NCBI RefSeq assembly: GCF_947331435.1
Contig: NZ_CAMZOF010000005.1
Location: forward strand, 248,001-312,000
Length of the DNA: 64,000 bases
Direction: 5' to 3'
Origin: Pelagibius sp. Alg239-R121
GTDB lineage: Bacteria; Pseudomonadota; Alphaproteobacteria; Kiloniellales; Kiloniellaceae
The notes beneath the pieces are model-generated. The model did not search any database. It saw nothing but the letters and a program-made list of their open reading frames with translations, and was not told the origin of the DNA. The position numbers were made by a program, and so were the translations under genes. Positions 1 through 64,000 of this stretch are shown here, in pieces; within the stretch, counting starts at the first letter, position 1, and each line of letters opens with the position of its first letter.

Positions 1-1036
1 CAAGGCGATAGCGTTGTGCGTCACCGTAGGAGAAGAGGCGGCCCTGCAGCATCTTATCCGGGGAAAAACCGATACCTGGAACCACGTTTGCCGGGTTGAA
101 AGCGACCTGCTCGACATCGGCGAAGTAATTGTCTGGATTGCGGTTGAGTTCCATCTCGCCGACTTCGATCAGCGGGTAATCACCATGTGGCCAGACTTTC
201 GTCAGATCGAAAGGATTGACGTGATAGCTGTCAGCGTCGGCTTCGGGCATGACCTGTACTGACAGGGTCCACTTTGGAAAATCGCCGTTTTCGATACTGT
301 CGAAGAGATCCCGCTGATGGCTCTCACGATCTTGCGCGATGACCTGTGCAGATTCTTCGTCGGTGAGGTTCTGGATGCCCTGCTGGGTTTTGAAATGAAA
401 TTTGACCCAGAAGCGTTCGTTGTCTGCATTGATGAAGCTGAAGGTATGGCTGCCGAAACCGTCCATGTGACGGTAGGTTTTCGGAATACCGCGTTCGCTC
501 ATGACAATCGTCACCTGGTGCAAAGCTTCAGGTAGCAGGGTCCAGAAATCCCAATTGTTGTCTGCGCTGCGCATATTGGTACGCGGGTCGCGTTTAACGG
601 CGTGGTTCAAATCCGGGAACTTCAGGGGGTCCCGGAGGAAGAAAACCGGTGTGTTGTTGCCTACGAGGTCCCAGTTTCCTTCGTCGGTGTAGAACTTGGC
701 GGCAAATCCGCGGATGTCCCGTTCGGCGTCAGCCGCACCGCGCTCGCCCGCAACCGTGGAGAAACGCAGGAACATGTCGGTTTTCTTGCCAAGCTGGGAG
801 AAAATCTTGGCGCGAGTGTACTTCGTAATGTCGTTGGTCACCGTAAAGGTGCCGTAGGCGCCGGAGCCTTTGGCGTGCATGCGGCGCTCGGGTATCACTT
901 CCCGATCGAAATGTGCGAGCTTTTCCAGGAACCAGACATCCTGCAGTAAAGCAGGGCCTCGGCGGCCAGCAGTCATCGTGTTTTGGTTGTCGGGAACCGG
1001 CGCGCCTGCAGCCGTTGTCAGTTTTTTGTCGCTCAT
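1..1036 (-). CDS. katA: Catalase (heme, monofunctional), truncated by window edge
   Basis: Degrades hydrogen peroxide to water and oxygen. About 345 N-terminal residues are present. The active-site signature [15 protein letters not shown] places the catalytic His at residue 54; GNNTPVFF (about 127-134) carries the distal Asn; [10 protein letters not shown] near the window edge is the proximal heme-Tyr signature. The last roughly 140 residues lie outside the window. The start ATG at 1036 reads [11 protein letters not shown], normal for small-subunit catalases. The gene is divergent from oxyR across a 151 bp AT-rich gap with palindromic sites, so peroxide control is likely. The family call is certain from the motifs; the exact paralogue name (katA versus another kat) is inferred. 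Confidence 0.95.
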
Positions 1037-1121
1037 TTCTTTCTCCGCTTGTGGTCGTGCGATGTTTAGGAACCCGCTGTCATCACCCCCTTCAGGGCGC
1101 TGAGGCATTTGATGAGTTGTA

Positions 1122-1151
1122 TTATAATCATTCTAATTATAATCTCTAATA
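1122..1151. promoter_or_regulatory. Two tandem 15-bp Fur/PerR-like boxes in the katA-oxyR gap
   Basis: The 15-mer TTATAATCATTCTAA (1122-1136) differs at one position from the 7-1-7 PerR-type box TTATAATNATTATAA. It is followed with no gap by TTATAATCTCTAATA (1137-1151), which shares the first eight bases. They sit about 86-115 bp upstream of the catalase start and 37-66 bp upstream of the oxyR start. Binding by a Fur-family regulator (PerR or Irr type) is inferred from similarity only. Confidence 0.4.
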
Positions 1152-1170
1152 TAGATAAATTTGCATTTCG

Positions 1171-1185
1171 ATAGGAAAAAACTAT
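1171..1185 (+). promoter_or_regulatory. OxyR-like box overlapping the oxyR ribosome-binding region
   Basis: The stretch ATAG-N7-CTAT matches half of the classical OxyR tetra-repeat and lies immediately before the oxyR ATG at 1188. It contains the only purine-rich ribosome-binding candidate (AGGAAAAA), so a bound regulator would also cover the start region. This could allow autoregulation, as is usual for LysR proteins. Only one of the two expected ATAG-N7-CTAT units is present, so the assignment is tentative. Confidence 0.35.
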
Positions 1186-1187
1186 CA

Positions 1188-2102
1188 ATGGTCTCTTTCC
1201 GCCAACTCCAGTATCTGGTGGCTGTCGCCGATGCCCTGCATTTTCGCCGTGCGGCTGAGGCCTGTAACGTCTCCCAGCCGGCTTTAAGCGCGCAGATTCA
1301 GCAGCTTGAGGAGGGGCTTGGCGCCCAACTGGTGGAAAGAAGCCAGCGCAAGGTGATCCTGACCCCAATCGGCCGCGATGTGGTGGCACGGGCGCGTGGA
1401 ATTCTCGCGGACGTCGAGTCATTGCGGGAGTCTGTGCGTGATCAGGCGCCGCCACTCAGCGGGACACTTCGCCTGGGGGTTATCCCAACGGTCGGCCCCT
1501 ACGTCCTGCCGGCCTTGCTGCCGCGGGTCAGGAGCCTGTTTCCCAAGGTCGAGCTGTACCTGCGTGAGGACAAGACCGCTGAACTGGTTACACAGCTGCG
1601 GGCCGGACAGATTGATCTGGTTTTGCTGGCCTTGCCCGTTGCAGGTGCCGATCTTCAGTCGATGCCTCTGTTCGAGGACCCCTTTGTGCTTGCCATGCCC
1701 GCGGGACATGTGCTGACCGAACGGCAAAAAGTCAGCGAGACGGATCTGATCGAGCAGCAGCTCCTGCTCCTGGATGACGGTCACTGCCTGCGGGATCATG
1801 CCCTCCAGGTCTGTGCCTTGTCCGGTGCGGGAAATGTTGCAGACTTTGGCGCGACAAGCCTCAATACGCTGGTCCAGATGGTTGCCAACGGATTAGGGCT
1901 CACGCTGATGCCGTCTCTGGCGCTGAACGTCGAACTGCGCGCCGACAGTGGCCTTGAAATTCGACGATTTGAAGAGCCGCAACCGAGTCGGCAGATTGGG
2001 TTGCTCTGGCGGCGCAGTTCAATGCGCAAAGCCGATTTTCATGCCTTCGCGGAAATCATCAGCCGCCAGATTGACATGGGGGTGATCGGCTCTTCTCAGT
2101 AA
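1188..2102 (+). CDS. oxyR: OxyR, peroxide-sensing LysR-type regulator
   Basis: LysR-type activator that senses hydrogen peroxide by a reversible disulfide. The N-terminal winged helix (about 1-60, FRQLQYLVAVADALHFRRAA) binds DNA. In the effector domain DDGHCLRDHALQVC holds Cys200 and Cys209 (304-residue form), matching E. coli Cys199/Cys208, so redox switching should be intact. I chose the ATG at 1188, preceded by AGGAAAAA, over an in-frame ATG-less extension from 1161. It is divergent from the catalase gene, its expected target. The stop overlaps the convergent small exported-protein gene by 7 bp. Confidence 0.93.
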   Translation: MVSFRQLQYLVAVADALHFRRAAEACNVSQPALSAQIQQLEEGLGAQLVERSQRKVILTPIGRDVVARARGILADVESLRESVRDQAPPLSGTLRLGVIPTVGPYVLPALLPRVRSLFPKVELYLREDKTAELVTQLRAGQIDLVLLALPVAGADLQSMPLFEDPFVLAMPAGHVLTERQKVSETDLIEQQLLLLDDGHCLRDHALQVCALSGAGNVADFGATSLNTLVQMVANGLGLTLMPSLALNVELRADSGLEIRRFEEPQPSRQIGLLWRRSSMRKADFHAFAEIISRQIDMGVIGSSQ

Positions 2103-2422
2103 GAAGGAACGCCCGGAAAGCTGCATTCGTTGCGGCTGTATACCTGCCGGACGTGGCAGGCCCGGTTCATGTCTATCGCGAGATGGCCACGGCAATTCTT
2201 GAAACTTACCGTAGCATCATACCCGACGATCGTATTGACGGATTGACCTGGTTGCCGCCGAGGCAGGATGGAAATTTGCCTGATGGTAGATTCGTCGACC
2301 CCCAGTTCGGCAAGTTTATGCTCAACCTCGGGCAGGCATTCGTTGAAGCGCGCGGCCGCAGGAAAAGCCGTCGCCAAAATGAGCGCACCGGTAAGAAGGG
2401 CTGTTGAGGTTCTGCGTAGCAT
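2096..2422 (-). CDS. Small exported protein with four cysteines, unknown function
   Basis: 108-residue protein with a clear signal peptide (MLRRTSTALLTGALILATAFPAAA, cleavage after about residue 24). The mature part has four cysteines (29, 77, 89, 100), enough for two disulfides, suggesting a small periplasmic or secreted protein. I recognise no family. The start at 2422 is chosen because the signal sequence begins there and a GGAG lies about 10 bases upstream; a longer reading frame to 2557 adds 45 non-signal residues. It is convergent with oxyR and overlaps its stop by 7 bp. Confidence 0.7.
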   Translation of the reverse strand: MLRRTSTALLTGALILATAFPAAARFNECLPEVEHKLAELGVDESTIRQISILPRRQPGQSVNTIVGYDATVSFKNCRGHLAIDMNRACHVRQVYSRNECSFPGVPSY

Positions 2423-2635
2423 GGAGGTTCTCCGTTTATCGTGTTTCCGCCGTCCGGAGACATCGCGTCTGTCGAAAATGTAATGTCTGCCCAGCGCGAT
2501 CCCCGTCACGTCTTCGTGAAACAACCCGCACTCTGCGCAATGGACTGTCACCCACATTTCGTACTGCTGTCATGAGTCCTTCACAGCCAGCCGGTATCAG
2601 AAGTCATCTGCTGACCTATCCGGGACTTCGAAACC

Positions 2636-2800
2636 ATGGCGATTGAACCCAATTATCGTTTCCTCGCGGAGAGGCTTCGTGACTTTGCAGAGCGCCTGGG
2701 CCGAAATAGTGAAGAGTCGTTTGATGACGTGGGGGACCAAAATAAGCGTGCCGACGAAATCGAATGGTGCATCCAGGGGCTGGATGGCTACTGTTCGTAA
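2636..2800 (+). CDS. Small hypothetical protein (54 aa)
   Basis: Short reading frame MAIEPNYRFLAERL to ...GLDGYCS, rich in charged residues with predicted helices and no membrane segment. Codon use resembles the neighbours. No strong ribosome-binding site is seen just upstream and I know no family. It lies alone between the exported protein gene and the DUF924 gene, transcribed toward the latter. It may be real or chance. Confidence 0.4.
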   Translation: MAIEPNYRFLAERLRDFAERLGRNSEESFDDVGDQNKRADEIEWCIQGLDGYCS

Positions 2801-2934
2801 TTGGCTATTTCGTCATCACAGCGTTTGCTGTTGCTGTTTGTGACCTCGTAATCCTTTTCGTGGATTTCCCTGTCTTCCGAAGGCAGACTATGCCGGTAAC
2901 GGTGTAAGTCTCTTGCTGTGAAGAGGGAGGACGA

Positions 2935-3480
2935 GTGGTCACGGTTGACGACGTTCTGGACTTTTGGTTTGGCGAAGGCATGTCTGATCGCTGGTTCGTT
3001 AAAGACCCGGCGTTTGATGATGCGGTTCGCCGCACGCTGCTTTCGGGCTATGAGCTGGCAAACGACGGACGCCTGGATGATTGGATGTCTAGCGCACGAG
3101 GCTGCCTTGCACTCTGTATTCTGCTCGATCAGGCGCCCCGGAATCTGTTTCGTGACGATCCTCGAGCCTTTGCAACAGATGCCAGGGCGCGTGATGTCGT
3201 CCGTCACGCGCTCAGCCTAGGACTGCAGCACGATCTGAGCCAAACGGAACGTCTTTTTCTATACCTTCCGCTCGAGCACAGCGAAGACCTGCAGGACCAG
3301 GAAGAATGCCTCGTACTGACAAAGGCACTCGACGAGGACCCTACTTGGTACGATTATGCGCTCATGCACCGGGATATCATCGCGCGTTTTGGTCGGTTTC
3401 CCCATCGCAATCTCATACTCGGCCGCGATGCGACGGCGGAAGAGGCTGCGTTTTTGACTGAACCACACTCCTCGTTCTGA
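2935..3480 (+). CDS. DUF924 family protein
   Basis: 181-residue soluble helical protein. The N-terminus VDDVLDFWFGEG and the central region with CILLDQAPRNLFR and ARDVVRHALSLGL are typical of the DUF924 (YP_010-like, TPR-type alpha-helical) family; later FLYLPLEHSEDLQDQEECL and RFGRFPHRNLILGR complete the signature. The molecular function of the family is not established. The start is a GTG with a strong GGGAGG a few bases upstream, which decides it over other in-frame starts. No operon partner: the next gene starts 35 bp later and is exported. Confidence 0.85.
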   Translation: MVTVDDVLDFWFGEGMSDRWFVKDPAFDDAVRRTLLSGYELANDGRLDDWMSSARGCLALCILLDQAPRNLFRDDPRAFATDARARDVVRHALSLGLQHDLSQTERLFLYLPLEHSEDLQDQEECLVLTKALDEDPTWYDYALMHRDIIARFGRFPHRNLILGRDATAEEAAFLTEPHSSF

Positions 3481-3515
3481 TACCTAGTTGCAGTGATAGG
3501 CTTGCTGGAGGAAAT

Positions 3516-3857
3516 ATGCAGAATCCGACCTTAACACTTACCTTCGCAGCTGCTTTGCTGCTGTTGCAGGGCGTTTTCGACCCTGTGGTGGCAGACGAGA
3601 ATGCCGAACAGCAGTTCAGCCGTTATCAACAGGCGATCGAAGTGACCAAACAGTGCCGTCAGATTGGATTTTCCGATGGCGAATACGATCGCATGGGCGA
3701 GATCATCAACAAAAAGGTCAATCACGAGGTTGGTGCCAAGCGGCTGTCGCTCCTACTCGCGGCTCAAAAAGATGCACGTAAACTGGTTGAAGCAAAAGGC
3801 TGCGATAGTTCGGAGGCCGGCGAACTTCTGCAAATCTATGACACCGAATTGAAGTGA
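3516..3857 (+). CDS. Small periplasmic protein, unknown function
   Basis: 113 residues with a signal peptide (MQNPTLTLTFAAALLLLQG, cleavage near VVADEN, about residue 26). The mature part is helical, with two cysteines (QCRQIGF and AKGCDSS) that could form one disulfide. A ribosome-binding site GGAGGAAA precedes the ATG. It follows the DUF924 gene by 35 bp on the same strand and may be co-transcribed. I recognise no family. Confidence 0.7.
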   Translation: MQNPTLTLTFAAALLLLQGVFDPVVADENAEQQFSRYQQAIEVTKQCRQIGFSDGEYDRMGEIINKKVNHEVGAKRLSLLLAAQKDARKLVEAKGCDSSEAGELLQIYDTELK

Positions 3858-4033
3858 TTCTTGGACGGAGTCATGTAGTGTCAGTGGCATCAGTCAATTG
3901 ACCTAATGCCGTAGCCGCGCTTCGGAGCGCTGTCAGTCTCCAACTTGGAATACGATTGCGCTTGAATTTCTTGAACAAGAGCTTGGTTCGCGTTTTTCGC
4001 CTGTCCGGCGTAAAACGACCGGACTCGGGGGAG

Positions 4034-4666
4034 TCAGGGAACCAGCCAGGTCGTATCCAATTCGCCTTTTGACCAATCGAAGCGGGCTCGCCGATGGCCT
4101 TCGTGGCAGACATACAGCCACTCCAAATGGCTGAAAGTCGCGGAAATTACGGCAAATTCCGGGTAGCCTTTTTCCGATTCTTCCAAGGTCGGATCTCTGT
4201 CCTGAAGTTCGGGAGATAGACCGGAGGTCGGCCAGGCACTCGGTTTGCCGGGATGCTCGGAAACAAGATACTCCCGGCGGCAGTCCGGCGTAAGCTTTTT
4301 CCAAGCTTCTGCGGCAACGGTGTCATCGTGGGAAACTGTTGCGATGGCGTCGACCCGAAGCTGGGTTTGTGCACCGCGATCATAAAAAAGAAACGATATC
4401 CTCGGATCCTTTTTGAGGTCGTCGACTTTCTGGCTGCGGATGTCCGTATGGAAGTGCAGACAACGTGATTCCCGATCGACATGCCGAAGAACGACAGTGC
4501 GCATTGCCGCGCCGGCCGAGTCGCGCATGGTCGCAGCAACCGGTGTATGGAAGCCGTGGCGTCGATCGGAAACGCCTTCTTCCAGAAGGGTCCAGATCTC
4601 ATCCAGCACAACACCAAGCCGCGGCTCGTCGTCGCTGCTCCAGATATCAAGTGGCAAGCTTACCAT
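4034..4666 (-). CDS. Pyridoxamine 5'-phosphate oxidase-fold FMN-binding protein
   Basis: About 210 residues. The split-barrel PPOX fold is shown by RTVVLRHVDRESRCLHFHTD, the phosphate-binding SQKVDDLKKDPRISFLFYD, and the C-terminal EFAVISATFSHLEWLYV and HRRARFDW. It resembles the Alr4036/pyridoxamine-oxidase-like subfamily rather than true PdxH: the canonical PdxH C-terminal RL.P motif is absent (it ends RARFDWSKGELDTTWLVP). It probably binds FMN, with unknown substrate. The start ATG at 4666 has AGGA upstream; a GTG at 4681 adds five residues but has weaker support. It stands alone upstream of the channel gene. Confidence 0.8.
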   Translation of the reverse strand: MVSLPLDIWSSDDEPRLGVVLDEIWTLLEEGVSDRRHGFHTPVAATMRDSAGAAMRTVVLRHVDRESRCLHFHTDIRSQKVDDLKKDPRISFLFYDRGAQTQLRVDAIATVSHDDTVAAEAWKKLTPDCRREYLVSEHPGKPSAWPTSGLSPELQDRDPTLEESEKGYPEFAVISATFSHLEWLYVCHEGHRRARFDWSKGELDTTWLVP

Positions 4667-4815
4667 CAAAAAAATCCTCACTTACAAATAGGGTCCGGTC
4701 TACGCCGGCAGTGAGCACAAACAACAATAGCAAAAAAAATTGGACAGTTGGGTTATATCATCGAATGCCTATCATGGCTGATCCGATATTTTCAACGCAG
4801 AGTCAACTAATGCCT

Positions 4816-7287
4816 TTACGAAGTGGATTGCGGCGACGGATTCTCTCCACGATTGATAAGGGCTTTTTCCAATCGATCGATATCCTTAATGTTGATATCG
4901 CGTTGCGGGAACGGAATTTCAATCGCGGCCTCTGCAAAAGCCCGATTGATCGACACGCGTAACTCGCTCGCGACGATAACGCGCCATTCAACCTGTGCGA
5001 TGAAGCCGCGCGCTTCAAAGTTCAGAGACGAGTCCGCGAAGTCCTGAAAAACCACCTGGGGTTCGGGCCAGGTTAATATTCTTTCATGGCCGCGCAGGCA
5101 TGCCATCAGGATATCCATCACTTTATCAATGTCGGAGCCGTAAGCGACTCCAACCGCGACTTCGACGCGGCCGTAACGGTCTTTGTGCGTCCAATTGGTA
5201 ACGGCATTGGCAACGAGTTCGCTGTTGGGAATAATGATCGACGCACGCTGAAAGGTCTCAATCTCGGTGGCGCGCACCTTGATTCTTTTGACGAATCCCT
5301 CGTGTCCCGCGATGACGATCCAGTCACCCACTTTGATCGGTCGTTCGATCAACAGGATCAGTCCAGAGACGAAGTTGTTCACAATGTTTTGAAGGCCAAA
5401 TCCGATACCAACCGACAAGGCGCCCGCGATGATCGCGATGTTGGAAAGGTCGAGTCCCAGAGTCGTGATGGCGAGGGTCGCCGCTGCGATCAACCCGATA
5501 TAGCCGGTTCCGGCGGTCAGGGAGTTCTGAACCCCCGAGTCCATTCTGGTATTTGGTAGTACCTGTTCCGACAGCAGGCGCTGGATGAAGCGGGTGACCA
5601 GCAGGACGACAAGGAAGACGGCTATGGCCGCAAGGACATCACCAGGAGAGATAGTGACGCTGCCGATCTGAACGCCTTTTAGGACGCTCACAACCAGGCG
5701 GGCGACATCTTCGAAAGGCAAGCCCCAAAGCGGCGAGATCAGGATAAAGCCAGTAATGAAGACCACGAAGTCGAAGGCCGCTCGAATCCAGAACTTCAGA
5801 AGTTTTCTCGTGGGATGCGGAATACCGAGACTGATGCGGACCAGTTCGGTGCGCAAAATTGCGCCAATGATCTCGCGGCCCAGCCCCCGGACCAAAAACA
5901 GCCCGCCGATAATGGCGCCGCTGACGACAAGGTTGTTGATCAGTTGAGCGCCGAGAACAAGGTATCCGAACAGCGAGCTCAAAAGGGTGATCGCGGCCAG
6001 AGCTGCCGCCAGATAACGGATGATCCACCAGACGCGCCAGGGGCTCGGGCTGGACGGCTTTATTTCAGTTGCGGTTATGCCCGGGGCCGAAGGATCTGCC
6101 TGCCAGACGGCGGCACGACACAGGCTTAGGACGCCGATGGCTTCCAGAATGTTGGTGACGAAGAGGTACAGTGAAGCCTGTTCATCCGAAGCCTGATAGT
6201 CGGCGAACTGGCGGAGTGCCGGCTGGAGCTCGACGAAGAAGGCGTCAATCGCAAAGATGATCGCCAGAACGATGGTAACACGGCTGATGTAGCGCGCATT
6301 TTGTGGTGTAACCGGTAGCAAACGCCAGTTGGGAAGATTCGGTGCGAGAACCGCCCGGGGTAAGGCGCTGGCCAAGATGACAAAAATAGCCGCGATGCAA
6401 AAGATGACGGATATGGCTTGGAGCAACCCGCTGAGCACTGATTGTTCGCCCAGCACCCTGGGCAGAAATGCGGCAAGAATCAACGCCGGGACGACACCGT
6501 TGGCGAGACCTTCACCAATGGCGCCTGTCAGGCGCCGGGCATACGACGGGTTCTGAAGAGACGCATCGCGTCCAAACCATCGCAGCAGCAGGCGGCGTAC
6601 GACCCAGCCGATAGCGATTGCTATGGAAATACGGACGGCCAGCCTGAAGAACAAAAAGCTCTGGCGTTCCTCTTCCGTGAGGGTGCCCCACCAGATCGCC
6701 GGCGAAGTGGCAATCAGGCGAAGCATCTCGAAGAATTCGGGAACCGCTTTTTCCACTGTCGAAGGTGCTAGCGGGAAGGGCGAAAGCGTCAGAAAGCCGG
6801 CGATCCTGCGCTCGCGCACGACAGCGATTGCAAGAGTTTCCGCCTCGGTGACTCGCGACAAAGTCAGCTCGATTTGTTTCAGCTTGGCTTCCTGGAGCGA
6901 AATGTCGGTCAGAATCTGCGTGCGCTGTGCAGCGATTGCGGCGGGTTCCGCCGGCTCTGCCTCTTCTGGCGGGGGACCAAGTGCTTTGAGGCGACGACGG
7001 AGAGGCTCAATATTGTCGTTGGTTTCATCGCGGAGTGTTTCGGCTTCCACCCGGATGTTGGACAGGTTCGTCCGAATCTGGTTGAGCCTTTCCTTGGGGA
7101 TGCTATTTCGTGCGATTTCTTGCTGAGCAGAATCGAGCAGACGGCTCCATCTCGTTGCGTTGGCTGCAAAGGGTTCGTGGGGATCCGCCGCGTAGGTTGA
7201 AGAGGCTACAAGCACCGGCGAGGCGAAGGTCGCCATAGCAAACAGGAATAGAATACAGACTAGATTTCGTGCCGGCACGCGTAACAC
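4816..7287 (-). CDS. Large MscS-family mechanosensitive channel with DUF3772 domain
   Basis: 823 residues, an inner-membrane tension-gated channel expected to relieve osmotic downshock. Order: signal peptide (about 1-34, ending STYAAD), a periplasmic coiled DUF3772-type region (about 45-170, heptad-rich RRRLKALG and QEAKLKQIELTLSRV), roughly ten membrane segments, then the MscS core. GFGLQNIVNNFVSG (about 629-642) and LIERPIKVGDWIV mark the pore-lining helix and the beta domain; the C-terminal cytoplasmic domain follows. The length is like MscK/YbiO-type channels rather than MscS (about 286). It is monocistronic: the upstream gap to 7490 carries repeats. Confidence 0.9.
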   Translation of the reverse strand: MLRVPARNLVCILFLFAMATFASPVLVASSTYAADPHEPFAANATRWSRLLDSAQQEIARNSIPKERLNQIRTNLSNIRVEAETLRDETNDNIEPLRRRLKALGPPPEEAEPAEPAAIAAQRTQILTDISLQEAKLKQIELTLSRVTEAETLAIAVVRERRIAGFLTLSPFPLAPSTVEKAVPEFFEMLRLIATSPAIWWGTLTEEERQSFLFFRLAVRISIAIAIGWVVRRLLLRWFGRDASLQNPSYARRLTGAIGEGLANGVVPALILAAFLPRVLGEQSVLSGLLQAISVIFCIAAIFVILASALPRAVLAPNLPNWRLLPVTPQNARYISRVTIVLAIIFAIDAFFVELQPALRQFADYQASDEQASLYLFVTNILEAIGVLSLCRAAVWQADPSAPGITATEIKPSSPSPWRVWWIIRYLAAALAAITLLSSLFGYLVLGAQLINNLVVSGAIIGGLFLVRGLGREIIGAILRTELVRISLGIPHPTRKLLKFWIRAAFDFVVFITGFILISPLWGLPFEDVARLVVSVLKGVQIGSVTISPGDVLAAIAVFLVVLLVTRFIQRLLSEQVLPNTRMDSGVQNSLTAGTGYIGLIAAATLAITTLGLDLSNIAIIAGALSVGIGFGLQNIVNNFVSGLILLIERPIKVGDWIVIAGHEGFVKRIKVRATEIETFQRASIIIPNSELVANAVTNWTHKDRYGRVEVAVGVAYGSDIDKVMDILMACLRGHERILTWPEPQVVFQDFADSSLNFEARGFIAQVEWRVIVASELRVSINRAFAEAAIEIPFPQRDINIKDIDRLEKALINRGENPSPQSTS

Positions 7288-7305
7288 CGCCTGTGATTAA
7301 CTCGC

Positions 7306-7419
7306 AGAGTGCGATCGTTTGTCATTAATGTAATCAAGAACATGAAACGCCCTCCATTCATCTTGAGCGGAGTTGCATTCACATTTTTCTCTGATCCAGT
7401 GAAAAACGTTCGGACTCTT
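7306..7419. repeat. Composite intergenic palindromic repeat (A + B units)
   Basis: Unit A (7306-7355) begins AGAGTGCGATCGTT and ends CAAGAACATGAAACGCCCTC, the inverse orientation of the consensus. Unit B (7369-7419) carries ATTCACATTTTTC, then CCAGTGAAAAACGTTCGG and ACTCTT. The gap is 13 bp. It lies upstream of the channel gene and downstream of the hydroquinone reductase gene, both on the minus strand. Same family as copies near 11.3, 26.4, 28.4, 30.3, 46.0 and 51.1 kb. Confidence 0.7.
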
Positions 7420-7490
7420 GCAGTGTAGCTGTGCGGATTGTGTGGACGCCAGAAAGTTATCTGTTATCGAACCGAGGTGGCGACCGACTG

Positions 7491-8474
7491 TTAGACGGTC
7501 AGGGGTTCCCGTCCGTGCTGCGCAAGGAAGTCGATATCGGGCCCCAGGGGAACGACACCGGTTGGATTCACGCTTACGTGGCTGCCGTAGTAGTGATGCT
7601 TGATGTGATGGAAATCCACCGTTCCGGCAACCCCGGGAATTTGAAAAAGTTCACGGGTATGACCCCAGAGATTGGGCAAATCCACCAATCGTTGCCGGTT
7701 GCATTTGAAGTGTCCGAAATAGACGGGATCGAAACGAACCATAGTGGTGAAGAGCCGCCAATCTGCTTCGGTAATTCTATTGCCGGTCAGATAGCGCTGC
7801 TGCGAAAGACGGTCTTCCAGCCAGGACATAGAATCGAAGAGCGCTGCGAACGCCTCTTCGTAAGCTTCCTGAGAGGTCGCAAAACCACATTTGTAGACGC
7901 CGTTATTCACCGTGTGATAGACGCGCTCGTTGACCGCCTCAATCTCCTGCCGCAGATCCTCCGGATAGAAATCAATCGCAGCATCTCCCCAGGCATCAAA
8001 CGCGGTGTTCAGCATTCGGATGATTTCGGACGATTCATTGCTGACGATGGTGCCGGTTTTCTTATCCCATAGAATCGGAACGGTGACCCGTCCACTGTAG
8101 TCGGAGAGGGCTCGTGTGTAGACTTCGTGAAGGTGCTTCGCGCCACCGATTGCATCCGCCGTGCAGCCGCGGCCTTCCTGGAATACCCATCCCTGTTCGC
8201 CCATGTGCCAATGCACGACCGATACGGTGATCACGTCTTCGAGTTTTTTGAGTGCCCGAAAGATCAGGGTCCGATGTGCCCAGGGACAAGCCAGCGAGAC
8301 ATAAAGATGATAGCGGCCTGCTTCCGCTTCGAAACCATCCCTACCGCTCGGCCCCGCCGTGCCATCGGCCGTGACCCAATTGCGGAAGATCGATTCGTTG
8401 CGTTGAAAACGCCCGCCGCTTTTGGCCGTGTCATACCATTGGTCATGCCATACACCGTCTACCAGAAGACCCAT
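7491..8474 (-). CDS. yqjG: Glutathionyl-hydroquinone reductase (Xi-class GST)
   Basis: 327 residues. Reduces glutathionyl-(hydro)quinones with glutathione, releasing the hydroquinone and GSSG. The catalytic Cys is in YVSLACPWAHRT (Cys63), the Xi-class CPWA motif. VPILWDKKTGTIVSNESSEI is the glutathione-binding cis-Pro and SES region; the C-terminal all-helical GST domain holds RYLTGNRITEADWRLFTT and the Tyr-rich FHHIKHHYYGSH end typical of the class. Start with AGAGGAAG nine bases upstream. Not in an operon; the pirin gene upstream is a separate unit with a 94 bp gap. Confidence 0.92.
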   Translation of the reverse strand: MGLLVDGVWHDQWYDTAKSGGRFQRNESIFRNWVTADGTAGPSGRDGFEAEAGRYHLYVSLACPWAHRTLIFRALKKLEDVITVSVVHWHMGEQGWVFQEGRGCTADAIGGAKHLHEVYTRALSDYSGRVTVPILWDKKTGTIVSNESSEIIRMLNTAFDAWGDAAIDFYPEDLRQEIEAVNERVYHTVNNGVYKCGFATSQEAYEEAFAALFDSMSWLEDRLSQQRYLTGNRITEADWRLFTTMVRFDPVYFGHFKCNRQRLVDLPNLWGHTRELFQIPGVAGTVDFHHIKHHYYGSHVSVNPTGVVPLGPDIDFLAQHGREPLTV

Positions 8475-8568
8475 TTCTTGCTTCCTCTTTATGCACGCTT
8501 TTGTCTGCTCGCAAAGCAGATTTTTGGTTAATTGTCAGTCGGATAACGCCAAGGGCCTGCCAATGCCT

Positions 8569-9336
8569 TTAGTTTGCTGGCAGATCAGCCAAGAGAATCT
8601 CCGTGTCCACTACGGCCTCTATATCCACGTGGTCTTCTTGCCGGATCGCTGCCCCGTCGCGCATTTGAACAGGGGTGCCGTTGATGACTGCCTCACCGCT
8701 GGCGGCAACCAGATAGCCTTGACGATTCTGACCAAGGTCGTACCGAAGGCTTTGGCCTTTTGTGAGCGTTGCGCCGAGCAGGGCGGCATCCTGATGGATC
8801 TCGAGTGCGCCTTGGTGCCGGCTGCGTCCGGAAGCAAGCGGCACTAGAATTCCGGCACGATCGGACTTTGGAAAGCGGCTCTGGTCCCATCGAGGTTGAA
8901 GATTGTCGATGGCCGGGCGTATCCAAATCTGAAACAGCGTCGTCTCCTCATCTTCGCGATTGTATTCTGCATGCATGATGCCTTTACCGGCGGTCATGAC
9001 TTGAACGTCACCTGCTTCGGTCCGGCCCTGGTTCCCTAAATGGTCCTGATGCGTGATTGCGCCGCTGCGGACGTAGGTGATGATTTCCATGTCCCGGTGC
9101 CCGTGGAGATCGAATCCGGTGCCCGGTGCAATGGCGTCGTCGTTCCATACGATCAGCGGGCCGACGCCGTTTCTGCTGGGATCGAAGTATGAACCAAAGC
9201 TGAAGTGATGGCGTGCAGTGAGCCAGTCATTTTCAAATCGGCCGAGACGGTTGAATTCGGCAACGTCAATCACGTTCTTCGTTCCCTTCCTGGTGCGCTG
9301 TAATCCGATGTTGAAGCGGGAATTCATGCCCCTCAT
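8569..9336 (-). CDS. Pirin family cupin (quercetinase-like)
   Basis: 255-residue bicupin. Metal ligands in the N-terminal cupin are visible: LHGHRDMEIITYV gives His78 and His80, and GIMHAEYN gives His122 and Glu124, the pirin set. Bacterial members (E. coli YhhW) can oxidise quercetin in vitro, but the physiological role is uncertain. The start ATG at 9336 has GAGG/AGGA upstream; an ATG three codons in has its purine tract too close. It is divergent from a LysR gene, a common arrangement in which the LysR protein controls the pirin gene. Confidence 0.9.
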   Translation of the reverse strand: MRGMNSRFNIGLQRTRKGTKNVIDVAEFNRLGRFENDWLTARHHFSFGSYFDPSRNGVGPLIVWNDDAIAPGTGFDLHGHRDMEIITYVRSGAITHQDHLGNQGRTEAGDVQVMTAGKGIMHAEYNREDEETTLFQIWIRPAIDNLQPRWDQSRFPKSDRAGILVPLASGRSRHQGALEIHQDAALLGATLTKGQSLRYDLGQNRQGYLVAASGEAVINGTPVQMRDGAAIRQEDHVDIEAVVDTEILLADLPAN

Positions 9337-9349
9337 GATCCTGACCTCA

Positions 9350-9367
9350 CATCTCTACGCAGAGATG
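9350..9367. promoter_or_regulatory. Inverted repeat in pirin-lysR gap (LysR operator candidate)
   Basis: CATCTCT-acgc-AGAGATG, perfect 7-bp arms with a 4-bp spacer, in the 95 bp divergent gap, 14 bp upstream of the pirin ATG. LysR-type regulators commonly bind such dyads in divergent promoters, so this is the most likely operator for the neighbouring regulator. Function inferred. Confidence 0.4.
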
Positions 9368-9431
9368 GTGTGTTTCCCAAGGACGCGTTATATGTTCACG
9401 TGGAATTAGTTTGTTTCTCTGAGGAAACGAT

Positions 9432-10352
9432 ATGATCGATGATCTGGCCAGCATGGCCATCTTCGCCCGCGTGATCGAAGCCGGAGGGTTTTCCAAGGCG
9501 GCCCGGGATCTCGGCGTCAGCAAATCGTCGGTTTCCAAACAGGTTAGCCGGCTGGAAGACCGCCTGGGTGTGCGCCTGCTCAACCGGACAACCCGACGTT
9601 TATCACTGACGGAAGCGGGGGCGGCCTTCTACGAAGGATGCCAGCGGGTTCTTACAGAAGCGGAATCGGCCAAAGAGGCTGTGTCTCATCTGGCCTCAGC
9701 GCCGCGCGGTGAGCTTAAGGTCAATGCCCCTATGTCTTTCGGAATTATGCACTTGGGGCCGGCCTTGCCGGAGTTTCTGGAGCGTTTCCCCGAATTGAAT
9801 GTGCAGATGGTTCTGAACGATCGGGTGGTCGATTTGATTGATGAGGGGTTCGATGTCGGCGTACGAATCACCCGCATGCTGGATTCCAGCCTGATCGCGA
9901 GGCGGCTTGCGCCCAATCGTCTTGTTGCCTGCGCTGCGCCATCGTATCTAAAAAAACACGGAACACCGCGCCAACCGGACGATCTGAAGCGGCACAATTG
10001 CCTTGGCTACAGCTACTCCAAGACGCCCGGTACCTGGCACTTTCGAGATGACGCAGGACGCCACAAAGTGAACGTGAGAGGAAGGTTTACAGCCAACAAC
10101 GGTGACGTCATACAGGCTGCATTGCTTGCCGGTTGCGGGATCGCAATTCAGCCCAGCTTCATTGCTGGAGACAGTTTGCGCAGTGGCCGGCTGGTTAGAC
10201 TGTTTGAGCCCTATCAGGTCGGCGATGAATCCTCTGTCCATGCCGTGTTTCCGGCCAACCGCAACCTCTCGCCCAAAGTGCGGGTTTTTGTCGATTTTCT
10301 GGTCGAACGATTCGGTGATGCCCCCTATTGGGATGCAGGCATTTGGGAGTGA
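9432..10352 (+). CDS. LysR-type transcriptional regulator (CrgA/DhcR-like)
   Basis: 306 residues. The N-terminal winged helix has the LysR signature (AIFARVIEAGGFSKAARDLGVSKSSVSKQVSRLE, about 6-40), then the linker helix and a periplasmic-binding-like effector domain (LKVNAPMSFGIMHLGPALPEFL onward). The DLGVSKSSVSKQV recognition helix and the ARRLAPNRLVACAAPSYL block are typical of the CrgA/YafC-like subgroup. Start with GAGGAAACG upstream. Divergent to pirin, its probable target. The stop overlaps the start of the downstream transporter gene. Confidence 0.9.
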   Translation: MIDDLASMAIFARVIEAGGFSKAARDLGVSKSSVSKQVSRLEDRLGVRLLNRTTRRLSLTEAGAAFYEGCQRVLTEAESAKEAVSHLASAPRGELKVNAPMSFGIMHLGPALPEFLERFPELNVQMVLNDRVVDLIDEGFDVGVRITRMLDSSLIARRLAPNRLVACAAPSYLKKHGTPRQPDDLKRHNCLGYSYSKTPGTWHFRDDAGRHKVNVRGRFTANNGDVIQAALLAGCGIAIQPSFIAGDSLRSGRLVRLFEPYQVGDESSVHAVFPANRNLSPKVRVFVDFLVERFGDAPYWDAGIWE

Positions 10353-11239
10353 AGCTTGACAGGTCATTGCTGCCCGGCTTTGCGGTGGCGACATCAGCGG
10401 TGCTTTGGGGCCTTTGGTGGATCCCGTTGCGTTGGCTTGATGACCACGGCCTAAGGGGGGACTGGGCCAGTTTTATGATTTTCGGTCTTGCGTCGCTGAC
10501 GCTCGGGCCGTTCGTCTGGCGTCGGCGCGGGCTCTCCGATCAGATTTTACCACTCCTGGCGATAGGCGTTCCCCTCGGCGTCACCATGGTGCTGTGGAAT
10601 CATGCCGTCATCAACGGCAACGTCATCCGCGTGGTTCTGCTGTTCTACCTTTCGCCGGTATGGGCCAGTTTCATGGGACGGTTCATGTTAGGAGCGCCGA
10701 TCCCTTTGACACGATGGATTGCGATCGCGCTGGGATTGGCCGGGGCCGCTGTCATCCTACAACTCGACCTCTTAGCATCCGATACTGTGTCTGCAGCTTA
10801 TTCTCTCGCCGATGTTATGGCGCTCCTCTCGGGTGTCTGTTTTGCCCTCGCGGCGACCACAACCCGGATGCACGGTTCGGTGCGGGAGCTTGATAAGACC
10901 TTTGTGTCTGTCTTCGTGGCTGCGGGCGCCGCGCTGCTCTTTGTTGTTTTAACCGACACACCGCCGCCTTCGAAGGATGTTGGATCACTGGTGGCGGTGG
11001 CTTTGGCTGTTGCACTGATTTTTCTGCTGCCGACCACAGCTCTGCTGCTCTGGGGGGCTGCGCTGCTGGATCCGGGCCGCGTTGCAATCCTGCTGTTGCT
11101 AGAGGTCGTTGCTGCGGCACTTAGTTCGTCTTTGCTCGCCTCGGAACCTCTTGGCTTACGAGAATTGCTTGGGTGTGCACTGATTCTATGTGCGGGATTG
11201 ATGGAAGCGGTGCCTGCGTTCCGGCCTACCCAGGCCTGA
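10349..11239 (+). CDS. EamA/DMT family permease
   Basis: Drug/metabolite-type exporter with about ten hydrophobic segments in two EamA halves (ATSAVLWGLWWIPLRWL near the N-terminus; GVCFALAATTTRM opening the second half; GLRELLGCALILCAGLMEAVP at the end). Substrate unknown. I place the start at the GTG (10349) that overlaps the lysR stop as GTGA, though the GGGAG before it is very close; an in-frame ATG at 10328 would add seven residues (MGCRHLG). Translational coupling with the LysR gene suggests the regulator and transporter are one unit. Confidence 0.85.
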   Translation: MKLDRSLLPGFAVATSAVLWGLWWIPLRWLDDHGLRGDWASFMIFGLASLTLGPFVWRRRGLSDQILPLLAIGVPLGVTMVLWNHAVINGNVIRVVLLFYLSPVWASFMGRFMLGAPIPLTRWIAIALGLAGAAVILQLDLLASDTVSAAYSLADVMALLSGVCFALAATTTRMHGSVRELDKTFVSVFVAAGAALLFVVLTDTPPPSKDVGSLVAVALAVALIFLLPTTALLLWGAALLDPGRVAILLLLEVVAAALSSSLLASEPLGLRELLGCALILCAGLMEAVPAFRPTQA

Positions 11240-11250
11240 ATACGGCATTT

Positions 11251-11361
11251 CAGATGCTTCGACCTTTTTAAGGGTTTTAGTGCAAATCGTGTTTCGGACA
11301 CTCTTCCAATTAGCTGGAGTGCGATCGTTCCCGACTGTTTTCGTCAAGGACATCACACACT
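11251..11361. repeat. Composite intergenic palindromic repeat (B + A units)
   Basis: Unit B (11251-11306) is degenerate, with ACCTTTTTAAGG and GTGCAAATCGTGTTTCGG. Unit A (11315-11361) reads GGAGTGCGATCGTTC then GACTG-TTTTCGTCAAGG. It lies in the 411 bp gap between the EamA gene (ending 11239) and the GNAT gene (starting 11651). I see nothing else supportable in that gap. Confidence 0.55.
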
Positions 11362-11650
11362 GGATGCGGGCCGAATCCTCGAAATTGCCTGGATCAAAGC
11401 GCTTGGACTTTTTTGCGAGGTGTGATAATCGAGAAATGAGAGCGAAAACTAAGGTTTGATTTAGATGTCCCTTAGCGGAAAATTGCGACGACGATGCCGA
11501 CGCCAGTGCGCTTTGCGCACAGGGCGCCGTTCTGTCGCGATTCTGCGCTAATTCCTGCGATTTAGAGCCGGAAAGCAACGAAAGACAGCGGTCCCAAACG
11601 AACGACTTTCGTTGATCAACCGCCGCTGGCGGTCAGAGGGATGCAGACAA

Positions 11651-12214
11651 ATGACCTTCGAGACTTTCTCAAACGCTTCATCGCAAATTCCTTTTAAAAT
11701 TTCTCCGCAACCGGGATATGCGGAACCTATGATCGAGGATCTGCTGGACCGGACCTTCGGATCCGAGCGGCAGGAAAAGACGGTCTATCGTCTCCGTGAG
11801 GGCTTGCCGGCCGTTGAAGGCCTGTCTTTTATCGCCGAAGGCGGCCAAGGAGAGCTCATCGCTTCGTTGCGTTTCTGGGCGGTGTCGATTTCCGGAGAAC
11901 CTGCAATTCTACTTGGCCCCTTGGCTGTCGAACCACGATATCAGGGCCAAGGCATGGGGCGGGCTTTGGTGGCTTGGGGGCTTAAAGCGGCGAAACAGCA
12001 GGGCCATCGGTTGTGCCTGGTCGTGGGTGAACCTGCATATTATGCGCCTTATGGTTTCATACCGGCATGTCCCAACGGCCTGATTCTGCCTGGGCCTGTC
12101 GATCCGGAGAGATTTCAGGTGCTGGAGCTGGTCGCTGGGGCCATCGAAGGGATTCGGGGCGTGATTGAGCGGGCACCGGAAATCGAACCTTCAGCCAGTT
12201 CGGATGTCGCTTAA
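11651..12214 (+). CDS. GNAT-family N-acetyltransferase
   Basis: 187 residues with the acetyl-CoA pyrophosphate loop in LLGPLAVEPRYQGQGMGRAL (Q-x-x-G-x-G type) and a following helix (VAWGLKAAKQQGHR). It resembles the YhbS-like group: the GEPAYYAPYGFIPA block is typical. Acyl acceptor unknown. The start ATG at 11651 has AGAGGGA twelve bases upstream; an in-frame extension to 11612 lacks such a site. Convergent with the long membrane-protein operon, stop codons 15 bp apart. Confidence 0.85.
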   Translation: MTFETFSNASSQIPFKISPQPGYAEPMIEDLLDRTFGSERQEKTVYRLREGLPAVEGLSFIAEGGQGELIASLRFWAVSISGEPAILLGPLAVEPRYQGQGMGRALVAWGLKAAKQQGHRLCLVVGEPAYYAPYGFIPACPNGLILPGPVDPERFQVLELVAGAIEGIRGVIERAPEIEPSASSDVA

Positions 12215-12229
12215 CCGAATCTACGGGTC

Positions 12230-14305
12230 TCAGTGACCTTCGCGGAACCAAGCTGCGATGGCGCCGCCGACCAACAGAAGCAGCAGGGCGATCGCCGGCA
12301 GCAGCGGGACCTGGTTCACGCCGGTTACAACGTAGCCTTGCGCATCCCGGATACCGAGCCACGTCGTTCCGAACTGATCTCTGCTCGGTCTGACCTTACG
12401 TAGGCCCGGCGTGTTGTTCTTGGCCAGGCGGATCGCGGTGCCGCCGCTATCTTTCATCAGAGCTTGCATTGGACCGGCGCTGGAAAGGGCATTCTCGAAT
12501 TCACGCGGGTTGAGGGGGCCGGCAGCCGTTACCGCAGAGAGAACGCCGTCTGTGATCCGGTAAAGGCCGGCCTCTTCCGCATCGATCGACGCACGGGCGA
12601 CGCCGTCGTCTCCCGGTTCCAGCGTGACTTTCTGCTGCTTGCCAGAGGGAAAGGCGACATCGATCTCCGGATTGTCGATCACAAGCGACCGGCGCGTAAT
12701 CTGAAGGCGCCCATCGACCACACTTGCGCGAAGGTCTTCTTCCTCCAGCTCGGGTTCCTTCATCAGCCAATGAGAGATACGGCGCAGAAGTTCGGCCTGA
12801 GGGCCACCGCCGTCGAAGCCGCGCGACCAGAGCCACATATGGTCGCTCATGAACTGGGCAACCCGGCCTTCGCCGACGCGATCGAGAACGAGTAGAGGGC
12901 GATCGTCGAGCCCGCTCATCACGATCGAGCCGCGCAGAGAATCACCGCTGATATGCCGGAACCACTGTCCCCATTCCGGCGGGTCGTTGGCTTTGCGTCC
13001 ACCGAGAGTCGCCGTAACCGGGTGACGTTCACCCAGTTCGGTGATTTTGGGACGGTAGGCGGCCTCTTGAATATCGCCGGTGGGTTCGACTGGCAGGATG
13101 CGGCCCAGCGGTGTGCGGTAAAGCGACAGAGGGGTGGCGAAGGTTGGGCCGACGGCCTCCAGCAGCGCCCCGCCTCGCTCCACGTAGCGCGCAATATTGT
13201 CGAGATAGATCGATGGCAGGACGCCCCTGCGGCGGTAGCGGTCGAAAATCACCAGATCGAACTCATCGAGTTTGAGTTCGAAGAGCTCCCGTGTGGGAAA
13301 GGCGATCAGGGAAAGCTCCCGGATCGGTGTGCCGTCTTGCTTTTCCGGTGGCCGCAGGATGGTGAAATGGACGAGATCTACCGAGGGATCAGATTTCAGG
13401 ATGTTGCGCCAGGCGCGCTCACCTGCATGGGGTTCACCCGACACCAGCAGAACACGCAGCCGGTCGCGCACGCCGTCAACGGAAACGGCGGTGCGATTAT
13501 TGGCCAGGGACAGTTCACCGGCGAGGGTGGACGCCTCGATTTCCAGCACGCTCGGACCGCGGTGCTCCAGCTCGAATGCAATCTCCTGCTCGATGCCGAC
13601 GGGAACGCGCACGCTCCGTGCTTCTTGCCCGTCCTGGCGGATTTTCAGTTCGACAAGTCCGTTCGGCTGACTGCTGCCGATGTCTTCCACGATCAGCCTG
13701 AGACTCTGCGGCTGACCCACAATCCCGAAGCCGGGCGCTTGGACAACGCTCAGCCGCCGGTCGAATTCGCGTTCTTCGCCGCTGAGCAGCAGGTGTACCG
13801 GCGCTTCGATGCCGAGCGCAGAGAGGTTTTCCGGCACATCATGGATCTGGCCGTCGCTCATGACGATGACACCGGAAACCTGTTGTCGCGAGACACTTGA
13901 GAGGGCTTCACCCAGTGCGGAAAAGAGCTTGGTGCCGTCCTGTTCGATCCCAATGGCGTCCGCGCCCGCCCGGATTACGCGGACTTCGGTGCCTTCAAGT
14001 GCCTCGAGCTTCTCCAGCGTGTGAGCGAGAGCAGCTTCGGTTTGCTGCGGTCGCGGGCCGATACCCTGGCTTTGGCTTTCATCGACCACGACAAAGACAA
14101 TGTCATTGAGGGAGGCACGCTGCTCTTCGACTGCCGAGGGATTGGCGAGAGCAAGTAACAGTCCACCAAGCGCAAGAACGCGCCAAATGCTGCCCTTGGC
14201 CCGTCGGAACAGACTGAAAGTCACCAGTAAGACCGACAGAGCGCCGACAGCAGCCAGGAGCTCCCATGGCAACAGCGGTGCCCAATGTATCGAGACGGCG
14301 TTCAT
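12230..14305 (-). CDS. Membrane protein with glutamine-amidotransferase-like domain, end of MoxR operon
   Basis: 691 residues. Two N-terminal membrane helices (about 12-30 and 38-55), a von Willebrand A-like fold (DIVFVVVDESQSQGI and VSGVIVMSDGQIHDV), Ig-like segments, then a class-I glutamine-amidotransferase-like region (about 320-480; IFDRYRRRG, RYVERGGALLEAVG), and a C-terminal helix (LLPAIALLLLLVGGAIAAWF). The catalytic Cys of true amidotransferases is not apparent. The start overlaps the upstream gene by 4 bp (ATGA). Likely a large periplasmic-facing partner of the MoxR complex; exact function unknown. Confidence 0.8.
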   Translation of the reverse strand: MNAVSIHWAPLLPWELLAAVGALSVLLVTFSLFRRAKGSIWRVLALGGLLLALANPSAVEEQRASLNDIVFVVVDESQSQGIGPRPQQTEAALAHTLEKLEALEGTEVRVIRAGADAIGIEQDGTKLFSALGEALSSVSRQQVSGVIVMSDGQIHDVPENLSALGIEAPVHLLLSGEEREFDRRLSVVQAPGFGIVGQPQSLRLIVEDIGSSQPNGLVELKIRQDGQEARSVRVPVGIEQEIAFELEHRGPSVLEIEASTLAGELSLANNRTAVSVDGVRDRLRVLLVSGEPHAGERAWRNILKSDPSVDLVHFTILRPPEKQDGTPIRELSLIAFPTRELFELKLDEFDLVIFDRYRRRGVLPSIYLDNIARYVERGGALLEAVGPTFATPLSLYRTPLGRILPVEPTGDIQEAAYRPKITELGERHPVTATLGGRKANDPPEWGQWFRHISGDSLRGSIVMSGLDDRPLLVLDRVGEGRVAQFMSDHMWLWSRGFDGGGPQAELLRRISHWLMKEPELEEEDLRASVVDGRLQITRRSLVIDNPEIDVAFPSGKQQKVTLEPGDDGVARASIDAEEAGLYRITDGVLSAVTAAGPLNPREFENALSSAGPMQALMKDSGGTAIRLAKNNTPGLRKVRPSRDQFGTTWLGIRDAQGYVVTGVNQVPLLPAIALLLLLVGGAIAAWFREGH

Positions 14306-17088
14306 TGGCCGAGGCGCTCCAGAATGAAGGGAATATGCACCTGATCCGCCTTGTAATTGCCGGTCAGTGCATACATCACCAGATTGACACCGAAGCGATA
14401 GGCCATTTCCCGCTGTGCTTCCTTGCCGGGAACCACAGGCAGGATGGGCCGCCCCAGATCGGTGATCGCCCAGGCTCCCGCCCAGTCGTTACTGCCGACG
14501 ATCACCCGCGCTACACCGTCATTTGCCTGACTTTCGCTGGTCTCGATCCAGAGGTTTCCGCCGGCGTAGCGACCCGGAAACTCCTGCATCAGATAAAAGG
14601 ATTTGCGCAGCACGTGTTCCGGCGGCACCGGTTCCAGCGAGGGGATGTTTACATCCGAGGTCAGTCTCTGCAGAGCCAGGTTGGTCTGGCTCTGCTGCCC
14701 TTGAATGCGAGCCGTCGCGCTTGGGTCGCGTAAATCAAAGAGAATCGTTCCGCCGTTATTCAGGTAATCGTTCAGCTTGCGGACCGCGTCCGGGCTGGGG
14801 CTTCGCTGATCGGTCGTTATGGGCCAGTAGAGCAGTGGAAAGAAAGCAAGCTCGTCACGCTCGATGTTTACGCCCAGCGGGGCGCCGGCCTCGACCGACG
14901 TCCGGCGGCGCAGGATGCGGGTCAAACCCTGCAGGCCCGCTTCGCTGATGCCATCCACGCGTTCCGCTCCCGTGAGCACGAAGGCCAGGCGGGTTTCCAA
15001 AGTGGCTTCCAACGCGCGGCCTTCATCGACGAGACTCTGTGCGCGTGCGTCGCCGGCAAGAAGGCCGCCGGACGCGATGCCGAGGCTCACAGCGATCGCA
15101 GTTGCCGCGGAGGGCATCTGGGGGCGCACAAGGCCACGCATAAAGAGTGACAACAGCATATCAGCGAGTGCAAGAATCAGGGCGGCCAGCAGCAACCAGG
15201 GCTTCAGATCAATCTCCTCACTCTTACTGTATGATGCCGCCTCGACACCACTAATTACGCCAAGAGGTTCGAGTGCGGGCAGATGATTGGCAAGGTTGTG
15301 GGCGATTCTCTGCTTCGCGTCTTCACCGTAAAAACCTGGGGGGTGATTCGGATCAACGGCAACACCGCCGGCCGGAGCCGCAGTATCTGGCGTATCAGCC
15401 GTCTCGGGTTGAGTTGCGGCGGGTAACGGCATAACGCTCGCGCCTGGTGACACAAGCCTTCCGAATCCATTCATGACTTCTAGCGGCGGCAGCGGAATGC
15501 TGTTTGCATTGCCGTCGGCCACGCCTTGGCTGACCGCAACGATCCGCCGGAGCATGTCCACGAACAACCCGGACAGTGCGAGGTTCGACCAGTCCGTATT
15601 TGCGGTAGTGTGGACCAAAACTACCCAACCTTTATCGCGCGGATCAGCGGTGATGAGTGGCGTGCCGTCACTCAGGCGGGCCCAGGTTTTTTCGCCAAGC
15701 TCCAACGAAGGTTCGGCCAGAACCTGACGCTCCACGGTGACTTCACCGGCTATATCCAAGCCGGCGAAAGGAGTCCCAGCCGCGAAGTCGGAAAGCGTCG
15801 CAGGACTGTCCCAGGTGAGCGCGCCGCCCAGGATGCGGTCGCCGCCGCGCAGCCGGACCGGGAGCAGATCGTCATCGTTGTCCGCCGCCATCCTGGGACC
15901 AGCAAATCGCAGCAGCAGGCCGCCGCTCTCGACCCAGTTGCCGAGCCGATCGCTTTCATCAGTCGTCAAGTTACCGATGTCGGGGAGAGCGAGCACCGCA
16001 AGTTTGCGGGCGAGGAGTTCGTCAATGCTGCCCTGTCTGACCTCACTGTAGGGCTCCAGCGCCCGCTGAAGGTAGTAAACTTCGCTGAGCAGGGGTTGGG
16101 ATTGCTGTGCACTTCCCGCGGTGACCAGGCCAACCGGACGACGCCGGGAGGATTCGTCAAGCAGATAAGTGGCAGCCGCAGAGCTTTCGCTCTCAAGGGA
16201 AAGTTGGGTTACCCGGTTTCGCAGCTCCGTGGGTAGCCGCAGTCTGAGTTCAGCCGTTTTGTCACCCGATTGGAATGCGACCGCTTCACGCGCCACGATC
16301 GTGCCACCCTCAGCCAACGCGGTCAGGGTCAGATTTTCGATACCTTCGCTTGAAGCCCGTTCAACCGGAACCACCAACTCCAGGCCATCATCGCCGGGCT
16401 TCCGAACAATCTTTGCCAAAGCGCCGGCCTGATCTTGCAAAACCGTTACGTCTCCGAAGGCCTGCAATCTTTCTGCGAAGGCGTTGCTGTCAGCATCCGC
16501 CAATCCGTCGGACAGCCATACAATATAGGCGGAACCTTCGAGATCCTGGGATTCGAGAGTCTCTAGTGCAGCGAGCCGGTCGACCTGCCAGGGATGGGGC
16601 TGAATGCCCTGCGCCAACTCCCTCGCCTCGCCAGCCGGCAGCAGGGGCGAGAGGTCAGCACGGCTTTCCGGTGACCGTTTGGCAGTCCGCAGCAGCACGA
16701 CGGCTCGGTCTTCGCGTTCTGCGCGGTCGATCACTTCGACCATTGCGTTGACCTTGCCATCCCAGTTTTTTGCAGCCGCCCAGCCGTTATCGATGACCAG
16801 GACGACAGGACCATTGCCGGGCAGCTGCGCCGCGGGATTTATCAGGGGTTGGGCGAGGCCGAAAATGATCAGCAAGATGATCAGCATGCGCAAGAGGATC
16901 AGCCATAGCGGCGTTCGTGCCGGTGTTTCTTCGGGCGGGTCCAGCCCAAGCAGCAGCCGAACGGCTGGAAAGGCGAGCGTTTTTGGTGCCGGCGGCGTCA
17001 CTCGCAGTAGAAACCAAATGAGGGGCAGGCCGATGAGAGTTGCAAGCAGCCAGGGTTGGGTGAAGGCGAGAAGACCGAGATCAAGCAT
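14302..17088 (-). CDS. BatA-like, DUF4159 domain membrane protein
   Basis: 928 residues. The N-terminus FTQPWLLATLIGLPLIWFLL and the second helix LILLRMLIILLIIFGLAQPL form the aerotolerance-regulator (BatA) module; a VWA-like fold follows (VVLVIDNGWAAAKNWD, IVWLSDGLADAD). A second membrane segment near 620 (WLLLAALILALADMLLSLF) precedes a signal-like helix and the C-terminal DUF4159 domain (about 690-925; ELAFFPLLYWPI, GGTILFDLRD, ALTGNYKADQVHIPFIL). The VWA metal site is not clear. It sits between DUF58 and the amidotransferase-like gene. The family is thought to act in envelope stress, but this is by association. Confidence 0.85.
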   Translation of the reverse strand: MLDLGLLAFTQPWLLATLIGLPLIWFLLRVTPPAPKTLAFPAVRLLLGLDPPEETPARTPLWLILLRMLIILLIIFGLAQPLINPAAQLPGNGPVVLVIDNGWAAAKNWDGKVNAMVEVIDRAEREDRAVVLLRTAKRSPESRADLSPLLPAGEARELAQGIQPHPWQVDRLAALETLESQDLEGSAYIVWLSDGLADADSNAFAERLQAFGDVTVLQDQAGALAKIVRKPGDDGLELVVPVERASSEGIENLTLTALAEGGTIVAREAVAFQSGDKTAELRLRLPTELRNRVTQLSLESESSAAATYLLDESSRRRPVGLVTAGSAQQSQPLLSEVYYLQRALEPYSEVRQGSIDELLARKLAVLALPDIGNLTTDESDRLGNWVESGGLLLRFAGPRMAADNDDDLLPVRLRGGDRILGGALTWDSPATLSDFAAGTPFAGLDIAGEVTVERQVLAEPSLELGEKTWARLSDGTPLITADPRDKGWVVLVHTTANTDWSNLALSGLFVDMLRRIVAVSQGVADGNANSIPLPPLEVMNGFGRLVSPGASVMPLPAATQPETADTPDTAAPAGGVAVDPNHPPGFYGEDAKQRIAHNLANHLPALEPLGVISGVEAASYSKSEEIDLKPWLLLAALILALADMLLSLFMRGLVRPQMPSAATAIAVSLGIASGGLLAGDARAQSLVDEGRALEATLETRLAFVLTGAERVDGISEAGLQGLTRILRRRTSVEAGAPLGVNIERDELAFFPLLYWPITTDQRSPSPDAVRKLNDYLNNGGTILFDLRDPSATARIQGQQSQTNLALQRLTSDVNIPSLEPVPPEHVLRKSFYLMQEFPGRYAGGNLWIETSESQANDGVARVIVGSNDWAGAWAITDLGRPILPVVPGKEAQREMAYRFGVNLVMYALTGNYKADQVHIPFILERLGQ

Positions 17089-17089
17089 A

Positions 17090-17962
17090 TTAGCGCCCCC
17101 GGTCCTGGGTCATGGCCAGATAAAGCGCTAACAAGGCTGTGTTGGGTGATTTGTCGGTTCGATGCGCCGAATAGCCCCAATCCAGGCGGCGCGCGATTTC
17201 ACCCAGGCCTTCGCATTGCGCCTTGAAACGCTTGCGATAGGGCTCGCGCACGGATTCCACGCGTGACAACAACCAGGATTGCTCGCCTTCCAGTCCTTCG
17301 AAGCGTGTTCTGCCGTCGTAGGGCAGAAGCTCTTCGGCAGGATCGAGAACCTGAAGCAAGTGTCCCTTTACGCCACGCGCGGCGTAGCTTCGGGCGGCAT
17401 CTTCGATTTCGTCCAGAGGCGAGAGGAAGTCGCCGATCATCACAACCTGAGCGAAGCGGGGCAGGGGCAGGACCGGCGGCAGACCGTTGTTTTCTCGATC
17501 ACCGCGGTCGATGACTTTTGCCAGGCGCTCCAAAGTCGTTTTCCCGTTAGAAGGCCGGAGGTCGGAGCCAAGGAAGGTGACGAATTCGCCACCCCGGATC
17601 AACAGAACGGAGAGAGCGAGGGCCAGAATATCGGCGCGTCGTCGCTTTTCGGGTAGTTCGGGCGAGGAGGTCCAGGACATCGATGGCGAGGTGTCACGCC
17701 AGATCCAGACGGACTGCGCCGCCTCCCATTCCATTTCACGAACGAACACGCGATCGGACTTGGCGGATTGACGCCAATCGATTGATTGAGGGGAATCTCC
17801 TGTTTCATAGCGGCGGAATTGCCAAAAGGTCTCGCCCTGACCAACGCGACGGCGACCGTGCACACCTTGGGCTACAGTGGTTGCCACATGTTCTGCCTCG
17901 ACCAAAAGCGGCGGCAAAGCGGATGCAATCTGCTCTGCTCTTTGCTGGATTGGCAGTCTCAC
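17090..17962 (-). CDS. DUF58 domain protein (MoxR partner)
   Basis: 290 residues. The DUF58 signature FRRYETGDSPQSIDWRQSA (about 50-68) is followed by a VWA-like fold (VWIWRDTSPSMSW and ADILALALSVLLIRGG) with a DxSxS-type motif (DTSPS), so the metal-ion-dependent adhesion site may be intact. Starts at a GTG; upstream in-frame codons reach a TAG with no other start, so the GTG at 17962 is the best choice. It is 48 bp downstream of moxR and 1 bp from the next gene, hence operonic. Confidence 0.85.
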   Translation of the reverse strand: MRLPIQQRAEQIASALPPLLVEAEHVATTVAQGVHGRRRVGQGETFWQFRRYETGDSPQSIDWRQSAKSDRVFVREMEWEAAQSVWIWRDTSPSMSWTSSPELPEKRRRADILALALSVLLIRGGEFVTFLGSDLRPSNGKTTLERLAKVIDRGDRENNGLPPVLPLPRFAQVVMIGDFLSPLDEIEDAARSYAARGVKGHLLQVLDPAEELLPYDGRTRFEGLEGEQSWLLSRVESVREPYRKRFKAQCEGLGEIARRLDWGYSAHRTDKSPNTALLALYLAMTQDRGR

Positions 17963-18010
17963 TCTCGGCGTGATGGCCAGCGTCGGTCTCCTATTCAGGC
18001 CTCGAGGGCT

Positions 18011-19075
18011 CTATTTGAAGCGGGCAATCAGCCGCGCGATGACATCGTCGATCGAGACGCCGTCGGCGCGGGCGGTGAAATTCAGGCTCATTCTGTGACG
18101 TAAAACAGGCGCCGCGAGCTCGACCACGTCATCCATCGAGGGAGAGAGCCGCCCGTCTAGTACGGCGCGGGCCCGGATGGCGAGCATTAGTGCCTGACTG
18201 GCACGCGGGCCCGGACCCCAGGCGATCTGCTCGCCCAGTTCGGGGATTGAGCTGGATTCGGGGCGGCCGTCACGAACCAATGCCAAAACCGCATCGACAA
18301 TTCCGTCAGCGACGGGGACGCGCCGCACAACTCTTTGGGCGGAAAGCAGTTCGTCTGCACTCATGATACCGGTTGCTTCAACGGTTTCGGCGCCTGTCGT
18401 CGCCAACAACATCTGCCGTTCGGCCTCCAGATCCGGGTACCCGACATCGATTTCCATAATAAAGCGGTCCAGCTGGGCTTCGGGCAGAGGGTAGGTGCCT
18501 TCCTGTTCCAGTGGGTTCTGGGTTGCCAGAACATGGAACGGGCGCGGCAGGTCGTGGGGAACACCCGCGACGGTGACCTGACGTTCCTGCATGGCCTGCA
18601 GCAACGCTGATTGGGTACGCGGACTGGCACGGTTGATCTCGTCTGCCATCAGCAACTGGCCGAACACCGGGCCCGGGATGAAGCGGAAGGAGCGTTTACC
18701 GCTTTCGCTTTCCTCGAGGACTTCAGATCCCAGGATATCCGCTGGCATCAGATCGGGGGTGCACTGAACGCGTTTGTCGTCCAATCCGAAGACCGTGCCT
18801 AATGTTTCCACCAGCCTGGTTTTGGCCAGTCCAGGTACGCCGATCAAAAGTGCGTGACCACCGGCCAAAAGAGTAATCAGAGTGCGGTCGACGACATCCT
18901 GTTGCCCGAAAATGACTCGTCCAATACTCTCTCGCGCAGAGTGCAGTCGGTGCCCAAGTGCGTCGATGTCTTCGGCAAGTTGTTCCGCTGTCGCGATGTC
19001 GGTAGGGACTGAAGGGTTGGCTGCCACTCTGTTCGACTCCCACTTGATGCGGCCCGGGTCTATGATACCGGACAT
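18011..19075 (-). CDS. MoxR-family AAA+ ATPase
   Basis: 354 residues. Walker A GVPGLAKT, Walker B LLMADEINRASP, sensor and lid follow; an N-terminal extension (about 1-45) precedes the ATPase. MoxR proteins act as chaperone-like ATPases that insert or mature cofactors or complexes with VWA partners. First gene of a four-gene operon. The divergent DUF1285 gene starts only 21 bp away, so their promoters must overlap or the true MoxR start may be later (a GTG at about 19027 is in frame). Confidence 0.9.
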   Translation of the reverse strand: MSGIIDPGRIKWESNRVAANPSVPTDIATAEQLAEDIDALGHRLHSARESIGRVIFGQQDVVDRTLITLLAGGHALLIGVPGLAKTRLVETLGTVFGLDDKRVQCTPDLMPADILGSEVLEESESGKRSFRFIPGPVFGQLLMADEINRASPRTQSALLQAMQERQVTVAGVPHDLPRPFHVLATQNPLEQEGTYPLPEAQLDRFIMEIDVGYPDLEAERQMLLATTGAETVEATGIMSADELLSAQRVVRRVPVADGIVDAVLALVRDGRPESSSIPELGEQIAWGPGPRASQALMLAIRARAVLDGRLSPSMDDVVELAAPVLRHRMSLNFTARADGVSIDDVIARLIARFK

Positions 19076-19096
19076 CAGGCTTCAGGACGGCAGGTT

Positions 19097-19687
19097 ATGA
19101 CCTCGGATACGACACGACCAACCGATGATACTCAAAAGATAGGTGTTTCTGATGCGCCTGACCAGTCGTCTGACGCCCCGAATCCGTCGACGATGACGCC
19201 AAGTCTTCCATTTTGCGGTGATTTCGACATTCGAATAGCCCGCGACGGCACTTGGTTCCACCAAGGCTCGCCAATTGGGCGTAAGCCGTTGGTAAAACTC
19301 TTTTCCACGGTTCTCAGGCGCGAAGACGATGGCGAGTACTGGCTGGTTACGCCGGTCGAACGCGGGCGGGTTATCGTCGAGGACGCGCCCTTTACGGCTG
19401 TAGAGTTTTCCGTATCGGGAAGCGGAAAAGATCAAGCCCTGCGCTTTCGCACCAATGTGGACACCTGGGTCGAACTGGACTCCGAACATCCGTTAAGGAT
19501 CGCCGTAGATAGTGAAACCGGTGAGCCGAGGCCCTATATTTTGGTTCGGGACCGCCTGGAGGCCCTGATTCTCCGGTCGGTTTATTATGGATTGGCGGAA
19601 CTCGCCATTGAGGAGACCATGGAGCAAGGCAAACGTTTCGGCCTGTGGAGCAGCGGTAGCTTTTTTCCGCTGGATGACGCTGCGTGA
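19097..19687 (+). CDS. DUF1285 domain protein
   Basis: 196 residues. FCGDFDIRIARDGTWFHQGSPIGRKPLVKLFSTVL and the following EYWLVTPVERGRVIVEDAPF define the DUF1285 family, common in alphaproteobacteria next to MoxR and CCA genes. Two beta-rich subdomains; function not established. The first roughly 35 residues are low-complexity and polar, so a later start is possible. The stop overlaps the NUDIX start as GTGA, indicating coupled translation. Confidence 0.85.
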   Translation: MTSDTTRPTDDTQKIGVSDAPDQSSDAPNPSTMTPSLPFCGDFDIRIARDGTWFHQGSPIGRKPLVKLFSTVLRREDDGEYWLVTPVERGRVIVEDAPFTAVEFSVSGSGKDQALRFRTNVDTWVELDSEHPLRIAVDSETGEPRPYILVRDRLEALILRSVYYGLAELAIEETMEQGKRFGLWSSGSFFPLDDAA

Positions 19688-20367
19688 ACGCTGAATCGGC
19701 CAAACTACACGTGACCGCCACCGAAATCCTTCGGCGCTTTGATGGCCTTGGAAGTCCTGGTCGGCGTACTTCTCAGTCATTGCTTGTCCCATCGGCTTCT
19801 CTGCGACCCGGTGACCGGCCGCGAGGTGACCATGACCTTAATCCGGACATGTATGAGCCTGCAGAAAAGCTTACCCAGGCCGCCGTTCTGATTCCCATCG
19901 TTGAACGCAGCGAAGGCCTGACCGTACTACTGACCAAACGGACAGCTCATCTGCATGATCACGCCGGTCAGATTTCTTTTCCCGGTGGCCGGGTGGACCC
20001 CGGGGACAATGGACCCGAATCCACCGCCTTGCGGGAAACAGAAGAAGAAATTGGCTTGGCTCGGGAGCATATCCGTCTGGTTGGCCAGCTGGACACCTAT
20101 GTGACGCGGACCGGGTTTGAAATATCGCCGCTGGTCGGATTGGTCAGGCCGCCATTCGACCTGAAACCTGATGATTTTGAGGTTGCCGAAGTGTTCGAAG
20201 TCCCGCTTGGCTTCATTCTTGATCCTGCGAGCCAGCAGCGTCAAAGCCGGATGTTCCAAGGGGCGCTGCGGCATTTTTACGTTTTCCCCTATGATAACTA
20301 TTACATCTGGGGAGCAACGGCGGGCATGCTCGTTAATCTGACGGAGGTTTTGCGGCATGCTGACTAG
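19684..20367 (+). CDS. NUDIX hydrolase, CoA pyrophosphatase-like (NudL/YeaB type)
   Basis: 227 residues. The Nudix box GGRVDPGDNGPESTALRETEEEIGL is intact (G-x5-E-x7-REUXEEXGU) and begins at about residue 98. The flanking LLTKRTAHLHDHAGQISFPGG block is the UPF0035 signature of CoA pyrophosphatases, which split CoA or acyl-CoA into phosphopantetheine and 3',5'-ADP. Starts with GTG overlapping the DUF1285 stop and overlaps the next gene by 11 bp, so it is the second gene of a tight operon. Confidence 0.9.
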   Translation: MNAESAKLHVTATEILRRFDGLGSPGRRTSQSLLVPSASLRPGDRPRGDHDLNPDMYEPAEKLTQAAVLIPIVERSEGLTVLLTKRTAHLHDHAGQISFPGGRVDPGDNGPESTALRETEEEIGLAREHIRLVGQLDTYVTRTGFEISPLVGLVRPPFDLKPDDFEVAEVFEVPLGFILDPASQQRQSRMFQGALRHFYVFPYDNYYIWGATAGMLVNLTEVLRHAD

Positions 20368-20623
20368 GATATTCGTTGCTCTTCTTCTCTTTCTGATCCC
20401 ATTTTTGCTGTATCTGCTCTACGCCAAGACGAAACGTCGTTTGGAAGGTGCCGCTTCATCAGAAGCGATGACCCCCTGGCTAATGCTGGTTCTCTCAGGT
20501 CTGGTTATTGCGACGGGCGGAATTATCGCCATCGGTGTCCTTTTTGATCATGATCGGGACGTTAAGGTTCGTCCGCCGGCTTATGTCGATGGCGAGATTA
20601 TCCCGGCCGGACCTGTGGAGTGA
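20357..20623 (+). CDS. DUF6111 small membrane protein
   Basis: 88 residues with two predicted membrane helices (FVALLLFLIPFLLYLLYA, about 6-23; WLMLVLSGLVIATGGIIAIG, about 41-60) and short soluble ends (KTKRRLEG between, HDRDVKVRPPAYV after). Small proteins of this kind sit between the NUDIX and CCA genes in many alphaproteobacteria. Function unknown. Starts inside the NUDIX gene by 11 bp and ends 56 bp before cca. Confidence 0.75.
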   Translation: MLTRIFVALLLFLIPFLLYLLYAKTKRRLEGAASSEAMTPWLMLVLSGLVIATGGIIAIGVLFDHDRDVKVRPPAYVDGEIIPAGPVE

Positions 20624-20679
20624 TTTCGATAAATGCGCGACCGCCGGATGACTGAACGAGGCAGGCTCCGGGGCGTGAC

Positions 20680-21954
20680 ATGAGTAAGATGCAATCGCAA
20701 GACCGGCTTCCCCTGCAGCCCTGGATGACCTCTCGCGCAACCTCTGCATTGCTGAAGGCGCTGGAAGCCAATGGGAGCGAAGTCCGCTTCGTCGGTGGAT
20801 GTGTCCGGGATGCGATCAAGGGTTTCCCGATTAAGGATATTGACTTGGCGACACCCGATCGGCCGGAAAAGGTTGTCTATCTGCTTGAATCGGCCGGGCT
20901 AAAGGCAATCCCCACTGGCATCGACCACGGAACGGTAACCGCCATTTCCCACGGCGAAAGCTATGAAGTAACAACCCTTCGGGAAGATGTCGAAACCGAT
21001 GGCCGGCGCGCAAAAGTGGCCTATACGGACGATTGGGTGCGTGACGCGGCGCGGCGGGACTTGACCATCAACGCCTTGTCCTGCCGGTCGGACGGTACCT
21101 TGTTCGATCCTTTCGACGGCCTCGAAGACCTTCGCAATGGCAGGGTCAGATTTGTCGGCAACGCGAGTGAACGGATAACCGAAGATTATCTCAGGCTGCT
21201 CCGGTTCTTTCGCTTTCACGCATTTTATGGTGCGGGCGAACTGGATGGGGAGGGCTTGGCCGCAGCGAAACAGCTGGCACCAAATCTTACGAGCCTTTCG
21301 GGTGAGCGTGTGCGAGTTGAACTACTGCGGTTGCTTTCGACGGGCGATCCTTTGTCGACTCTGGCGTCGATGCTTAATGCCGGCGTGACAGCGATCCTAT
21401 TGCCTGAAGCCCGGAACGATACTGCAATCCTTAAGGCTTTAATGAAGGTTGAGGAGGTTCCTGACGCGTTGCTCCGGTTGGCAGCTCTTCTCGACGGTGG
21501 TGCGCGGGAGGCTGCAGCGGTTGCCGAACGTCTCCGATTCTCACGTGCCCAAACCGACCGCTTGGTGGCCGTGCGAACGGCAGGGGATGATCTCAGTGAT
21601 TATCCGCCAAAAGTAGGTAGCGATGTCGGAGTTATCCGCCAGGCACTCTACGATCTGGGTGTTGGCTTGACAGGCGATATCCTACGCCTGGATTGGGCAG
21701 TGACCAACGCTGGTCATTTAAATCCGGACCTTGATGCTTTGAATGCCAATCTTGCCGTCGGCCAAGCTTGGGAACATCCTGTCTTTCATTTGCGCGGGCG
21801 GGATGCTCTTAAAATCGGCTTTGAGACGGGACCTCAACTCGGCGATGCTCTGGACCGCGTAGAGATTTGGTGGCGGAAGGCAGATTTCGAGCCTCAGCGC
21901 GAGGACTGCCTTAAGCAACTGAAATTAGAACTGTCAAACACCCGGAAGCGATAG
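20680..21954 (+). CDS. cca: CCA tRNA nucleotidyltransferase / poly(A) polymerase family
   Basis: 424 residues. Adds or repairs the 3' CCA of tRNA. The nucleotidyltransferase core shows VRFVGGCVRDAI and DIDLA (D53, D55 catalytic carboxylates), and the RRDLTINAL motif (template recognition) near 130; the C-terminal helical part binds tRNA. Alphaproteobacterial class-II CCA enzymes and PAP-like relatives are hard to separate by motifs, so polymerisation specificity is inferred. Last gene of the DUF1285-NUDIX-DUF6111-cca run. Confidence 0.9.
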   Translation: MSKMQSQDRLPLQPWMTSRATSALLKALEANGSEVRFVGGCVRDAIKGFPIKDIDLATPDRPEKVVYLLESAGLKAIPTGIDHGTVTAISHGESYEVTTLREDVETDGRRAKVAYTDDWVRDAARRDLTINALSCRSDGTLFDPFDGLEDLRNGRVRFVGNASERITEDYLRLLRFFRFHAFYGAGELDGEGLAAAKQLAPNLTSLSGERVRVELLRLLSTGDPLSTLASMLNAGVTAILLPEARNDTAILKALMKVEEVPDALLRLAALLDGGAREAAAVAERLRFSRAQTDRLVAVRTAGDDLSDYPPKVGSDVGVIRQALYDLGVGLTGDILRLDWAVTNAGHLNPDLDALNANLAVGQAWEHPVFHLRGRDALKIGFETGPQLGDALDRVEIWWRKADFEPQREDCLKQLKLELSNTRKR

Positions 21955-21966
21955 TTCAAACGGCTC

Positions 21967-22848
21967 TTACGGCCAGGCAGCCTCAGGGGGAAGTGACATC
22001 AGGATTGCCTCAACATTGCCGCCGGTTTTCAGACCAAATTGAGTTCCGCGATCGTAAACCAGGTTAAATTCCGCATAGCGCCCACGGCGAAAAAGCTGAT
22101 GCCTGCGTTGCTCGTCGCTCCAGGGGCGTTCCATATGCCGTCGTACCAGCAGTGGGTAGATATCCAGAAAAGCCCGTCCAACGTCCTGGGTGAAGGCGAA
22201 GTCGGCGTTCCAGTCACCGCTATCTAGATTGTCGTAGAAAATGCCGCCTACACCCCGTGCTTCGTTGCGGTGCGGAATGAAGAAGTACTCGTCGCACCAT
22301 TCCTTGAAGCGTGGATAGTACTCCGGATCGTGTTTATCACAGGCGACTTTGAGACGGTCGTGGAATTCGGCGGTGTCTTGTTCGTCCGGGTACATGGGGT
22401 TGAGGTCGCTACCCCCACCGAACCAGGATTTTGTAGTAACGATGAAGCGGGTGTTCATGTGAATGGCGGGCACCATTGGCGAATGCATATGCGCAACCAG
22501 CGAGATCCCGCTGGCCCAGAACCTGGGGTCTTCCTCTGCGCCGGGCATCTGCGCGCGGAACTCTTTCGAGAACTCACCCTTGACCGTCGAAATATTGACG
22601 CCGACCTTCTCGAACACGCGGCCACGCATCAGTGACATCTCGCCGCCACCGAAATCGCCGGTTTCACCCTCCTGTTCACGCAGCCAGGTTTTGCGCTCGA
22701 AGCGACCCGGCGCCTGTTCAGCAAGTTGTCCGGCATTTGTGCCAAGCAGATCGTCTTCGATCTGTTCAAAAGCACTGCAGATTTCGTCGCGAAGTTGTCT
22801 GAACCAGACGGTTGCAAGATCTTGTCGCTGTTCGGTCGTTGAGGTCAT
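21967..22848 (-). CDS. hemF: Oxygen-dependent coproporphyrinogen III oxidase
   Basis: 293 residues. Converts coproporphyrinogen III to protoporphyrinogen IX with oxygen in heme synthesis. Family blocks are all present: [35 protein letters not shown], the ligand-binding [11 protein letters not shown], and the C-terminal [14 protein letters not shown] and [13 protein letters not shown]. Length is normal. Convergent with cca (12 bp apart) and 60 bp downstream of trmL on the same strand. Confidence 0.96.
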
Positions 22849-22908
22849 GATGATCCTTTTGGAAATCCGCCGGTCTGTCTTAAATAAATTGGCCTTAAAG
22901 CAATCGGT

Positions 22909-23352
22909 CTATTTTAACGCAACCTGCCTCAAGGCCTCGCCCACCACCATGGCGGCGCAGACGGCCACGTTCAAAGACCTGAACCCGGCCTTCATCGGCA
23001 CCACGAGCTGCGCATCGGCCCGCTCATGAACCTCCGGTGGTACACCTGCGCTTTCCCGTCCAACCAACAGGCAATCGTCCGCGGCAAAGTCGAATTCGGT
23101 GTAAGGCGTGTCGGCCTTTGTGGTCAAGAGAACGATACGTCCACGGGGTTCTTCGAGGAAGCGTTGCCAGGATATGTGACGCGTCATATCGACGCCTTCA
23201 AGGTAATCCATTCCGGCGCGGCGAAGACGTTTGTCGTCCAGGATGAAGCCACAGGGCTCGATTATATCCACTGCCAGCCCGGTGCAGGCGGCGAGGCGCA
23301 GGAGTGTCCCGGTATTTTGCGGTATATCGGGTTGAAAGAGCGCAAGACGCAT
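22909..23352 (-). CDS. trmL: tRNA (cytidine(34)-2'-O)-methyltransferase TrmL
   Basis: 147-residue SPOUT methyltransferase. MRLALFQPDIPQNTGTLLRL is the N-terminal signature; the C-terminal SAM-binding trefoil knot is LLVGRESAGVPPEV and RSLNVAVCAAMVVGEALRQ. It methylates the wobble base ribose of certain tRNA-Leu species. Length is normal for the family. Divergent from petA across 230 bp. Confidence 0.93.
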   Translation of the reverse strand: MRLALFQPDIPQNTGTLLRLAACTGLAVDIIEPCGFILDDKRLRRAGMDYLEGVDMTRHISWQRFLEEPRGRIVLLTTKADTPYTEFDFAADDCLLVGRESAGVPPEVHERADAQLVVPMKAGFRSLNVAVCAAMVVGEALRQVALK

Positions 23353-23448
23353 TGAAAGATTTTCCCACTTTTAAAGGCGTCACCGCCTTTGCCTTATGTT
23401 AGGTTTTCATCTATATCCCTGCCAAAGTACGATTCGGCAAGGGGTTGG

Positions 23449-23465
23449 TGCGACAGGGTGTCGCA
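23449..23465. promoter_or_regulatory. Perfect 7-bp inverted repeat upstream of petA
   Basis: TGCGACA-ggg-TGTCGCA in the trmL-petA gap, 118 bp upstream of the petA ATG. A separate perfect hairpin AAAGGCG-tcac-CGCCTTT lies at 23373-23390. The dyad could be an operator for bc1-complex control or a leader hairpin. The evidence is symmetry only. Confidence 0.35.
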
Positions 23466-23582
23466 TCTTCGCCTGGGGGCTTAGCAATAGTATTAGTGGT
23501 GTTCTTTTACGTAACGTGCGAGATACGCCACAATATAACGGGCTGAAAACGCCCGAGAGGTGACCTTAAGAGGGAATTTAAC

Positions 23583-24140
23583 ATGGCAGCAGACAGCGCT
23601 CATGCCTCACAGCATTCGCCGGATGGGGAAGAAACCCGCCGCGACTTCCTTTATCTGGTAGCAGGCGCCATGGGGGCGGTCGGTACCGGCGCCTTCGCCT
23701 GGCCGCTGATTAATTCCATGAATCCGTCGGCTGATGTGCTGGCGCTTTCTTCGACCGAGGTGGATCTGACACCGATCGAGGTCGGGCAGAGCGTGACTGT
23801 GGTCTGGCGAGATAAACCGGTTTTCATCCGGCATCGCACGGAAGACGAAATTGCGGCCGCGAACGATGTGGCGATTAACGAATTGCCGGATCCGCAAACC
23901 GATGCAGACCGCGTAGTAAAGCCGGAATGGCTGATCGTTGGCGGTAACTGCACCCATTTGGGTTGCGTGCCTCTGGGGCAGAAGACTGGTGATGAAAAAG
24001 GCGAATACGACGGCTGGTTCTGTCCTTGCCACGGCTCTCATTACGATACTTCGGGCCGTATCCGCAAAGGCCCCGCGCCGCTGAACCTGCCGGTGCCGCC
24101 CGTCGAGTTCCTCGACGACACCACCATCAAGATTGGTTGA
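23583..24140 (+). CDS. petA: Ubiquinol-cytochrome c reductase iron-sulfur (Rieske) subunit
   Basis: 185 residues. Carries the 2Fe-2S cluster that takes electrons from ubiquinol in complex III. A Tat signal-anchor ([14 protein letters not shown] at 19-20) precedes a membrane helix. Cluster boxes: C123-T-H125-L-G-C128 and C147-P-C149-H150 (ligands C123, H125, C147, H150; disulfide C128-C149). All key residues are present. The first gene of petABC; 14 bp before petB. Confidence 0.97.
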
Positions 24141-24154
24141 GGGGGAACGAGACC

Positions 24155-25420
24155 ATGAGTAGTGGGCAGCCGTTTCAAACAAACAATGCCATCATCAAGT
24201 GGATCGATCACCGCCTACCGATCTTTTCGCTGACTAACGACACGCTGGTCGATTACCCAGCGCCACGAAATCTGAACTACTGGTGGAACTTCGGTTCCCT
24301 GGCCGGGCTTGCGCTGGTCGTGATGATTGTGACCGGGATTGTGCTGGCAATGCAGTACACGCCGCACGTTGACTACGCCTTCGACTCGGTAGAGCGCATC
24401 ATGCGCGACGTGAACGGCGGCTGGCTGATTCGCTACATCCACATGAACATGGCGTCGTTCTTTTTCATTGCCGTGATCATTCACATCTTCCGGGGACTGT
24501 ACTACGGCTCCTACAAAGCACCCCGCGAGATTCTCTGGATTCTCGGCGTCGTCATCTTTCTGCTGATGATGGCCACGGCCTTCATGGGGTATGTGCTTCC
24601 CTGGGGTCAGATGAGCTTCTGGGGCGCGACCGTGATCACCAACCTCTTCTCGGCGATCCCGCTGGTCGGAGAGAGCATCGTCACTTGGCTCTGGGGTGGA
24701 TTTTCGGTCAATAATCCAACTTTGAATCGCTTCTTCGCCCTGCACTATCTTCTGCCCTTCGTCATCGTCGGTGTGGTCATTCTGCATATTTGGGCGCTGC
24801 ATCGCTTCGGCTCGAACAATCCACTGGGCATCGACGCCAAGGGACCGCAGGACAAGATTCCGTTCCATCCCTACTACACGGTGAAGGATGCCTTCGGCGT
24901 TGGTGTTTTCCTTTTGATCTTTAGCGTCTTCCTGTTCTTCGCGCCGAACTTCCTGGGGCACCCTGACAACTACATCCCAGCGAACCCGCTTTCGACACCG
25001 GCGCATATCGTGCCCGAATGGTACTTCCTGCCGTTCTACGCAATTCTGCGATCTGTTCCGGATAAGCTTCTTGGGGTGGTGTTGATGTTTGCCTCGATCG
25101 GCATTCTCTTCATCCTGCCATGGCTGGACCGTTCGCCGGTACGCAGCTGTAAGTTCCGGCCGGTGTACAAATGGTTCTTCTGGGTTCTTCTGATTGCCTG
25201 CGTCGCACTTGGCTGGGCCGGTCAAGAAGCACCTGAAGGTGCACCGCTGTACATTAGTCGAGTAGCGACTGCTTATTACTTCTTTCACTTCCTCGTCCTT
25301 CTACCGTTGCTGGGGGTTATCGAACGACCGAAGCCTTTACCGGCCTCGATTGCGGAACCGGTCCTGGGCGGTGGAGAAGTTTGGAGCAACGCAGCAGCAA
25401 AGCCGATGGAGAAGGCATGA
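24155..25420 (+). CDS. petB: Cytochrome b of the bc1 complex
   Basis: 421 residues, multi-helix inner-membrane subunit with two b hemes. Heme ligand histidines fall in [18 protein letters not shown] and [21 protein letters not shown]; the quinol-site signature is [10 protein letters not shown]. Unusually well conserved. The start at 24155 has GGGGGAACGA upstream and gives the normal N-terminus; the reading frame runs open from 24026, inside petA. Overlaps petC as ATGA. Confidence 0.97.
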
Positions 25421-26280
25421 TGAAGAAGCTGGTATTTGCTGCCGCTGCCGCAGCGGTCGCTATGAGCCTTGGTGCTGCGCAGGCGGCGGAGGGCATTCAA
25501 GCACCAAAGTCCACTTGGTCGTTCTCGGGCATCTTTGGAACCTTTGATCAGGCACAGTTGCAACGTGGCTATCAGGTCTACAAGGAAGTCTGTGCTGGCT
25601 GTCACGCGATGGATCTCATTGCCTTCCGTAACCTGGCCGAACTGGGGTACAATGAGGATGAGGTCAAAGCGATCGCCGCCGAGTACGACGTGACCGATGG
25701 TCCCGATGATGAGGGTGAGATGTTTGATCGGCCAGCACGGCCTTCGGACTATTTCCCGAATCCATTCCCCAACGCAAAGGCAGCGGCAGCATCGAATGGC
25801 GGATCTGTGCCGCCGGATCTGTCTTTGATGGCGAAAGCACGCGCCGCCGGCCCCGATTACCTCAAGGCAATGCTGATGGGGTACGAGGAGGACGTTCCCG
25901 AATCTGTGTTGCAGCAGATCTTCGAGATTGAAACGGAAAAGAATCGAAAGCGGGCGGAAGAAATTGGGCTGACTGACTACAATCGCGTTGAGAGCGTCGA
26001 GGATCTGGGACTCCCCGACACCTCAAGCTTTAACGCCTATTTCCCTGGCTACGGGATTGCCATGGCGGCGCCGTTGGGTGACGAAGCGGTGGAATATGCT
26101 GACGGTACGCCGGCCACTCTGGAAAATCACGCTGCTGACGTTGCGGCCTTTTTGATGTGGACTGCCGAACCGGCGCTGGACGATCGGAAGCAGATGGGGA
26201 TTAAGGTCATCATCTTCCTCCTTATTTTCTCGGGCGTGCTTTATGCCGCAAAACGTAAGTGCTGGGCTGATCTGCATTAA
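25417..26280 (+). CDS. petC: Cytochrome c1 of the bc1 complex
   Basis: 287 residues. Signal peptide (1-23, ending AAQAAEG), the c-type heme site C59-A-G-C62-H63, an axial Met candidate in [11 protein letters not shown], and a C-terminal membrane anchor ([21 protein letters not shown]). Receives electrons from the Rieske centre and passes them to soluble or membrane cytochrome c. The start ATG overlaps the petB stop (ATGA) and has GGAGAAGG upstream; the second ATG at 25420 also fits. Confidence 0.97.
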
Positions 26281-26301
26281 GATCCGACAGATCTATAGAA
26301 A

Positions 26302-26331
26302 AAGGCCGCTCCTGAAAGAGCGGCCTTTTTT
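26302..26331 (+). terminator. Rho-independent terminator of petABC
   Basis: Perfect stem AAGGCCGCTC / GAGCGGCCTT around the loop CTGAAA, followed by a six-base T tract, 22 bp after the petC stop. The arrangement is a textbook intrinsic terminator and separates petABC from the convergent ychF gene. Confidence 0.92.
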
Positions 26332-26350
26332 GTGCCTGTGTGCAGAAGAT

Positions 26351-26466
26351 CAGAAGCTGTCCGTGTTTCACTGAACTATTGTAGATCTCGATGCACCCTC
26401 TGTTCCATATTGTTGGAGGCTGATTCCCGTTCGTGATCGCTTCCGCTAAAACCAATCTCGCTATCG
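26351..26466. repeat. Degenerate composite intergenic palindromic repeat (B + A)
   Basis: Unit B (26351-26402) has GTGTTTCACTGAA and ACCCTCTG; unit A (about 26415-26466) has GGCTGATTCCCGTTCGTGA and AATCTCGCTAT. It fills the space between the pet terminator and the ychF stop at 26468. More diverged from the consensus than the 51.1 kb copy. Confidence 0.45.
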
Positions 26467-26467
26467 G

Positions 26468-27565
26468 TCAAACATTGAAGCGGAAATGGAAGATGTCGCC
26501 GTCGGCGACCAGATATTCTTTGCCTTCCTGCCGCATTTTGCCGGCATCCTTGGCGCCCTGTTCGCCACCGTTCGCCACAAAGTCCGGATAGGCGATGGTC
26601 TCCGCCCGGATGAAGCCGCGTTCGAAATCAGTGTGAATCACGCCGGCGGCATTGGGGGCTTTAGCGCCGCGCTGTACGGTCCAGGCGCGGGCTTCCTTGG
26701 GACCAACCGTGAAAAACGTCAGTAGGTCGAGCAATTCGTGACCTGCGCGGATGATGCGCGTTAGGCCGGTTTCCGTAAGGCCCAGAGTCTCCAGGAATTC
26801 GGCTTTTTCCTCGTCGTCTGAAAGCGCCGCGACCTCTGCTTCGATCGCGGCGGAGATGATGACGCAGGCACCGCCTTCTTCGGCGGCGCGGGTAATAACC
26901 TTGGCAGAGTAGTCATTACCGCTAGCTGCCGTATCTTCTTCCACATTGGCGACATAGAGAACGGGCTTTGCCGACAGCAGTTGAAGCTGCCGGAAGACGG
27001 GTCGCAGCTCTTTGGAAATTTCTACACTGCGGGCAGGGCGTCCGTCGCGCAGGGCTTCCGCGACCGGGCCGAGCACGGCGAGCCGGTCTTTGGCTTCCTT
27101 ATCGCCGCCCTTGGCACGCTTCGCGCTGCTGTCGAGCTGGCGCTCGACGCTTTCCAGGTCGGCCAGCATCAGCTCGGTTTCCACCGTTTCGGCGTCGCGG
27201 ATGGGATCGACCGAACCATCGACATGCGTAACCTCGCCGTCGAAACAGCGAAGAACGTGCACGATGGCGTCGACTTCACGGATATTTGCGAGAAACTGAT
27301 TGCCGAGGCCTTCGCCCTTTGACGCACCTTTCACCAGACCGGCGATATCGACAAATTCCAACTGAGTTGGAATGATCTTGGCCGACTTGCCGATCTTGGC
27401 GATCGCGTAGAGGCGTGGATCCGGCACCGAGACCCGGCCAACATTGGGCTCGATCGTGCAGAAGGGGTAATTTGCCGCTTCCGCTGCTGCGGTCTCGGTC
27501 AAGGCGTTGAAAAGTGTGGATTTGCCAACGTTCGGCAGGCCCACAATACCGCAGTTAAATCCCAT
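26468..27565 (-). CDS. ychF: YchF, Obg-like ATPase
   Basis: 365 residues. P-loop [12 protein letters not shown] (about 8-19), switch [20 protein letters not shown], and a C-terminal TGS domain ending FHFRFNV. YchF binds ribosomes, prefers ATP over GTP and acts in stress and translation control. The start ATG at 27565 (MGFNCGIVG) is conserved across the family; the reading frame continues to 27628 without support. Downstream of pth, same strand, 89 bp gap. Confidence 0.95.
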
Positions 27566-27654
27566 TGCGTTCGTTTCCATTGGTTTGGGGTAGGGGGAAA
27601 TTCGATATTCCACCAATCCCGACAGCACACTCAGCCATTGAATCTGACTTCGCT

Positions 27655-28350
27655 CTAAGGCTTCGATGCCGGTTCGTTGTCTGCGTCCGCTTGGAGCCCG
27701 GTGTTTGTTTTTTGAGCCGTTGTGTCAGCGGGTTTTACCAACTCTGGCTTTTGTGGAGCCGGTTTTGGCGGTTTTGGTCTCGGAGGGTTCATGACGTGGG
27801 CGACGCGCGACATAAAACTGCCGTTATCGCCCTTGATCAACAAAGAGACCTCCGCCGCGACCACATCCAGTAACTTATCGCGCCAGGCTTGATCGGCCTT
27901 GCTGAAGTCACCAAGGACATGGCTGTGAACCAACGCTTTGTCGCCAGGGTGGCCGACCCCCAAACGCACCCGCCAATAATCTTGGCCAATATGGGCGTCG
28001 ATGCTGCGCAGGCCGTTGTGCCCACCAGCACCGCCGCCTTTTTTAACCTTTATTTTCCCGGGAACCAGATCGATTTCATCGTAAATGACAAACATCTGTT
28101 CGGGCTGAAGCTTGTAGAAGCGCAGTGCTTCGCCGACGGCTCGCCCGGACTCGTTCATATAGGTCTCGGGTTTGAGGATCAGAACCTTCTCGTTTCCAAT
28201 CCGGCCTTCCGAAACCATCCCCTGAAATTTCGAGCGCCAAGGTCCAAAGGAATGGCGGTGGACCATTTCGTCCACCGCCATAAATCCAATGTTGTGCCTG
28301 TTGTTTGCGTAACGCTGGCCGGGATTACCCAGGCCCACTAACAGCAACAT
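27655..28350 (-). CDS. pth: Peptidyl-tRNA hydrolase
   Basis: 231 residues. Releases tRNA from peptidyl-tRNA that falls off ribosomes. [21 protein letters not shown] holds Asn9 and the catalytic His19; [26 protein letters not shown] and RLGVGHPG complete the active site. The C-terminus has a roughly 35-residue Pro/Lys/Ala extension ([15 protein letters not shown]) beyond the usual end, probably disordered. It lies 145 bp downstream of rplY with a repeat composite between. Confidence 0.96.
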
Positions 28351-28365
28351 GGGGTCCTTCGCTTT

Positions 28366-28461
28366 GGAGTCTGATCACATTTGGCTGAATCAGACTCCAT
28401 TTTGGTGTGTTAGAGAGCGGTCCACATTCTTGACGGCTTCAATCAAGAACGATCGCACTCT
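28366..28461. repeat. Composite intergenic palindromic repeat between rplY and pth
   Basis: Short unit B (28366-28398): perfect 10-bp arms GGAGTCTGAT / ATCAGACTCC around a 13-base loop. Unit A (28412-28461): AGAGAGCGG... with the perfect stem TTCTTGA / TCAAGAA around nine bases, ending CGATCGCACTCT. The spacing is 13 bp. It lies between rplY (ending 28496) and pth (starting 28350), both on the minus strand, so it is probably transcribed and folds in the mRNA. Confidence 0.75.
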
Positions 28462-28495
28462 GATTTGACGAGATTCCCAAAGAGATCGCGAGGCA

Positions 28496-29164
28496 TTACT
28501 CCTCGCTGGCCGCCTCGTCCTCTGCTGCCTCTGCAGCCTCTTCACCTTCACCTTCACCCTCTTCGCCTTCCTGAGCCTCAGCGGCTTCAGACTTGATGGC
28601 GCTCGGTGCGGCAATGGTCGCTACGGTGAAGTCACGATCCGTGATGGTCGGTTCTACACCGTCAGGCAGACTGATCATCGAGAAGTGAGCGGAATCACCC
28701 AGATCCAGCGAACTTAGATCCAGCTCGAGTTCCTGAGGAATAGCATCCGCACGACAGTTCAATTCGATCTCGTAGCGAACCACATTCAGGACACCGCCCT
28801 TGATAAGGCCGGGGCTCAGGTCGTCGTTGATGAAGTTGACGGGGACGTTGACGGTAACTGCGGTAGCTGCCGACACACGTAGCAGATCGATATGGATCGC
28901 GCGATCAGTAACCGGGTCGTACTGGACGTCACGGGGCAGGGCGCGTTCTTTCTTGCCTTCGATTTCAACATCGAAAAGCGTGGCAAAGAAGCCGGCCTTG
29001 TTCAGTTCCTTGTTCAGCGCCTTGGGGTCCAGGTTAATCATAACCGGGTCCTTTTTTGCGCCATAGATCACACCGGGAATACGTCCAGCACGGCGGGCAG
29101 CACGGGCGGCCCCCTTTCCGGCCCGCTCCCTTCGTTCTGCGACGAGATTTAGTACGTCACTCAT
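28496..29164 (-). CDS. rplY: Ribosomal protein bL25 (Ctc/general stress form)
   Basis: 222 residues. The N-terminal L25 domain (LVAERRERAGKGAARAARRAG, KALNKELNKAGF) binds 5S rRNA; the C-terminal TL5/Ctc domain (VPVNFINDDLSPGLIKGGVLN) follows. The last roughly 35 residues are a highly acidic Glu/Ala tail, common in alphaproteobacterial forms. Upstream is prs, separated by 124 bp; downstream pth. This prs-rplY-pth-ychF order is conserved in alphaproteobacteria. Confidence 0.95.
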   Translation of the reverse strand: MSDVLNLVAERRERAGKGAARAARRAGRIPGVIYGAKKDPVMINLDPKALNKELNKAGFFATLFDVEIEGKKERALPRDVQYDPVTDRAIHIDLLRVSAATAVTVNVPVNFINDDLSPGLIKGGVLNVVRYEIELNCRADAIPQELELDLSSLDLGDSAHFSMISLPDGVEPTITDRDFTVATIAAPSAIKSEAAEAQEGEEGEGEGEEAAEAAEDEAASEE

Positions 29165-29288
29165 TGCATTGCTCCTTAAGCAAAATTAACGGCGAGATCA
29201 TTCCCGCCGCTTAGGGCCGACGCAGCCTCCAGGGGTGCTGCTGCCGGGCGCCGTCCATGGTATTGAACGGCTGATCTTTCTGGCCGCT

Positions 29289-30236
29289 CTAACTTGAGGC
29301 CGGCAAATCAAACAAGCTCGAAACCGAGCGTTCATCGCTGATACGCTGCATGGCGTCGCCAAGCAACGGAGCGATCGAAATCTGGCGAATGTTCTGCGCA
29401 ACCCGCACCGCTTCCGTCGCCTGAATGGAGTCTGTCATGACAAGCTCCTCCAGCGGTGAGGCGGAAACACGGGCAACGGCGCCACCCGACAGCACGCCGT
29501 GTGTGACGTAGGCCGACACCGAATCAGCGCCGGAATCCATCAGTGCGACGGCGGCATTGCACAGCGTGCCGGCCGAATCGACAATGTCGTCGACCAGAAT
29601 GCAGGTGCTGTCTTTCACGTCGCCGATAATGTTCATAACCTCGGAAACGCCAGCTTTCTCGCGGCGCTTATCCACAATTGCAAGGTCAGCGTCAAGTCGT
29701 TTGGCGATGGCGCGTGCCCGGACAACACCGCCGACATCGGGCGAAACGATGGTCAATCGCCGGCCGTTGTAGCGCTCCATGATATCCTTGGTGAAGACGG
29801 GCGCCGCAAAGAGATTGTCGGTCGGAATGTCGAAGAAGCCTTGAATCTGACCGGCGTGCAGATCCATGGTGAGGACGCGGTCTGCGCCGGCCGAAGTGAT
29901 CAGGTTGGCAACCAGTTTGGCCGAAATCGGTGTTCTTGGCCCTGACTTCCGGTCCTGACGGGCGTAACCGTAGTAGGGAATCACCGCTGTCGCGCGCCGC
30001 GCAGAACCGCGTTTAAGGGCATCCAGCGCAACCAGCAGCTCCATCAGATTGTCGTTCGCCGGATAGGAGGTCGGCTGGATCACAAAAACATCCTCGCCGC
30101 GGACGTTTTCCTGAATTTCAACAAAGACTTCCATGTCGGAAAATCGACGGACGCTTGCCTTGGTAAGCGGCAGGTTCAAGAACGCCGAAATAGCCTCGGC
30201 CAAAGGCCGATTGCTGTTGCCAGTAAGGATTTTCAT
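29289..30236 (-). CDS. prs: Ribose-phosphate pyrophosphokinase
   Basis: 315 residues. Makes PRPP from ribose 5-phosphate and ATP for purine, pyrimidine, His, Trp and NAD synthesis. [19 protein letters not shown] carries the catalytic Arg/Lys region; [18 protein letters not shown] is the PRPP loop. The start ATG at 30236 ([13 protein letters not shown]) matches the family; the frame extends nine codons upstream without reason. First gene before rplY; the 5' gap carries a repeat composite. Confidence 0.96.
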
Positions 30237-30312
30237 TCCAGTTTCCCCGGCTCTGTGCGGCAATAAAGTCCATTGCCGGACGTCTCGGCCTTCTCTACTT
30301 GGTCCCGCCCAC

Positions 30313-30424
30313 TAGAGGCTGATTGTTTTTCTTCATAGCAAAGACAAACGTTAAGCAGCCTCTAATCTACATCTCAGAGGCGATCCACGATCTTGACTGC
30401 TTCAGCCAGGATTGATCGCGCTCT
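30313..30424. repeat. Composite intergenic palindromic repeat upstream of prs
   Basis: Unit B (30313-30364) has perfect 9-bp ends TAGAGGCTG / CAGCCTCTA, 52 bp in all. Unit A (30376-30424) reads AGAGGCGATCCACGATCTTGA and ends TTGATCGCGCTCT. The gap is 11 bp. They sit in the 430 bp space between prs (start 30236) and the lipoprotein gene (end 30667). The remainder of the space (30425-30666) shows no gene or RNA that I can support. Confidence 0.7.
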
Positions 30425-30666
30425 AAAGCCCCGCGCGAGCGACCCGGCTTTTCGGTTCTTTCGAGCCAAATCAAGTCGCCCCGACCGGATCAGATCCGCT
30501 TCCGCCGCCCAGCCCTGAGACGAGCGGAACTTATCAACGTGCCCCCGCTCTGTAAACGGCCTTCGCGTCGCTTAATTGCAATAAAGTTTGAATAAAAAAA
30601 TGGTTTGGTTAACGAAGCATTGCAGGGGGCGTTAAATTCCCCACCTGAAGTGGCCAAAAGAGCGTT

Positions 30667-31557
30667 TTAGGGCAACTTTTGCGCCTGTCGGCCCGATTGG
30701 AGCTGGCCGATGAGATCCAGGAGGCCTTCGCGCGCGCCGCGCGCAATATCACGCGCCGTCGGGCCCCAGACACCGTCGAGACTTCCGGCAGGCACAAAGT
30801 TGCTTTGATCGACTACGCCCAGTTCTTCACTGTCTCTGACAGCGCGTAAAGTCCAGGAGATGGTCGCTTTTTGTCGGCCTTCCTGGATTGGACCAAGCGA
30901 AATGTCGCATAAAAGCAAAAGATCATCGGCACTGGCCTTGCCGGCCAACGGAAGCCGGCTGTCGGTTAACTCAGCCACGATCGCATTGCGCAGGCTGATT
31001 GCCGCATCTCCGGGAACGTCGCCGAAGGGGGCAACATGGATTTTGGCGTCCGGGAACCCAGGAATGCTGCGGGTTGCGCGAGGTCTCGTCCCTGCTAGCG
31101 CTGCAAGTTTGTCTGCTGCTTGCTCTATCACGCGCTGGGTATCGGCCACCGACGACTGTTGGAATGCCTCGCGAGACAGTCTCATTTCCTGGGCATAGGT
31201 GCCGGCCAGCTTGCCGTCAGGTGCGTAAAGGTCCCAGAGTACTGAAATGGATTTTGCCCGGGAACCGTCGCTGACTTCGGTGACGTGACTCAAGAGATAC
31301 CGGCTGCCGGCATTTGCATGATTAGTTGACGCCGGAACATCGCGGGCTCTAAGGGCCTCCGCCATGGCTTCCGCCCAGGCCGAAGGGTCGGGTACCAACT
31401 CGGATTCCGGCTGCAGAACGACGATGCCGGTCCCGTCTTTCAATGTCAGGAGTGCATTATTTTCCCCGGCTTCGTGCTGAAATGGACGCGGGAGCGGTCC
31501 ACAGGCGGCGAGTGCGCCAGCCAATAAGGCTATGAAGATGTGCCGGACCCGTATCAT
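30667..31557 (-). CDS. Lipoprotein, unknown function
   Basis: 296 residues. A lipobox LAGALAACGPLP puts the acylated Cys at about residue 19. The mature protein mixes alpha/beta (IVVLQPESELVPDPSAWAEAM, YLLSHVTEVSDG, IHVAPFGDVPGDAAISLRNAIV) and looks like an outer-membrane or inner-membrane-anchored periplasmic protein. I recognise no named family; the GDAAISLRNAIVAEL block recalls LptE/CsgG-like assembly proteins but not enough to name. It stands apart from its neighbours. Confidence 0.8.
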   Translation of the reverse strand: MIRVRHIFIALLAGALAACGPLPRPFQHEAGENNALLTLKDGTGIVVLQPESELVPDPSAWAEAMAEALRARDVPASTNHANAGSRYLLSHVTEVSDGSRAKSISVLWDLYAPDGKLAGTYAQEMRLSREAFQQSSVADTQRVIEQAADKLAALAGTRPRATRSIPGFPDAKIHVAPFGDVPGDAAISLRNAIVAELTDSRLPLAGKASADDLLLLCDISLGPIQEGRQKATISWTLRAVRDSEELGVVDQSNFVPAGSLDGVWGPTARDIARGAREGLLDLIGQLQSGRQAQKLP

Positions 31558-31694
31558 GCTTGCGCGAGCACCACGTAAAGGTCCTGTGTCAAACCTGACG
31601 CCGGGACGCCGTATATATTACCGGCAGATGCTCGATGTCGATTATCTGTCGCGGGCTCGTTCTGTCGGAGGAAGGGCATCGGAAACTGGATCCG

Positions 31695-31763
31695 TTACAT
31701 CAGGGCACAGCTTGCCATCAGTCCCAGAAAACAAAGGACCAGAAAAATGACCATGTAGGGCAT
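31695..31763 (-). CDS. Possible 22-residue membrane peptide
   Basis: ATG at 31763 with GGGGG nine bases upstream, reading MPYMVIFLVLCFLGLMASCAL, then M and a TAA. The peptide is almost wholly hydrophobic (one helix). It is 49 bp downstream of the M24-fold gene on the same strand, so it could be co-transcribed. The SC near the end recalls a lipobox but is too late in the chain. Chance cannot be excluded at this length. Confidence 0.3.
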   Translation of the reverse strand: MPYMVIFLVLCFLGLMASCALM

Positions 31764-31812
31764 CTGTTGTTCCCCCGTTTACGGTTGGAAGTCGTGGCTT
31801 TCTATACCTAGG

Positions 31813-32964
31813 TCAGGCAGAAATAAAATCCAGAGGCATCCGCGATAGCGGCTCTGCTCTCGTTTCGCCGATCAGGCTGGTCCGGCCAAGGGTCATGGCG
31901 AGGCCCCTTTCGCTATCAAAAATGATCATGTGCACGAATATCACCATGCCCGGCCGGGTTTCCACCGGGTTGCCGTGATAGAGCATGGGCCAGTCCATCC
32001 AGTTGGGCGAAAAGGTCGTGCCGAGGGAGTAGCCGCAGGCATTCATGCGGTGGGCTTCATAACCGGCAGCGTCCATAACCCGGCTGTGCGCGTCGAAAGC
32101 GTCTCCGATCGTAAGGCCTGGCCGCAAGGCCTCCTCGACCGCCAGTAGGGCATCACGTGCCACGTCGTGCATTTCTCGCTGGCGATCGGGAACCTCGCCA
32201 ATCGGAATGGTCCGCATCATAGCGGCATGGTAGTGGCGGTAGGCGCCAGCCCACTCCAGCGTCAGCTGATCCTGGTCGTCGAGCACCCGGCGTCCCGTGA
32301 AGTAGCGGCAGCACAGAGCGCCCGGTCCGGACCCGATAATGAACTCGTTGCCTGGATAGTCCCCGCCGCCCTTGAAGACGGCGCCTTGCATCCCCGCCAG
32401 AATATGGGCTTCGTCGGCTCCGGGCCGGGTCAGAGCGATGGCTTCGTCCCAGGCATCGTCCGCAAGTTCGGCAGCGCGCCTAACGTATTCGATTTCGGCA
32501 GCGCTTTTTACGACTCGAAGTTCGCTGACCAACATCGAGGCATCGCTCAGGTGACAGAATTGGTCTAACGCGGAGTCCAGGCGCTTTCCGTTCCGTGCCG
32601 TTAGGCCGTAGGCCTCATATTCGACGCCAAGACGCTTACCGCGGCAGCCGTGTCCATCAAGAACATCGCGAAGGTCTTCGGCGGGTTCTGCATCCGGTCC
32701 GTCAACCCAGATCCGAACATCGTCGATGACGGAGGTGTGCTGCGCCTGGCGCAGATCCGGTGCGCGGGTCAGCAGGGTCATCTTGCCATCGGCCCCAAGG
32801 TAGAGACACTGGAAAAAGACATATCCGAAGGTGTCGTATCCGGTCAGATAGAACATGCTTTCCTGACGGAAGATCAGTAAGCCGTGGAGGCCTTGCTTTT
32901 GCAGGACTTCACAGCAACGCGCCCGGCGTTCGGACAGTTCGGCTTCTGAAAAATGAATCTGCAT
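31813..32964 (-). CDS. M24-fold (creatinase/aminopeptidase P-like) hydrolase, metal site altered
   Basis: 383 residues. N-terminal creatinase_N domain (IFRQESMFYLTGYDTFGYVFFQ) and C-terminal pita-bread fold (EIEYVRRAAELADDAWDEAI, GNEFIIGSGPGALCCRYF). The canonical metal ligands look changed: the first Asp site is LEWAGAY, the second is HAAMMRT (Ala where Asp is usual), GHGIG is CGYSLG, and the Glu site is VHMIIFDSERG. This suggests a metal-free hydrolase of the creatinase or ectoine-hydrolase type rather than a Pro-peptidase. Substrate unknown. Confidence 0.8.
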   Translation of the reverse strand: MQIHFSEAELSERRARCCEVLQKQGLHGLLIFRQESMFYLTGYDTFGYVFFQCLYLGADGKMTLLTRAPDLRQAQHTSVIDDVRIWVDGPDAEPAEDLRDVLDGHGCRGKRLGVEYEAYGLTARNGKRLDSALDQFCHLSDASMLVSELRVVKSAAEIEYVRRAAELADDAWDEAIALTRPGADEAHILAGMQGAVFKGGGDYPGNEFIIGSGPGALCCRYFTGRRVLDDQDQLTLEWAGAYRHYHAAMMRTIPIGEVPDRQREMHDVARDALLAVEEALRPGLTIGDAFDAHSRVMDAAGYEAHRMNACGYSLGTTFSPNWMDWPMLYHGNPVETRPGMVIFVHMIIFDSERGLAMTLGRTSLIGETRAEPLSRMPLDFISA

Positions 32965-33025
32965 CTTGAGTGTTCCGTCTTCACTTCAATGATTTTGGTA
33001 AGGTTGCCTAACAGGGCCGTTTAGA

Positions 33026-33811
33026 TCAGGGCGCGAGGCAGATGGCCGATAGCCCGCGGCCGTAGTCGATCTTGCCGCTGCCGTCGGTTTCATTTTTGTG
33101 GCATGCGCGCCGATAGCTAAAGAAACGTTCTTCCTCGGCATAGGTGTCGCAGGGCAGGGCGTGAACGTCCCGCAACCCGAGCTGAGCCAATCTGCGCGCC
33201 ACATAGCCTTTAATGTCGAAGAAAAAGTGCCCTTCGCGCTGTGCCGGACAGAAGAAGGCTTCGTTTTCCTTGTCTTTTTCGAGAAAGGCGCCTGGAAATT
33301 CGGGGCCGACTTCGTAAGAACGCTGTTCAATAGCCGGGCCGATGCCGACAGTGATTCTCCCGCGTTGAGCTTCCAGCTTTTCCATGGCTTCAACTGTCGC
33401 ATCCAGTACGCCGGTCAGGGCGCCACGCCAGCCGGCATGTGCTGCGCCGATCACGCCGCCTTCGGCATCCGCGAAAAGCACGGGTACACAGTCAGCGGTC
33501 AGGATCCCCAAAGCAAGATTGGGTTTGTTGGTGACCATGGCATCGGCGCGCGGGGCGTTTTCGGGCGACCAGGGGGTGTCGACCACCACCGCCTCGGCCG
33601 AGTGGTATTGATATACAGATAACAAGTGGGATGCGTTCGGATTCAACATCGTAAGGGCGGATTGCCGGTTGCTGGCGACCTTGTCAGCGTCGTCGTCCGC
33701 GCCGAAGCCGCAATTCAGCGAGGCGTAGATTCCCTGGCTGCTACCGCCGTTGCGGGTAAAGAAACCGTGCCGGATACCCGGCTGTTCGTTCAGGGACCCA
33801 ATGGTCAGCAT
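33026..33811 (-). CDS. pgeF: Peptidoglycan editing factor PgeF (laccase-domain, YfiH family)
   Basis: 261 residues. The family core is GILTADCVPVLFADAEGGVIG and AAHAGWRGALTGVL, with the active-site His/Cys set (Cys in DCVP, His in AHAGW); an early FFTRNGGSSQGIYASLN block is also typical. PgeF removes mis-incorporated amino acids from peptidoglycan precursors; older annotations call it a polyphenol oxidase. Downstream of the MidA-like gene by 78 bp, same strand. Confidence 0.9.
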   Translation of the reverse strand: MLTIGSLNEQPGIRHGFFTRNGGSSQGIYASLNCGFGADDDADKVASNRQSALTMLNPNASHLLSVYQYHSAEAVVVDTPWSPENAPRADAMVTNKPNLALGILTADCVPVLFADAEGGVIGAAHAGWRGALTGVLDATVEAMEKLEAQRGRITVGIGPAIEQRSYEVGPEFPGAFLEKDKENEAFFCPAQREGHFFFDIKGYVARRLAQLGLRDVHALPCDTYAEEERFFSYRRACHKNETDGSGKIDYGRGLSAICLAP

Positions 33812-33889
33812 GGCTCGAAAGTCGCTCCTGGAATGGCATTGCGGTCGACAGGGTGGCGTGGTGACGAAGTGTCACCACGATACGCCACT

Positions 33890-35029
33890 CTATGATGCCC
33901 GCCCGCCTCTGTCAGCGGAAGAAATCGGCAGGCCGGCAGGCGTGGGAAGATCGGCGTGTCCGATGGCAAGAACCTTGAACAAATCACCCATTTGTGTCGA
34001 CTCGATCAAGCGCTGAACGCCGTTTTCAATGTCGCGCGCTTGCGCCGGCGTGCCTTGGGCACAAAGGCTGTCCGCGCGTTCGCGGAGACCTATGGCGTTC
34101 AGAAACGCCGCCTGCGTCACCGGTCCCCAGACGCGGGCTCCAGCTTCTTTCGATGCCTTGGAGATGGCGGCAAAATCGACATGTGCCGTCAGATCTGCCT
34201 CGCCTGGTGCAATAAGCGGTTCGTGACGTTCATGGCTGCGCAAGGCCTGCAGCGACCAGCCGGCTTGATGCTGCGCGCGTCCATAGTCGATGATGACTGC
34301 CGCTCCACCATACCTGGACAGGCGGTGCGCCAGATTGCCTGCCACCTGCGTCACGGCCGGCGAGATTTCGACCAAGGTGCCTACCGGTGTGTCGCGAAGC
34401 GTTTGCGGGATCATTGCAACTGCTTCTTTACTGGCAGCACCAGTCGTAAAGGCGAAAGCGGGGGCATTCTTTGTCGAGAGCGGCGAAAGGGTCACGAGGC
34501 GCTCATGCCATGCCCGCAGGGTGCGTTCGAACTGTCGGACCGGCAGAGCATCGAAAAACTCATTTGCAATCACGATCATGGCTTCCTCGGGAAGCGATGT
34601 CAGGTCCTGATGCCAGGTAACGTCGACGTTGTGCAGAACATCCCGCTGCTTCTCCTTGAGGCTGGGACTGGCTTCGACGAGATGGACGCGGATTGCACCA
34701 CGAAATGCCGGTAGAACCGCTGCTGCGCGCAGAGCATCCGACATGAGTGTGCCGCGGCCGGGGCCTAGTTCGACCAGATTGATTGCTTTGGGCGATCCCA
34801 TGGCCTGCCAGCATTGGGCGCACCAAAGACCGATCAACTCACCGAAGATCTGACTGATCTCTGGCGCCGTAATGAAGTCGCCCGCGGCCCCGAAGGGGTC
34901 CCCCGTCATGTAGTATCCGCCTTGCGGCGCCGTCAGGGCTGCGGACATAAAGTCGGCAACCGTCATCGGGCCGTCTTCGCGGATCTGTGCGGCAAGCCAT
35001 TCGGCGAGCAGGTTATCCGGTCGAGCCAT
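33890..35029 (-). CDS. SAM-dependent methyltransferase, MidA/NDUFAF7 family
   Basis: 379 residues. The family core is FGAAGDFITAPEISQIFGELIG and NLVELGPGRGTLMSDALRA (SAM-binding glycine loop), with later IANEFFDALPVRQF and VIIDYGRA. The mitochondrial homologue methylates a complex-I subunit Arg; the bacterial target is not established. The start overlaps the lgt stop by 17 bp, so translation is likely coupled. Confidence 0.9.
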   Translation of the reverse strand: MARPDNLLAEWLAAQIREDGPMTVADFMSAALTAPQGGYYMTGDPFGAAGDFITAPEISQIFGELIGLWCAQCWQAMGSPKAINLVELGPGRGTLMSDALRAAAVLPAFRGAIRVHLVEASPSLKEKQRDVLHNVDVTWHQDLTSLPEEAMIVIANEFFDALPVRQFERTLRAWHERLVTLSPLSTKNAPAFAFTTGAASKEAVAMIPQTLRDTPVGTLVEISPAVTQVAGNLAHRLSRYGGAAVIIDYGRAQHQAGWSLQALRSHERHEPLIAPGEADLTAHVDFAAISKASKEAGARVWGPVTQAAFLNAIGLRERADSLCAQGTPAQARDIENGVQRLIESTQMGDLFKVLAIGHADLPTPAGLPISSADRGGRAS

Positions 35030-35837
35030 CTCGCGGCACCGGACCTGTTTGGCGAAGCGACCAGATGGCGAGGCCGATCCCGAGAAGCATCATCGGAAGA
35101 GATAGCAGTTGGCCCATGGTGGCGCCTGCGAAGAGAAAGCCCAGATGGTCGTCCGGTTCGCGAAAGAACTCGACGATGATCCGAGAAAGGCCGTAGCCGA
35201 TAAGAAACGTTCCGGACAGCAATCCGCTGCGTGTCAGGGCCGAACCCTGGACCAACAGGAACAGTACGAGGAAGAGAACCAGCCCTTCCAGTCCGGCTTC
35301 ATAGAGCTGGCTGGGGTGCCGCGGCAACTGGGTCGGATCTTGTGGAAAGATCATACCGATCTCAGCATCCGTGGCGCGTCCGTAGAGTTCGCCATTGACG
35401 AAATTTGCAATGCGCCCCAGGAGGAGGCCGATCGGGGCGGCGCAAGCCACAATATCGGTCAGTGCGAAAAATCGGATGCCGTGGCGGCGGGTGAAGAGGT
35501 ACATCGCGACGATGACCCCGAGCAGCCCCCCATGAAAGCTCATCCCTCCCTGCCAAATCACGAGGATTTCCGCCGGGTTCCAGAGGAAATAAGCGGGCTT
35601 GTAGAAAAGCACATAGCCCAGACGACCACCGATGATGACGCCAAACGTCGCCCAGAGGAGAAAGTCATCGAAGGCGATGGCTTCGACTGCCTTAGGTGGT
35701 TTCCCCGTCAGCCAGCGGCAATAGCGCCAGGCAAGCAGCAGACCGACGATGTAGGCCAGTGCGTACCAGCGGATGACAAGGGGCCCAATTTCAAACGCGA
35801 TAGGCCCGATATCGGGATAAGCAAGCGCCAGCGTCAT
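35013..35837 (-). CDS. lgt: Prolipoprotein diacylglyceryl transferase
   Basis: 274 residues, seven membrane helices. Adds diacylglycerol to the lipobox Cys of pre-lipoproteins. Signatures: SFHGGLLGVIVAMYLFTRRH, GRIANFVNGELYGR (the Lgt signature) and RHPSQLYEAGLEG. Length is normal. It overlaps hldD by 4 bp and MidA by 17 bp, forming an hldD-lgt-midA-pgeF run. Confidence 0.96.
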   Translation of the reverse strand: MTLALAYPDIGPIAFEIGPLVIRWYALAYIVGLLLAWRYCRWLTGKPPKAVEAIAFDDFLLWATFGVIIGGRLGYVLFYKPAYFLWNPAEILVIWQGGMSFHGGLLGVIVAMYLFTRRHGIRFFALTDIVACAAPIGLLLGRIANFVNGELYGRATDAEIGMIFPQDPTQLPRHPSQLYEAGLEGLVLFLVLFLLVQGSALTRSGLLSGTFLIGYGLSRIIVEFFREPDDHLGFLFAGATMGQLLSLPMMLLGIGLAIWSLRQTGPVPRDGSTG

Positions 35838-36817
35838 CGATAAGCATCCGGCGTTGCGAGAAAATCACAGACATAGCTCTCGACCCCGGCCTCCAGCGTC
35901 GTGAAGGCCTTGTCGTAACCGGCGGAACGCAACCGCGTCATATCTGCCTCGGTGAAATATTGATATTTGTCGCGGATCGCTTCAGGGGTTGGCACGTAGC
36001 GGATGTTTTCCGGTTGTTCGAGCGCGGTAAAGACGGCGCGGGCCAGATCGGCGAAACTTCGGGCGGCGCCTGTCCCCAGGTTGAACAGCCCATTGACCTC
36101 GGGATTATCGAGCAACCACAACATGACGTCGACGCAATCACCAACCCAAACAAAATCTCTGAGCTGACCGCCGTCGGCGTAATCCGGATGGTGCGATTGA
36201 AAGAGTGTTGCTGGTTCTCCAGCTTTGAGCTGCCGGAAAAGGTGAGAGGCGACACTGGCCTGACCGCCCTTATGATATTCGTTCGGTCCGTAGACATTGA
36301 AGAATTTCAGGCCGGCCCATTGTGGAGGATGATGGGCTCCGTTCGTCAACTGACGAACAACCCAGCGATCGAAAAGATGCTTACTCCAGCCGTAGCCGTT
36401 CAAGGGTTCCAGCCGGGCCAGTGAATCGATCGAGGCATCGTCGCGGAATCCGAGCGCTCCATCACCATAAGTCGCCGCAGAGGAGGCGTAGATCAAAGGT
36501 ATTCTTTTTGCTGTGCAGAAGTTCCAATAGAACTTCGACAGGCGGAAATTATTGGCCATCAGGGCATCGCCGTCGGTTTCGGTGGTTGCCGAGATGGCGC
36601 CGAGATGTATGACCGCGGTTAGGGGCTGGTCGAGCTGCTCCAGATAATCGGCGACCTGCTCCGGTGGGACCACGTCCTCGATTTCGGCTTTGGCAATGTT
36701 GCGCCACTTGTCGCCTTGACCAAGCCAGTCGCAAACGATGACGCCCTCACCGCGTTCGGAGAGGCTTGCGACGAGGTTTGAGCCAATGAAACCGGCACCG
36801 CCGGTAATGAGGATCAT
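35834..36817 (-). CDS. hldD: ADP-L-glycero-D-manno-heptose-6-epimerase
   Basis: 327 residues. Last step of ADP-heptose synthesis for the LPS inner core. An NADP-binding GGAGFIGSNLVASL at the N-terminus (2-17), the catalytic YGWSKHLFD (Tyr/Lys), and NVYGPNEYHKGGQASVASHLF, typical of HldD. First gene of the hldD-lgt-midA-pgeF run; an AGGAGA lies upstream of the ATG. The promoter region is the 334 bp gap to ubiK. Confidence 0.93.
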   Translation of the reverse strand: MILITGGAGFIGSNLVASLSERGEGVIVCDWLGQGDKWRNIAKAEIEDVVPPEQVADYLEQLDQPLTAVIHLGAISATTETDGDALMANNFRLSKFYWNFCTAKRIPLIYASSAATYGDGALGFRDDASIDSLARLEPLNGYGWSKHLFDRWVVRQLTNGAHHPPQWAGLKFFNVYGPNEYHKGGQASVASHLFRQLKAGEPATLFQSHHPDYADGGQLRDFVWVGDCVDVMLWLLDNPEVNGLFNLGTGAARSFADLARAVFTALEQPENIRYVPTPEAIRDKYQYFTEADMTRLRSAGYDKAFTTLEAGVESYVCDFLATPDAYR

Positions 36818-37151
36818 AACTGAAGATTTCTCCTGCTGGGCCAGCGATCGGTATGCGATCCCACGAGGGCCTGAGAATCGCGGCTCCTCTTATATAAGGC
36901 CAAGGCGGGTGAGAGAAGGGCGCTTTTTGGCTGCGCAGGCACTTCTGCCAAAACGCCAGCGAAAACCGGGAATGAAACTGCGGCAAAAGGTGGCATTCGC
37001 TGTGAAGTAATTGAACCCGCTGCCTTCACTGGTCATAGTGCTGATGGAACGCTGTCTGTGGCAAAGCGGATAACGTTTTTCTGCCAGCGTACATCTTGTA
37101 CGCAGCGGCGAACCGGATTCAACATCGTTTTTATTGCTGTGAGCCTGTGAC
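36818..37151. other. hldD-ubiK divergent gap
   Basis: 334 bp divergent promoter region. A perfect 17-bp dyad GCGTAC-atctt-GTACGC lies at 37087-37103, about 49 bp upstream of the ubiK ATG; it could be an operator. A short GC-rich stretch near 36905-36975 (GGCGCTTTTTGGCTGCG) has no clear coding potential. No repeats of the A/B family and no RNA gene seen. Confidence 0.4.
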
Positions 37152-37550
37152 ATGCAAACTCAGAACCGTTTTTTGGATGACCTCGCCCGTGTGACTTCCG
37201 GCGCAATGGGTGTCGCTGCCGGCGTACGGGGTGAAGTCGAGGCTCGTGTGCGCGAGCAGCTCGAACGCGTCTTGGCACAGATGGATCTTGTCCCGCGTGA
37301 AGAGTTTGAAGTTGTGAAGGCTATGGCTGCCAAAGCGCGCAGCGAACAGGAGGTGCTTAGCGAACGGTTGGCACAACTGGAAGCTTTGCTCGCTGAAAAA
37401 GAGATGACTTCCGGATCTGTTCGCCAAAAAAGTGCATCCTCTGCCAAGAAAGCTAAGCAGAAAGCCAAGCCGGGCGCTAAATCCACTCAAAAACCGGCTT
37501 CGAAGCCGACCGCGTCCGGAGATGGCGCCGTTACCTCAGAATCAGAATAG
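37152..37550 (+). CDS. ubiK: UbiK-family accessory factor for ubiquinone synthesis
   Basis: 132 residues. The N-terminal half matches the UbiK/YqiC (BMFP) family: FLDDLARVTSGAMGVAAGVRGEVEARVREQLERVLAQMD then EEFEVVKAMAAKARSEQEVLSERLAQLEALL, an amphipathic helix and a coiled coil. It helps the later Ubi hydroxylases. The C-terminal 40 residues are a Lys/Ala/Ser low-complexity tail (AKKAKQKAKPGAKST). The stop is followed at once by a DnaA box. Confidence 0.85.
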   Translation: MQTQNRFLDDLARVTSGAMGVAAGVRGEVEARVREQLERVLAQMDLVPREEFEVVKAMAAKARSEQEVLSERLAQLEALLAEKEMTSGSVRQKSASSAKKAKQKAKPGAKSTQKPASKPTASGDGAVTSESE

Positions 37551-37559
37551 TTATCCACA
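37551..37559 (+). promoter_or_regulatory. Perfect DnaA box after ubiK
   Basis: TTATCCACA, the consensus DnaA box, begins directly after the ubiK stop. It is isolated, so it could be chance or a minor DnaA-titration site; an origin needs clusters, and none is seen here. The gap runs to 37739. Confidence 0.4.
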
Positions 37560-37739
37560 GAAGTATCGCATGTAATCGCTGACGAGGCCGACTCAGCTAT
37601 TGCGCCGCTGAATCGAAGATGGCACGCTACATTTGGTAGTTTGCAGTCGCGCTTTAACCATATTTCGGTAACAGACGTGTAATGCGGTCTACCTCTGGAC
37701 GGCAGATAGCCGCCACATCAGCTAGGGGACTGCATTGCA

Positions 37740-38240
37740 ATGGACACGCATACGACTGTAATTGGTAGTTCTCACAATCCTCTCGATATTCTCGAGGAAC
37801 TGGTCATTGCGAATGACTGGAGCTTCGATCGCCATAATGATTCAGAGCTTACCGTCGAGGTGGCAGGGCGCTGGTGCGACTATCACATGTATTTTGTGTG
37901 GCAGCACGAGGTCAGCGCCGTGATTTTTACCTGCCAGTTCGATCTGCGGGTGCCGGACACCAAGCGGTCTGCGGTCTACGAGTTGATCGGTTCCGTGAAC
38001 GAAAAGCTCTGGCTGGGGCATTTCGACCTGCTCTCCGACGATGGCACGGCAATGTTCCGTCATACTGTTCCACTGCGTGGCCTCCAGGCGGCAAGCGTCG
38101 AGCAGCTGGAAGATCTGGTCGATACCGCAGTTGTCGAATGCGAGCGTTTCTACCCGGCTATCCAGATGGTCGTGTGGGGCGGGCAATCGGTTCAGAATGC
38201 CTTGGCGGCGGCCTTGATGGAAACGGTTGGCGAAGCCTAA
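37740..38240 (+). CDS. YbjN-domain protein
   Basis: 166 residues with a T3SS-chaperone-like YbjN fold: LDILEELVIANDWSFDRHNDSELTVEVAGRW, VIFTCQFDLRVPDTKRSAVYELIG, NEKLWLGHFDLLSDDG and HTVPLRG. YbjN proteins are linked to stress and motility in enterobacteria, and the alphaproteobacterial homologue often precedes proC. Function here inferred from that order only. Confidence 0.85.
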   Translation: MDTHTTVIGSSHNPLDILEELVIANDWSFDRHNDSELTVEVAGRWCDYHMYFVWQHEVSAVIFTCQFDLRVPDTKRSAVYELIGSVNEKLWLGHFDLLSDDGTAMFRHTVPLRGLQAASVEQLEDLVDTAVVECERFYPAIQMVVWGGQSVQNALAAALMETVGEA

Positions 38241-38339
38241 TCTGTACGACAGCCAGACGGTATCTCAGGTTCTTCTCTCAAGAGATGGGCTTGCGCTGTC
38301 CATACAAAGTCCGAAATCTACGGCTTAAGAGCGTAAATT

Positions 38340-39173
38340 ATGCAAATTGACGGATCCCTGCTGCTGGTTGGATGCGGCAAAATGGGCGGCGCATTGCTCG
38401 AGGGTTGGTTGTCTCAAGGTGTTAAGCCCGAGGCAGTCACGATCATCGAGCCTTTTGAATCCAGCTTTCTCGAACAACTGCGCGCACGTGGCGTGACGGC
38501 TATCAGTGTGGTGTCGGATCTGGTGGCGGATTACGACCCTGCCGTTGTTGTATTGGCAATCAAGCCACAGATGATGGACGGTACGATCAGGGAATACCGG
38601 ACATTGTCTAATCCCGGCACCGTGTTTCTCTCAATAGCCGCAGGTAAGACAATCGATTACTTCCAGGCGGCCCTGGGCGATGACAGCGCTATCGTTCGTG
38701 CGATGCCTAATACCCCGGCCGCGGTAAGCCGCGGGATGACCGTGCTCTGCGCCAACGCCTCCGCTTCCGCGATGCAGAAGAAAACCTGCAGTCAGCTTCT
38801 TTCCACGGTTGGCGAGACTGCATGGGTTGAGGACGAAGGGCTGCTCGATGCTGTGACTGCCGTCTCCGGTGGCGGGCCGGCTTATGTTTTTTTATTGATC
38901 GAATGTCTGGCTCAGGCCGCCATAGATGCGGGGCTGCCGGACGACCTGGCACAACGGCTCGCCCGCGTGACGGTGGCCGGTTCGGGCGAGCTGGTTTATC
39001 AGGCCAGCGAGTCCCCGAGCCAACTGCGAAAAAACGTTACCAGCCCTGCCGGGACCACTTTGGAGGCTCTCAACGTCCTAATGGCGGCAGATGGACTGCA
39101 ACCCCTCATGACCCGCGCCATTGCGGCGGCTACACAGCGTAGTCGGGAGCTTGGACGCCAAGATCCCACCTGA
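38340..39173 (+). CDS. proC: Pyrroline-5-carboxylate reductase
   Basis: 277 residues. Last step of proline synthesis, NAD(P)H-dependent. LLVGCGKMGGALLEGW (nucleotide fold), VRAMPNTPAAV and the signature ALPxx-type DAVTAVSGGGPAYVFLLIE; the C-terminal SPAGTTLEALNVLM completes it. It follows the YbjN gene by 99 bp. Likely monocistronic or with YbaK. Confidence 0.95.
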   Translation: MQIDGSLLLVGCGKMGGALLEGWLSQGVKPEAVTIIEPFESSFLEQLRARGVTAISVVSDLVADYDPAVVVLAIKPQMMDGTIREYRTLSNPGTVFLSIAAGKTIDYFQAALGDDSAIVRAMPNTPAAVSRGMTVLCANASASAMQKKTCSQLLSTVGETAWVEDEGLLDAVTAVSGGGPAYVFLLIECLAQAAIDAGLPDDLAQRLARVTVAGSGELVYQASESPSQLRKNVTSPAGTTLEALNVLMAADGLQPLMTRAIAAATQRSRELGRQDPT

Positions 39174-39221
39174 GGCACCCTCTGAAACCGCGCTCCAATC
39201 CTATCGTTAAAGGAGCTGTAA

Positions 39222-39701
39222 ATGGAGTTGAAAGCCAGTTCCCGCCGCGTGCAGGAAGCTCTTGGCACATCGGGGGCAGACTTTGAGGTTCGCGTGTTTC
39301 CCGAAGGTACTCGGACAGCGGCCGAAGCTGCTGAGGCGATCGGCTGTGAAGTGGCGCAGATTGCCAAGTCGCTGATTTTCCGGGCGAAGGAGAGCAATCG
39401 ATCGATTCTTGTGATTGCCAGTGGTGCCAACCGCGTTGACGAAAAACGGCTTGCGGCGTTGTTGGGAGAAAAGATCGGGCGGGCGGATCCGGATTTTGTT
39501 CGGGAAAAGACGGGTTTTGCGATCGGGGGCGTTCCTCCCGTCGCACATCGGGAGGCGCCGGTCACCTTTATCGATCGGGATATTCTCAACTATGATTCGA
39601 TCTGGGCGGCGGCCGGCACACCGAACGCGGTTTTTCCGTTAAAATCCGCGCAATTGGCGGGGCTGACAGGTGGAACGATCGTCGATATCAAGAAAGAGTA
39701 G
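39222..39701 (+). CDS. YbaK/EbsC family aminoacyl-tRNA deacylase
   Basis: 159 residues. The editing fold of YbaK/EbsC: AQIAKSLIFRAKESNRSILVIASGANRVD, LAALLGEKIGRADPDFVREKTGFAIGGVPPVAH and DRDILNYDSIWAAAGTPNAVFPL. It is nearer the EbsC/ProX-like group than true Cys-tRNA(Pro) YbaK by its length. An AGGAGCTG upstream supports the start. Downstream of proC (48 bp). Confidence 0.9.
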   Translation: MELKASSRRVQEALGTSGADFEVRVFPEGTRTAAEAAEAIGCEVAQIAKSLIFRAKESNRSILVIASGANRVDEKRLAALLGEKIGRADPDFVREKTGFAIGGVPPVAHREAPVTFIDRDILNYDSIWAAAGTPNAVFPLKSAQLAGLTGGTIVDIKKE

Positions 39702-39853
39702 TGTTAAGCTGAGGTTTGTTGTCGCGATGAGCGCAAAAAACAAGAATTTGCCGATACTGCGCTCGAAACTCATTATGATCGAAACCAGATAGATAGGATG
39801 CCTGCTCCTGGCCGGAGTGATTAACTGCAGGCACAGGGTTATCGGAGGATACG

Positions 39854-40450
39854 ATGGTAAAGAAGGCGGATATTCCCCAACATGTTATCGATACTGCGAT
39901 GGACCTGGCGCGTGAGAAGGGTTGGCGCGAACTGTCGCTGACGGATATTGCCGAAGCAGCCAAGCTCCCGTTGTCCCAAGTCTATGATGTTTATCCTTCA
40001 AAGCAGGCCATTCTGAAGGGGTTTGCCAGGATGATCGACACCAAAGTCATTGCCGAAGAAGACAGCGATACTGGTAATGAACCGGCGAAGGATCGCCTGT
40101 TCGATATCATCATGCGCCGCTTGGATGCACTCGGTCCTTATAAGGATGCGCTGGCAGCAATCGCACATGATCAAGGCAGAGACCCGCTTGCCGCTGCTTG
40201 TAGTGCTCGCCGCCTGCACCGTTCTATGGCTTGCATGCTAGAGGCGGCCCAGCTATCGGCCGGCGGCGTCCGTGGGATGGTTCGGGTCAAGGCGCTCGCG
40301 GGCGTTTATCTTGCAACCCTGCGGGTCTGGTTCAAGGACGATGCTGAGGATCTGCCGAAGACCATGGCCTCGCTGGACCGTTACCTTACCCGCATTGACG
40401 GCTGTGCCCGCCGTTTCGCGAAAAAACGGCCGGAAGCTGCCGCAGCCTGA
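39854..40450 (+). CDS. TetR-family regulator adjacent to phasin gene
   Basis: 198 residues. An N-terminal TetR helix-turn-helix (AMDLAREKGWRELSLTDIAEAAKLPLSQVYDVYPSKQAILKGF, about 16-57) and a helical ligand domain ending in a basic tail (RRFAKKRPEAAAA). It precedes phasin by 207 bp and may regulate PHA or fatty-acid functions, but the palindromes near phaP resemble PhaR sites rather than TetR sites. GGAGGATACG precedes the ATG. Confidence 0.75.
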   Translation: MVKKADIPQHVIDTAMDLAREKGWRELSLTDIAEAAKLPLSQVYDVYPSKQAILKGFARMIDTKVIAEEDSDTGNEPAKDRLFDIIMRRLDALGPYKDALAAIAHDQGRDPLAAACSARRLHRSMACMLEAAQLSAGGVRGMVRVKALAGVYLATLRVWFKDDAEDLPKTMASLDRYLTRIDGCARRFAKKRPEAAAA

Positions 40451-40546
40451 CAGGTGGCCTTACGAGTGGGTTGCGAGGCGATCGGACCGATTCCACCCAA
40501 TCGGAGCGGACGGCCCTGACTTCGATGCGATTGAGTAATACAATTA

Positions 40547-40561
40547 TGTTGCACTGCAACA
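40547..40561. promoter_or_regulatory. Upstream PhaR-like palindrome of phaP
   Basis: TGTTGCA-C-TGCAACA: perfect 7-bp arms and the core TGC-N3-GCA, typical of PhaR operators in alphaproteobacteria. It lies just upstream of the phaP -35. PhaR represses phasin genes until PHA granules sequester it; binding here is inferred. Confidence 0.6.
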
Positions 40562-40567
40562 AAATGC

Positions 40568-40595
40568 TTGACGTCAGAAATTTTGCGCTTATATT
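40568..40595 (+). promoter_or_regulatory. Sigma-70 type promoter of phaP
   Basis: -35 TTGACG (40568-40573), 16-bp spacer, -10 TATATT (40590-40595). Transcription would start near 40602. It sits between the two PhaR-like palindromes, so repressor bound at either could block it. Confidence 0.6.
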
Positions 40596-40612
40596 CCGGT
40601 CATCAGAGACAT

Positions 40613-40627
40613 TTGTGCAGTGCACAA
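40613..40627. promoter_or_regulatory. Downstream PhaR-like palindrome of phaP
   Basis: TTGTGC-AGT-GCACAA, perfect 6-bp arms around TGC-AGT-GCA, lying just after the predicted transcription start and 30 bp before the phaP ATG. Pairs with 40547-40561. Binding is inferred. Confidence 0.55.
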
Positions 40628-40657
40628 TATCACAATCTATGAAAAGGAATTGGGTCA

Positions 40658-41155
40658 ATGGCCAATGCTGCAAAAACGGGGAACCCGTTCCTCGATGGAG
40701 ATTTTAACGCCTTCATGGACGTTTCCAAGTTCGCAAAACAGTTCGAGGTTCCGGATCTTTCTAAGCTGACCGAGCAGTTCGCCGTCCCCGGCGTTGACAC
40801 TGCTGCGATCATGGAAAGCCAGAAGCGCAACATGGAAGCCATCGTTCAGGCCAACCGGCTTTCATTCGAAGGTTCGCAGGCGCTGATGCACCGCCAGGGC
40901 GAGATTGTCCGTCAGGCAGTGGAAGAGGCTTCCCGCGCCGTTCAGTCTCTCTCGACTGCCGGCACTGCTGACGAAGTTATGTCCAAGCAGGCTGAGCTGG
41001 TTAAAGAGGCGTTTGAGCGCACGCTTTCCAACGTTCGCGAACTTGCAGAGATGGGCGCGAAGTCGAATCAGGAAGCTGTAGAAGTTTTGAACCAGCGCGT
41101 TTCGGACTCGCTCGAAGAGCTGAAATCGCAGATCAAGGCAACGAAAAAGAAGTAA
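40658..41155 (+). CDS. phaP: Phasin family protein
   Basis: 165 residues, almost wholly helical amphipathic: FMDVSKFAKQFEVPDLSKLTEQF, KRNMEAIVQANRLSFEGSQALM, and coiled heptads to the basic end ATKKK. Phasins coat PHA granules and set their size. No signal peptide. AAAAGGAATTGGG precedes the ATG. The flanking PhaR-like palindromes and a strong terminator mark a single-gene unit. Confidence 0.9.
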   Translation: MANAAKTGNPFLDGDFNAFMDVSKFAKQFEVPDLSKLTEQFAVPGVDTAAIMESQKRNMEAIVQANRLSFEGSQALMHRQGEIVRQAVEEASRAVQSLSTAGTADEVMSKQAELVKEAFERTLSNVRELAEMGAKSNQEAVEVLNQRVSDSLEELKSQIKATKKK

Positions 41156-41194
41156 GCTCCACTTTACGTCTTTTATTCGCTTTTGATTGAACAG

Positions 41195-41221
41195 GGGTCG
41201 CTATTTCAAGCGGCCCTTTTT
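41195..41221 (+). terminator. Terminator of phaP
   Basis: Stem GGGTCGC / GCGGCCC (one T-G pair) around the 8-base loop tatttcaa, followed by TTTTT, 40 bp after the phaP stop. A good intrinsic terminator. Confidence 0.85.
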
Positions 41222-41552
41222 CATTGCCTAATCTCCAAATACTTCGAAGTCGCGGCTGGTTCTCGTGCGAGCTGTGAAGCCGCCGCAGCGAGCTCTGCCG
41301 TTATCAAGGGCCGCAGCGCTCCGCCGGCTTCTCTTTAGTTTTCACTCCAGCTTCTACTGCTCGCTTCGCAGCAACTTGTCGTGCGCGCCGCTGTGGTGTT
41401 AGCGTCGCATCCCGGTCCGAATGGGGATCGGAGGGTGATCGTTCTTGACCGGAAAGGATGGGGCGAGTCGTTTTCTCTATCACTTTAAATTAAAGACTGG
41501 TGCCGGCTTTCTCTGGCCCAAAAAAATTGATCAAATTTTGGGAGATTTAGCG
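41222..41552. other. Gap between phaP terminator and csaA
   Basis: 331 bp. It holds one half of repeat unit A at about 41433-41453 (AGGGTGATCGTTCTTGACCGG). An open frame from 41445 joins csaA but contains no family residues, so I read it as untranslated leader. No RNA gene or promoter is clear. Confidence 0.4.
41433..41453. repeat. Half copy of repeat unit A
   Basis: AGGGTGATCGTTCTTGACCGG matches the outer and inner left arm of unit A; the matching right arm is not recognisable. A likely decayed or truncated copy, about 100 bp upstream of the csaA start. Confidence 0.35.
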
Positions 41553-41918
41553 ATGTCCGGTGGAGATACTACAGTCGAGGACAAAGTACTCGGCTATGAC
41601 GAATTCTTGAGGGTTGATGTTCGCGTCGGCACTGTCATCAAAGCAGAGGAATATCCCGAAGCCCGTCGGCCAGCTTTTAAGCTCCTCGTGGATTTCGGCC
41701 CCCAGGTTGGAATCAAGAAAACCTCTGCGCAAATTACGGTTCACTATAGTTTGGAAAGCCTGCCCGGTCGGCAGGTGGCAGCCGTCGTCAACTTTCCGCC
41801 AAAGCAGATCGGCAAGTTCATGTCGGAAGTTTTAGTTCTCGGTTTTCCCGATGAAAACGGTGATATCGTGTTGCTCGAACCTGACCGAATCATTCCAAAC
41901 GGCGGCCGAATGTCTTGA
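41553..41918 (+). CDS. csaA: CsaA-type tRNA-binding protein
   Basis: 121 residues with an OB-fold tRNA-binding domain: FLRVDVRVGTVIKAEEYPEARRPAFKLLVDFG, GIKKTSAQIT, GRQVAAVVNFPPKQIG and the C-terminal SEVLVLGFPD with PNGGRMS. Named as a chaperone in Bacillus; tRNA binding is the better-supported property. The start at 41553 (MSGGDTTVEDK) has GGGAG upstream and matches family length; the open frame runs 108 bp further upstream without conservation. Confidence 0.9.
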   Translation: MSGGDTTVEDKVLGYDEFLRVDVRVGTVIKAEEYPEARRPAFKLLVDFGPQVGIKKTSAQITVHYSLESLPGRQVAAVVNFPPKQIGKFMSEVLVLGFPDENGDIVLLEPDRIIPNGGRMS

Positions 41919-42285
41919 AGTTTCTGCTGTGACAATGCTGTCAGCGGTTGAGAATTCTTGCTCTAGCTGCAATGACATAAAATTACCACTGCTGGAATCG
42001 CCGCTCACCTTGTAAGTAACAGGCACTCTTCTATCTATTGTATGTTTCCAATATGCGTGAGCAGACGCTTTCTTCTTTTGGCCTTATTGGATCTTTCGTT
42101 CAAGAATTTGAAAATACCATTATCTTTTTACATGACTAAGGATCAGTTGTCGGATATATTGCGGGCGATTTTTGTTGTGCTTAGATAAAATTGGTTTTTG
42201 TTATAATTACCTCATTGAGCCGACACTCTCGCCTTTGGTGCGTTACTGAAATCACTGGCGTCAATACTGTATTCGGGAGACTTGA
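41919..42285. other. AT-rich leader upstream of mucR
   Basis: 367 bp, clearly more AT-rich than the flanks (for example GTTTTTGTTATAATTACC at 42193-42210, with a TATAAT -10 at 42202-42207). MucR proteins bind AT-rich DNA with T-A steps, so autoregulation is possible. No open reading frame that I can support. Confidence 0.4.
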
Positions 42286-42720
42286 ATGTCTGAAACTGCG
42301 GAAAAGCCTGAACTGCTTAGGTTAACTGCGCATATTGTGCAGTCTTATGTGGGCAACAATAGTGTCGGAAAAAGCGAACTGCCAGCTTTGATCACGAGTG
42401 TGTTTGACACCTTAAGTGGTACCGGCGTGGAACCTGAGCCGGAGCGTCTGAAGCCAGCTGTTTCAATTAAGCGGTCGATACAGCCTGACTTTATTGTTTG
42501 CTTGGAAGACGGCAAGAAGCTGAAGATGCTGAAGCGGCACTTGAGTACGGCGTACGGAATGACTCCCGAAGAGTATCGCGAACGCTGGAATCTTCCGGCC
42601 GACTATCCGATGGTCGCACCGAACTATGCAAAGCGACGCAGTAATCTGGCGAAAGAGATTGGTCTCGGCCAGAGCAATAAACGCTCGCGTAAAACAAAAT
42701 CCAAAACCGCAAAGCGGTAG
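42286..42720 (+). CDS. mucR: MucR/Ros family transcriptional regulator
   Basis: 144 residues. Family core: VSIKRSIQPDFIVCLEDGKKLKMLKRHLSTAYGMTPEEYRERWNLPADYPMVAPNYA. MucR proteins control exopolysaccharide, motility and cell-cycle genes as H-NS-like silencers. In the zinc finger region the ligands read Cys72, Asp75, His85, Tyr90: the second Cys is Asp and the last His is Tyr, so the metal site may be weak or absent, as in some Ml proteins of Mesorhizobium. The tail is Lys/Arg-rich. Confidence 0.9.
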   Translation: MSETAEKPELLRLTAHIVQSYVGNNSVGKSELPALITSVFDTLSGTGVEPEPERLKPAVSIKRSIQPDFIVCLEDGKKLKMLKRHLSTAYGMTPEEYRERWNLPADYPMVAPNYAKRRSNLAKEIGLGQSNKRSRKTKSKTAKR

Positions 42721-43169
42721 AACAGTTGCGCCAACAATTCCGTTATACCAGTAGTTACGAGCGCTCCTTGGGTCGGCACATTGCGGGCTTGGCGGTTCGT
42801 CTACTGAATACAGGGAAGACGCAGCAGCTTATGCCTAACTAGCGCGCGTGCAGCATTGCGATTTGCGCAGCTGCACAAAAGCCAAGTGAGTTGAAGCGAC
42901 CGCGATACCGGCGCTTCGCGACTCCCACATCGAGATATACTATTCCTTGAGCGTAAATCGTACTTCGCCTTCCTGAAGGAGCGGTCGATTCACGCTCTTG
43001 GTCGTTTCATCCAAGTGTCGTCGTGCTCGTTTCCATAAGCTTATGGGACTCTTCGGTGCATCAGGTACAGCGCACAATGGACGAGATTGGTTACGTGGTT
43101 CGGATGACATGAAACGCCCCGTCATGGCATTATCGCTGGTGGATTTGACCATGTTGGAGCAGGTCGAGG
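42721..43169. other. Gap between mucR and the 43170 gene
   Basis: 449 bp with a repeat A unit at 42979-43029 and a possible degenerate B unit (about 42917-42970, GCGTAAATCGTACTTCGCC). I see no coding sequence, tRNA or terminator that I can defend. Confidence 0.4.
42979..43029. repeat. Repeat unit A
   Basis: GAGCGGTCGATTCACGCTCTTGG... with GTCGTTTCATCCAAG, then CGTCGTGCTCG: the same two-arm layout as the other unit A copies. Moderately diverged. It lies 141 bp upstream of the 43170 gene. Confidence 0.55.
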
Positions 43170-43586
43170 ATGTTTTCGTTTTTCGCTGAGATGTTCGGAA
43201 AAAGCCGTGAAGTGAGGTCGCTTGAGCGTCATCTGAGTCAAAGAGGTGTCAATCCACGGGCAGTAAACGACGCGACCAAGTTTACGATCAACAAGTGGAT
43301 TCGCGAAACCATGGTGACTGTGGAGGCTTCAAATGATCCTGAAGAGCGAAACAGACAACGCGCGGACTTGCAGATTTCGGCTGCGGATCTACTGGCGTTT
43401 TGTGTTCTCGGAAATGAAGACTTCATCGAGGCAAACTCTGCAGAATTGGCCAGGTCTCAATACTCGCGAATTACCGCCGCCACCGAGGGGAGCAACGACT
43501 TCGACGCGGGCATTGTCATGCTGACGATTCACGCTGGTATCGCTCATCCAGAAATTGCCGAAAGCGTAGAGATCGAAAGCGAGTGA
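43170..43586 (+). CDS. Hypothetical protein (138 aa)
   Basis: Starts MFSFFAEMFGKSREVRSLERHLSQRG; the rest is mostly helical and charged (ATKFTINKWIRETMVTVEASND, ADLLAFCVLGNEDFIEANSAEL, GIVMLTIHAGIAHPEIAESVEIESE). No signal peptide or membrane helix; I recognise no family. The start ATG has GGTCGAGGATG nearby. It is the last plus-strand gene before the minus-strand two-component genes and ends 60 bp from the kinase stop. Confidence 0.6.
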   Translation: MFSFFAEMFGKSREVRSLERHLSQRGVNPRAVNDATKFTINKWIRETMVTVEASNDPEERNRQRADLQISAADLLAFCVLGNEDFIEANSAELARSQYSRITAATEGSNDFDAGIVMLTIHAGIAHPEIAESVEIESE

Positions 43587-43646
43587 CGAGCTTGCGGCTT
43601 CGGACACATGGGGCGGTAACTCGGGCGGACTCTGGCAGATCGTAAC

Positions 43647-45038
43647 CTAAAGCGGCAGGCGAACTCGGGCGCGCAAACCTCCGCCTGGCGCGTCGTCGAG
43701 GCTTAATTCGCCTCCGTGACTGTGGATGACGTCGCGGGCGATCGTGAGACCCAAGCCGATCCCGCCCGTTGCCTGATTTCGTGACTGATCGAGTCTAAAG
43801 AAGGGCTTGAAAACGTCCTTGCGCCGCTCTGGCGGGATACCGGGGCCGTCGTCGTCTACCGTGATTTCTACTGCTTGGTCGCGCTGCCCCGCACGCACGG
43901 ACACGTGCTTGCCGTATCGTTGGGCGTTGACCAGAAGATTGGCAAAGCAGCGTCTCGTGGCTTCCCGGCGCAACGGTAGAACGACGTCCTGTTCAGTGTG
44001 TAGGTCGATAATCCCGCCGTCCCGACTTGTCTGTGTCACGACTTCACGCAGCAAGGTCATGATTTCTGTTGATTGAGGCTGCTCCGTCCCTTCACCCCGG
44101 GCAAAAGCGAGATAGCCCTCAATCATGCGCTCCATTTCCGTGACGTCGGACTTCAGGTCTTCCACTTCACCTGACTGGTCGAACATCGCCAATTGTAGTT
44201 TCATTCGGGTCAATGGCGTCCGCAGATCATGGCTGACTCCGGACAGCATGTCGGTGCGTTGCTGAACCTGTCGTTTAATTCGCGATCGCATTTGGAGAAA
44301 AGCGGCCGATGCCTGCCGGACTTCTGCGGCACCTTCCGGTTTAAAGCCCTCGACGTCGCGGCCCTTGCCGAAGCTTTCGGCGGCCTGCGCCAATCGCTGG
44401 ATGGGCGTCACCTGTTTGCGCATGAAAAAGACAGCGACACCGAACAGGATGACCGACGTCCCGACCATCCACATGATGAATATATAAGTAGTGGAGGAAA
44501 AAAGTCGTTTGCGGGGTACAAGTACGCGAAGGACGCCATCCGGCAGCTGCACATCGATTTTGACCCGTTCCTCCAGAGAGACCGTATCGATGACAAATGG
44601 GTACCCGAACCTGTCTTCGAGGGCTTCACTGAGCTTTCGGTTTAGAACACCGTAGCTGGGCGACTTCGCGTCACCAGGAAGAAAAGCGCCCTTTTCAAGT
44701 TCGATTTCAAGCGCGAACGAGCGGCGGGCGAGTCGAAAGGCGCGTGCACGCTGCACGTCGCCCGAGTCGCGCTGGATTAGCTCGATTACCACTGCAATAT
44801 CGCCGGCGAGGCCTTGGGATAGGCGTTTGGTGATCGTATCGTAGTGGCGGTCGTAGAATACCCAGGTGGAAACGACCTGCAGCAGGACAAGAGGCGTGAC
44901 GATAATCAGAAGTGAACGGCTTAGCAGCGTGCGCGGAATGATCCGCTTGAACGACGAAGACTTTGCCGCGGCCGTGCTCTTGTCGCCCGGTTGATCGTCA
45001 GTAATATCGCTGTTGGCTACGTTTGCTTGAGAAGCCAT
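43647..45038 (-). CDS. EnvZ/RstB-like sensor histidine kinase
   Basis: 463 residues. TM1 about 43-62, a periplasmic sensor about 63-183, TM2 about 184-206, HAMP about 207-260, then HisKA with GVSHDLRTPLTR (phospho-acceptor His270) and HATPase_c (CFANLLVNAQRYG, DDDGPGIPPE, GGIGLGLTI). The HDLRTPLTR H-box is the EnvZ type. It is 57 bp downstream of the OmpR-like gene on the same strand and is its cognate kinase. The signal sensed is unknown. Confidence 0.93.
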   Translation of the reverse strand: MASQANVANSDITDDQPGDKSTAAAKSSSFKRIIPRTLLSRSLLIIVTPLVLLQVVSTWVFYDRHYDTITKRLSQGLAGDIAVVIELIQRDSGDVQRARAFRLARRSFALEIELEKGAFLPGDAKSPSYGVLNRKLSEALEDRFGYPFVIDTVSLEERVKIDVQLPDGVLRVLVPRKRLFSSTTYIFIMWMVGTSVILFGVAVFFMRKQVTPIQRLAQAAESFGKGRDVEGFKPEGAAEVRQASAAFLQMRSRIKRQVQQRTDMLSGVSHDLRTPLTRMKLQLAMFDQSGEVEDLKSDVTEMERMIEGYLAFARGEGTEQPQSTEIMTLLREVVTQTSRDGGIIDLHTEQDVVLPLRREATRRCFANLLVNAQRYGKHVSVRAGQRDQAVEITVDDDGPGIPPERRKDVFKPFFRLDQSRNQATGGIGLGLTIARDVIHSHGGELSLDDAPGGGLRARVRLPL

Positions 45039-45095
45039 TTTTCATCCAATGTCATCGCTTGACGCCGGGTCTGGCATGCGAAGGTTCATATACAA

Positions 45096-45782
45096 TCAAT
45101 CAGGGATGAGTACATAGCCCGTTCCGCGGACCGTCTGAAGATATCTCGGGTACTTGGGGTCCGTTTCGATTTTTCGCCGCAGCCGCGTGACCTGCACGTC
45201 GATGGTTCTGCTATTGGCGTTGATTGGGCTCTCCGAGGTCAGAGCCTCGCGGCTGATCGGGACGCCGGGGCTTCGCGCAAGCGCCTTCAATAGCGAGGCC
45301 TCTGCGGCCGTCAGCCGAATGTATTCGTCGTTCTGTCTGAGTTCCTCGCGCGCCAGATCGAAACAGAAGCCACCGAAATTAATTTCCCCTGAAACCGGGG
45401 GCGCCGTGCTCTCCACGCGGCGGAGAATTGCGTTGAGACGAAGTACCAGCTCTCTTGGTTCGAAGGGTTTGGACAGATAATCGTCCGCGCCGGATTCGAG
45501 GCCGGAGATCCGATGTTCGGATTCTCCCATAGCGGAGAGCAGCAAGATGGGGACCTTGTTCGAGCTTCGCAGCCAACTGGTCAACTCCAGGCCATTTTCG
45601 CCCGGCATCATGATGTCCAGGACGATGATGTCGAATGTGAAGGCGGACAGTTTTTGCCGTGCATCGCCGGCATCGCCTGCGGTGGTAACACGGAAATTCT
45701 GGTCACTGAGATATTTGCGCAGCAATTCCCGAAGCCGCTTGTCGTCATCGACTACCAGAATATGTGCAGGCTCATCCATCAC
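45096..45782 (-). CDS. OmpR/PetR-like response regulator
   Basis: 228 residues. Receiver with acidic pocket VVDDDKRLRE, phospho-acceptor Asp56 in VLDIMMPG, and the switch LSAMGE and KPFEPRE; the C-terminal winged helix (VTRLRRKIETDPKYPRYLQTVRGTGYVL) binds DNA. The gene order MarR-RR-HK beside ilvE matches the petP-petR region of Rhodobacter, whose PetR is needed for growth; the PetR name is inferred from that order. Confidence 0.92.
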   Translation of the reverse strand: MMDEPAHILVVDDDKRLRELLRKYLSDQNFRVTTAGDAGDARQKLSAFTFDIIVLDIMMPGENGLELTSWLRSSNKVPILLLSAMGESEHRISGLESGADDYLSKPFEPRELVLRLNAILRRVESTAPPVSGEINFGGFCFDLAREELRQNDEYIRLTAAEASLLKALARSPGVPISREALTSESPINANSRTIDVQVTRLRRKIETDPKYPRYLQTVRGTGYVLIPD

Positions 45783-45929
45783 TGTCGCGTTTCCAAATGA
45801 AGCAGAATTATAGGTAACTCTTGCGACTCCGCCTAGGGCAAACGATAGTTAACCATAATCAATTGTCTGACGATAAGTTACTCACTTCAAAGAGTTAGAG
45901 AATTTATCAGTGCCCGGTATGACGATTGA

Positions 45930-46048
45930 TACTCTGCAGTTTGATCGATATTCACTGAATCGGCAAAAAAAGTGAATCAGCCTTTTCCTTGTAGAGTTAG
46001 AGGGCGCTTCACGTTCTTGACTGGTTTCGCCGGGAACATGCGCGTCAC
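45930..46048. repeat. Composite intergenic palindromic repeat (B + A), marR-RR gap
   Basis: Unit B (45930-45988) with inner inverted repeat TTCACT / AGTGAA and CAGCCTTTTCC; unit A (45999-46048) reads AGAGGGCGCTTCACGTTCTTGA and then CTGGTTTCGCC with a diverged right arm. The gap is 10 bp. It lies between the response-regulator start (45782) and the MarR stop (46075), so it separates the two genes. Confidence 0.65.
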
Positions 46049-46074
46049 AATAGCTCCTGCCGACTTGAGGCAGC

Positions 46075-46587
46075 CTATCGGCGGACGGTTGCGGGCTGAA
46101 GGGTTTCGATGTGGTCGAAGCGCTTGCGACCATCCTCGTCCATCAGATTGTAAAGTACCGTGCGGAAACCGGCGACGGCATCCGCTCCTGCAGCGCGATA
46201 GGCGCGCGCGATTCGGCGCCGCTGGTTTTCGATCAGTTCCGATTCCAGCTTTTTGCCCTTCTCGGTAAGTTCGAGGAGGCGCTGTCGTCGGTCCTCGGTC
46301 CCCGGTCTTTGCTGGATGAAATCTTCACGCACCAACTGGCTCAAGACGCGAGAGAGGCTCTGTTTGGTGATTCGCAGAATATCGAGCAGTTCACTCACCG
46401 TCATGGCGGGGTGACGGCCGACGAAATAGATCACCCTGTGATGCGCACGGCCGAAACCGTAGTGCGACAAGATCTGATCCGGCTCTGCCGTGAAATCCCT
46501 GTAGGAGAAGAAAAGGAGTTCCATCGCCTGGCGCAATTCTTCTTCACGAAGGAAGAGAGGGTTCGCACCGCTTTTTACGTCAGCCAT
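46075..46587 (-). CDS. MarR-family regulator (PetP-like)
   Basis: 170 residues. A winged helix MTVSELLDILRITKQSLSRVLSQLVREDFIQQRPGTEDRRQRLLELTEKG is typical of MarR; the N-terminal and C-terminal helices form the dimer. Start ATG at 46587 (MADVKSG) without a clear ribosome-binding site; an open frame extends 20 codons upstream. Upstream of the response regulator on the same strand, and divergent to ilvE with an 8-bp dyad between. PetP-like by context only. Confidence 0.85.
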   Translation of the reverse strand: MADVKSGANPLFLREEELRQAMELLFFSYRDFTAEPDQILSHYGFGRAHHRVIYFVGRHPAMTVSELLDILRITKQSLSRVLSQLVREDFIQQRPGTEDRRQRLLELTEKGKKLESELIENQRRRIARAYRAAGADAVAGFRTVLYNLMDEDGRKRFDHIETLQPATVRR

Positions 46588-46628
46588 ATTGACATATATA
46601 ATTACTAATGTTACACACTGCTTCGATG

Positions 46629-46649
46629 TTTTGTTAGAAAGTAACAAAA
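46629..46649. promoter_or_regulatory. 8-bp inverted repeat in marR-ilvE gap (MarR operator candidate)
   Basis: TTTTGTTA-gaaag-TAACAAAA, perfect arms with a 5-bp spacer, 42-62 bp upstream of the marR start and about 145 bp upstream of ilvE. MarR proteins bind such 16-22 bp dyads; autoregulation is likely. Confidence 0.5.
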
Positions 46650-46793
46650 TGCATAGACTCAGCGCAAAGATATGTTGACCATAGTGAGTCTGGGTGACGC
46701 CGAACAGATAGATTTCTGATTCTGGGCGACCGGAAGACCGAATTGAGCAAGCTTATCTTTGCGCGCACAAGAACTTATTAGGGCGGAAACGTA

Positions 46794-47690
46794 ATGTCCA
46801 TGATCCCTTTCGACGCTCGCGACGGCGTCATTTGGTTTAACGGCGAGCTGGTTCCTTGGCAGGATGCTAAGCTGCACGTCCTGACACATGGACTGCACTA
46901 TGCAAGCGCCGTATTCGAGGGCGAACGCGCCTATAGCGGCCGGGTCTTCAAGATGACCGAACATCACGAACGATTAAAAGCCTCAGCGGAACTCCTGGGT
47001 TTTTCTCTGCCTTATTCCGTTGCTGCGATCGATCAGGCAGCGACCGAAGTCCTGAAGGCGAACGGTATCGTTGACGGTTATGTCCGGCCAATCGCCTGGC
47101 GCGGCAGTGAGATGATGGGAGTCTCAGCCCAGAACAGCCGAATCAATGTTGCGGTCGCGGCGTGGGAATGGCCGGCCTACTTCTCGCCGGAAGCCCGTCT
47201 GAAGGGTATTCGCATGACACTGGCTGACTGGCGCCGCCCCGCACCAGACACCGCGCCAACCCGTTCAAAGGCCGCCGGGTTGTACATGATTTGTACGCTT
47301 TCCAAGCATGCGGCGGAGGCCAAGGGCTTTAACGATGCCTTGATGCTTGATTATCGTGGTCAGATCGCTGAAGCGACAGGCGCCAATATCTTTTTGATCC
47401 AGGACGGCAAACTCCACACGCCGACGCCGGATTGTTTCCTCGACGGTATTACCCGCCGAACGGTCATCGAGTTGGCAAAGGCGCGCGGCTATGAGGTGAT
47501 CGAGCGCGCTATCATGCCTGAGGAATTGGCGAATACGCAGGAAGTGTTCCTGACCGGAACGGCCGTTGAAGTGACCCCGGTTGCCGAGATCGATGATTAC
47601 AAGTTCACACCTGGTGACATCACGCGCGACCTTCTGACCGCTTATGATGAATTGGTTCAGCAACCGGGATTTGCGGCCAGTGCCGCATAA
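46794..47690 (+). CDS. ilvE: Branched-chain amino acid aminotransferase
   Basis: 298 residues, fold-type IV PLP enzyme. Interconverts Leu, Ile and Val with their keto acids. RPAPDTAPTRSKAAGLYM gives the PLP Lys159; GQIAEATGANIFL and EVFLTGTAVEVTPV complete the family set. Divergent from marR. A hairpin follows the stop. Confidence 0.95.
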   Translation: MSMIPFDARDGVIWFNGELVPWQDAKLHVLTHGLHYASAVFEGERAYSGRVFKMTEHHERLKASAELLGFSLPYSVAAIDQAATEVLKANGIVDGYVRPIAWRGSEMMGVSAQNSRINVAVAAWEWPAYFSPEARLKGIRMTLADWRRPAPDTAPTRSKAAGLYMICTLSKHAAEAKGFNDALMLDYRGQIAEATGANIFLIQDGKLHTPTPDCFLDGITRRTVIELAKARGYEVIERAIMPEELANTQEVFLTGTAVEVTPVAEIDDYKFTPGDITRDLLTAYDELVQQPGFAASAA

Positions 47691-47772
47691 CGTCTGATTG
47701 GTTTCGCAGCCTCAGGGAACCACAAGAATCGGCCCGCTAACTACAGCTTTAAAGTGCAGGTTTTCAATATTG

Positions 47773-47802
47773 CGGCGCTCCATTCGGGGCGCCGTTCTAT
47801 TT
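47773..47802. terminator. Possible bidirectional terminator between ilvE and moaE
   Basis: Stem CGGCGC / GCGCCG around a ten-base loop, followed by TTCTATTT. It lies 83 bp past the ilvE stop and 19 bp before the moaE stop, between convergent genes. The T tract is interrupted, so efficiency is uncertain. Confidence 0.5.
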
Positions 47803-47820
47803 AGAGATAAATGCGGCAGC

Positions 47821-48270
47821 TTATTTTGCCCAGCGGGCGGCCGCTTCGTCGTCACTGTCGCGCGCGTCGACCCACTTTCCGCCGTCGGGTGTATCCTCGA
47901 GCTTCCAGAATGGGGCCTTGGTCTTCAGCCAATCGATTAGAAAATGACAGCTTTCGAGTGCGGCCTGACGGTGCGGGCTCGCGGTCGCGACCAGTACGAT
48001 CTGATCTCCCGGTTCCAGATGGCCATAGCGATGGATGATCAGGCTTGCATCGAGCTGCCAGCGTTCCAGGGCTTCCGCCTCAATCCGTCCGAGCATCTTT
48101 TCCGTCATTCCGGGATAATGCTCCAACGTCATGGCGCCGACTTTTTCGCCACCGGCCATGTCGCGCACTAATCCGACGAAACTCGCCAGGCCGCCGATGG
48201 CGTGATTGCCCTCCGTCAGAGCACGCAGCTCCGTGCCGAGATCGAAGTCCTCGCGCTGGACACGTATCAT
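47821..48270 (-). CDS. moaE: Molybdopterin synthase catalytic subunit MoaE
   Basis: 149 residues. Makes molybdopterin from cPMP using sulfur from MoaD thiocarboxylate. FVGLVRDMAGGEKVGAMTLEHYPGM and the C-terminal FLIDWLKTKAPFWKLE hold the catalytic Lys pair. Length is normal. Downstream of moaD by 24 bp. Confidence 0.95.
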   Translation of the reverse strand: MIRVQREDFDLGTELRALTEGNHAIGGLASFVGLVRDMAGGEKVGAMTLEHYPGMTEKMLGRIEAEALERWQLDASLIIHRYGHLEPGDQIVLVATASPHRQAALESCHFLIDWLKTKAPFWKLEDTPDGGKWVDARDSDDEAAARWAK

Positions 48271-48294
48271 GAGCCTATCCTCTGATCATCGGTG

Positions 48295-48546
48295 TTATCC
48301 GCCGGTTACGGGCGGAAACAATGCGACTTCATCGCCGGGAGCCACCGGATCGGTGAAGTCGGCGTATTCCTGGTTCACTGCGATACGCAAGGCATCGATG
48401 TCCGCAAGCGCGTCCTCGTAGCCTGGGCCGCGTTGCTTAAGCCAGACCAGCAGTTCGGCGACAGTTTTGACCTCGGAGGGTGGTGACACCGTCTCCTCCG
48501 AGACCCCTGTTTTGGTTTTGAGCCACGCGAAATACAGCAGTTTCAT
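48295..48546 (-). CDS. moaD: Molybdopterin synthase sulfur carrier subunit MoaD
   Basis: 83 residues, ubiquitin-like beta-grasp (MKLLYFAWLKTKTG, VAELLVWLKQRGPGYEDAL). The C-terminal VTGG is the site that carries the thiocarboxylate; two Gly and no tail confirm it. It overlaps moeA by 4 bp (ATGA), so coupled. Confidence 0.94.
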   Translation of the reverse strand: MKLLYFAWLKTKTGVSEETVSPPSEVKTVAELLVWLKQRGPGYEDALADIDALRIAVNQEYADFTDPVAPGDEVALFPPVTGG

Positions 48547-49799
48547 CCAATTACCTCACTGAACGGCAGATAGTCCACCAGCGTACCTGGCTCCACCTGA
48601 GTCATCTCCTCAGGCAACTCGACCAGGCCTTCGGATTCCACGAGCGATGAGAGAATACCGGCTCCGTCACGTGGGAATTTCCGTGCGTGCAAGACGCCGT
48701 CCGTGCCCGGCTGCAGGTTCACCCGAAGCCATTCACGCCGGTCTTTCTTTTTCCTGTAGGAAAAATCGGCTCGGACCGCAAATCTCTGCGGCGCCGTCAC
48801 ACTGCCTCCCATCAGACGCATCAGCATGGGACGGACGATCACGACGAACGTCACCAAAACGGCCACGGGGTTGCCCGGCAGGCCGACAAAGGGCACCCGG
48901 CCGATCTGACCCAGTGCAATGGGGCGCCCCGGCTTAATCGCCAGGCGCCAGGCGTGCATCACACCCAGAGACTCGATGGCTTGCTTGACGTGGTCTTCTT
49001 CCCCGACTGAAACGCCGCCCGACGTGACGACGACATCATGGCTGTTCGCCGCCTGGGCGAGAGCCGATTCAATAAGGCCCGCGTCGTCCTTCAGGATTCC
49101 AAGATCCGAAACCTGGCAGCCTAGAGATTTCAGAAGGCCGTTAAGGGTATAGCGGTTGGAGTCGTGGATCGCGCCTGCTTCCAGGGTGCAGCCTGGTTCG
49201 CGTAACTCATCGCCGGTCGAAAACAGTGCGACTCTTAGTGGGGAGGAGACTTTCAGCTCCGCACGTCCCACGGCTGCTGCCTGACCCAGATCCTGCGCAC
49301 GCAAACGCTGTCCCTTCCGCAAGACTCTGCTGCCCGCACGTACGTCTTCTCCGGCGTCGCGACGATTGGCACCGCGCTTGATACCGGCGGGAATGACGAC
49401 CCAGCCGTCCTCCAGCGTGCAGTCTTCCTGCATCATCACTGTGTCGGGCCCCTGGGGCATCACTGCACCGGTAAAAATACGCAGAGCCTCTCCCCGTTGA
49501 GGTGGCGAGGTCGGATGCTGTCCGGCCGCTTGCCTGCCGGAAATACGCAGGCGGGTTGTGCTGTCCGGGTTCAGGTCGTCGAAGTAGACCGCGTAACCGT
49601 CGACGGCAGAATTATCATGCGGAGGAATGTTCGACGGCGCCGTAACATCTTCCAGAAGGATCCGGCCAAGCGCATCGGTTGTTGCAAGAGATTCAGGTGA
49701 CGTCACGCTGTCGAGCTTTTCCGCAAGCAAAGCAAGCGCCTCATCGGTCCGCATCAAGCGGCCGCCATGCGCAAAACAGTCATCAGATAGCTGTGCCAC
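48543..49799 (-). CDS. moeA: Molybdopterin molybdenumtransferase MoeA
   Basis: 418 residues. Inserts molybdate into MPT-AMP. PHDNSAVDGYAVYF (the MoeA N-terminal signature), RIFTGAVMPQGPDTVMMQE, VVTSGGVSVGEEDHVK and PGRPIALGQIG; domain IV at the C-terminus. Length is typical. Followed by moaD and moaE in the same direction; mobB is upstream beyond a 152 bp gap with a repeat. Confidence 0.95.
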   Translation of the reverse strand: MAQLSDDCFAHGGRLMRTDEALALLAEKLDSVTSPESLATTDALGRILLEDVTAPSNIPPHDNSAVDGYAVYFDDLNPDSTTRLRISGRQAAGQHPTSPPQRGEALRIFTGAVMPQGPDTVMMQEDCTLEDGWVVIPAGIKRGANRRDAGEDVRAGSRVLRKGQRLRAQDLGQAAAVGRAELKVSSPLRVALFSTGDELREPGCTLEAGAIHDSNRYTLNGLLKSLGCQVSDLGILKDDAGLIESALAQAANSHDVVVTSGGVSVGEEDHVKQAIESLGVMHAWRLAIKPGRPIALGQIGRVPFVGLPGNPVAVLVTFVVIVRPMLMRLMGGSVTAPQRFAVRADFSYRKKKDRREWLRVNLQPGTDGVLHARKFPRDGAGILSSLVESEGLVELPEEMTQVEPGTLVDYLPFSEVIG

Positions 49800-49833
49800 G
49801 GAGCCTCTGCCTCAATTCCCTGCTGTCATGATT

Positions 49834-49878
49834 TAGAGTTCCATCGTTCTTGACGTGTCAAAGATACTTTAACCCTTT
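49834..49878. repeat. Degenerate repeat unit A
   Basis: TAGAGTTCCATCGTTCTTGACGTG then TCAAAGATACTTTAACCCTT: the left arm and centre match unit A; the right arm is diverged. It lies between moeA (start 49799) and mobB (end 49952). Confidence 0.45.
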
Positions 49879-49951
49879 GATATGGAACAGCTTACTGACA
49901 GATTGCCAATTCTTCGGGTCCGTCGGTTCCACCTGCTTCCATATATGATGG

Positions 49952-50461
49952 CTATGCATCGGGCAGGCTGCAATGCGAGATGATGAAATCGGCAATTGCT
50001 TTGACGTCGTTCAGATGCAGCTGCGGCAGATCGATCCCCTCCACTTTTTCGTCGCTGGCGATCGCGACGACGTGTGGATCCTCCGTGCAAAGCAACGGCT
50101 TGCCGACGGAGGGGCGGTGGACTTCGAGTTTTGGGTGCGGCGCTTTTTTGAAGCCTTCGATCAGCAGCAGATCGACGGGCGACATCTTACCGACCAGATC
50201 CGCGACGGTTGGTTCCGGGGCCTCTCGCAGCTCATGCATCAGAGCCCAGCGCTTGCCGGACGAGATCAACACCTCGTTGGCGCCAGCCTGGCGGTGTTCA
50301 TAAGAGTCCTTGCCCGGTTTATCCACGTCGAAATTGTGATGTGCGTGCTTGATGGTCGAAACCGTCAATCCACGTGACACCAGCTCAGGGATAACTTGGC
50401 AGACCAGCGTGGTTTTCCCGCTGCCGCTCCAACCGGCGAGCCCAAAGACTTTCATGGCCAT
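49952..50461 (-). CDS. mobB: Molybdopterin-guanine dinucleotide biosynthesis protein MobB
   Basis: 169 residues. P-loop GLAGWSGSGKTTLVCQVI; the family motifs TVSTIKHAHHNFDVDKPGKDSYEHRQAGA and LLLIEGFKKAPHPKLEVHR are present. Assists MobA in adding GMP to molybdopterin. Four bases downstream of pgsA, so in the pgsA operon. Confidence 0.94.
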   Translation of the reverse strand: MAMKVFGLAGWSGSGKTTLVCQVIPELVSRGLTVSTIKHAHHNFDVDKPGKDSYEHRQAGANEVLISSGKRWALMHELREAPEPTVADLVGKMSPVDLLLIEGFKKAPHPKLEVHRPSVGKPLLCTEDPHVVAIASDEKVEGIDLPQLHLNDVKAIADFIISHCSLPDA

Positions 50462-50465
50462 ACCG

Positions 50466-51035
50466 CTACGCCCCGGGACGGCTGTCCAGCATATGCTTCA
50501 AGCCGCTGGCCATGTAGTCGTAGCCGGTCACCACGGTCAGAGCCCCGGCGATCCACAGTCCCCACTCACCGGCACTCTGCACCGGCCAGGAGGCTGGCCC
50601 GGCATCACCGACGATCAAGGTGCCCAGCGCGATCATCTGGATGACAGTTTTCCATTTTGCGAGCTTGCTGACGGGCATCGCCACCTTGATTTCCGCGAGG
50701 TACTCGCGCAGGCCCGATACAAGGAGCTCACGGCAGAGAATGATAATCGCTGGAATGACCACAAGGTCTTCAATGCGGCCAACTGCCGTCAGCATGATAA
50801 TAACCGATGCAATCAGCAGCTTGTCGGCAATGGGATCAAGAAATCGACCAAGTGAGGATTCATCGTTCATGTTGCGCGCCAGATAGCCGTCAAGCCAATC
50901 AGTTGCGCAGGCCAGTGTGAAGATACCCCAGGCAAGCCAACGATTTGTCGGCGTGTCGACGTACATCAGACCGATCATCACAGGAATCAAAACGATGCGC
51001 GATAGTGTCAGAAGATTGGGCAGCGTTGTTAACAT
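50466..51035 (-). CDS. pgsA: CDP-diacylglycerol-glycerol-3-phosphate phosphatidyltransferase
   Basis: 189 residues, integral membrane. The CDP-alcohol motif is complete: DGYLAR-x8-G-RFL-D-PIA-D (DWLDGYLARNMN, GRFLDPIADKLL). Makes phosphatidylglycerophosphate, the first committed step to PG and cardiolipin. It precedes mobB by 4 bp and follows uvrC over 232 bp (with a repeat composite). Confidence 0.95.
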   Translation of the reverse strand: MLTTLPNLLTLSRIVLIPVMIGLMYVDTPTNRWLAWGIFTLACATDWLDGYLARNMNDESSLGRFLDPIADKLLIASVIIMLTAVGRIEDLVVIPAIIILCRELLVSGLREYLAEIKVAMPVSKLAKWKTVIQMIALGTLIVGDAGPASWPVQSAGEWGLWIAGALTVVTGYDYMASGLKHMLDSRPGA

Positions 51036-51054
51036 CGACGTCGTGCGATCCTGC

Positions 51055-51170
51055 TAGAGCCTGAACGATTTTCACTGGATTCGGTGAAAAACGTGAATCA
51101 GTCTCTTCATCATATAGTGAGAGCGCGATTCACGTTCTTGACTGCTTCAGTCAATTACGACCGCACTCTT
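51055..51170. repeat. Composite intergenic palindromic repeat (B + A), best-preserved copy
   Basis: Unit B (51055-51107): TAGAGCCTGAACG, inner stem TTTTCAC / GTGAAAA around 8 bases, then CGTGAATCAGTCTCTT. Unit A (51119-51170): GAGAGCGCGATTCACGTTCTTGACTG, loop CTT, CAGTCAA, ending CCGCACTCTT (inner stem TTGACTG / CAGTCAA). Gap 11 bp. It lies between pgsA (start 51035) and uvrC (end 51268); I use it as the type copy. Confidence 0.8.
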
Positions 51171-51267
51171 GTGTCGGGTGTCCTGTCCTGGGATTACCCG
51201 ACCCCAACTCACCGATTAGGCGAATTGCGCCTAAGCTAAACTCCTTCAGCCTGAGACTAAAGGGCAA

Positions 51268-53466
51268 TTATCCAAGGGTGTTGAAATGATCATAAATTTT
51301 ACGCGCAACGGCCTTATTAATGCCCTCGACCGCTTCGAGATCACTCAGCCCTGCCCGTGAGACCGCACCGGCACTGCCGAAATGGAGAAGCAGCGCCTTC
51401 TTTCGCTTGGCGCCGATCCCCGGCACATCGTCCAGCACAGAGCGCAGGCGGCTCTTTGTGCGGCCTTTGCGGTGCGTCTCAATGGCGAAGCGGTGCGCTT
51501 CATCGCGCAGGCGCTGAATGAAGTAGAGTACCGGATCCCTGGGGCCGAGCATGAAGGACGGCTTGTTTGGCAGGAATATGCGTTCCCGGCCGGCATTTCG
51601 TTCTGGTCCCTTGGCGACGGCAGCAATAGCAATGTCGTCGATGCCGAGTTCATCGAGGACCTCAAGGCCGACGGTGAGCTGTCCTTTGCCGCCGTCGAGG
51701 AGGATCAGGTCTGGCCATTGGTCACTGCGGCGTTCAGGATCCTCCTTCATCACCCGCGTCAGTCGGCGATGCAGCACCTCGCGCATCATCGCGTAGTCGT
51801 CACCCGGGGTGAAAGCTTCCAAATTTTGGGATTCTACTGCACCGCCCAAGGATGCCTTCTCGTTTTCCACGCTCTCTTCCTCGGTTCCGGAACTGGCTTC
51901 CGGGGTTTTTGCCGGGGAATTGGCAGCGCCGCGGATCGAGAATTTCCGGTAGGAGGATTTGAGAAAGCCTTCAAGTCCGGCGACGATCATCCCACCATAA
52001 GCATTGGAGCCTTGGGTGTGACTGTTGTCGTAAACCTCGACCCGCTCAGGAGTGGATTCCAGTCCCAGCGCCTCGGCCAGGCCTTCGAGCAACCGGCGCT
52101 GGCTACCGCTTTCCGCCAGCCGGCGGGCGAGAGCCTGCTGGGCGTTTTTCAGGGCGTTCTCGATGATCTTCCGTTTGGCTCCGCGCAGAGGGGTCGCGAT
52201 TTCGACGCGATGCTCGGAGCGGAACGACAAGGCTTCGCTGAGGAGCTTGAGGTCCGTGGGTTGATGGCTTGTCAGGATAAGCTTTGGAATCGGCTTGTTG
52301 TCATAGAACTGGGACAGGAACGATGACAGAACAGCGCCGATTTCGAGTGTCTTGTCGTGACTTGGGAAATAGGCGCGGTTGCCGTAGTTGCGCCCGGCCC
52401 GGAAGAAAAACACCTGGATGCAAATCTGCCCGGCATCGGCATGGGCGGCGAAGATGTCGGCGTCGTCAATCCCTGCAACGTTTACATCCTGGCGCGACTG
52501 TATATGGGCCAGCGCCCGAATGCGGTCGCGGTACTCTGCTGCGACCTCAAAATGCATGGCTTCGGATGCTGCTTCCATCTGTTTGACCAGGTCCTGCTGT
52601 ACCCGTTGTGACCGTCCCGACAGGAAGGCACGGGCTTGATCAACGAGTTCGCCATAGGCTTCGGGCGTGATCCTATCGACGCAGGGGGCGGAACAGCGCT
52701 TGATTTGATACAGCAGGCAGGGGCGCTTGCGGTTGTTGAAGACCCCGTCGCTGCAAGAGCGCAGCAGAAACGCCTTCTCCAGGGCGGTGATGGTCATGTT
52801 GACCGCTTTGGCATCGGCGAAGGGGCCGAAATAGTCGCCGTCCCTCTTCTGAGCACCGCGATGTTTGGTGATCTGTGCCGTTTCCCGGTCGGCCGTGACG
52901 AATATATAGGGAAATGACTTGTCGTCGCGCAACAGCACGTTGTAGCGCGGCATCAAGCGCTTGATCAGATTGCTTTCGAGAAGCAGCGCCTCGACTTCGG
53001 TGTGGGTGGTAACGAACTCCATGGACACCGTTTCCGAGACCATGCGTTTCAGGCGATAAGGCAGTTTGCCGACACCGGTATAAGAATTGACCCGCTTTTT
53101 CAGATTCTTTGCCTTGCCGACATAGAGTGCGTCGCCCTCGGCAGATAGCATGCGATAGACGCCGGGCGCGCCCGGCAGTGTCTTGACGGCCGTTGCAATC
53201 ACGGCAGCGCCGCGTTCCAGACGGTTGCCCACGTTCTCTTCGGAATCAGATTGCGATCCTACAGGGGCGGCCTCCGGTGATGTAGCAGGATCGTTTGCCG
53301 ATACCTCGGCTTGCCCTGGGCGGATCTCTACATTCCAGGGCGCAGCCTGCTCCGAGAGGCCGGACGTCAGGGCCTCGCGGTCAAGAGCGTCCTGATTCGG
53401 CATGGCAGAGCGCTTACCACCCTGTGATGGATCGTTGCGGCGCCGCTTTCCGGAAGATCTCACCAT
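51268..53466 (-). CDS. uvrC: UvrC excinuclease ABC subunit C
   Basis: 732 residues, longer than the usual ~610. Makes both incisions at UvrB-bound lesions. The GIY-YIG nuclease is at TLPGAPGVYRMLS and ALYVGKAKNLKKRV (about 98-125), behind a 90-residue N-terminal extension rich in Asp/Glu/Pro/Ser; UVR and RNase H-like C-terminal nuclease regions follow, then tandem HhH (VPGIGAKRKKALL, AVEGINKAVARKI). A Glu/Ser-rich insertion (EASSGTEEESVENEKASL) interrupts the second half before FTPGDDYAMM. Start uncertain; an ATG at 53403 (MPNQDALDRE) is the alternative. Confidence 0.95.
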   Translation of the reverse strand: MVRSSGKRRRNDPSQGGKRSAMPNQDALDREALTSGLSEQAAPWNVEIRPGQAEVSANDPATSPEAAPVGSQSDSEENVGNRLERGAAVIATAVKTLPGAPGVYRMLSAEGDALYVGKAKNLKKRVNSYTGVGKLPYRLKRMVSETVSMEFVTTHTEVEALLLESNLIKRLMPRYNVLLRDDKSFPYIFVTADRETAQITKHRGAQKRDGDYFGPFADAKAVNMTITALEKAFLLRSCSDGVFNNRKRPCLLYQIKRCSAPCVDRITPEAYGELVDQARAFLSGRSQRVQQDLVKQMEAASEAMHFEVAAEYRDRIRALAHIQSRQDVNVAGIDDADIFAAHADAGQICIQVFFFRAGRNYGNRAYFPSHDKTLEIGAVLSSFLSQFYDNKPIPKLILTSHQPTDLKLLSEALSFRSEHRVEIATPLRGAKRKIIENALKNAQQALARRLAESGSQRRLLEGLAEALGLESTPERVEVYDNSHTQGSNAYGGMIVAGLEGFLKSSYRKFSIRGAANSPAKTPEASSGTEEESVENEKASLGGAVESQNLEAFTPGDDYAMMREVLHRRLTRVMKEDPERRSDQWPDLILLDGGKGQLTVGLEVLDELGIDDIAIAAVAKGPERNAGRERIFLPNKPSFMLGPRDPVLYFIQRLRDEAHRFAIETHRKGRTKSRLRSVLDDVPGIGAKRKKALLLHFGSAGAVSRAGLSDLEAVEGINKAVARKIYDHFNTLG

Positions 53467-53696
53467 CGCTTAGCCATATCAGGGATTGTCGAAGTCATAT
53501 GTCGGCGCATCACACATCCAAATTCACAATCGCCCGTTATGAGTGTTGCCGCCGTAGTATCGCCTGCCAGGCCCTTCGAAGAAAGGTAGCGGATGCATAA
53601 ATGGCTGCCCAAATTGCTCCTCCGACAATAGTGACATAGATGTGACAGAAATGTGGAACCAGCCACGCGGGTACTCATTGGCGGGTTTTTTACGCC

Positions 53697-54020
53697 TTAA
53701 ATTGTCGTTAACCAACATATCCACGGAATCTGTGGATAACTCTGTGCGTATATGAAGGTTGCGATGCCTTAGCCCTAGAGGAATCAAGCCCTTGCTTGGT
53801 ATGCCTAAAAAATAGGCAAAAAAATATAACTTATTGAAATTTATAAACAAAAACTAAGTCAAGTGTAAAGAAACCTTAACGAAAGAAAAATCGACATTGA
53901 CTCCGTTCGGTTTAAAAGAGGCCTCGGAAGGGTTGTGCAAAACTTTCACCTTCCGACATGATAGATTACGTTTTCGCAAGGGTTTATGGCCCACTATTGA
54001 GTCTTTACGATGACGTTAAC
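53697..54020. promoter_or_regulatory. CtrA/DnaA-box AT-rich region upstream of uvrC (origin-like)
   Basis: Within the gap between folB (end 54087) and uvrC (start 53466): a perfect CtrA box TTAA-N7-TTAAC (53697-53712), near-perfect GTAA-N7-TTAAC (53865-53880) and TTAC-N7-TTAAC (54005-54020); a facing DnaA-box pair TATCCAC-N7-GTGGATA (53718-53738); hairpins CAAGC/GCTTG (53785-53798) and TGCCTA/TAGGCA (53802-53818); an AT-rich run to 53863; GANTC sites at 53726, 53781, 53899 and 53999. The layout resembles Caulobacter Cori, but no hemE-type neighbour is present, so an origin is a hypothesis; uvrC regulation by CtrA is the alternative. Confidence 0.5.
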
Positions 54021-54086
54021 GAATTGTGACATTGATGTTTCGCTTCGTCGTGTCGAGTCCTGTCCACGACGCCGTATCGGCCACGA

Positions 54087-54506
54087 TTAGCTTTTACGCC
54101 GCCGCTCGATTTCAATGCCGATTCCGCCGACATCTGGATAGCGATCAAGCTTTTCAATGCGAACGCGCGTGGCAGATACACGCTCGTCGAAGAAACAGGC
54201 TTCGATGACCTGGTCTGCCAGTGTTTCCAGAAGGCGGACGTTGCTGTCCAAACAGGTGCGGCGGATTCGCGTAACCAGATGTCCGTAATGAACCACTTCG
54301 GAAATCTCGTCGTCGTCCGGTGCCGAGGGCTGAATCTCGATTTCAAGATTGAGACGCAGGCGTTGACTGCGTGCGCGCTCCTCGTCGGTCAATCCGATCC
54401 AGCAGGTGAGAGTCATGTCGCGGACCACGATCCGTTGCGACGTCAGCGCGGTTTGAGCGAGCATGGAGTCTTCGGGTTTCGACTCAACGCGCGTAGATGC
54501 CGACAT
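54087..54506 (-). CDS. folB: Dihydroneopterin aldolase
   Basis: 139 residues. IVVRDMTLTCWIGLTDEERARSQRLRLNLEIE is the N-terminal signature, VVHYGHLVTRIRRTC and RVRIEKLDRYPDVGGIGIEIERR the C-terminal one (catalytic Lys in IEKLDR). Splits dihydroneopterin in folate synthesis. It lies 23 bp downstream of the FolM-like gene on the same strand. Confidence 0.93.
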   Translation of the reverse strand: MSASTRVESKPEDSMLAQTALTSQRIVVRDMTLTCWIGLTDEERARSQRLRLNLEIEIQPSAPDDDEISEVVHYGHLVTRIRRTCLDSNVRLLETLADQVIEACFFDERVSATRVRIEKLDRYPDVGGIGIEIERRRKS

Positions 54507-54529
54507 GGCGATTCCTTTGGTTACAGTTA

Positions 54530-55354
54530 TTAATCCAAAAATTTATGATCTTTGGCCGGCTGCGCCCAACCAAGGTGTTCGCCGCCATCCAGTGCAATCA
54601 TCTGACCTGTCATCGACTTTGCTGCCAGCAAAAACCGTGCGGCAGAGCATATTTCTTCTGGCGATGTCCCGATTCCAAGAGGAAGGGTCAAACACTGTGC
54701 CTTGAAATCGACATCGCTCTGCCTGGCATTGGGCAGGGCCGGGCCGGGTCCGATACCATTAACACGGATCCTGGGTGCCAGCTCAAGCGCGAGTGCTTTT
54801 GTGAGTGCCCACAGGCCGGCTTTGGAGAGAGAGTAACTCAGATAGTGCGGCGTCTCATTCCAGACCCGCTGATCGATCATGTTGATGACAACTCCGCCCA
54901 AAGGTTCCGGATCGTGCCCGTTTCGCGTCACCTCGGTTGCAAGTGCTTGCGCGAAGCTCTGTATGAGAACCAGCGGGGCACGAAGGTTGGGTTCGACATG
55001 CTGGTCCCAGCTTTGTCTTGAGGCTGTCTCGATGGAATCCAATTCGAAGGTCGAGGCGTTGTTAATCAGGCATCCCAGCGGACCGATTTGCTCGACCGCA
55101 TTCGGAATCAGGTCCTGCACCGCTGGCTCGTCCGCCAAGTCGGCCTGAATGGCCACCGCTCTGCCGCCGTTCGCTGTAATCTCCTCGACCAGTGCCTTAG
55201 CTTCCGCATCCGAGGTGTTGTAGTGCGCGGCGACAGCCCAGCCCTGGGCGGCAAAATCCAATGCAAGCGCACGTCCTATGCGCTTTGCCGCACCGGTTAT
55301 CAGCACGGCGCGCGGATAGCTGGTGGAATGGCTTAAGGCTTTCTGTTCATTCAT
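54530..55354 (-). CDS. Short-chain reductase, FolM (pteridine reductase)-like
   Basis: 274 residues. SDR fold: TGAAKRIGRALALDF (NADPH loop), INNASTFE, the catalytic SYSLSKAGLWALTKALA (Tyr/Lys), and GIGPGPALPN. The KRIGRALA loop and the adjacent folB gene suggest a FolM-type dihydromonapterin or dihydrofolate reductase. The start at 55354 (MNEQKALSHS) suits the family; an open frame continues 12 codons upstream. Could be another NADPH-dependent SDR. Confidence 0.75.
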   Translation of the reverse strand: MNEQKALSHSTSYPRAVLITGAAKRIGRALALDFAAQGWAVAAHYNTSDAEAKALVEEITANGGRAVAIQADLADEPAVQDLIPNAVEQIGPLGCLINNASTFELDSIETASRQSWDQHVEPNLRAPLVLIQSFAQALATEVTRNGHDPEPLGGVVINMIDQRVWNETPHYLSYSLSKAGLWALTKALALELAPRIRVNGIGPGPALPNARQSDVDFKAQCLTLPLGIGTSPEEICSAARFLLAAKSMTGQMIALDGGEHLGWAQPAKDHKFLD

Positions 55355-55538
55355 CGGCGCGAGCATGCAGAAGAGGGCGCGTAATGACAAGTTCCGCCGC
55401 GACGCAAATTATAGGGTCTGCGTCGAAAAGCGACCGGACTCTGATTTGGCGGGTTACAGGGCAATTTTCGCTCTTGCCAGTTGCAGTCAAAATTGGTGGC
55501 GCACTGGCCGCCAGAACAGGCACAACGGGGCATTGCGG

Positions 55539-56531
55539 TTAGACTGCAGCCGGAACCACGCCGAACTGATAAGTAATGTAGAGACCATAGAGCAGCAAAA
55601 AGATCAGACCGGAACGGCGGCCAATCTGACCCCGGAACATGATCAGCGGAACGACCATTAAGGAGACTGCCGCCATGATCCAGACATCGAAGCCGAGAAC
55701 GGCCGCATCGACATGAAACGGCGTCACCATCGCCAGCACACCCAGGATCAGTAGAATGTTGAAGAGGTTCGATCCCAGCGCATTGCCGAGGGCGACTTCT
55801 GTGTGCCCGCGTATGGCTGCGGTGATGGAGGTTGCGAGCTCAGGCAGTGAAGTTCCGAAGGCCACCAGGGTCAGGCCTATAACCGTTTCTGAGACGCCAG
55901 CTGCGCGGGCGATCTGCACCGCGCCCCGAACCAGTAGTTCGGACCCCAAAACCAGGCCTGTGATGCCACCGAGCACAAGCAAGACCGCGACCATCACCGA
56001 TTTCGGCGCACTCTCGATTTCTTCTGTAACCTCTTCGTCCAGCCCGGCCAGGACGTCCTCTGGCGCATCGCTTCCGTTTCTGGAGGCATCAGTACGGTAG
56101 CTGTACCAGACATAGCCGATAAGAACGGCAATCATGACAACGCCGTGTAAAAAAGACAGTTCGCCATAATAGGCGAAGCCCACGAACATCGCGGTCGCTG
56201 CGAGGACAGCAAGGCAGTCCCGCAACACCAGTTTTGGTTTGGTGGCGATCGGCGAGATGATGGCCGCCACACCCAGAATCAAAAGGATGTTGGCGATATT
56301 GGATCCGACCACGTTGCCGACGCCGATATCTGTAACGTCTTCCAGGCCGGCGGTTATTGTCACCACAAGTTCAGGCATAGACGTCGCAAAAGCCACAACC
56401 GTCAGGCCGATCAGCATGGGCGACAGGCCGAGGTTGTTGGCCACGCCGATGGCGCCGCGCAGCAGAACCTCACCGCCAAATGCAAGGAGCAGCAGTCCGG
56501 CGCCGGTCATCATAAAGGCTAATGGCGTCAC
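55539..56531 (-). CDS. Calcium/sodium antiporter (CaCA, YrbG type)
   Basis: 330 residues with about ten membrane helices in two CaCA repeats: GLTVVAFATSMPELVVTITAG and GLTLVAFGTSLPELATSITAA are the alpha-1 and alpha-2 repeats with their conserved Glu. Exchanges Ca2+ for Na+ or H+. Substrate is inferred from the family. Monocistronic; followed by a 148 bp gap to the FolM-like gene. Confidence 0.92.
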   Translation of the reverse strand: MTPLAFMMTGAGLLLLAFGGEVLLRGAIGVANNLGLSPMLIGLTVVAFATSMPELVVTITAGLEDVTDIGVGNVVGSNIANILLILGVAAIISPIATKPKLVLRDCLAVLAATAMFVGFAYYGELSFLHGVVMIAVLIGYVWYSYRTDASRNGSDAPEDVLAGLDEEVTEEIESAPKSVMVAVLLVLGGITGLVLGSELLVRGAVQIARAAGVSETVIGLTLVAFGTSLPELATSITAAIRGHTEVALGNALGSNLFNILLILGVLAMVTPFHVDAAVLGFDVWIMAAVSLMVVPLIMFRGQIGRRSGLIFLLLYGLYITYQFGVVPAAV

Positions 56532-56858
56532 AGTGGCTAAACCCTTTTCCGGCGCATGATCTTGGGGCGGGCGGGAACGTACGACCCGCCGGATAGGGCT
56601 GTGATGGCAAAAAACATGTCAACCAATCTGTTGTGCGCGGCACGGACCGCCTTCGCGCTCTTAAGGGTGTTCCTTATCGAGGTGCATAATCAGGTCGATG
56701 GTGGAATGGATAGGTAAATGCGTCTTCCCCCCGGAATTTTCAATATTTATCGGATTTCTGCAGTATTGGTAACCCCTGCTATGCGAATTCACGCTCACCC
56801 TCCTACTTCATCTCGCGCGCAGTGCTCGAAACGTTCGACTTGAGCCGTCGAGGGTTTC
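56532..56858. other. Gap between antiporter start and msrB
   Basis: 327 bp. No repeat copies, tRNA, terminator or defensible open reading frame seen; the antiporter promoter is presumably within 56540-56700. Confidence 0.35.
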
Positions 56859-57275
56859 TCAGGCGTTATCATCTCCGCCATCGCCGGGTTTCAGGTTCAG
56901 CGATGCCGAGTTCATGCAGTAGCGCAAACCTGTGGGAGCGGGGCCATCTTCAAAAACATGTCCGAGGTGGGCATCGCAGCGCGCGCAGAGGACCTCGGTC
57001 CGCTTCATCCAGAGCTTGCGGTCAACCTTCGTTGCAACGGCTTCCTCTGAAACGGGTGCCCAGAACGACGGCCATCCAGTTCCGGAATCATATTTTTCAC
57101 CTGATCGGAAAAGCGGTGTGTCGCAGCAGATGCAGGCATAGGTGCCCGGGTTTTTGTTATCATGATACAAGTTTTGAAAAGGACGTTCTGTACCCGCTTG
57201 TCGGGTCACGTGATACTGTTCGGAGCTCAACTGAGCACGCCATTCAGCATCTGTCTTTTCGATCTTTTCGCTCAT
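56859..57275 (-). CDS. msrB: Peptide methionine-R-sulfoxide reductase MsrB
   Basis: 138 residues. Repairs methionine-R-sulfoxide in proteins. Zn ligands ACICCD (Cys48, Cys51) and LCARCD (Cys97, Cys100); catalytic Cys120 in [21 protein letters not shown] completes the signature. No signal peptide, so cytoplasmic. A near-perfect palindrome lies 75-107 bp upstream. Confidence 0.95.
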
Positions 57276-57349
57276 CCGCTAATTCTCCCTCATTTCAAGA
57301 ATGCCATCGCTCGCGCCCAACGCGTTTCTCCACTCCATTCTCAACCAAA

Positions 57350-57382
57350 CTCTATATATAGACTTGAAGCCTATATACAGAG
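57350..57382. promoter_or_regulatory. Inverted repeat upstream of msrB
   Basis: CTCTATATATAG-acttgaagc-CTATATACAGAG: 12-bp arms with one mismatch; the left arm contains the perfect palindrome TCTATATATAGA (57351-57362). A plausible operator for oxidative-stress control of msrB. The rest of the gap to 57749 is AT-rich, with a possible CtrA-like GTAA-N7-TTAAC at 57504-57519 before the next plus-strand gene. Confidence 0.4.
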
Positions 57383-57749
57383 GCGAACCAATTCCTGTAC
57401 CTGCGTCACTAAATCCGATGGCTTTGCAGCCATTAATTTGTCACTCTTTCTCGTGAACTGTCATGCACAGAATCTGTTTTGGCTTAAAAGAAACGCGTTC
57501 CGCGTAAGTCTTTCTTAACGCTGATATTTGTCAGGAAACAAAACATTTGCATATGTAAAAAATATATTCCCTGACACAAAAAATTGAAGAACCAACAGCG
57601 AGTTTTTATACATCACGTTTGCGTTATTTATTGATGTTGCTAAAGCATTAACCATATCTAAAGCAAGACGGGAGAGGTCCTGTAGTCAACTGATTACCCG
57701 ACGTGCCGGTGCAAAGAAAGGATCCGGCAAGGTCGAGGTGGAGGATGCA

Positions 57750-58085
57750 ATGTCGAATTTTGTTGAAGCGATGAAGAAGATTTCGATGCCGGGGGCTTTC
57801 GCGATGATGCTCGTCTCCGGTGCCGTCGCAGCAACGCCGGCATCCGCGCAGGCCGTCTCCTGTGGAGAGCGTCAAGCCATCCTGGATAGCTTGAAAGACC
57901 GCTACCACGAGGGTCGCACTGCTTACGGAATCACTGCCGACGGTCGCTTGCTTGAAGTGTTTTCCGGGCCTTCCGGCTCTTGGACCTTGCTGATGACGCA
58001 GCCAGGCGGCAAGAGCTGTCTGATGTCGAGTGGTGAAGGTTGGCGGCATATTCTCGAAATGAAGCCTCAGGATCCCGTCGCCTGA
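57750..58085 (+). CDS. Small exported protein, unknown function
   Basis: 111 residues with a signal peptide (FAMMLVSGAVAATPASAQA, cleavage about residue 35). The mature part (VSCGERQAILDSLKDRYHEGRTAYGITADGRLLEVF and SGSWTLLMTQPGGKSCLMSSGEGW) has two cysteines. I recognise no family. The start ATG at 57750 is set by GGTGGAGG five bases upstream; an ATG at 57738 adds four residues. It is convergent with the PAS kinase; repeat A lies between the stops. Confidence 0.75.
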   Translation: MSNFVEAMKKISMPGAFAMMLVSGAVAATPASAQAVSCGERQAILDSLKDRYHEGRTAYGITADGRLLEVFSGPSGSWTLLMTQPGGKSCLMSSGEGWRHILEMKPQDPVA

Positions 58086-58110
58086 TCGCGGTGTCCCGGT
58101 TTAGAGTGTG

Positions 58111-58159
58111 AGGGCGATTCCCGTTCTTGACGCTATTTCGTCAAGAACGATCGCGCCCT
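58111..58159. repeat. Repeat unit A between convergent genes, overlapping a stop codon
   Basis: AGGGCGATTCCCGTTCTTGACG-ctattt-CGTCAAGAACGATCGCGCCCT: a perfect 11-bp stem CGTTCTTGACG / CGTCAAGAACG (58122-58149) with 6-bp outer arms. It ends inside the TAG stop of the PAS kinase (58158-58160) and starts 25 bp after the exported-protein stop. As a hairpin between convergent genes it may serve as a terminator or mRNA-end stabiliser. Confidence 0.75.
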
Positions 58160-59699
58160 AGCTTGCGATCAATCTTGCCTGAGGCAGGGATACGGTCACG
58201 CAGCTGCCTTCGCCAACGCGGCTCTGAAAGGAAATGTCGCCGTCATGTAGCTGGACCAGGCTCTTGGCGATGTAGAGGCCAAGACCGGCACCGCGCTGCA
58301 AACTGCTGTGATCAGGGCTCGCCTGGGAAAAGGGTTCGAACAAGGCCGGGATCATTTCTTCTGGGACACCGATCCCTGTATCGGTGATGCTCAATATTAG
58401 ATAATCTCTGTGGGCGTTAAGTTCGACCTGCAGCTTCACGGTTCCGCCACCCGGCGTAAATTTCACTGCATTTGAGATCAGGTTCAGCAAGATCTGCTTC
58501 AGGCGGGTATGGTCGGCGTACAGTTCAGTCGATGCATCCAATCCTTGCCGGGTAATGTTAACGTTCTTTCCTTTACAAGCCGGCTCCAACGCGGTTGTGC
58601 ATTCTTCCAGGATGGCATTGAGGTTGACCTGTGTTTCTTTTAACTCCAGGCGTCCGGCCTCGATGCGCGACGCGTCCAGGAGGTCAGAAATCAGATTGAA
58701 GAGATGGTTGCCGCTGGCGCCGATGTCCTCGAGAATTTCGCTCTGCCTGCCGTTTAACTCGCCGTAAACGCCATTGAGCAACAGATCCGTGAAACCGATA
58801 ATTGCATTGAGCGGTGTTCGCAGCTCATGGCTCATGGTGGCCAGAAAGTCGCTTTTGGCATGATTTGCCTGGATTGCCGCAAGACGGGCAGTATCTAGTT
58901 CGTGCGTCCGTTCCTGAACCCGGCGTTCCAGGGTCTGATTTAGACTCTCGAGCTGCCGTTCCGCGCGTTTTCGCGACGAAATATCTTCCTCGGTAATGAC
59001 AATCGAGCGATCGCCGGTCATGGGATCCTGGGCGGGCCGGGCATCCAGGTGATGCCAGCGTTTGCCCTTCGAGGTCCGTACCCGGAAGTCGCCGCTATGC
59101 CGATGTCCGCGCCGGCAAGATTTCACCAGTGCATCGACGGCCTGCGGTTTGATGAAGCGCTGGCCCAACGCACTTGAAGTCCCCGCCTGCCCATCCTGCG
59201 GGAGATTGTATGCGACACTGGCGGCTGGATTTTGAGCAAGCAATTCGCCCTCGAGCGAAAAAATACTGACCATGAGTGGAGTGTAGCGCGCGGCCTCCAA
59301 GATCCGCAGAGCTTCAGGTTCCCGGCGAAGATCGATTGGCGCAGTCGCCTCTATGAGGATAGCCGGGATATCTTGTTCGATAGTGACCGGTTTCATGTCC
59401 AAAACGACGGTGGTCGGATGGCCTTTTGGATAGAGAGTCCAGGTCTCCATCACTGAATCGCCGTCAAGGGTCGTTTCGACGATCTGCCTCAGTCGCAGCC
59501 GGACGGTCTCCGAATCACCGGAATAATCCCGTGAGACGAGTTCTTCGAGAGAGCCCGCATCCCAGAATTTCAATGCACTTTTGTTCGCCCACCACATCCC
59601 GTGGCGTTCGACATCGAACACCCAGATCGGTGTACGGAGCGCATCATACTTCCTGATAGCGGTATGATCGTTAAAGTGAGTTAACTGCGGCACATCCAT
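58158..59699 (-). CDS. PAS-domain sensor histidine kinase, soluble
   Basis: About 513 residues. PAS-like domains at about 30-130 (WVFDVERHGMWWANKSAL) and 145-250, a coiled linker (RQLESLNQTLERRVQERTHELD), then HisKA (FLATMSHELRTPLNAIIGF, His300 in the 522-residue numbering) and HATPase_c (NLISNAVKFTPGGG, DTGIGVPEE, GLGLYIAK). No membrane helix, so cytoplasmic; no receiver domain, and no response regulator adjacent. The ATG at 59699 has GGA upstream; the frame is open to 59726. Its stop falls in a repeat. Confidence 0.92.
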   Translation of the reverse strand: MDVPQLTHFNDHTAIRKYDALRTPIWVFDVERHGMWWANKSALKFWDAGSLEELVSRDYSGDSETVRLRLRQIVETTLDGDSVMETWTLYPKGHPTTVVLDMKPVTIEQDIPAILIEATAPIDLRREPEALRILEAARYTPLMVSIFSLEGELLAQNPAASVAYNLPQDGQAGTSSALGQRFIKPQAVDALVKSCRRGHRHSGDFRVRTSKGKRWHHLDARPAQDPMTGDRSIVITEEDISSRKRAERQLESLNQTLERRVQERTHELDTARLAAIQANHAKSDFLATMSHELRTPLNAIIGFTDLLLNGVYGELNGRQSEILEDIGASGNHLFNLISDLLDASRIEAGRLELKETQVNLNAILEECTTALEPACKGKNVNITRQGLDASTELYADHTRLKQILLNLISNAVKFTPGGGTVKLQVELNAHRDYLILSITDTGIGVPEEMIPALFEPFSQASPDHSSLQRGAGLGLYIAKSLVQLHDGDISFQSRVGEGSCVTVSLPQARLIAS

Positions 59700-59890
59700 G
59701 ATTCCGGCAAAAACGCCAAGTTGCATAACTGTACGAGAAGTTGGCAGCTCCCAATATCCGTAGATACACGTAAGCCGATCTGGGGATGGGCGCGCCCTTA
59801 TCCGTGAACTTCGGACGTGAAGCTTGAAGTGGCTAAGTCCTTGGCGTTCACAGGTTGTGTGTGCTCGCAGCGTATATTATTGGCAGCCGC

Positions 59891-62038
<2,148 letters not shown>

Positions 62039-62175
62039 GATCGTATTTATGACTCGCGGCGGCGGCGAGGGCCAGTCTTGACTGACTCGCTTCCCACAAA
62101 ATCAGCGCGCTCTCGGGGCAGGACCGCCCGCTCTCTTGAGGGGTCGGTAAAGCGCCATAATACCTAAGGTGGAGC

Positions 62176-63873
62176 CTAGCCCCAGGATTCGGTTGCGCCG
62201 CGGCGCCTGGCGACCGGGCGCTGTTTCTCGGATTCTTCAAATACGTGTATCTCCTGCGAGGGCCGGCCAAAATAGTAGCCCTGACCGAAGGTGATGCCGC
62301 AGTTGATCAGAAACTTACAGGTTTCCTGATCTTCGACCATCTCCGCGACTGTGTCGATCTCCAGGTCCGAACAAAGCTCCGCGATGGCCTTGAGAATATG
62401 AGCCGAGGTCGTGTCGCTCAGGCATTCGCGGACGTAGCTGCCGTCAATTTTCAGAATATCGACCTGAAACTGCCGAAGGTATTGCAGCGAGGCTTCGCCA
62501 ACACCGAAATCGTCCAGGCAGACCAGGTGGCCGGCCATTCGTAGGTCCTGCATGGCCTTGTTGGCAGCCTCCGGGTTCTCCATGCGGGAGGACTCGGTGA
62601 TCTCGAACAGCAGATTCTGCCGGTTGTCTTCAAGCGCGACCAGTTGCTCCTTGAGGTGCCCGACGAAAGCCACATCACCGATCGATTGGGCCGAGAGGTT
62701 TACAGCGACGGAGCGCTGCGCCGCCATATCGCCCTGTTTGCGCAGCCAGCTTATGGCCTTGCGGCAGACTGCCATATCGAATCCGCGGATCAGGCTGAGG
62801 TCTTCTGCAGACTCGATGAACTTTGCCGGCGAGCCGATCTCGCCATCGATGCGGGCGAGGAGTTCGTAATGATGGATTTCGCGCGATGTCAGATCTACGA
62901 TTGGTTGGAACGCCATCTTGAAAGATTCGTCGGCAATCACCGATCTGACCTGGGTCGCGGTTTTCTGGATCCTGTTCAGGACTTCAGGCAGGCCATTCTG
63001 AAGATCGTTGAGTTTGATACCGTCTTCGCCGCCGCGGGCGAACTGGCGCACCATGTAATCGAAGGCCTGGGCCGGGTTGCCGCCAGCGACACCCGCCTCG
63101 GCAAGAACGATACTGGCTTTTTCGATCTCGATGCCAAGGCCGCTTGGATCAGCAGATTTTACTTGGGCCGAGATTTCCAAACTCAGATGTTCAATGTCCA
63201 ACTCCGGCCGATGGACCAGGCCGAATCGCCCTTCGCCGAAGGCTGCGGCGGAATTTGCGTTATCTGAACTGGCGCGCAAATAGCTGTTGATTGTCTCGTG
63301 CAGTTCCTCCTGGGAGGAGGAGTCCAGTTGATCCAGTACCGCCGCATAGTTGCCCAGATCGAGAAGGGTCAATTTATGCTCGCCCGCTGTTTCCAGGCTC
63401 CCTTCGATCACCTGACTGAAACTGGCCGTGTCGTGCATGATTGCGCCACCAGCTTCGCGTTCGTCCGCAGGTGAACTTGCCCTTGTGGTGGTTGGAATCT
63501 TGCAGGAGAGGAAATAGTGTCTTTGCAGGTCTTCGACGAAGTATCCGGTCACAGACAGAACGCGCTTCGCATCTTCAGTGTCACGGCAGGTGATATTGAT
63601 CGGTTCGGGCCTGATGCCACCAGTCATGCCAGCGAGAGTCTCGATGATGACCGGGTGATCCTGTTCGATCACGAGCTCCAGAAAATCGCGTCCGGTTAGG
63701 TCCTCGGCCGAAAGCCCGAAAACACTCCGGCAGGCGCCGCTAGCAAACACGATTTCACGACCGGTGGTCAGTTCGAGCAATAGATCGGCACGACAAAACG
63801 CAAACGCAAGAAAGCGATCGCGTTCCTGGCGCAGCTGCTTCTCTGACTGAAGCTGCGAAGGGGTGTTGGCCAT
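62176..63873 (-). CDS. PAS-EAL protein with degenerate GGDEF-like middle domain
   Basis: 565 residues. N-terminal PAS (about 15-125), then a middle region (about 150-300) whose FGEGRFGLVHRP looks like a lost GGDEF motif (EGRFG), then EAL. Active-site set in EAL: Glu337 (as ELL, not EAL), Asn392, Glu424, Asp454-Asp455 (DDFG), Lys475, Glu511 and Gln531, all present, so c-di-GMP phosphodiesterase activity is plausible. No membrane helix. Not in an operon. Confidence 0.88.
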   Translation of the reverse strand: MANTPSQLQSEKQLRQERDRFLAFAFCRADLLLELTTGREIVFASGACRSVFGLSAEDLTGRDFLELVIEQDHPVIIETLAGMTGGIRPEPINITCRDTEDAKRVLSVTGYFVEDLQRHYFLSCKIPTTTRASSPADEREAGGAIMHDTASFSQVIEGSLETAGEHKLTLLDLGNYAAVLDQLDSSSQEELHETINSYLRASSDNANSAAAFGEGRFGLVHRPELDIEHLSLEISAQVKSADPSGLGIEIEKASIVLAEAGVAGGNPAQAFDYMVRQFARGGEDGIKLNDLQNGLPEVLNRIQKTATQVRSVIADESFKMAFQPIVDLTSREIHHYELLARIDGEIGSPAKFIESAEDLSLIRGFDMAVCRKAISWLRKQGDMAAQRSVAVNLSAQSIGDVAFVGHLKEQLVALEDNRQNLLFEITESSRMENPEAANKAMQDLRMAGHLVCLDDFGVGEASLQYLRQFQVDILKIDGSYVRECLSDTTSAHILKAIAELCSDLEIDTVAEMVEDQETCKFLINCGITFGQGYYFGRPSQEIHVFEESEKQRPVARRRGATESWG

Positions 63874-64000
63874 AATTACTCTGCCGAAACGGGCTGAACC
63901 TGCACGAAATTGCGGATTCAGCCTGCGTTACTGGGAAAGGTCAGTTTACGAACAGCTTATTAATACGGCGTGAAGACTTAGGGCTTCAGAGCTCTCCTAA

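Follow-up and report, generated by a model that had tools for sequence, protein, structure and literature searches.

A two-hairpin intergenic repeat of Pelagibius sp. Alg239-R121 as a probable non-autonomous, IS630-related mobile element with the layout of CIR, RIME and Bru-RS repeats

The dispersed palindromic repeats found in a 64,000-nucleotide stretch of the Pelagibius sp. Alg239-R121 genome (hereafter the window) are very probably non-autonomous IS630 (Tc1/mariner-like) MITEs with folded-back ends, the whole composite being the mobile unit. A sequence-only reading of the same DNA had left their kind unnamed; they are repeats of the CIR, RIME and Bru-RS kind. CIR are reportedly the Caulobacter CcrM-associated intergenic repeats of Chen and Shapiro (2003), and RIME are said to be the Rhizobium-specific intergenic mosaic elements of Osteras (1995). 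The present analysis finds IS630-like ends and a single target slot for a repeat with this layout, in a host that is placed with Denitrobaculum (Kiloniellaceae).

The full repeat measures about 117 bp, in the order CTAG-hairpin B-linker-hairpin A-CTAG. A covariance model (R2), trained on 27 copies from the host genome, holds 41 pairs with 86.9% of cells paired, and both-sided changes occur at 21 pairs compared with 11.1 ± 2.2 in shuffles (0 of 500 shuffles reaching the observed number). Paired changes keep the hairpins conserved, and the predicted folds are strong. By reading, unit B aligns without gaps to the reverse complement of unit A, so that the composite is one imperfect palindrome in two inverted copies. 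At 117 bp and in high copy number, the element has no transposase gene of its own.

The sequence-only reading had counted about eleven loci in the window, in agreement with the ten that R2 finds at E<0.01 and an eleventh at E=0.036; the best window match (E=1.1e-25) stands far above chance expectation. The best-preserved composite, B followed by A, adjoins uvrC (51054-51171, forward strand, 112.7 bits) and has CTAG at its left end and CTTG at its right. Its hairpin B (51056-51106, forward) consists of an IS630-end-like outer arm and an inverted copy of that arm, as indicated by structure, paired changes and comparison of the arm with IS630 ends, and carries GAATC, a GANTC (CcrM-type) site, in an asymmetric internal loop (51095-51099, forward). 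Hairpin A (51119-51170, forward) is built in the same way from a second IS630-end-like arm, judging by structure and the arm comparison, with GATTC, again a GANTC site, in its internal loop (51127-51131, forward). Further composites lie at 30312-30426 (forward, 76.1 bits, ends CTAG...CTAA), at 28364-28463 (forward, 69.6 bits), where B is shortened and the copy lies downstream of a ribosomal L25/TL5 gene, at 7304-7420 (reverse, 63.0 bits), adjoining a mechanosensitive channel gene, and at 45934-46051 (forward, 58.5 bits), with a decayed right end. The copy at 58068-58161 (forward, 41.2 bits) is mostly unit A (58101-58161). More degenerate are the composites at 3922-4029 (reverse, 33.4 bits, E=2e-6), 26350-26464 (forward, 26.8 bits) and 11251-11363 (forward, 22.3 bits) and the copy at 42929-43031 (forward, 25.1 bits), mostly unit A; the copy at 55411-55507 (forward, 15.9 bits, E=0.036) is highly degenerate and borderline. 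By reading, five loci (51054, 30312, 28364 with its shortened B, 7304 and 45934) clearly carry both units, and the seven proposed earlier are approached once the degenerate composites at 3922 and 26350 are counted; the proposed span of 7306-58159 leaves out the copy at 3922-4029. Two weak A-like arms are unsupported: that at 41430 reaches only E=0.62 with R2 (41458-41541), and that at 49835 has no R2 match up to E=1.

Rather than only a few copies, the 8.02-Mb host genome holds at least 149 R2 matches (150 candidates scored). The placement between genes that had been proposed is broadly true. Mean coverage by ORFs of at least 120 aa is 0.22 at 39 loci of the genome against 0.91 at shifted control positions, and 18 of the 39 loci lie wholly outside such ORFs compared with 15 of 312 controls; eight of the 39 are more than 50% covered, the ORFs being mechanical calls. 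Instead of the two-base overlap with a stop codon described earlier, unit A at 58101-58161 shares four bases with the terminal part of the ORF of a histidine kinase (58158-59726).

Comparison with sister species points to mobility. While R2 finds ten loci in the window, it finds one, at an identical site, in each of the syntenic 60-kb stretches of three congeners (G001, G002 and G003), and at three sites the lineage without the element has, in its place, exactly one slot of four bases. In all three congeners CTCG stands in place of the CTAG-element-CTTG at 51054 of the window; at 30312, where the window ends are CTAG...CTAA, the empty slot is ATAG in two congeners and ATTT in one; conversely, the window has an empty site, TCAG (19082-19085), at the position orthologous to the element common to the three congeners. 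Single 4-base slots are what a C|TA|G target predicts. The slot letters have drifted, with TA intact only at 30312, so that the duplicated letters are not literally identical, and duplication of a 2-bp TA or of a 4-bp CTAG predicts the same sequences, the two being indistinguishable here. In addition, the flanks of 11251-11363 are nearly contiguous in the congeners; the flanks of 28364-28463 were located in their syntenic stretch, where R2 has no match for this copy, and it has none in the congeners for 45934-46051. The element has also been amplified recently in a relative, G025, whose complete genome holds at least 18 full-length copies at 95-100% identity (40 of 53 candidates scored), nine of ten fetched copies being exactly CTAG...CTAG. 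Taken together, the genome-wide copies, the lineage-specific insertions with single-slot empty sites, the transposon-like ends and this amplification support the earlier suggestion of a composite, non-autonomous mobile element, whose copies are not all orthologous and whose hairpins are preserved by paired changes.

Both outer arms share TAGAGC with the terminal inverted repeats of ISRm2011-2-type IS630 elements. The ISs had been picked, by pattern or by result, because they have TAGAGC ends, so that the test is confined to positions 7-28; with TAGAGC left out, the remaining 22 letters were compared by permutation. Between 23 element copies, including one (G361) that is one base out of register, and 13 IS630 end pairs, 8.77-9.26 of 22 letters agree against 5.5 ± 0.7-0.8 expected (a level reached by none of 300 permutations in any of the four comparisons). 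With near-duplicates and the G361 row removed, 19 copies give 8.81-9.33 against about 5.5 ± 0.6-0.8 (0 of 1000 in each of the four), and 8.61-8.99 against the six plasmid ISs alone (0 of 1000 each time). End 1 scores 9.24 and 8.81 against left and right IS ends and end 2 scores 9.15 and 9.33; these values are nearly equal and do not tell a left from a right IS origin. Rhizobial element ends taken alone gave no significant agreement with 14 IS ends (p 0.40 and 0.25).

As for the IS elements themselves, eight of 30 IS630-hit loci have a suitably spaced TAGAGY pair, against one of 20 control window chunks; seven of these eight, representing six different ISs of which one is in the congener G001, have CTAGAGC at both ends, and the remaining locus (L188) is without it. 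When any TA-started inverted pair was searched for in 10 plasmid IS630s, TAGAGC ends ranked first in six, including S. meliloti ISRm2011-2; such a pair was absent in three and weak in one. The congener G001 has one IS630 of about 1.1 kb whose CTAGAGC ends match those of the element. In G025, one IS630 has CTAGAGC ends in three of three copies; a second has ends of this type in four fetched copies, save for TAAAGC at one end of one copy, and some of its copies have a different letter outside TA. The element ends of G025 are closer to the IS630 ends of other genomes than to those of its own two groups. In the host genome, scoring of 43 of 98 candidate stretches gave no complete IS630 with matching ends, the best NF033545 match being a 36-bit fragment; there is an apparent IS630 remnant beginning CTAGAGC. 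G002 has 54 element matches, in which the two strands of one copy may count twice, and no IS630 match, and IS630 is above cut-off in eight of 16 carriers and six of 25 non-carriers, a weak association. Old MITEs do not strictly require that their genome still holds an intact partner IS.

These findings allow us to propose a model in which the outer ends would be degenerate terminal inverted repeats of ISRm2011-2-type IS630, with an inverted copy following each end; each end, followed by its own inverted copy, would then fold into a hairpin. A putative IS630 transposase acting in trans would recognise the outer ends, excise the element and insert it at TA, preferably within CTAG, by the cut-and-paste route suggested by the IS630 literature. 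The TA would be duplicated, giving C-TA-[GAG...CTC]-TA-G, with a presumed duplication of exactly 2 bp. In this regard, insertion at TA with duplication of TA is described for IS630 elements in the part of PMC2170065 available to us. An IS630 origin would account for the constant two-hairpin layout and the TAGAG/CTCTA ends, for the four bases common to tandem junctions and for the use of the repeats by CTAG-targeting ISs.

A host-selected RNA or DNA signal (an attenuator, mRNA stabiliser, small RNA, or nucleoid or CcrM/GcrA site) that is not mobile would draw on the paired changes, the strong folds and the location between genes. Template switching in palindromes can yield paired changes, however, and could be their source here. 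Neighbouring genes at the 39 loci are tandem in 23 cases, divergent in 11 and convergent in five (mechanical ORFs), so that placement is not terminator-like. Inward from the outer end, G-T outnumbers A-C by 64 to 39, an unexplained asymmetry in favour of such a signal; for the composite's top strand the counts are 47 and 56, with no sign of constraint on one transcript strand. GANTC is frequent in the loops: an internal loop carries it in 20 of 27 copies for hairpin B and 19 of 27 for hairpin A and, by reading, in 13 of 19 and 17 of 19, respectively, in other genomes, where the copies were found by R2 and are hence biased. A role for CcrM was speculated on by the authors of CIR, as reported in the part of PMC2229807 seen. 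Since the copies are lineage-specific in sister species, we regard a purely host-selected signal as very improbable, although the element may have secondary host effects.

Spread of REP/BIME-like palindromes by a RAYT (Y1 tyrosine transposase) is highly improbable. In its favour, the intergenic palindromes of the element are imperfect, keep a bulge and stand in inverted pairs, and the host carries two Y1_Tnp genes. However, no copy lies within 1.5 kb of these two genes; in G025, with its 18 or more near-identical copies, Y1_Tnp is absent at E<=0.001, and among 16 carriers 10 have Y1 genes, as do 13 of 25 non-carriers. Moreover, the consensus has, by reading, no GTAG tag, and the target slot is TA/CTAG-like; the REP-like label of the sequence-only reading is not supported in its RAYT sense. 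Mobilization by another CTAG-targeting IS is barely credible: in G025 an IS481-like element (named from a reading of its ORF) adjoins a composite at its CTAG end and another IS group likewise has CTAG at its ends, but by eye their ends, TGTGGAGCC... and CTAGCTGTTCAG..., are unlike those of the element, and both seem to exploit CTAG sites in the way that IS711 exploits Bru-RS in the portion of PMC2266754 seen.

IS630 MITEs with folded-back ends thus remain the preferred reading. The GANTC sites suggest a tentative extension of it. A CcrM site is present in the left end of 13 of 13 alphaproteobacterial IS630 elements read here, beside the transposase gene, and in the right end of none of the 13, and GANTC is often retained in the MITE hairpin loops while the surrounding stems change. 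It is conceivable, if doubtful, that CIR, RIME, Bru-RS and the present family form one superfamily of IS630 MITEs with two folded-back ends in which GANTC acts as a cell-cycle switch. If so, CcrM methylation would confine the use of the ends, or the expression of the transposase, to the moment after replication, in parallel with the gating of IS10 by Dam after replication. The recurring sites make the old speculation on a CcrM role testable.

Among known systems, ISRm2011-2-type IS630 elements share with the element TAGAGC ends, further letters over about 28 bp and CTAG at most insertion sites read; they differ from it in their length of about 1.05 kb, their own transposase and, by reading, ends that are not folded back. 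REP/BIME are likewise intergenic inverted pairs of imperfect palindromes, whereas the present element has no GTAG tag, no link to RAYT and a TA/CTAG-like target. The rhizobial two-palindrome elements L286, which may be RIME1 itself, and L287 are matched end to end by R2 at 56 bits; R2 had no match at the other two of four rhizobial loci (L288 and L289). L286 and L287 share the CTAGAGC end, the two hairpins and the location between genes, but differ in stem sequences, and hairpin 1 of L286, by reading, has no GANTC. RUP of Streptococcus pneumoniae, a proposed IS630-Spn1 MITE of 107 bp, is intergenic with IS630-like ends and a TA target, but belongs to another phylum, and its description in the excerpt available does not include two folded-back ends joined by a linker. 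Bru-RS1 and Bru-RS2 of Brucella, palindromic repeats of 103-106 bp that are reported to be insertion hot spots of IS711 (PMC2266754, seen in part), an IS with the target YTAR, are likened to the element by description only; Bru-RS were published in 1994 and RIME in 1995, according to the reference lists consulted. CIR of Caulobacter and Brucella, as described in the portion of a review available to us (PMC2229807), resemble the element in their length of about 110 bp, two inverted-repeat arms with a linker, TA termini, GANTC and intergenic alphaproteobacterial location; GANTC lies at or in their terminal loop, and mainly in an asymmetric internal loop here. That portion lists no TIR for CIR and states that more information is needed on their mobility, whereas the present element shows both IS630-like ends and a single target slot. 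The similarity of both arms to IS630 ends offers a concrete, testable account of how these long-known alphaproteobacterial repeats move.

The element is an abundant family in its host. With the copy at 51051-51171 as query, 43 matches were obtained in the host genome, 29 of them covering 90 or more of its 121 bases (counted by hand), and 27 of these copies were aligned, with a mean column identity of 77% and the consensus CTAGAGTCTGATCGTTTTTCACTGAATCAGTGAAAAACGTGAATCAGCCTCT-linker-GTTAGAGGGCGATTCACGTTCTTGATTGnTTCAATCAAGAACGATCGCACTCTAG. The covariance model built from this alignment matches ten loci in the window at E<0.01 and an eleventh at E=0.036, while no Rfam family scored above its gathering threshold there. 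Across the host genome it finds at least 149 matches (best 150 of 2934 candidates scored), so the palindromes that the sequence-only reading had noticed in the window are numerous beyond it; three of the 149 are, by reading, the opposite strand of a place already listed, because the element closely resembles its own reverse complement. In scans of more than 40 genomes, run with stricter filters and with the best 90 candidates per genome among 41 relatives and the best nine in a class-wide set, so that the counts are lower bounds in which the two strands of one copy may both appear, matches at E<=1e-4 were present, patchily, in at least 16 of the 41 relatives (host included), and matches were present in at least 28 of 387 genomes sampled from the class (at least 24 of 263 genera). 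As the model was made from host copies, those found elsewhere lean to the host consensus, GANTC columns included; in copies of other genomes the stems differ and the ends and loops are similar.

Our alignment bears out the conserved secondary structure expected by the sequence-only reading. The two-hairpin structure pairs 86.9% of the alignment cells, a value that drops to 32-47% when the partners are slid out of register, and 21 of its 41 pairs have changed on both sides, as compared with 11.1±2.2 in shuffled alignments (0/500). Unit B aligns without gaps to the reverse complement of unit A, so that the composite consists of an imperfect palindrome present twice, in inverted orientation. In both palindromes the internal loop is asymmetric: the outer arm contributes a single C and the inner arm the four bases GTGA. 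The element ends in TAGAG...CTCTA; the left TA is preceded by C in 18/27 copies, and the right TA is followed by G in 21/27. Two host loci depart from this arrangement: L168 (G000:C2:328771-329341) holds five composites in head-to-tail tandem at 114-base spacing, with four bases common to each junction, and the composite at L026 (G000:C1:1244320) has two B-type units in place of B plus A.

Mean ORF coverage at the loci is 0.22, as against 0.91 in controls, and at 39 fetched loci, classed with mechanically called ORFs, the neighbouring genes are in tandem in 23 cases, divergent in 11 and convergent in five. The RNA-strand test gave no sign of constraint on one transcript strand in the top strand of the composite (G-T 47, A-C 56); read from each outer end inward, the sums are G-T 64 and A-C 39.

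Evidence for mobility comes from the congeners. UvrC comparison places Denitrobaculum tricleocarpae (84%) and an uncultured Kiloniellaceae genome (85%) nearest among the named relatives; their genomes show match coordinates identical to those of the congeners G001 and G003, both listed as the same genus. In the 60 kb syntenic to the window, each of the three congeners has one model match, at the same site in all, and the window has ten. The empty sites looked for in close relatives were found: at 51054, where the window reads cctg-CTAG...CTTG-tgtcggg, all three congeners have CTCG in the slot; at 30312 (CTAG...CTAA) the slot is ATAG in two congeners and ATTT in one; and where the three congeners share their element, the window has TCAG. 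All three sites are consistent with each empty site having a single slot, C|TA|G-like but drifted. At 11251, 28364, 45934 and 58101 both flanks were located in congeners and no model match lies there, the flanks being too diverged for a letter-level reading; for 7304 both flanks could be placed in G003 only, and for 3922 and 42929 they could not both be placed. At 26350 and 55411 the distance between the congener flanks exceeds the element-free expectation by about 50-70 bases. A different-stem copy in an Inquilinus MAG (L118:4926-5042) lies about 95 bases after uvrC, near the place of a window copy, and closer relatives are empty there.

The complete genome G025, from another family of the order, carries at least 18 copies that are about 140 bp long and 95-100% identical (best 40 of 53 candidates scored), with exact CTAG...CTAG in 9 of 10 fetched composites. 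It also holds at least nine single-hairpin derivatives at 94-97% identity, eight of them independent, because two belong to a 2.5-kb stretch that recurs, 99.9% identical, towards each end of the genome's single contig (L172 and L178) and is probably an untrimmed circular overlap. One end of these nine copies has the extra inner-arm bases and all share one junction, which weakens the idea that those bases disable a transposon end. A 26-base perfect palindrome at L253 (G025:C1:2474575-2474600) consists of just one element end, TAGAGCAGGATCG, and an inverted second one, preceded by C and followed by G, and is perhaps a minimal derivative. The flanks of the G025 copies are too little conserved in its genus for empty-site comparison, and the G025 element had no match in the plasmid collection.

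What moves the element has several candidate answers. Mobilisation by a REP-associated Y1 transposase (RAYT), an association raised by the sequence-only reading, was tested and rejected. If G025 held an autonomous transposon bounded by the longer ends of the element itself (TAGAGYNNGATCG), a facing pair of these ends would be expected; among the listed matches we read no such pair outside the elements at a separation of 0.5-3 kb. In G025 an IS does lie between a composite and a hairpin, but it is an IS481-like insertion at CTAG; this IS, of about 1.05 kb, sits at CTAG in three places (L170, G025:C1:3973500-3978500; L214; L215), in one of them at the terminal CTAG of a composite, indicating that the repeats can act as IS landing sites.

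The likeliest working explanation is that an IS630-type transposase moves the composite. Such an enzyme would recognise the outer ends and transfer the composite by cut-and-paste into the TA within CTAG; we infer both its identity and its action in trans. In this regard, IS630 elements target TA (PMC2170065), and the RUP element of pneumococcus is a precedent for IS630 mobilisation (PMC3049150, PMC2229807). In G025 itself, one IS630 has CTAGAGC at both termini in all three fetched copies, and a second (four fetched copies) has CTAGAGC ends with small departures, one copy having TAAAGC at one end and some copies a different base outside the TA. Suitably spaced TAGAGY pairs occur in 8 of 30 IS630-hit loci and in 1 of 20 control window chunks; in seven of the eight (six different IS, one of them from congener G001) both ends read CTAGAGC, L188 being the exception. 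When plasmid IS630s were searched for any TA-started inverted pair, TAGAGC ends ranked first in six of ten (S. meliloti ISRm2011-2, R. leguminosarum, S. fredii, Martelella, B. barranii and Dinoroseobacter); the pair is weak in Piscirickettsia and absent in three. In the host, where 43 of 98 candidate stretches were scored, only IS630 fragments were found, one apparently with a CTAGAGC start.

The likeness extends inward from the shared TAGAGC, which was left out of the comparison (positions 7-28, 22 letters). Between 23 copies and 13 IS630 end pairs, end 1 agrees at 9.12 positions with left and 8.77 with right IS ends, and end 2 at 9.05 and 9.26, the null being 5.5±0.7-0.8 (0/300); this set includes a row from genome G361 one base out of register and near-identical copies in four genome pairs. 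With these removed (19 copies), the values in the same order are 9.24, 8.81, 9.15 and 9.33 for all 13 IS, 8.68, 8.77, 8.61 and 8.99 for the six plasmid IS, and 9.73, 8.84, 9.62 and 9.62 for the seven genomic IS, with 0/1000 in all twelve comparisons. As left-right differences are small, we claim no clean left-end and right-end origin for the two hairpins. At positions 22-28 the host consensus arms read TGAATC and TGAAGCA, like the left and the right end, respectively, of the IS in G001; for TGAAGCA the likeness depends on a G that is the commonest letter at its position but occurs in 10/27 copies. An earlier 24-base end test (4,000 permutations) gave best-of-14 p values of 0.002 for each host end, 0.01-0.08 for six ends of two other genomes, and non-significant values of 0.40 and 0.25 for the two rhizobial ends.

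The CcrM site GANTC lies at the internal loop of B in 20/27 and of A in 19/27 host copies, with 2.4 sites per element overall as compared with 3.64 per kb in the window, an enrichment that does not represent independent events because the copies are related; at least one of the 27, L018, has none. In 19 copies from 19 other genomes, read by eye and biased by their retrieval with the host model, it occurs in the first hairpin loop in 13 and in the second in 17, and no copy lacks it in both. IS630 left (transposase-side) ends have GANTC at positions 22-29 in 13/13 cases and right ends in 0/13 (L191-L194, L196, L213, L247, L293-L296, L299 and L301). We hypothesize that methylation at GANTC could gate transposition. 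In 15/27 host copies (counted by hand), though not in G025, the left end reads GAGTC, which places a GANTC site directly next to the point where the cut is expected.

Published families offer several parallels. Bru-RS (PMC2266754, PMC10800456) are palindromic repeats of 103-106 bp reported as IS711 hot spots. Among four rhizobial loci, our model aligns with two over their full length (L286 and L287, 56 bits), and L288 and L289 are unmatched. In the part of the open-access literature that was covered, we found no paper tying RIME, CIR or Bru-RS to IS630, and PMC2229807 leaves the mobility mechanism of CIR unresolved. By description, CIR (PMC2229807) has the same layout as our element: about 110 bp, two arms with a linker, TA termini, GANTC sites and a location outside genes.
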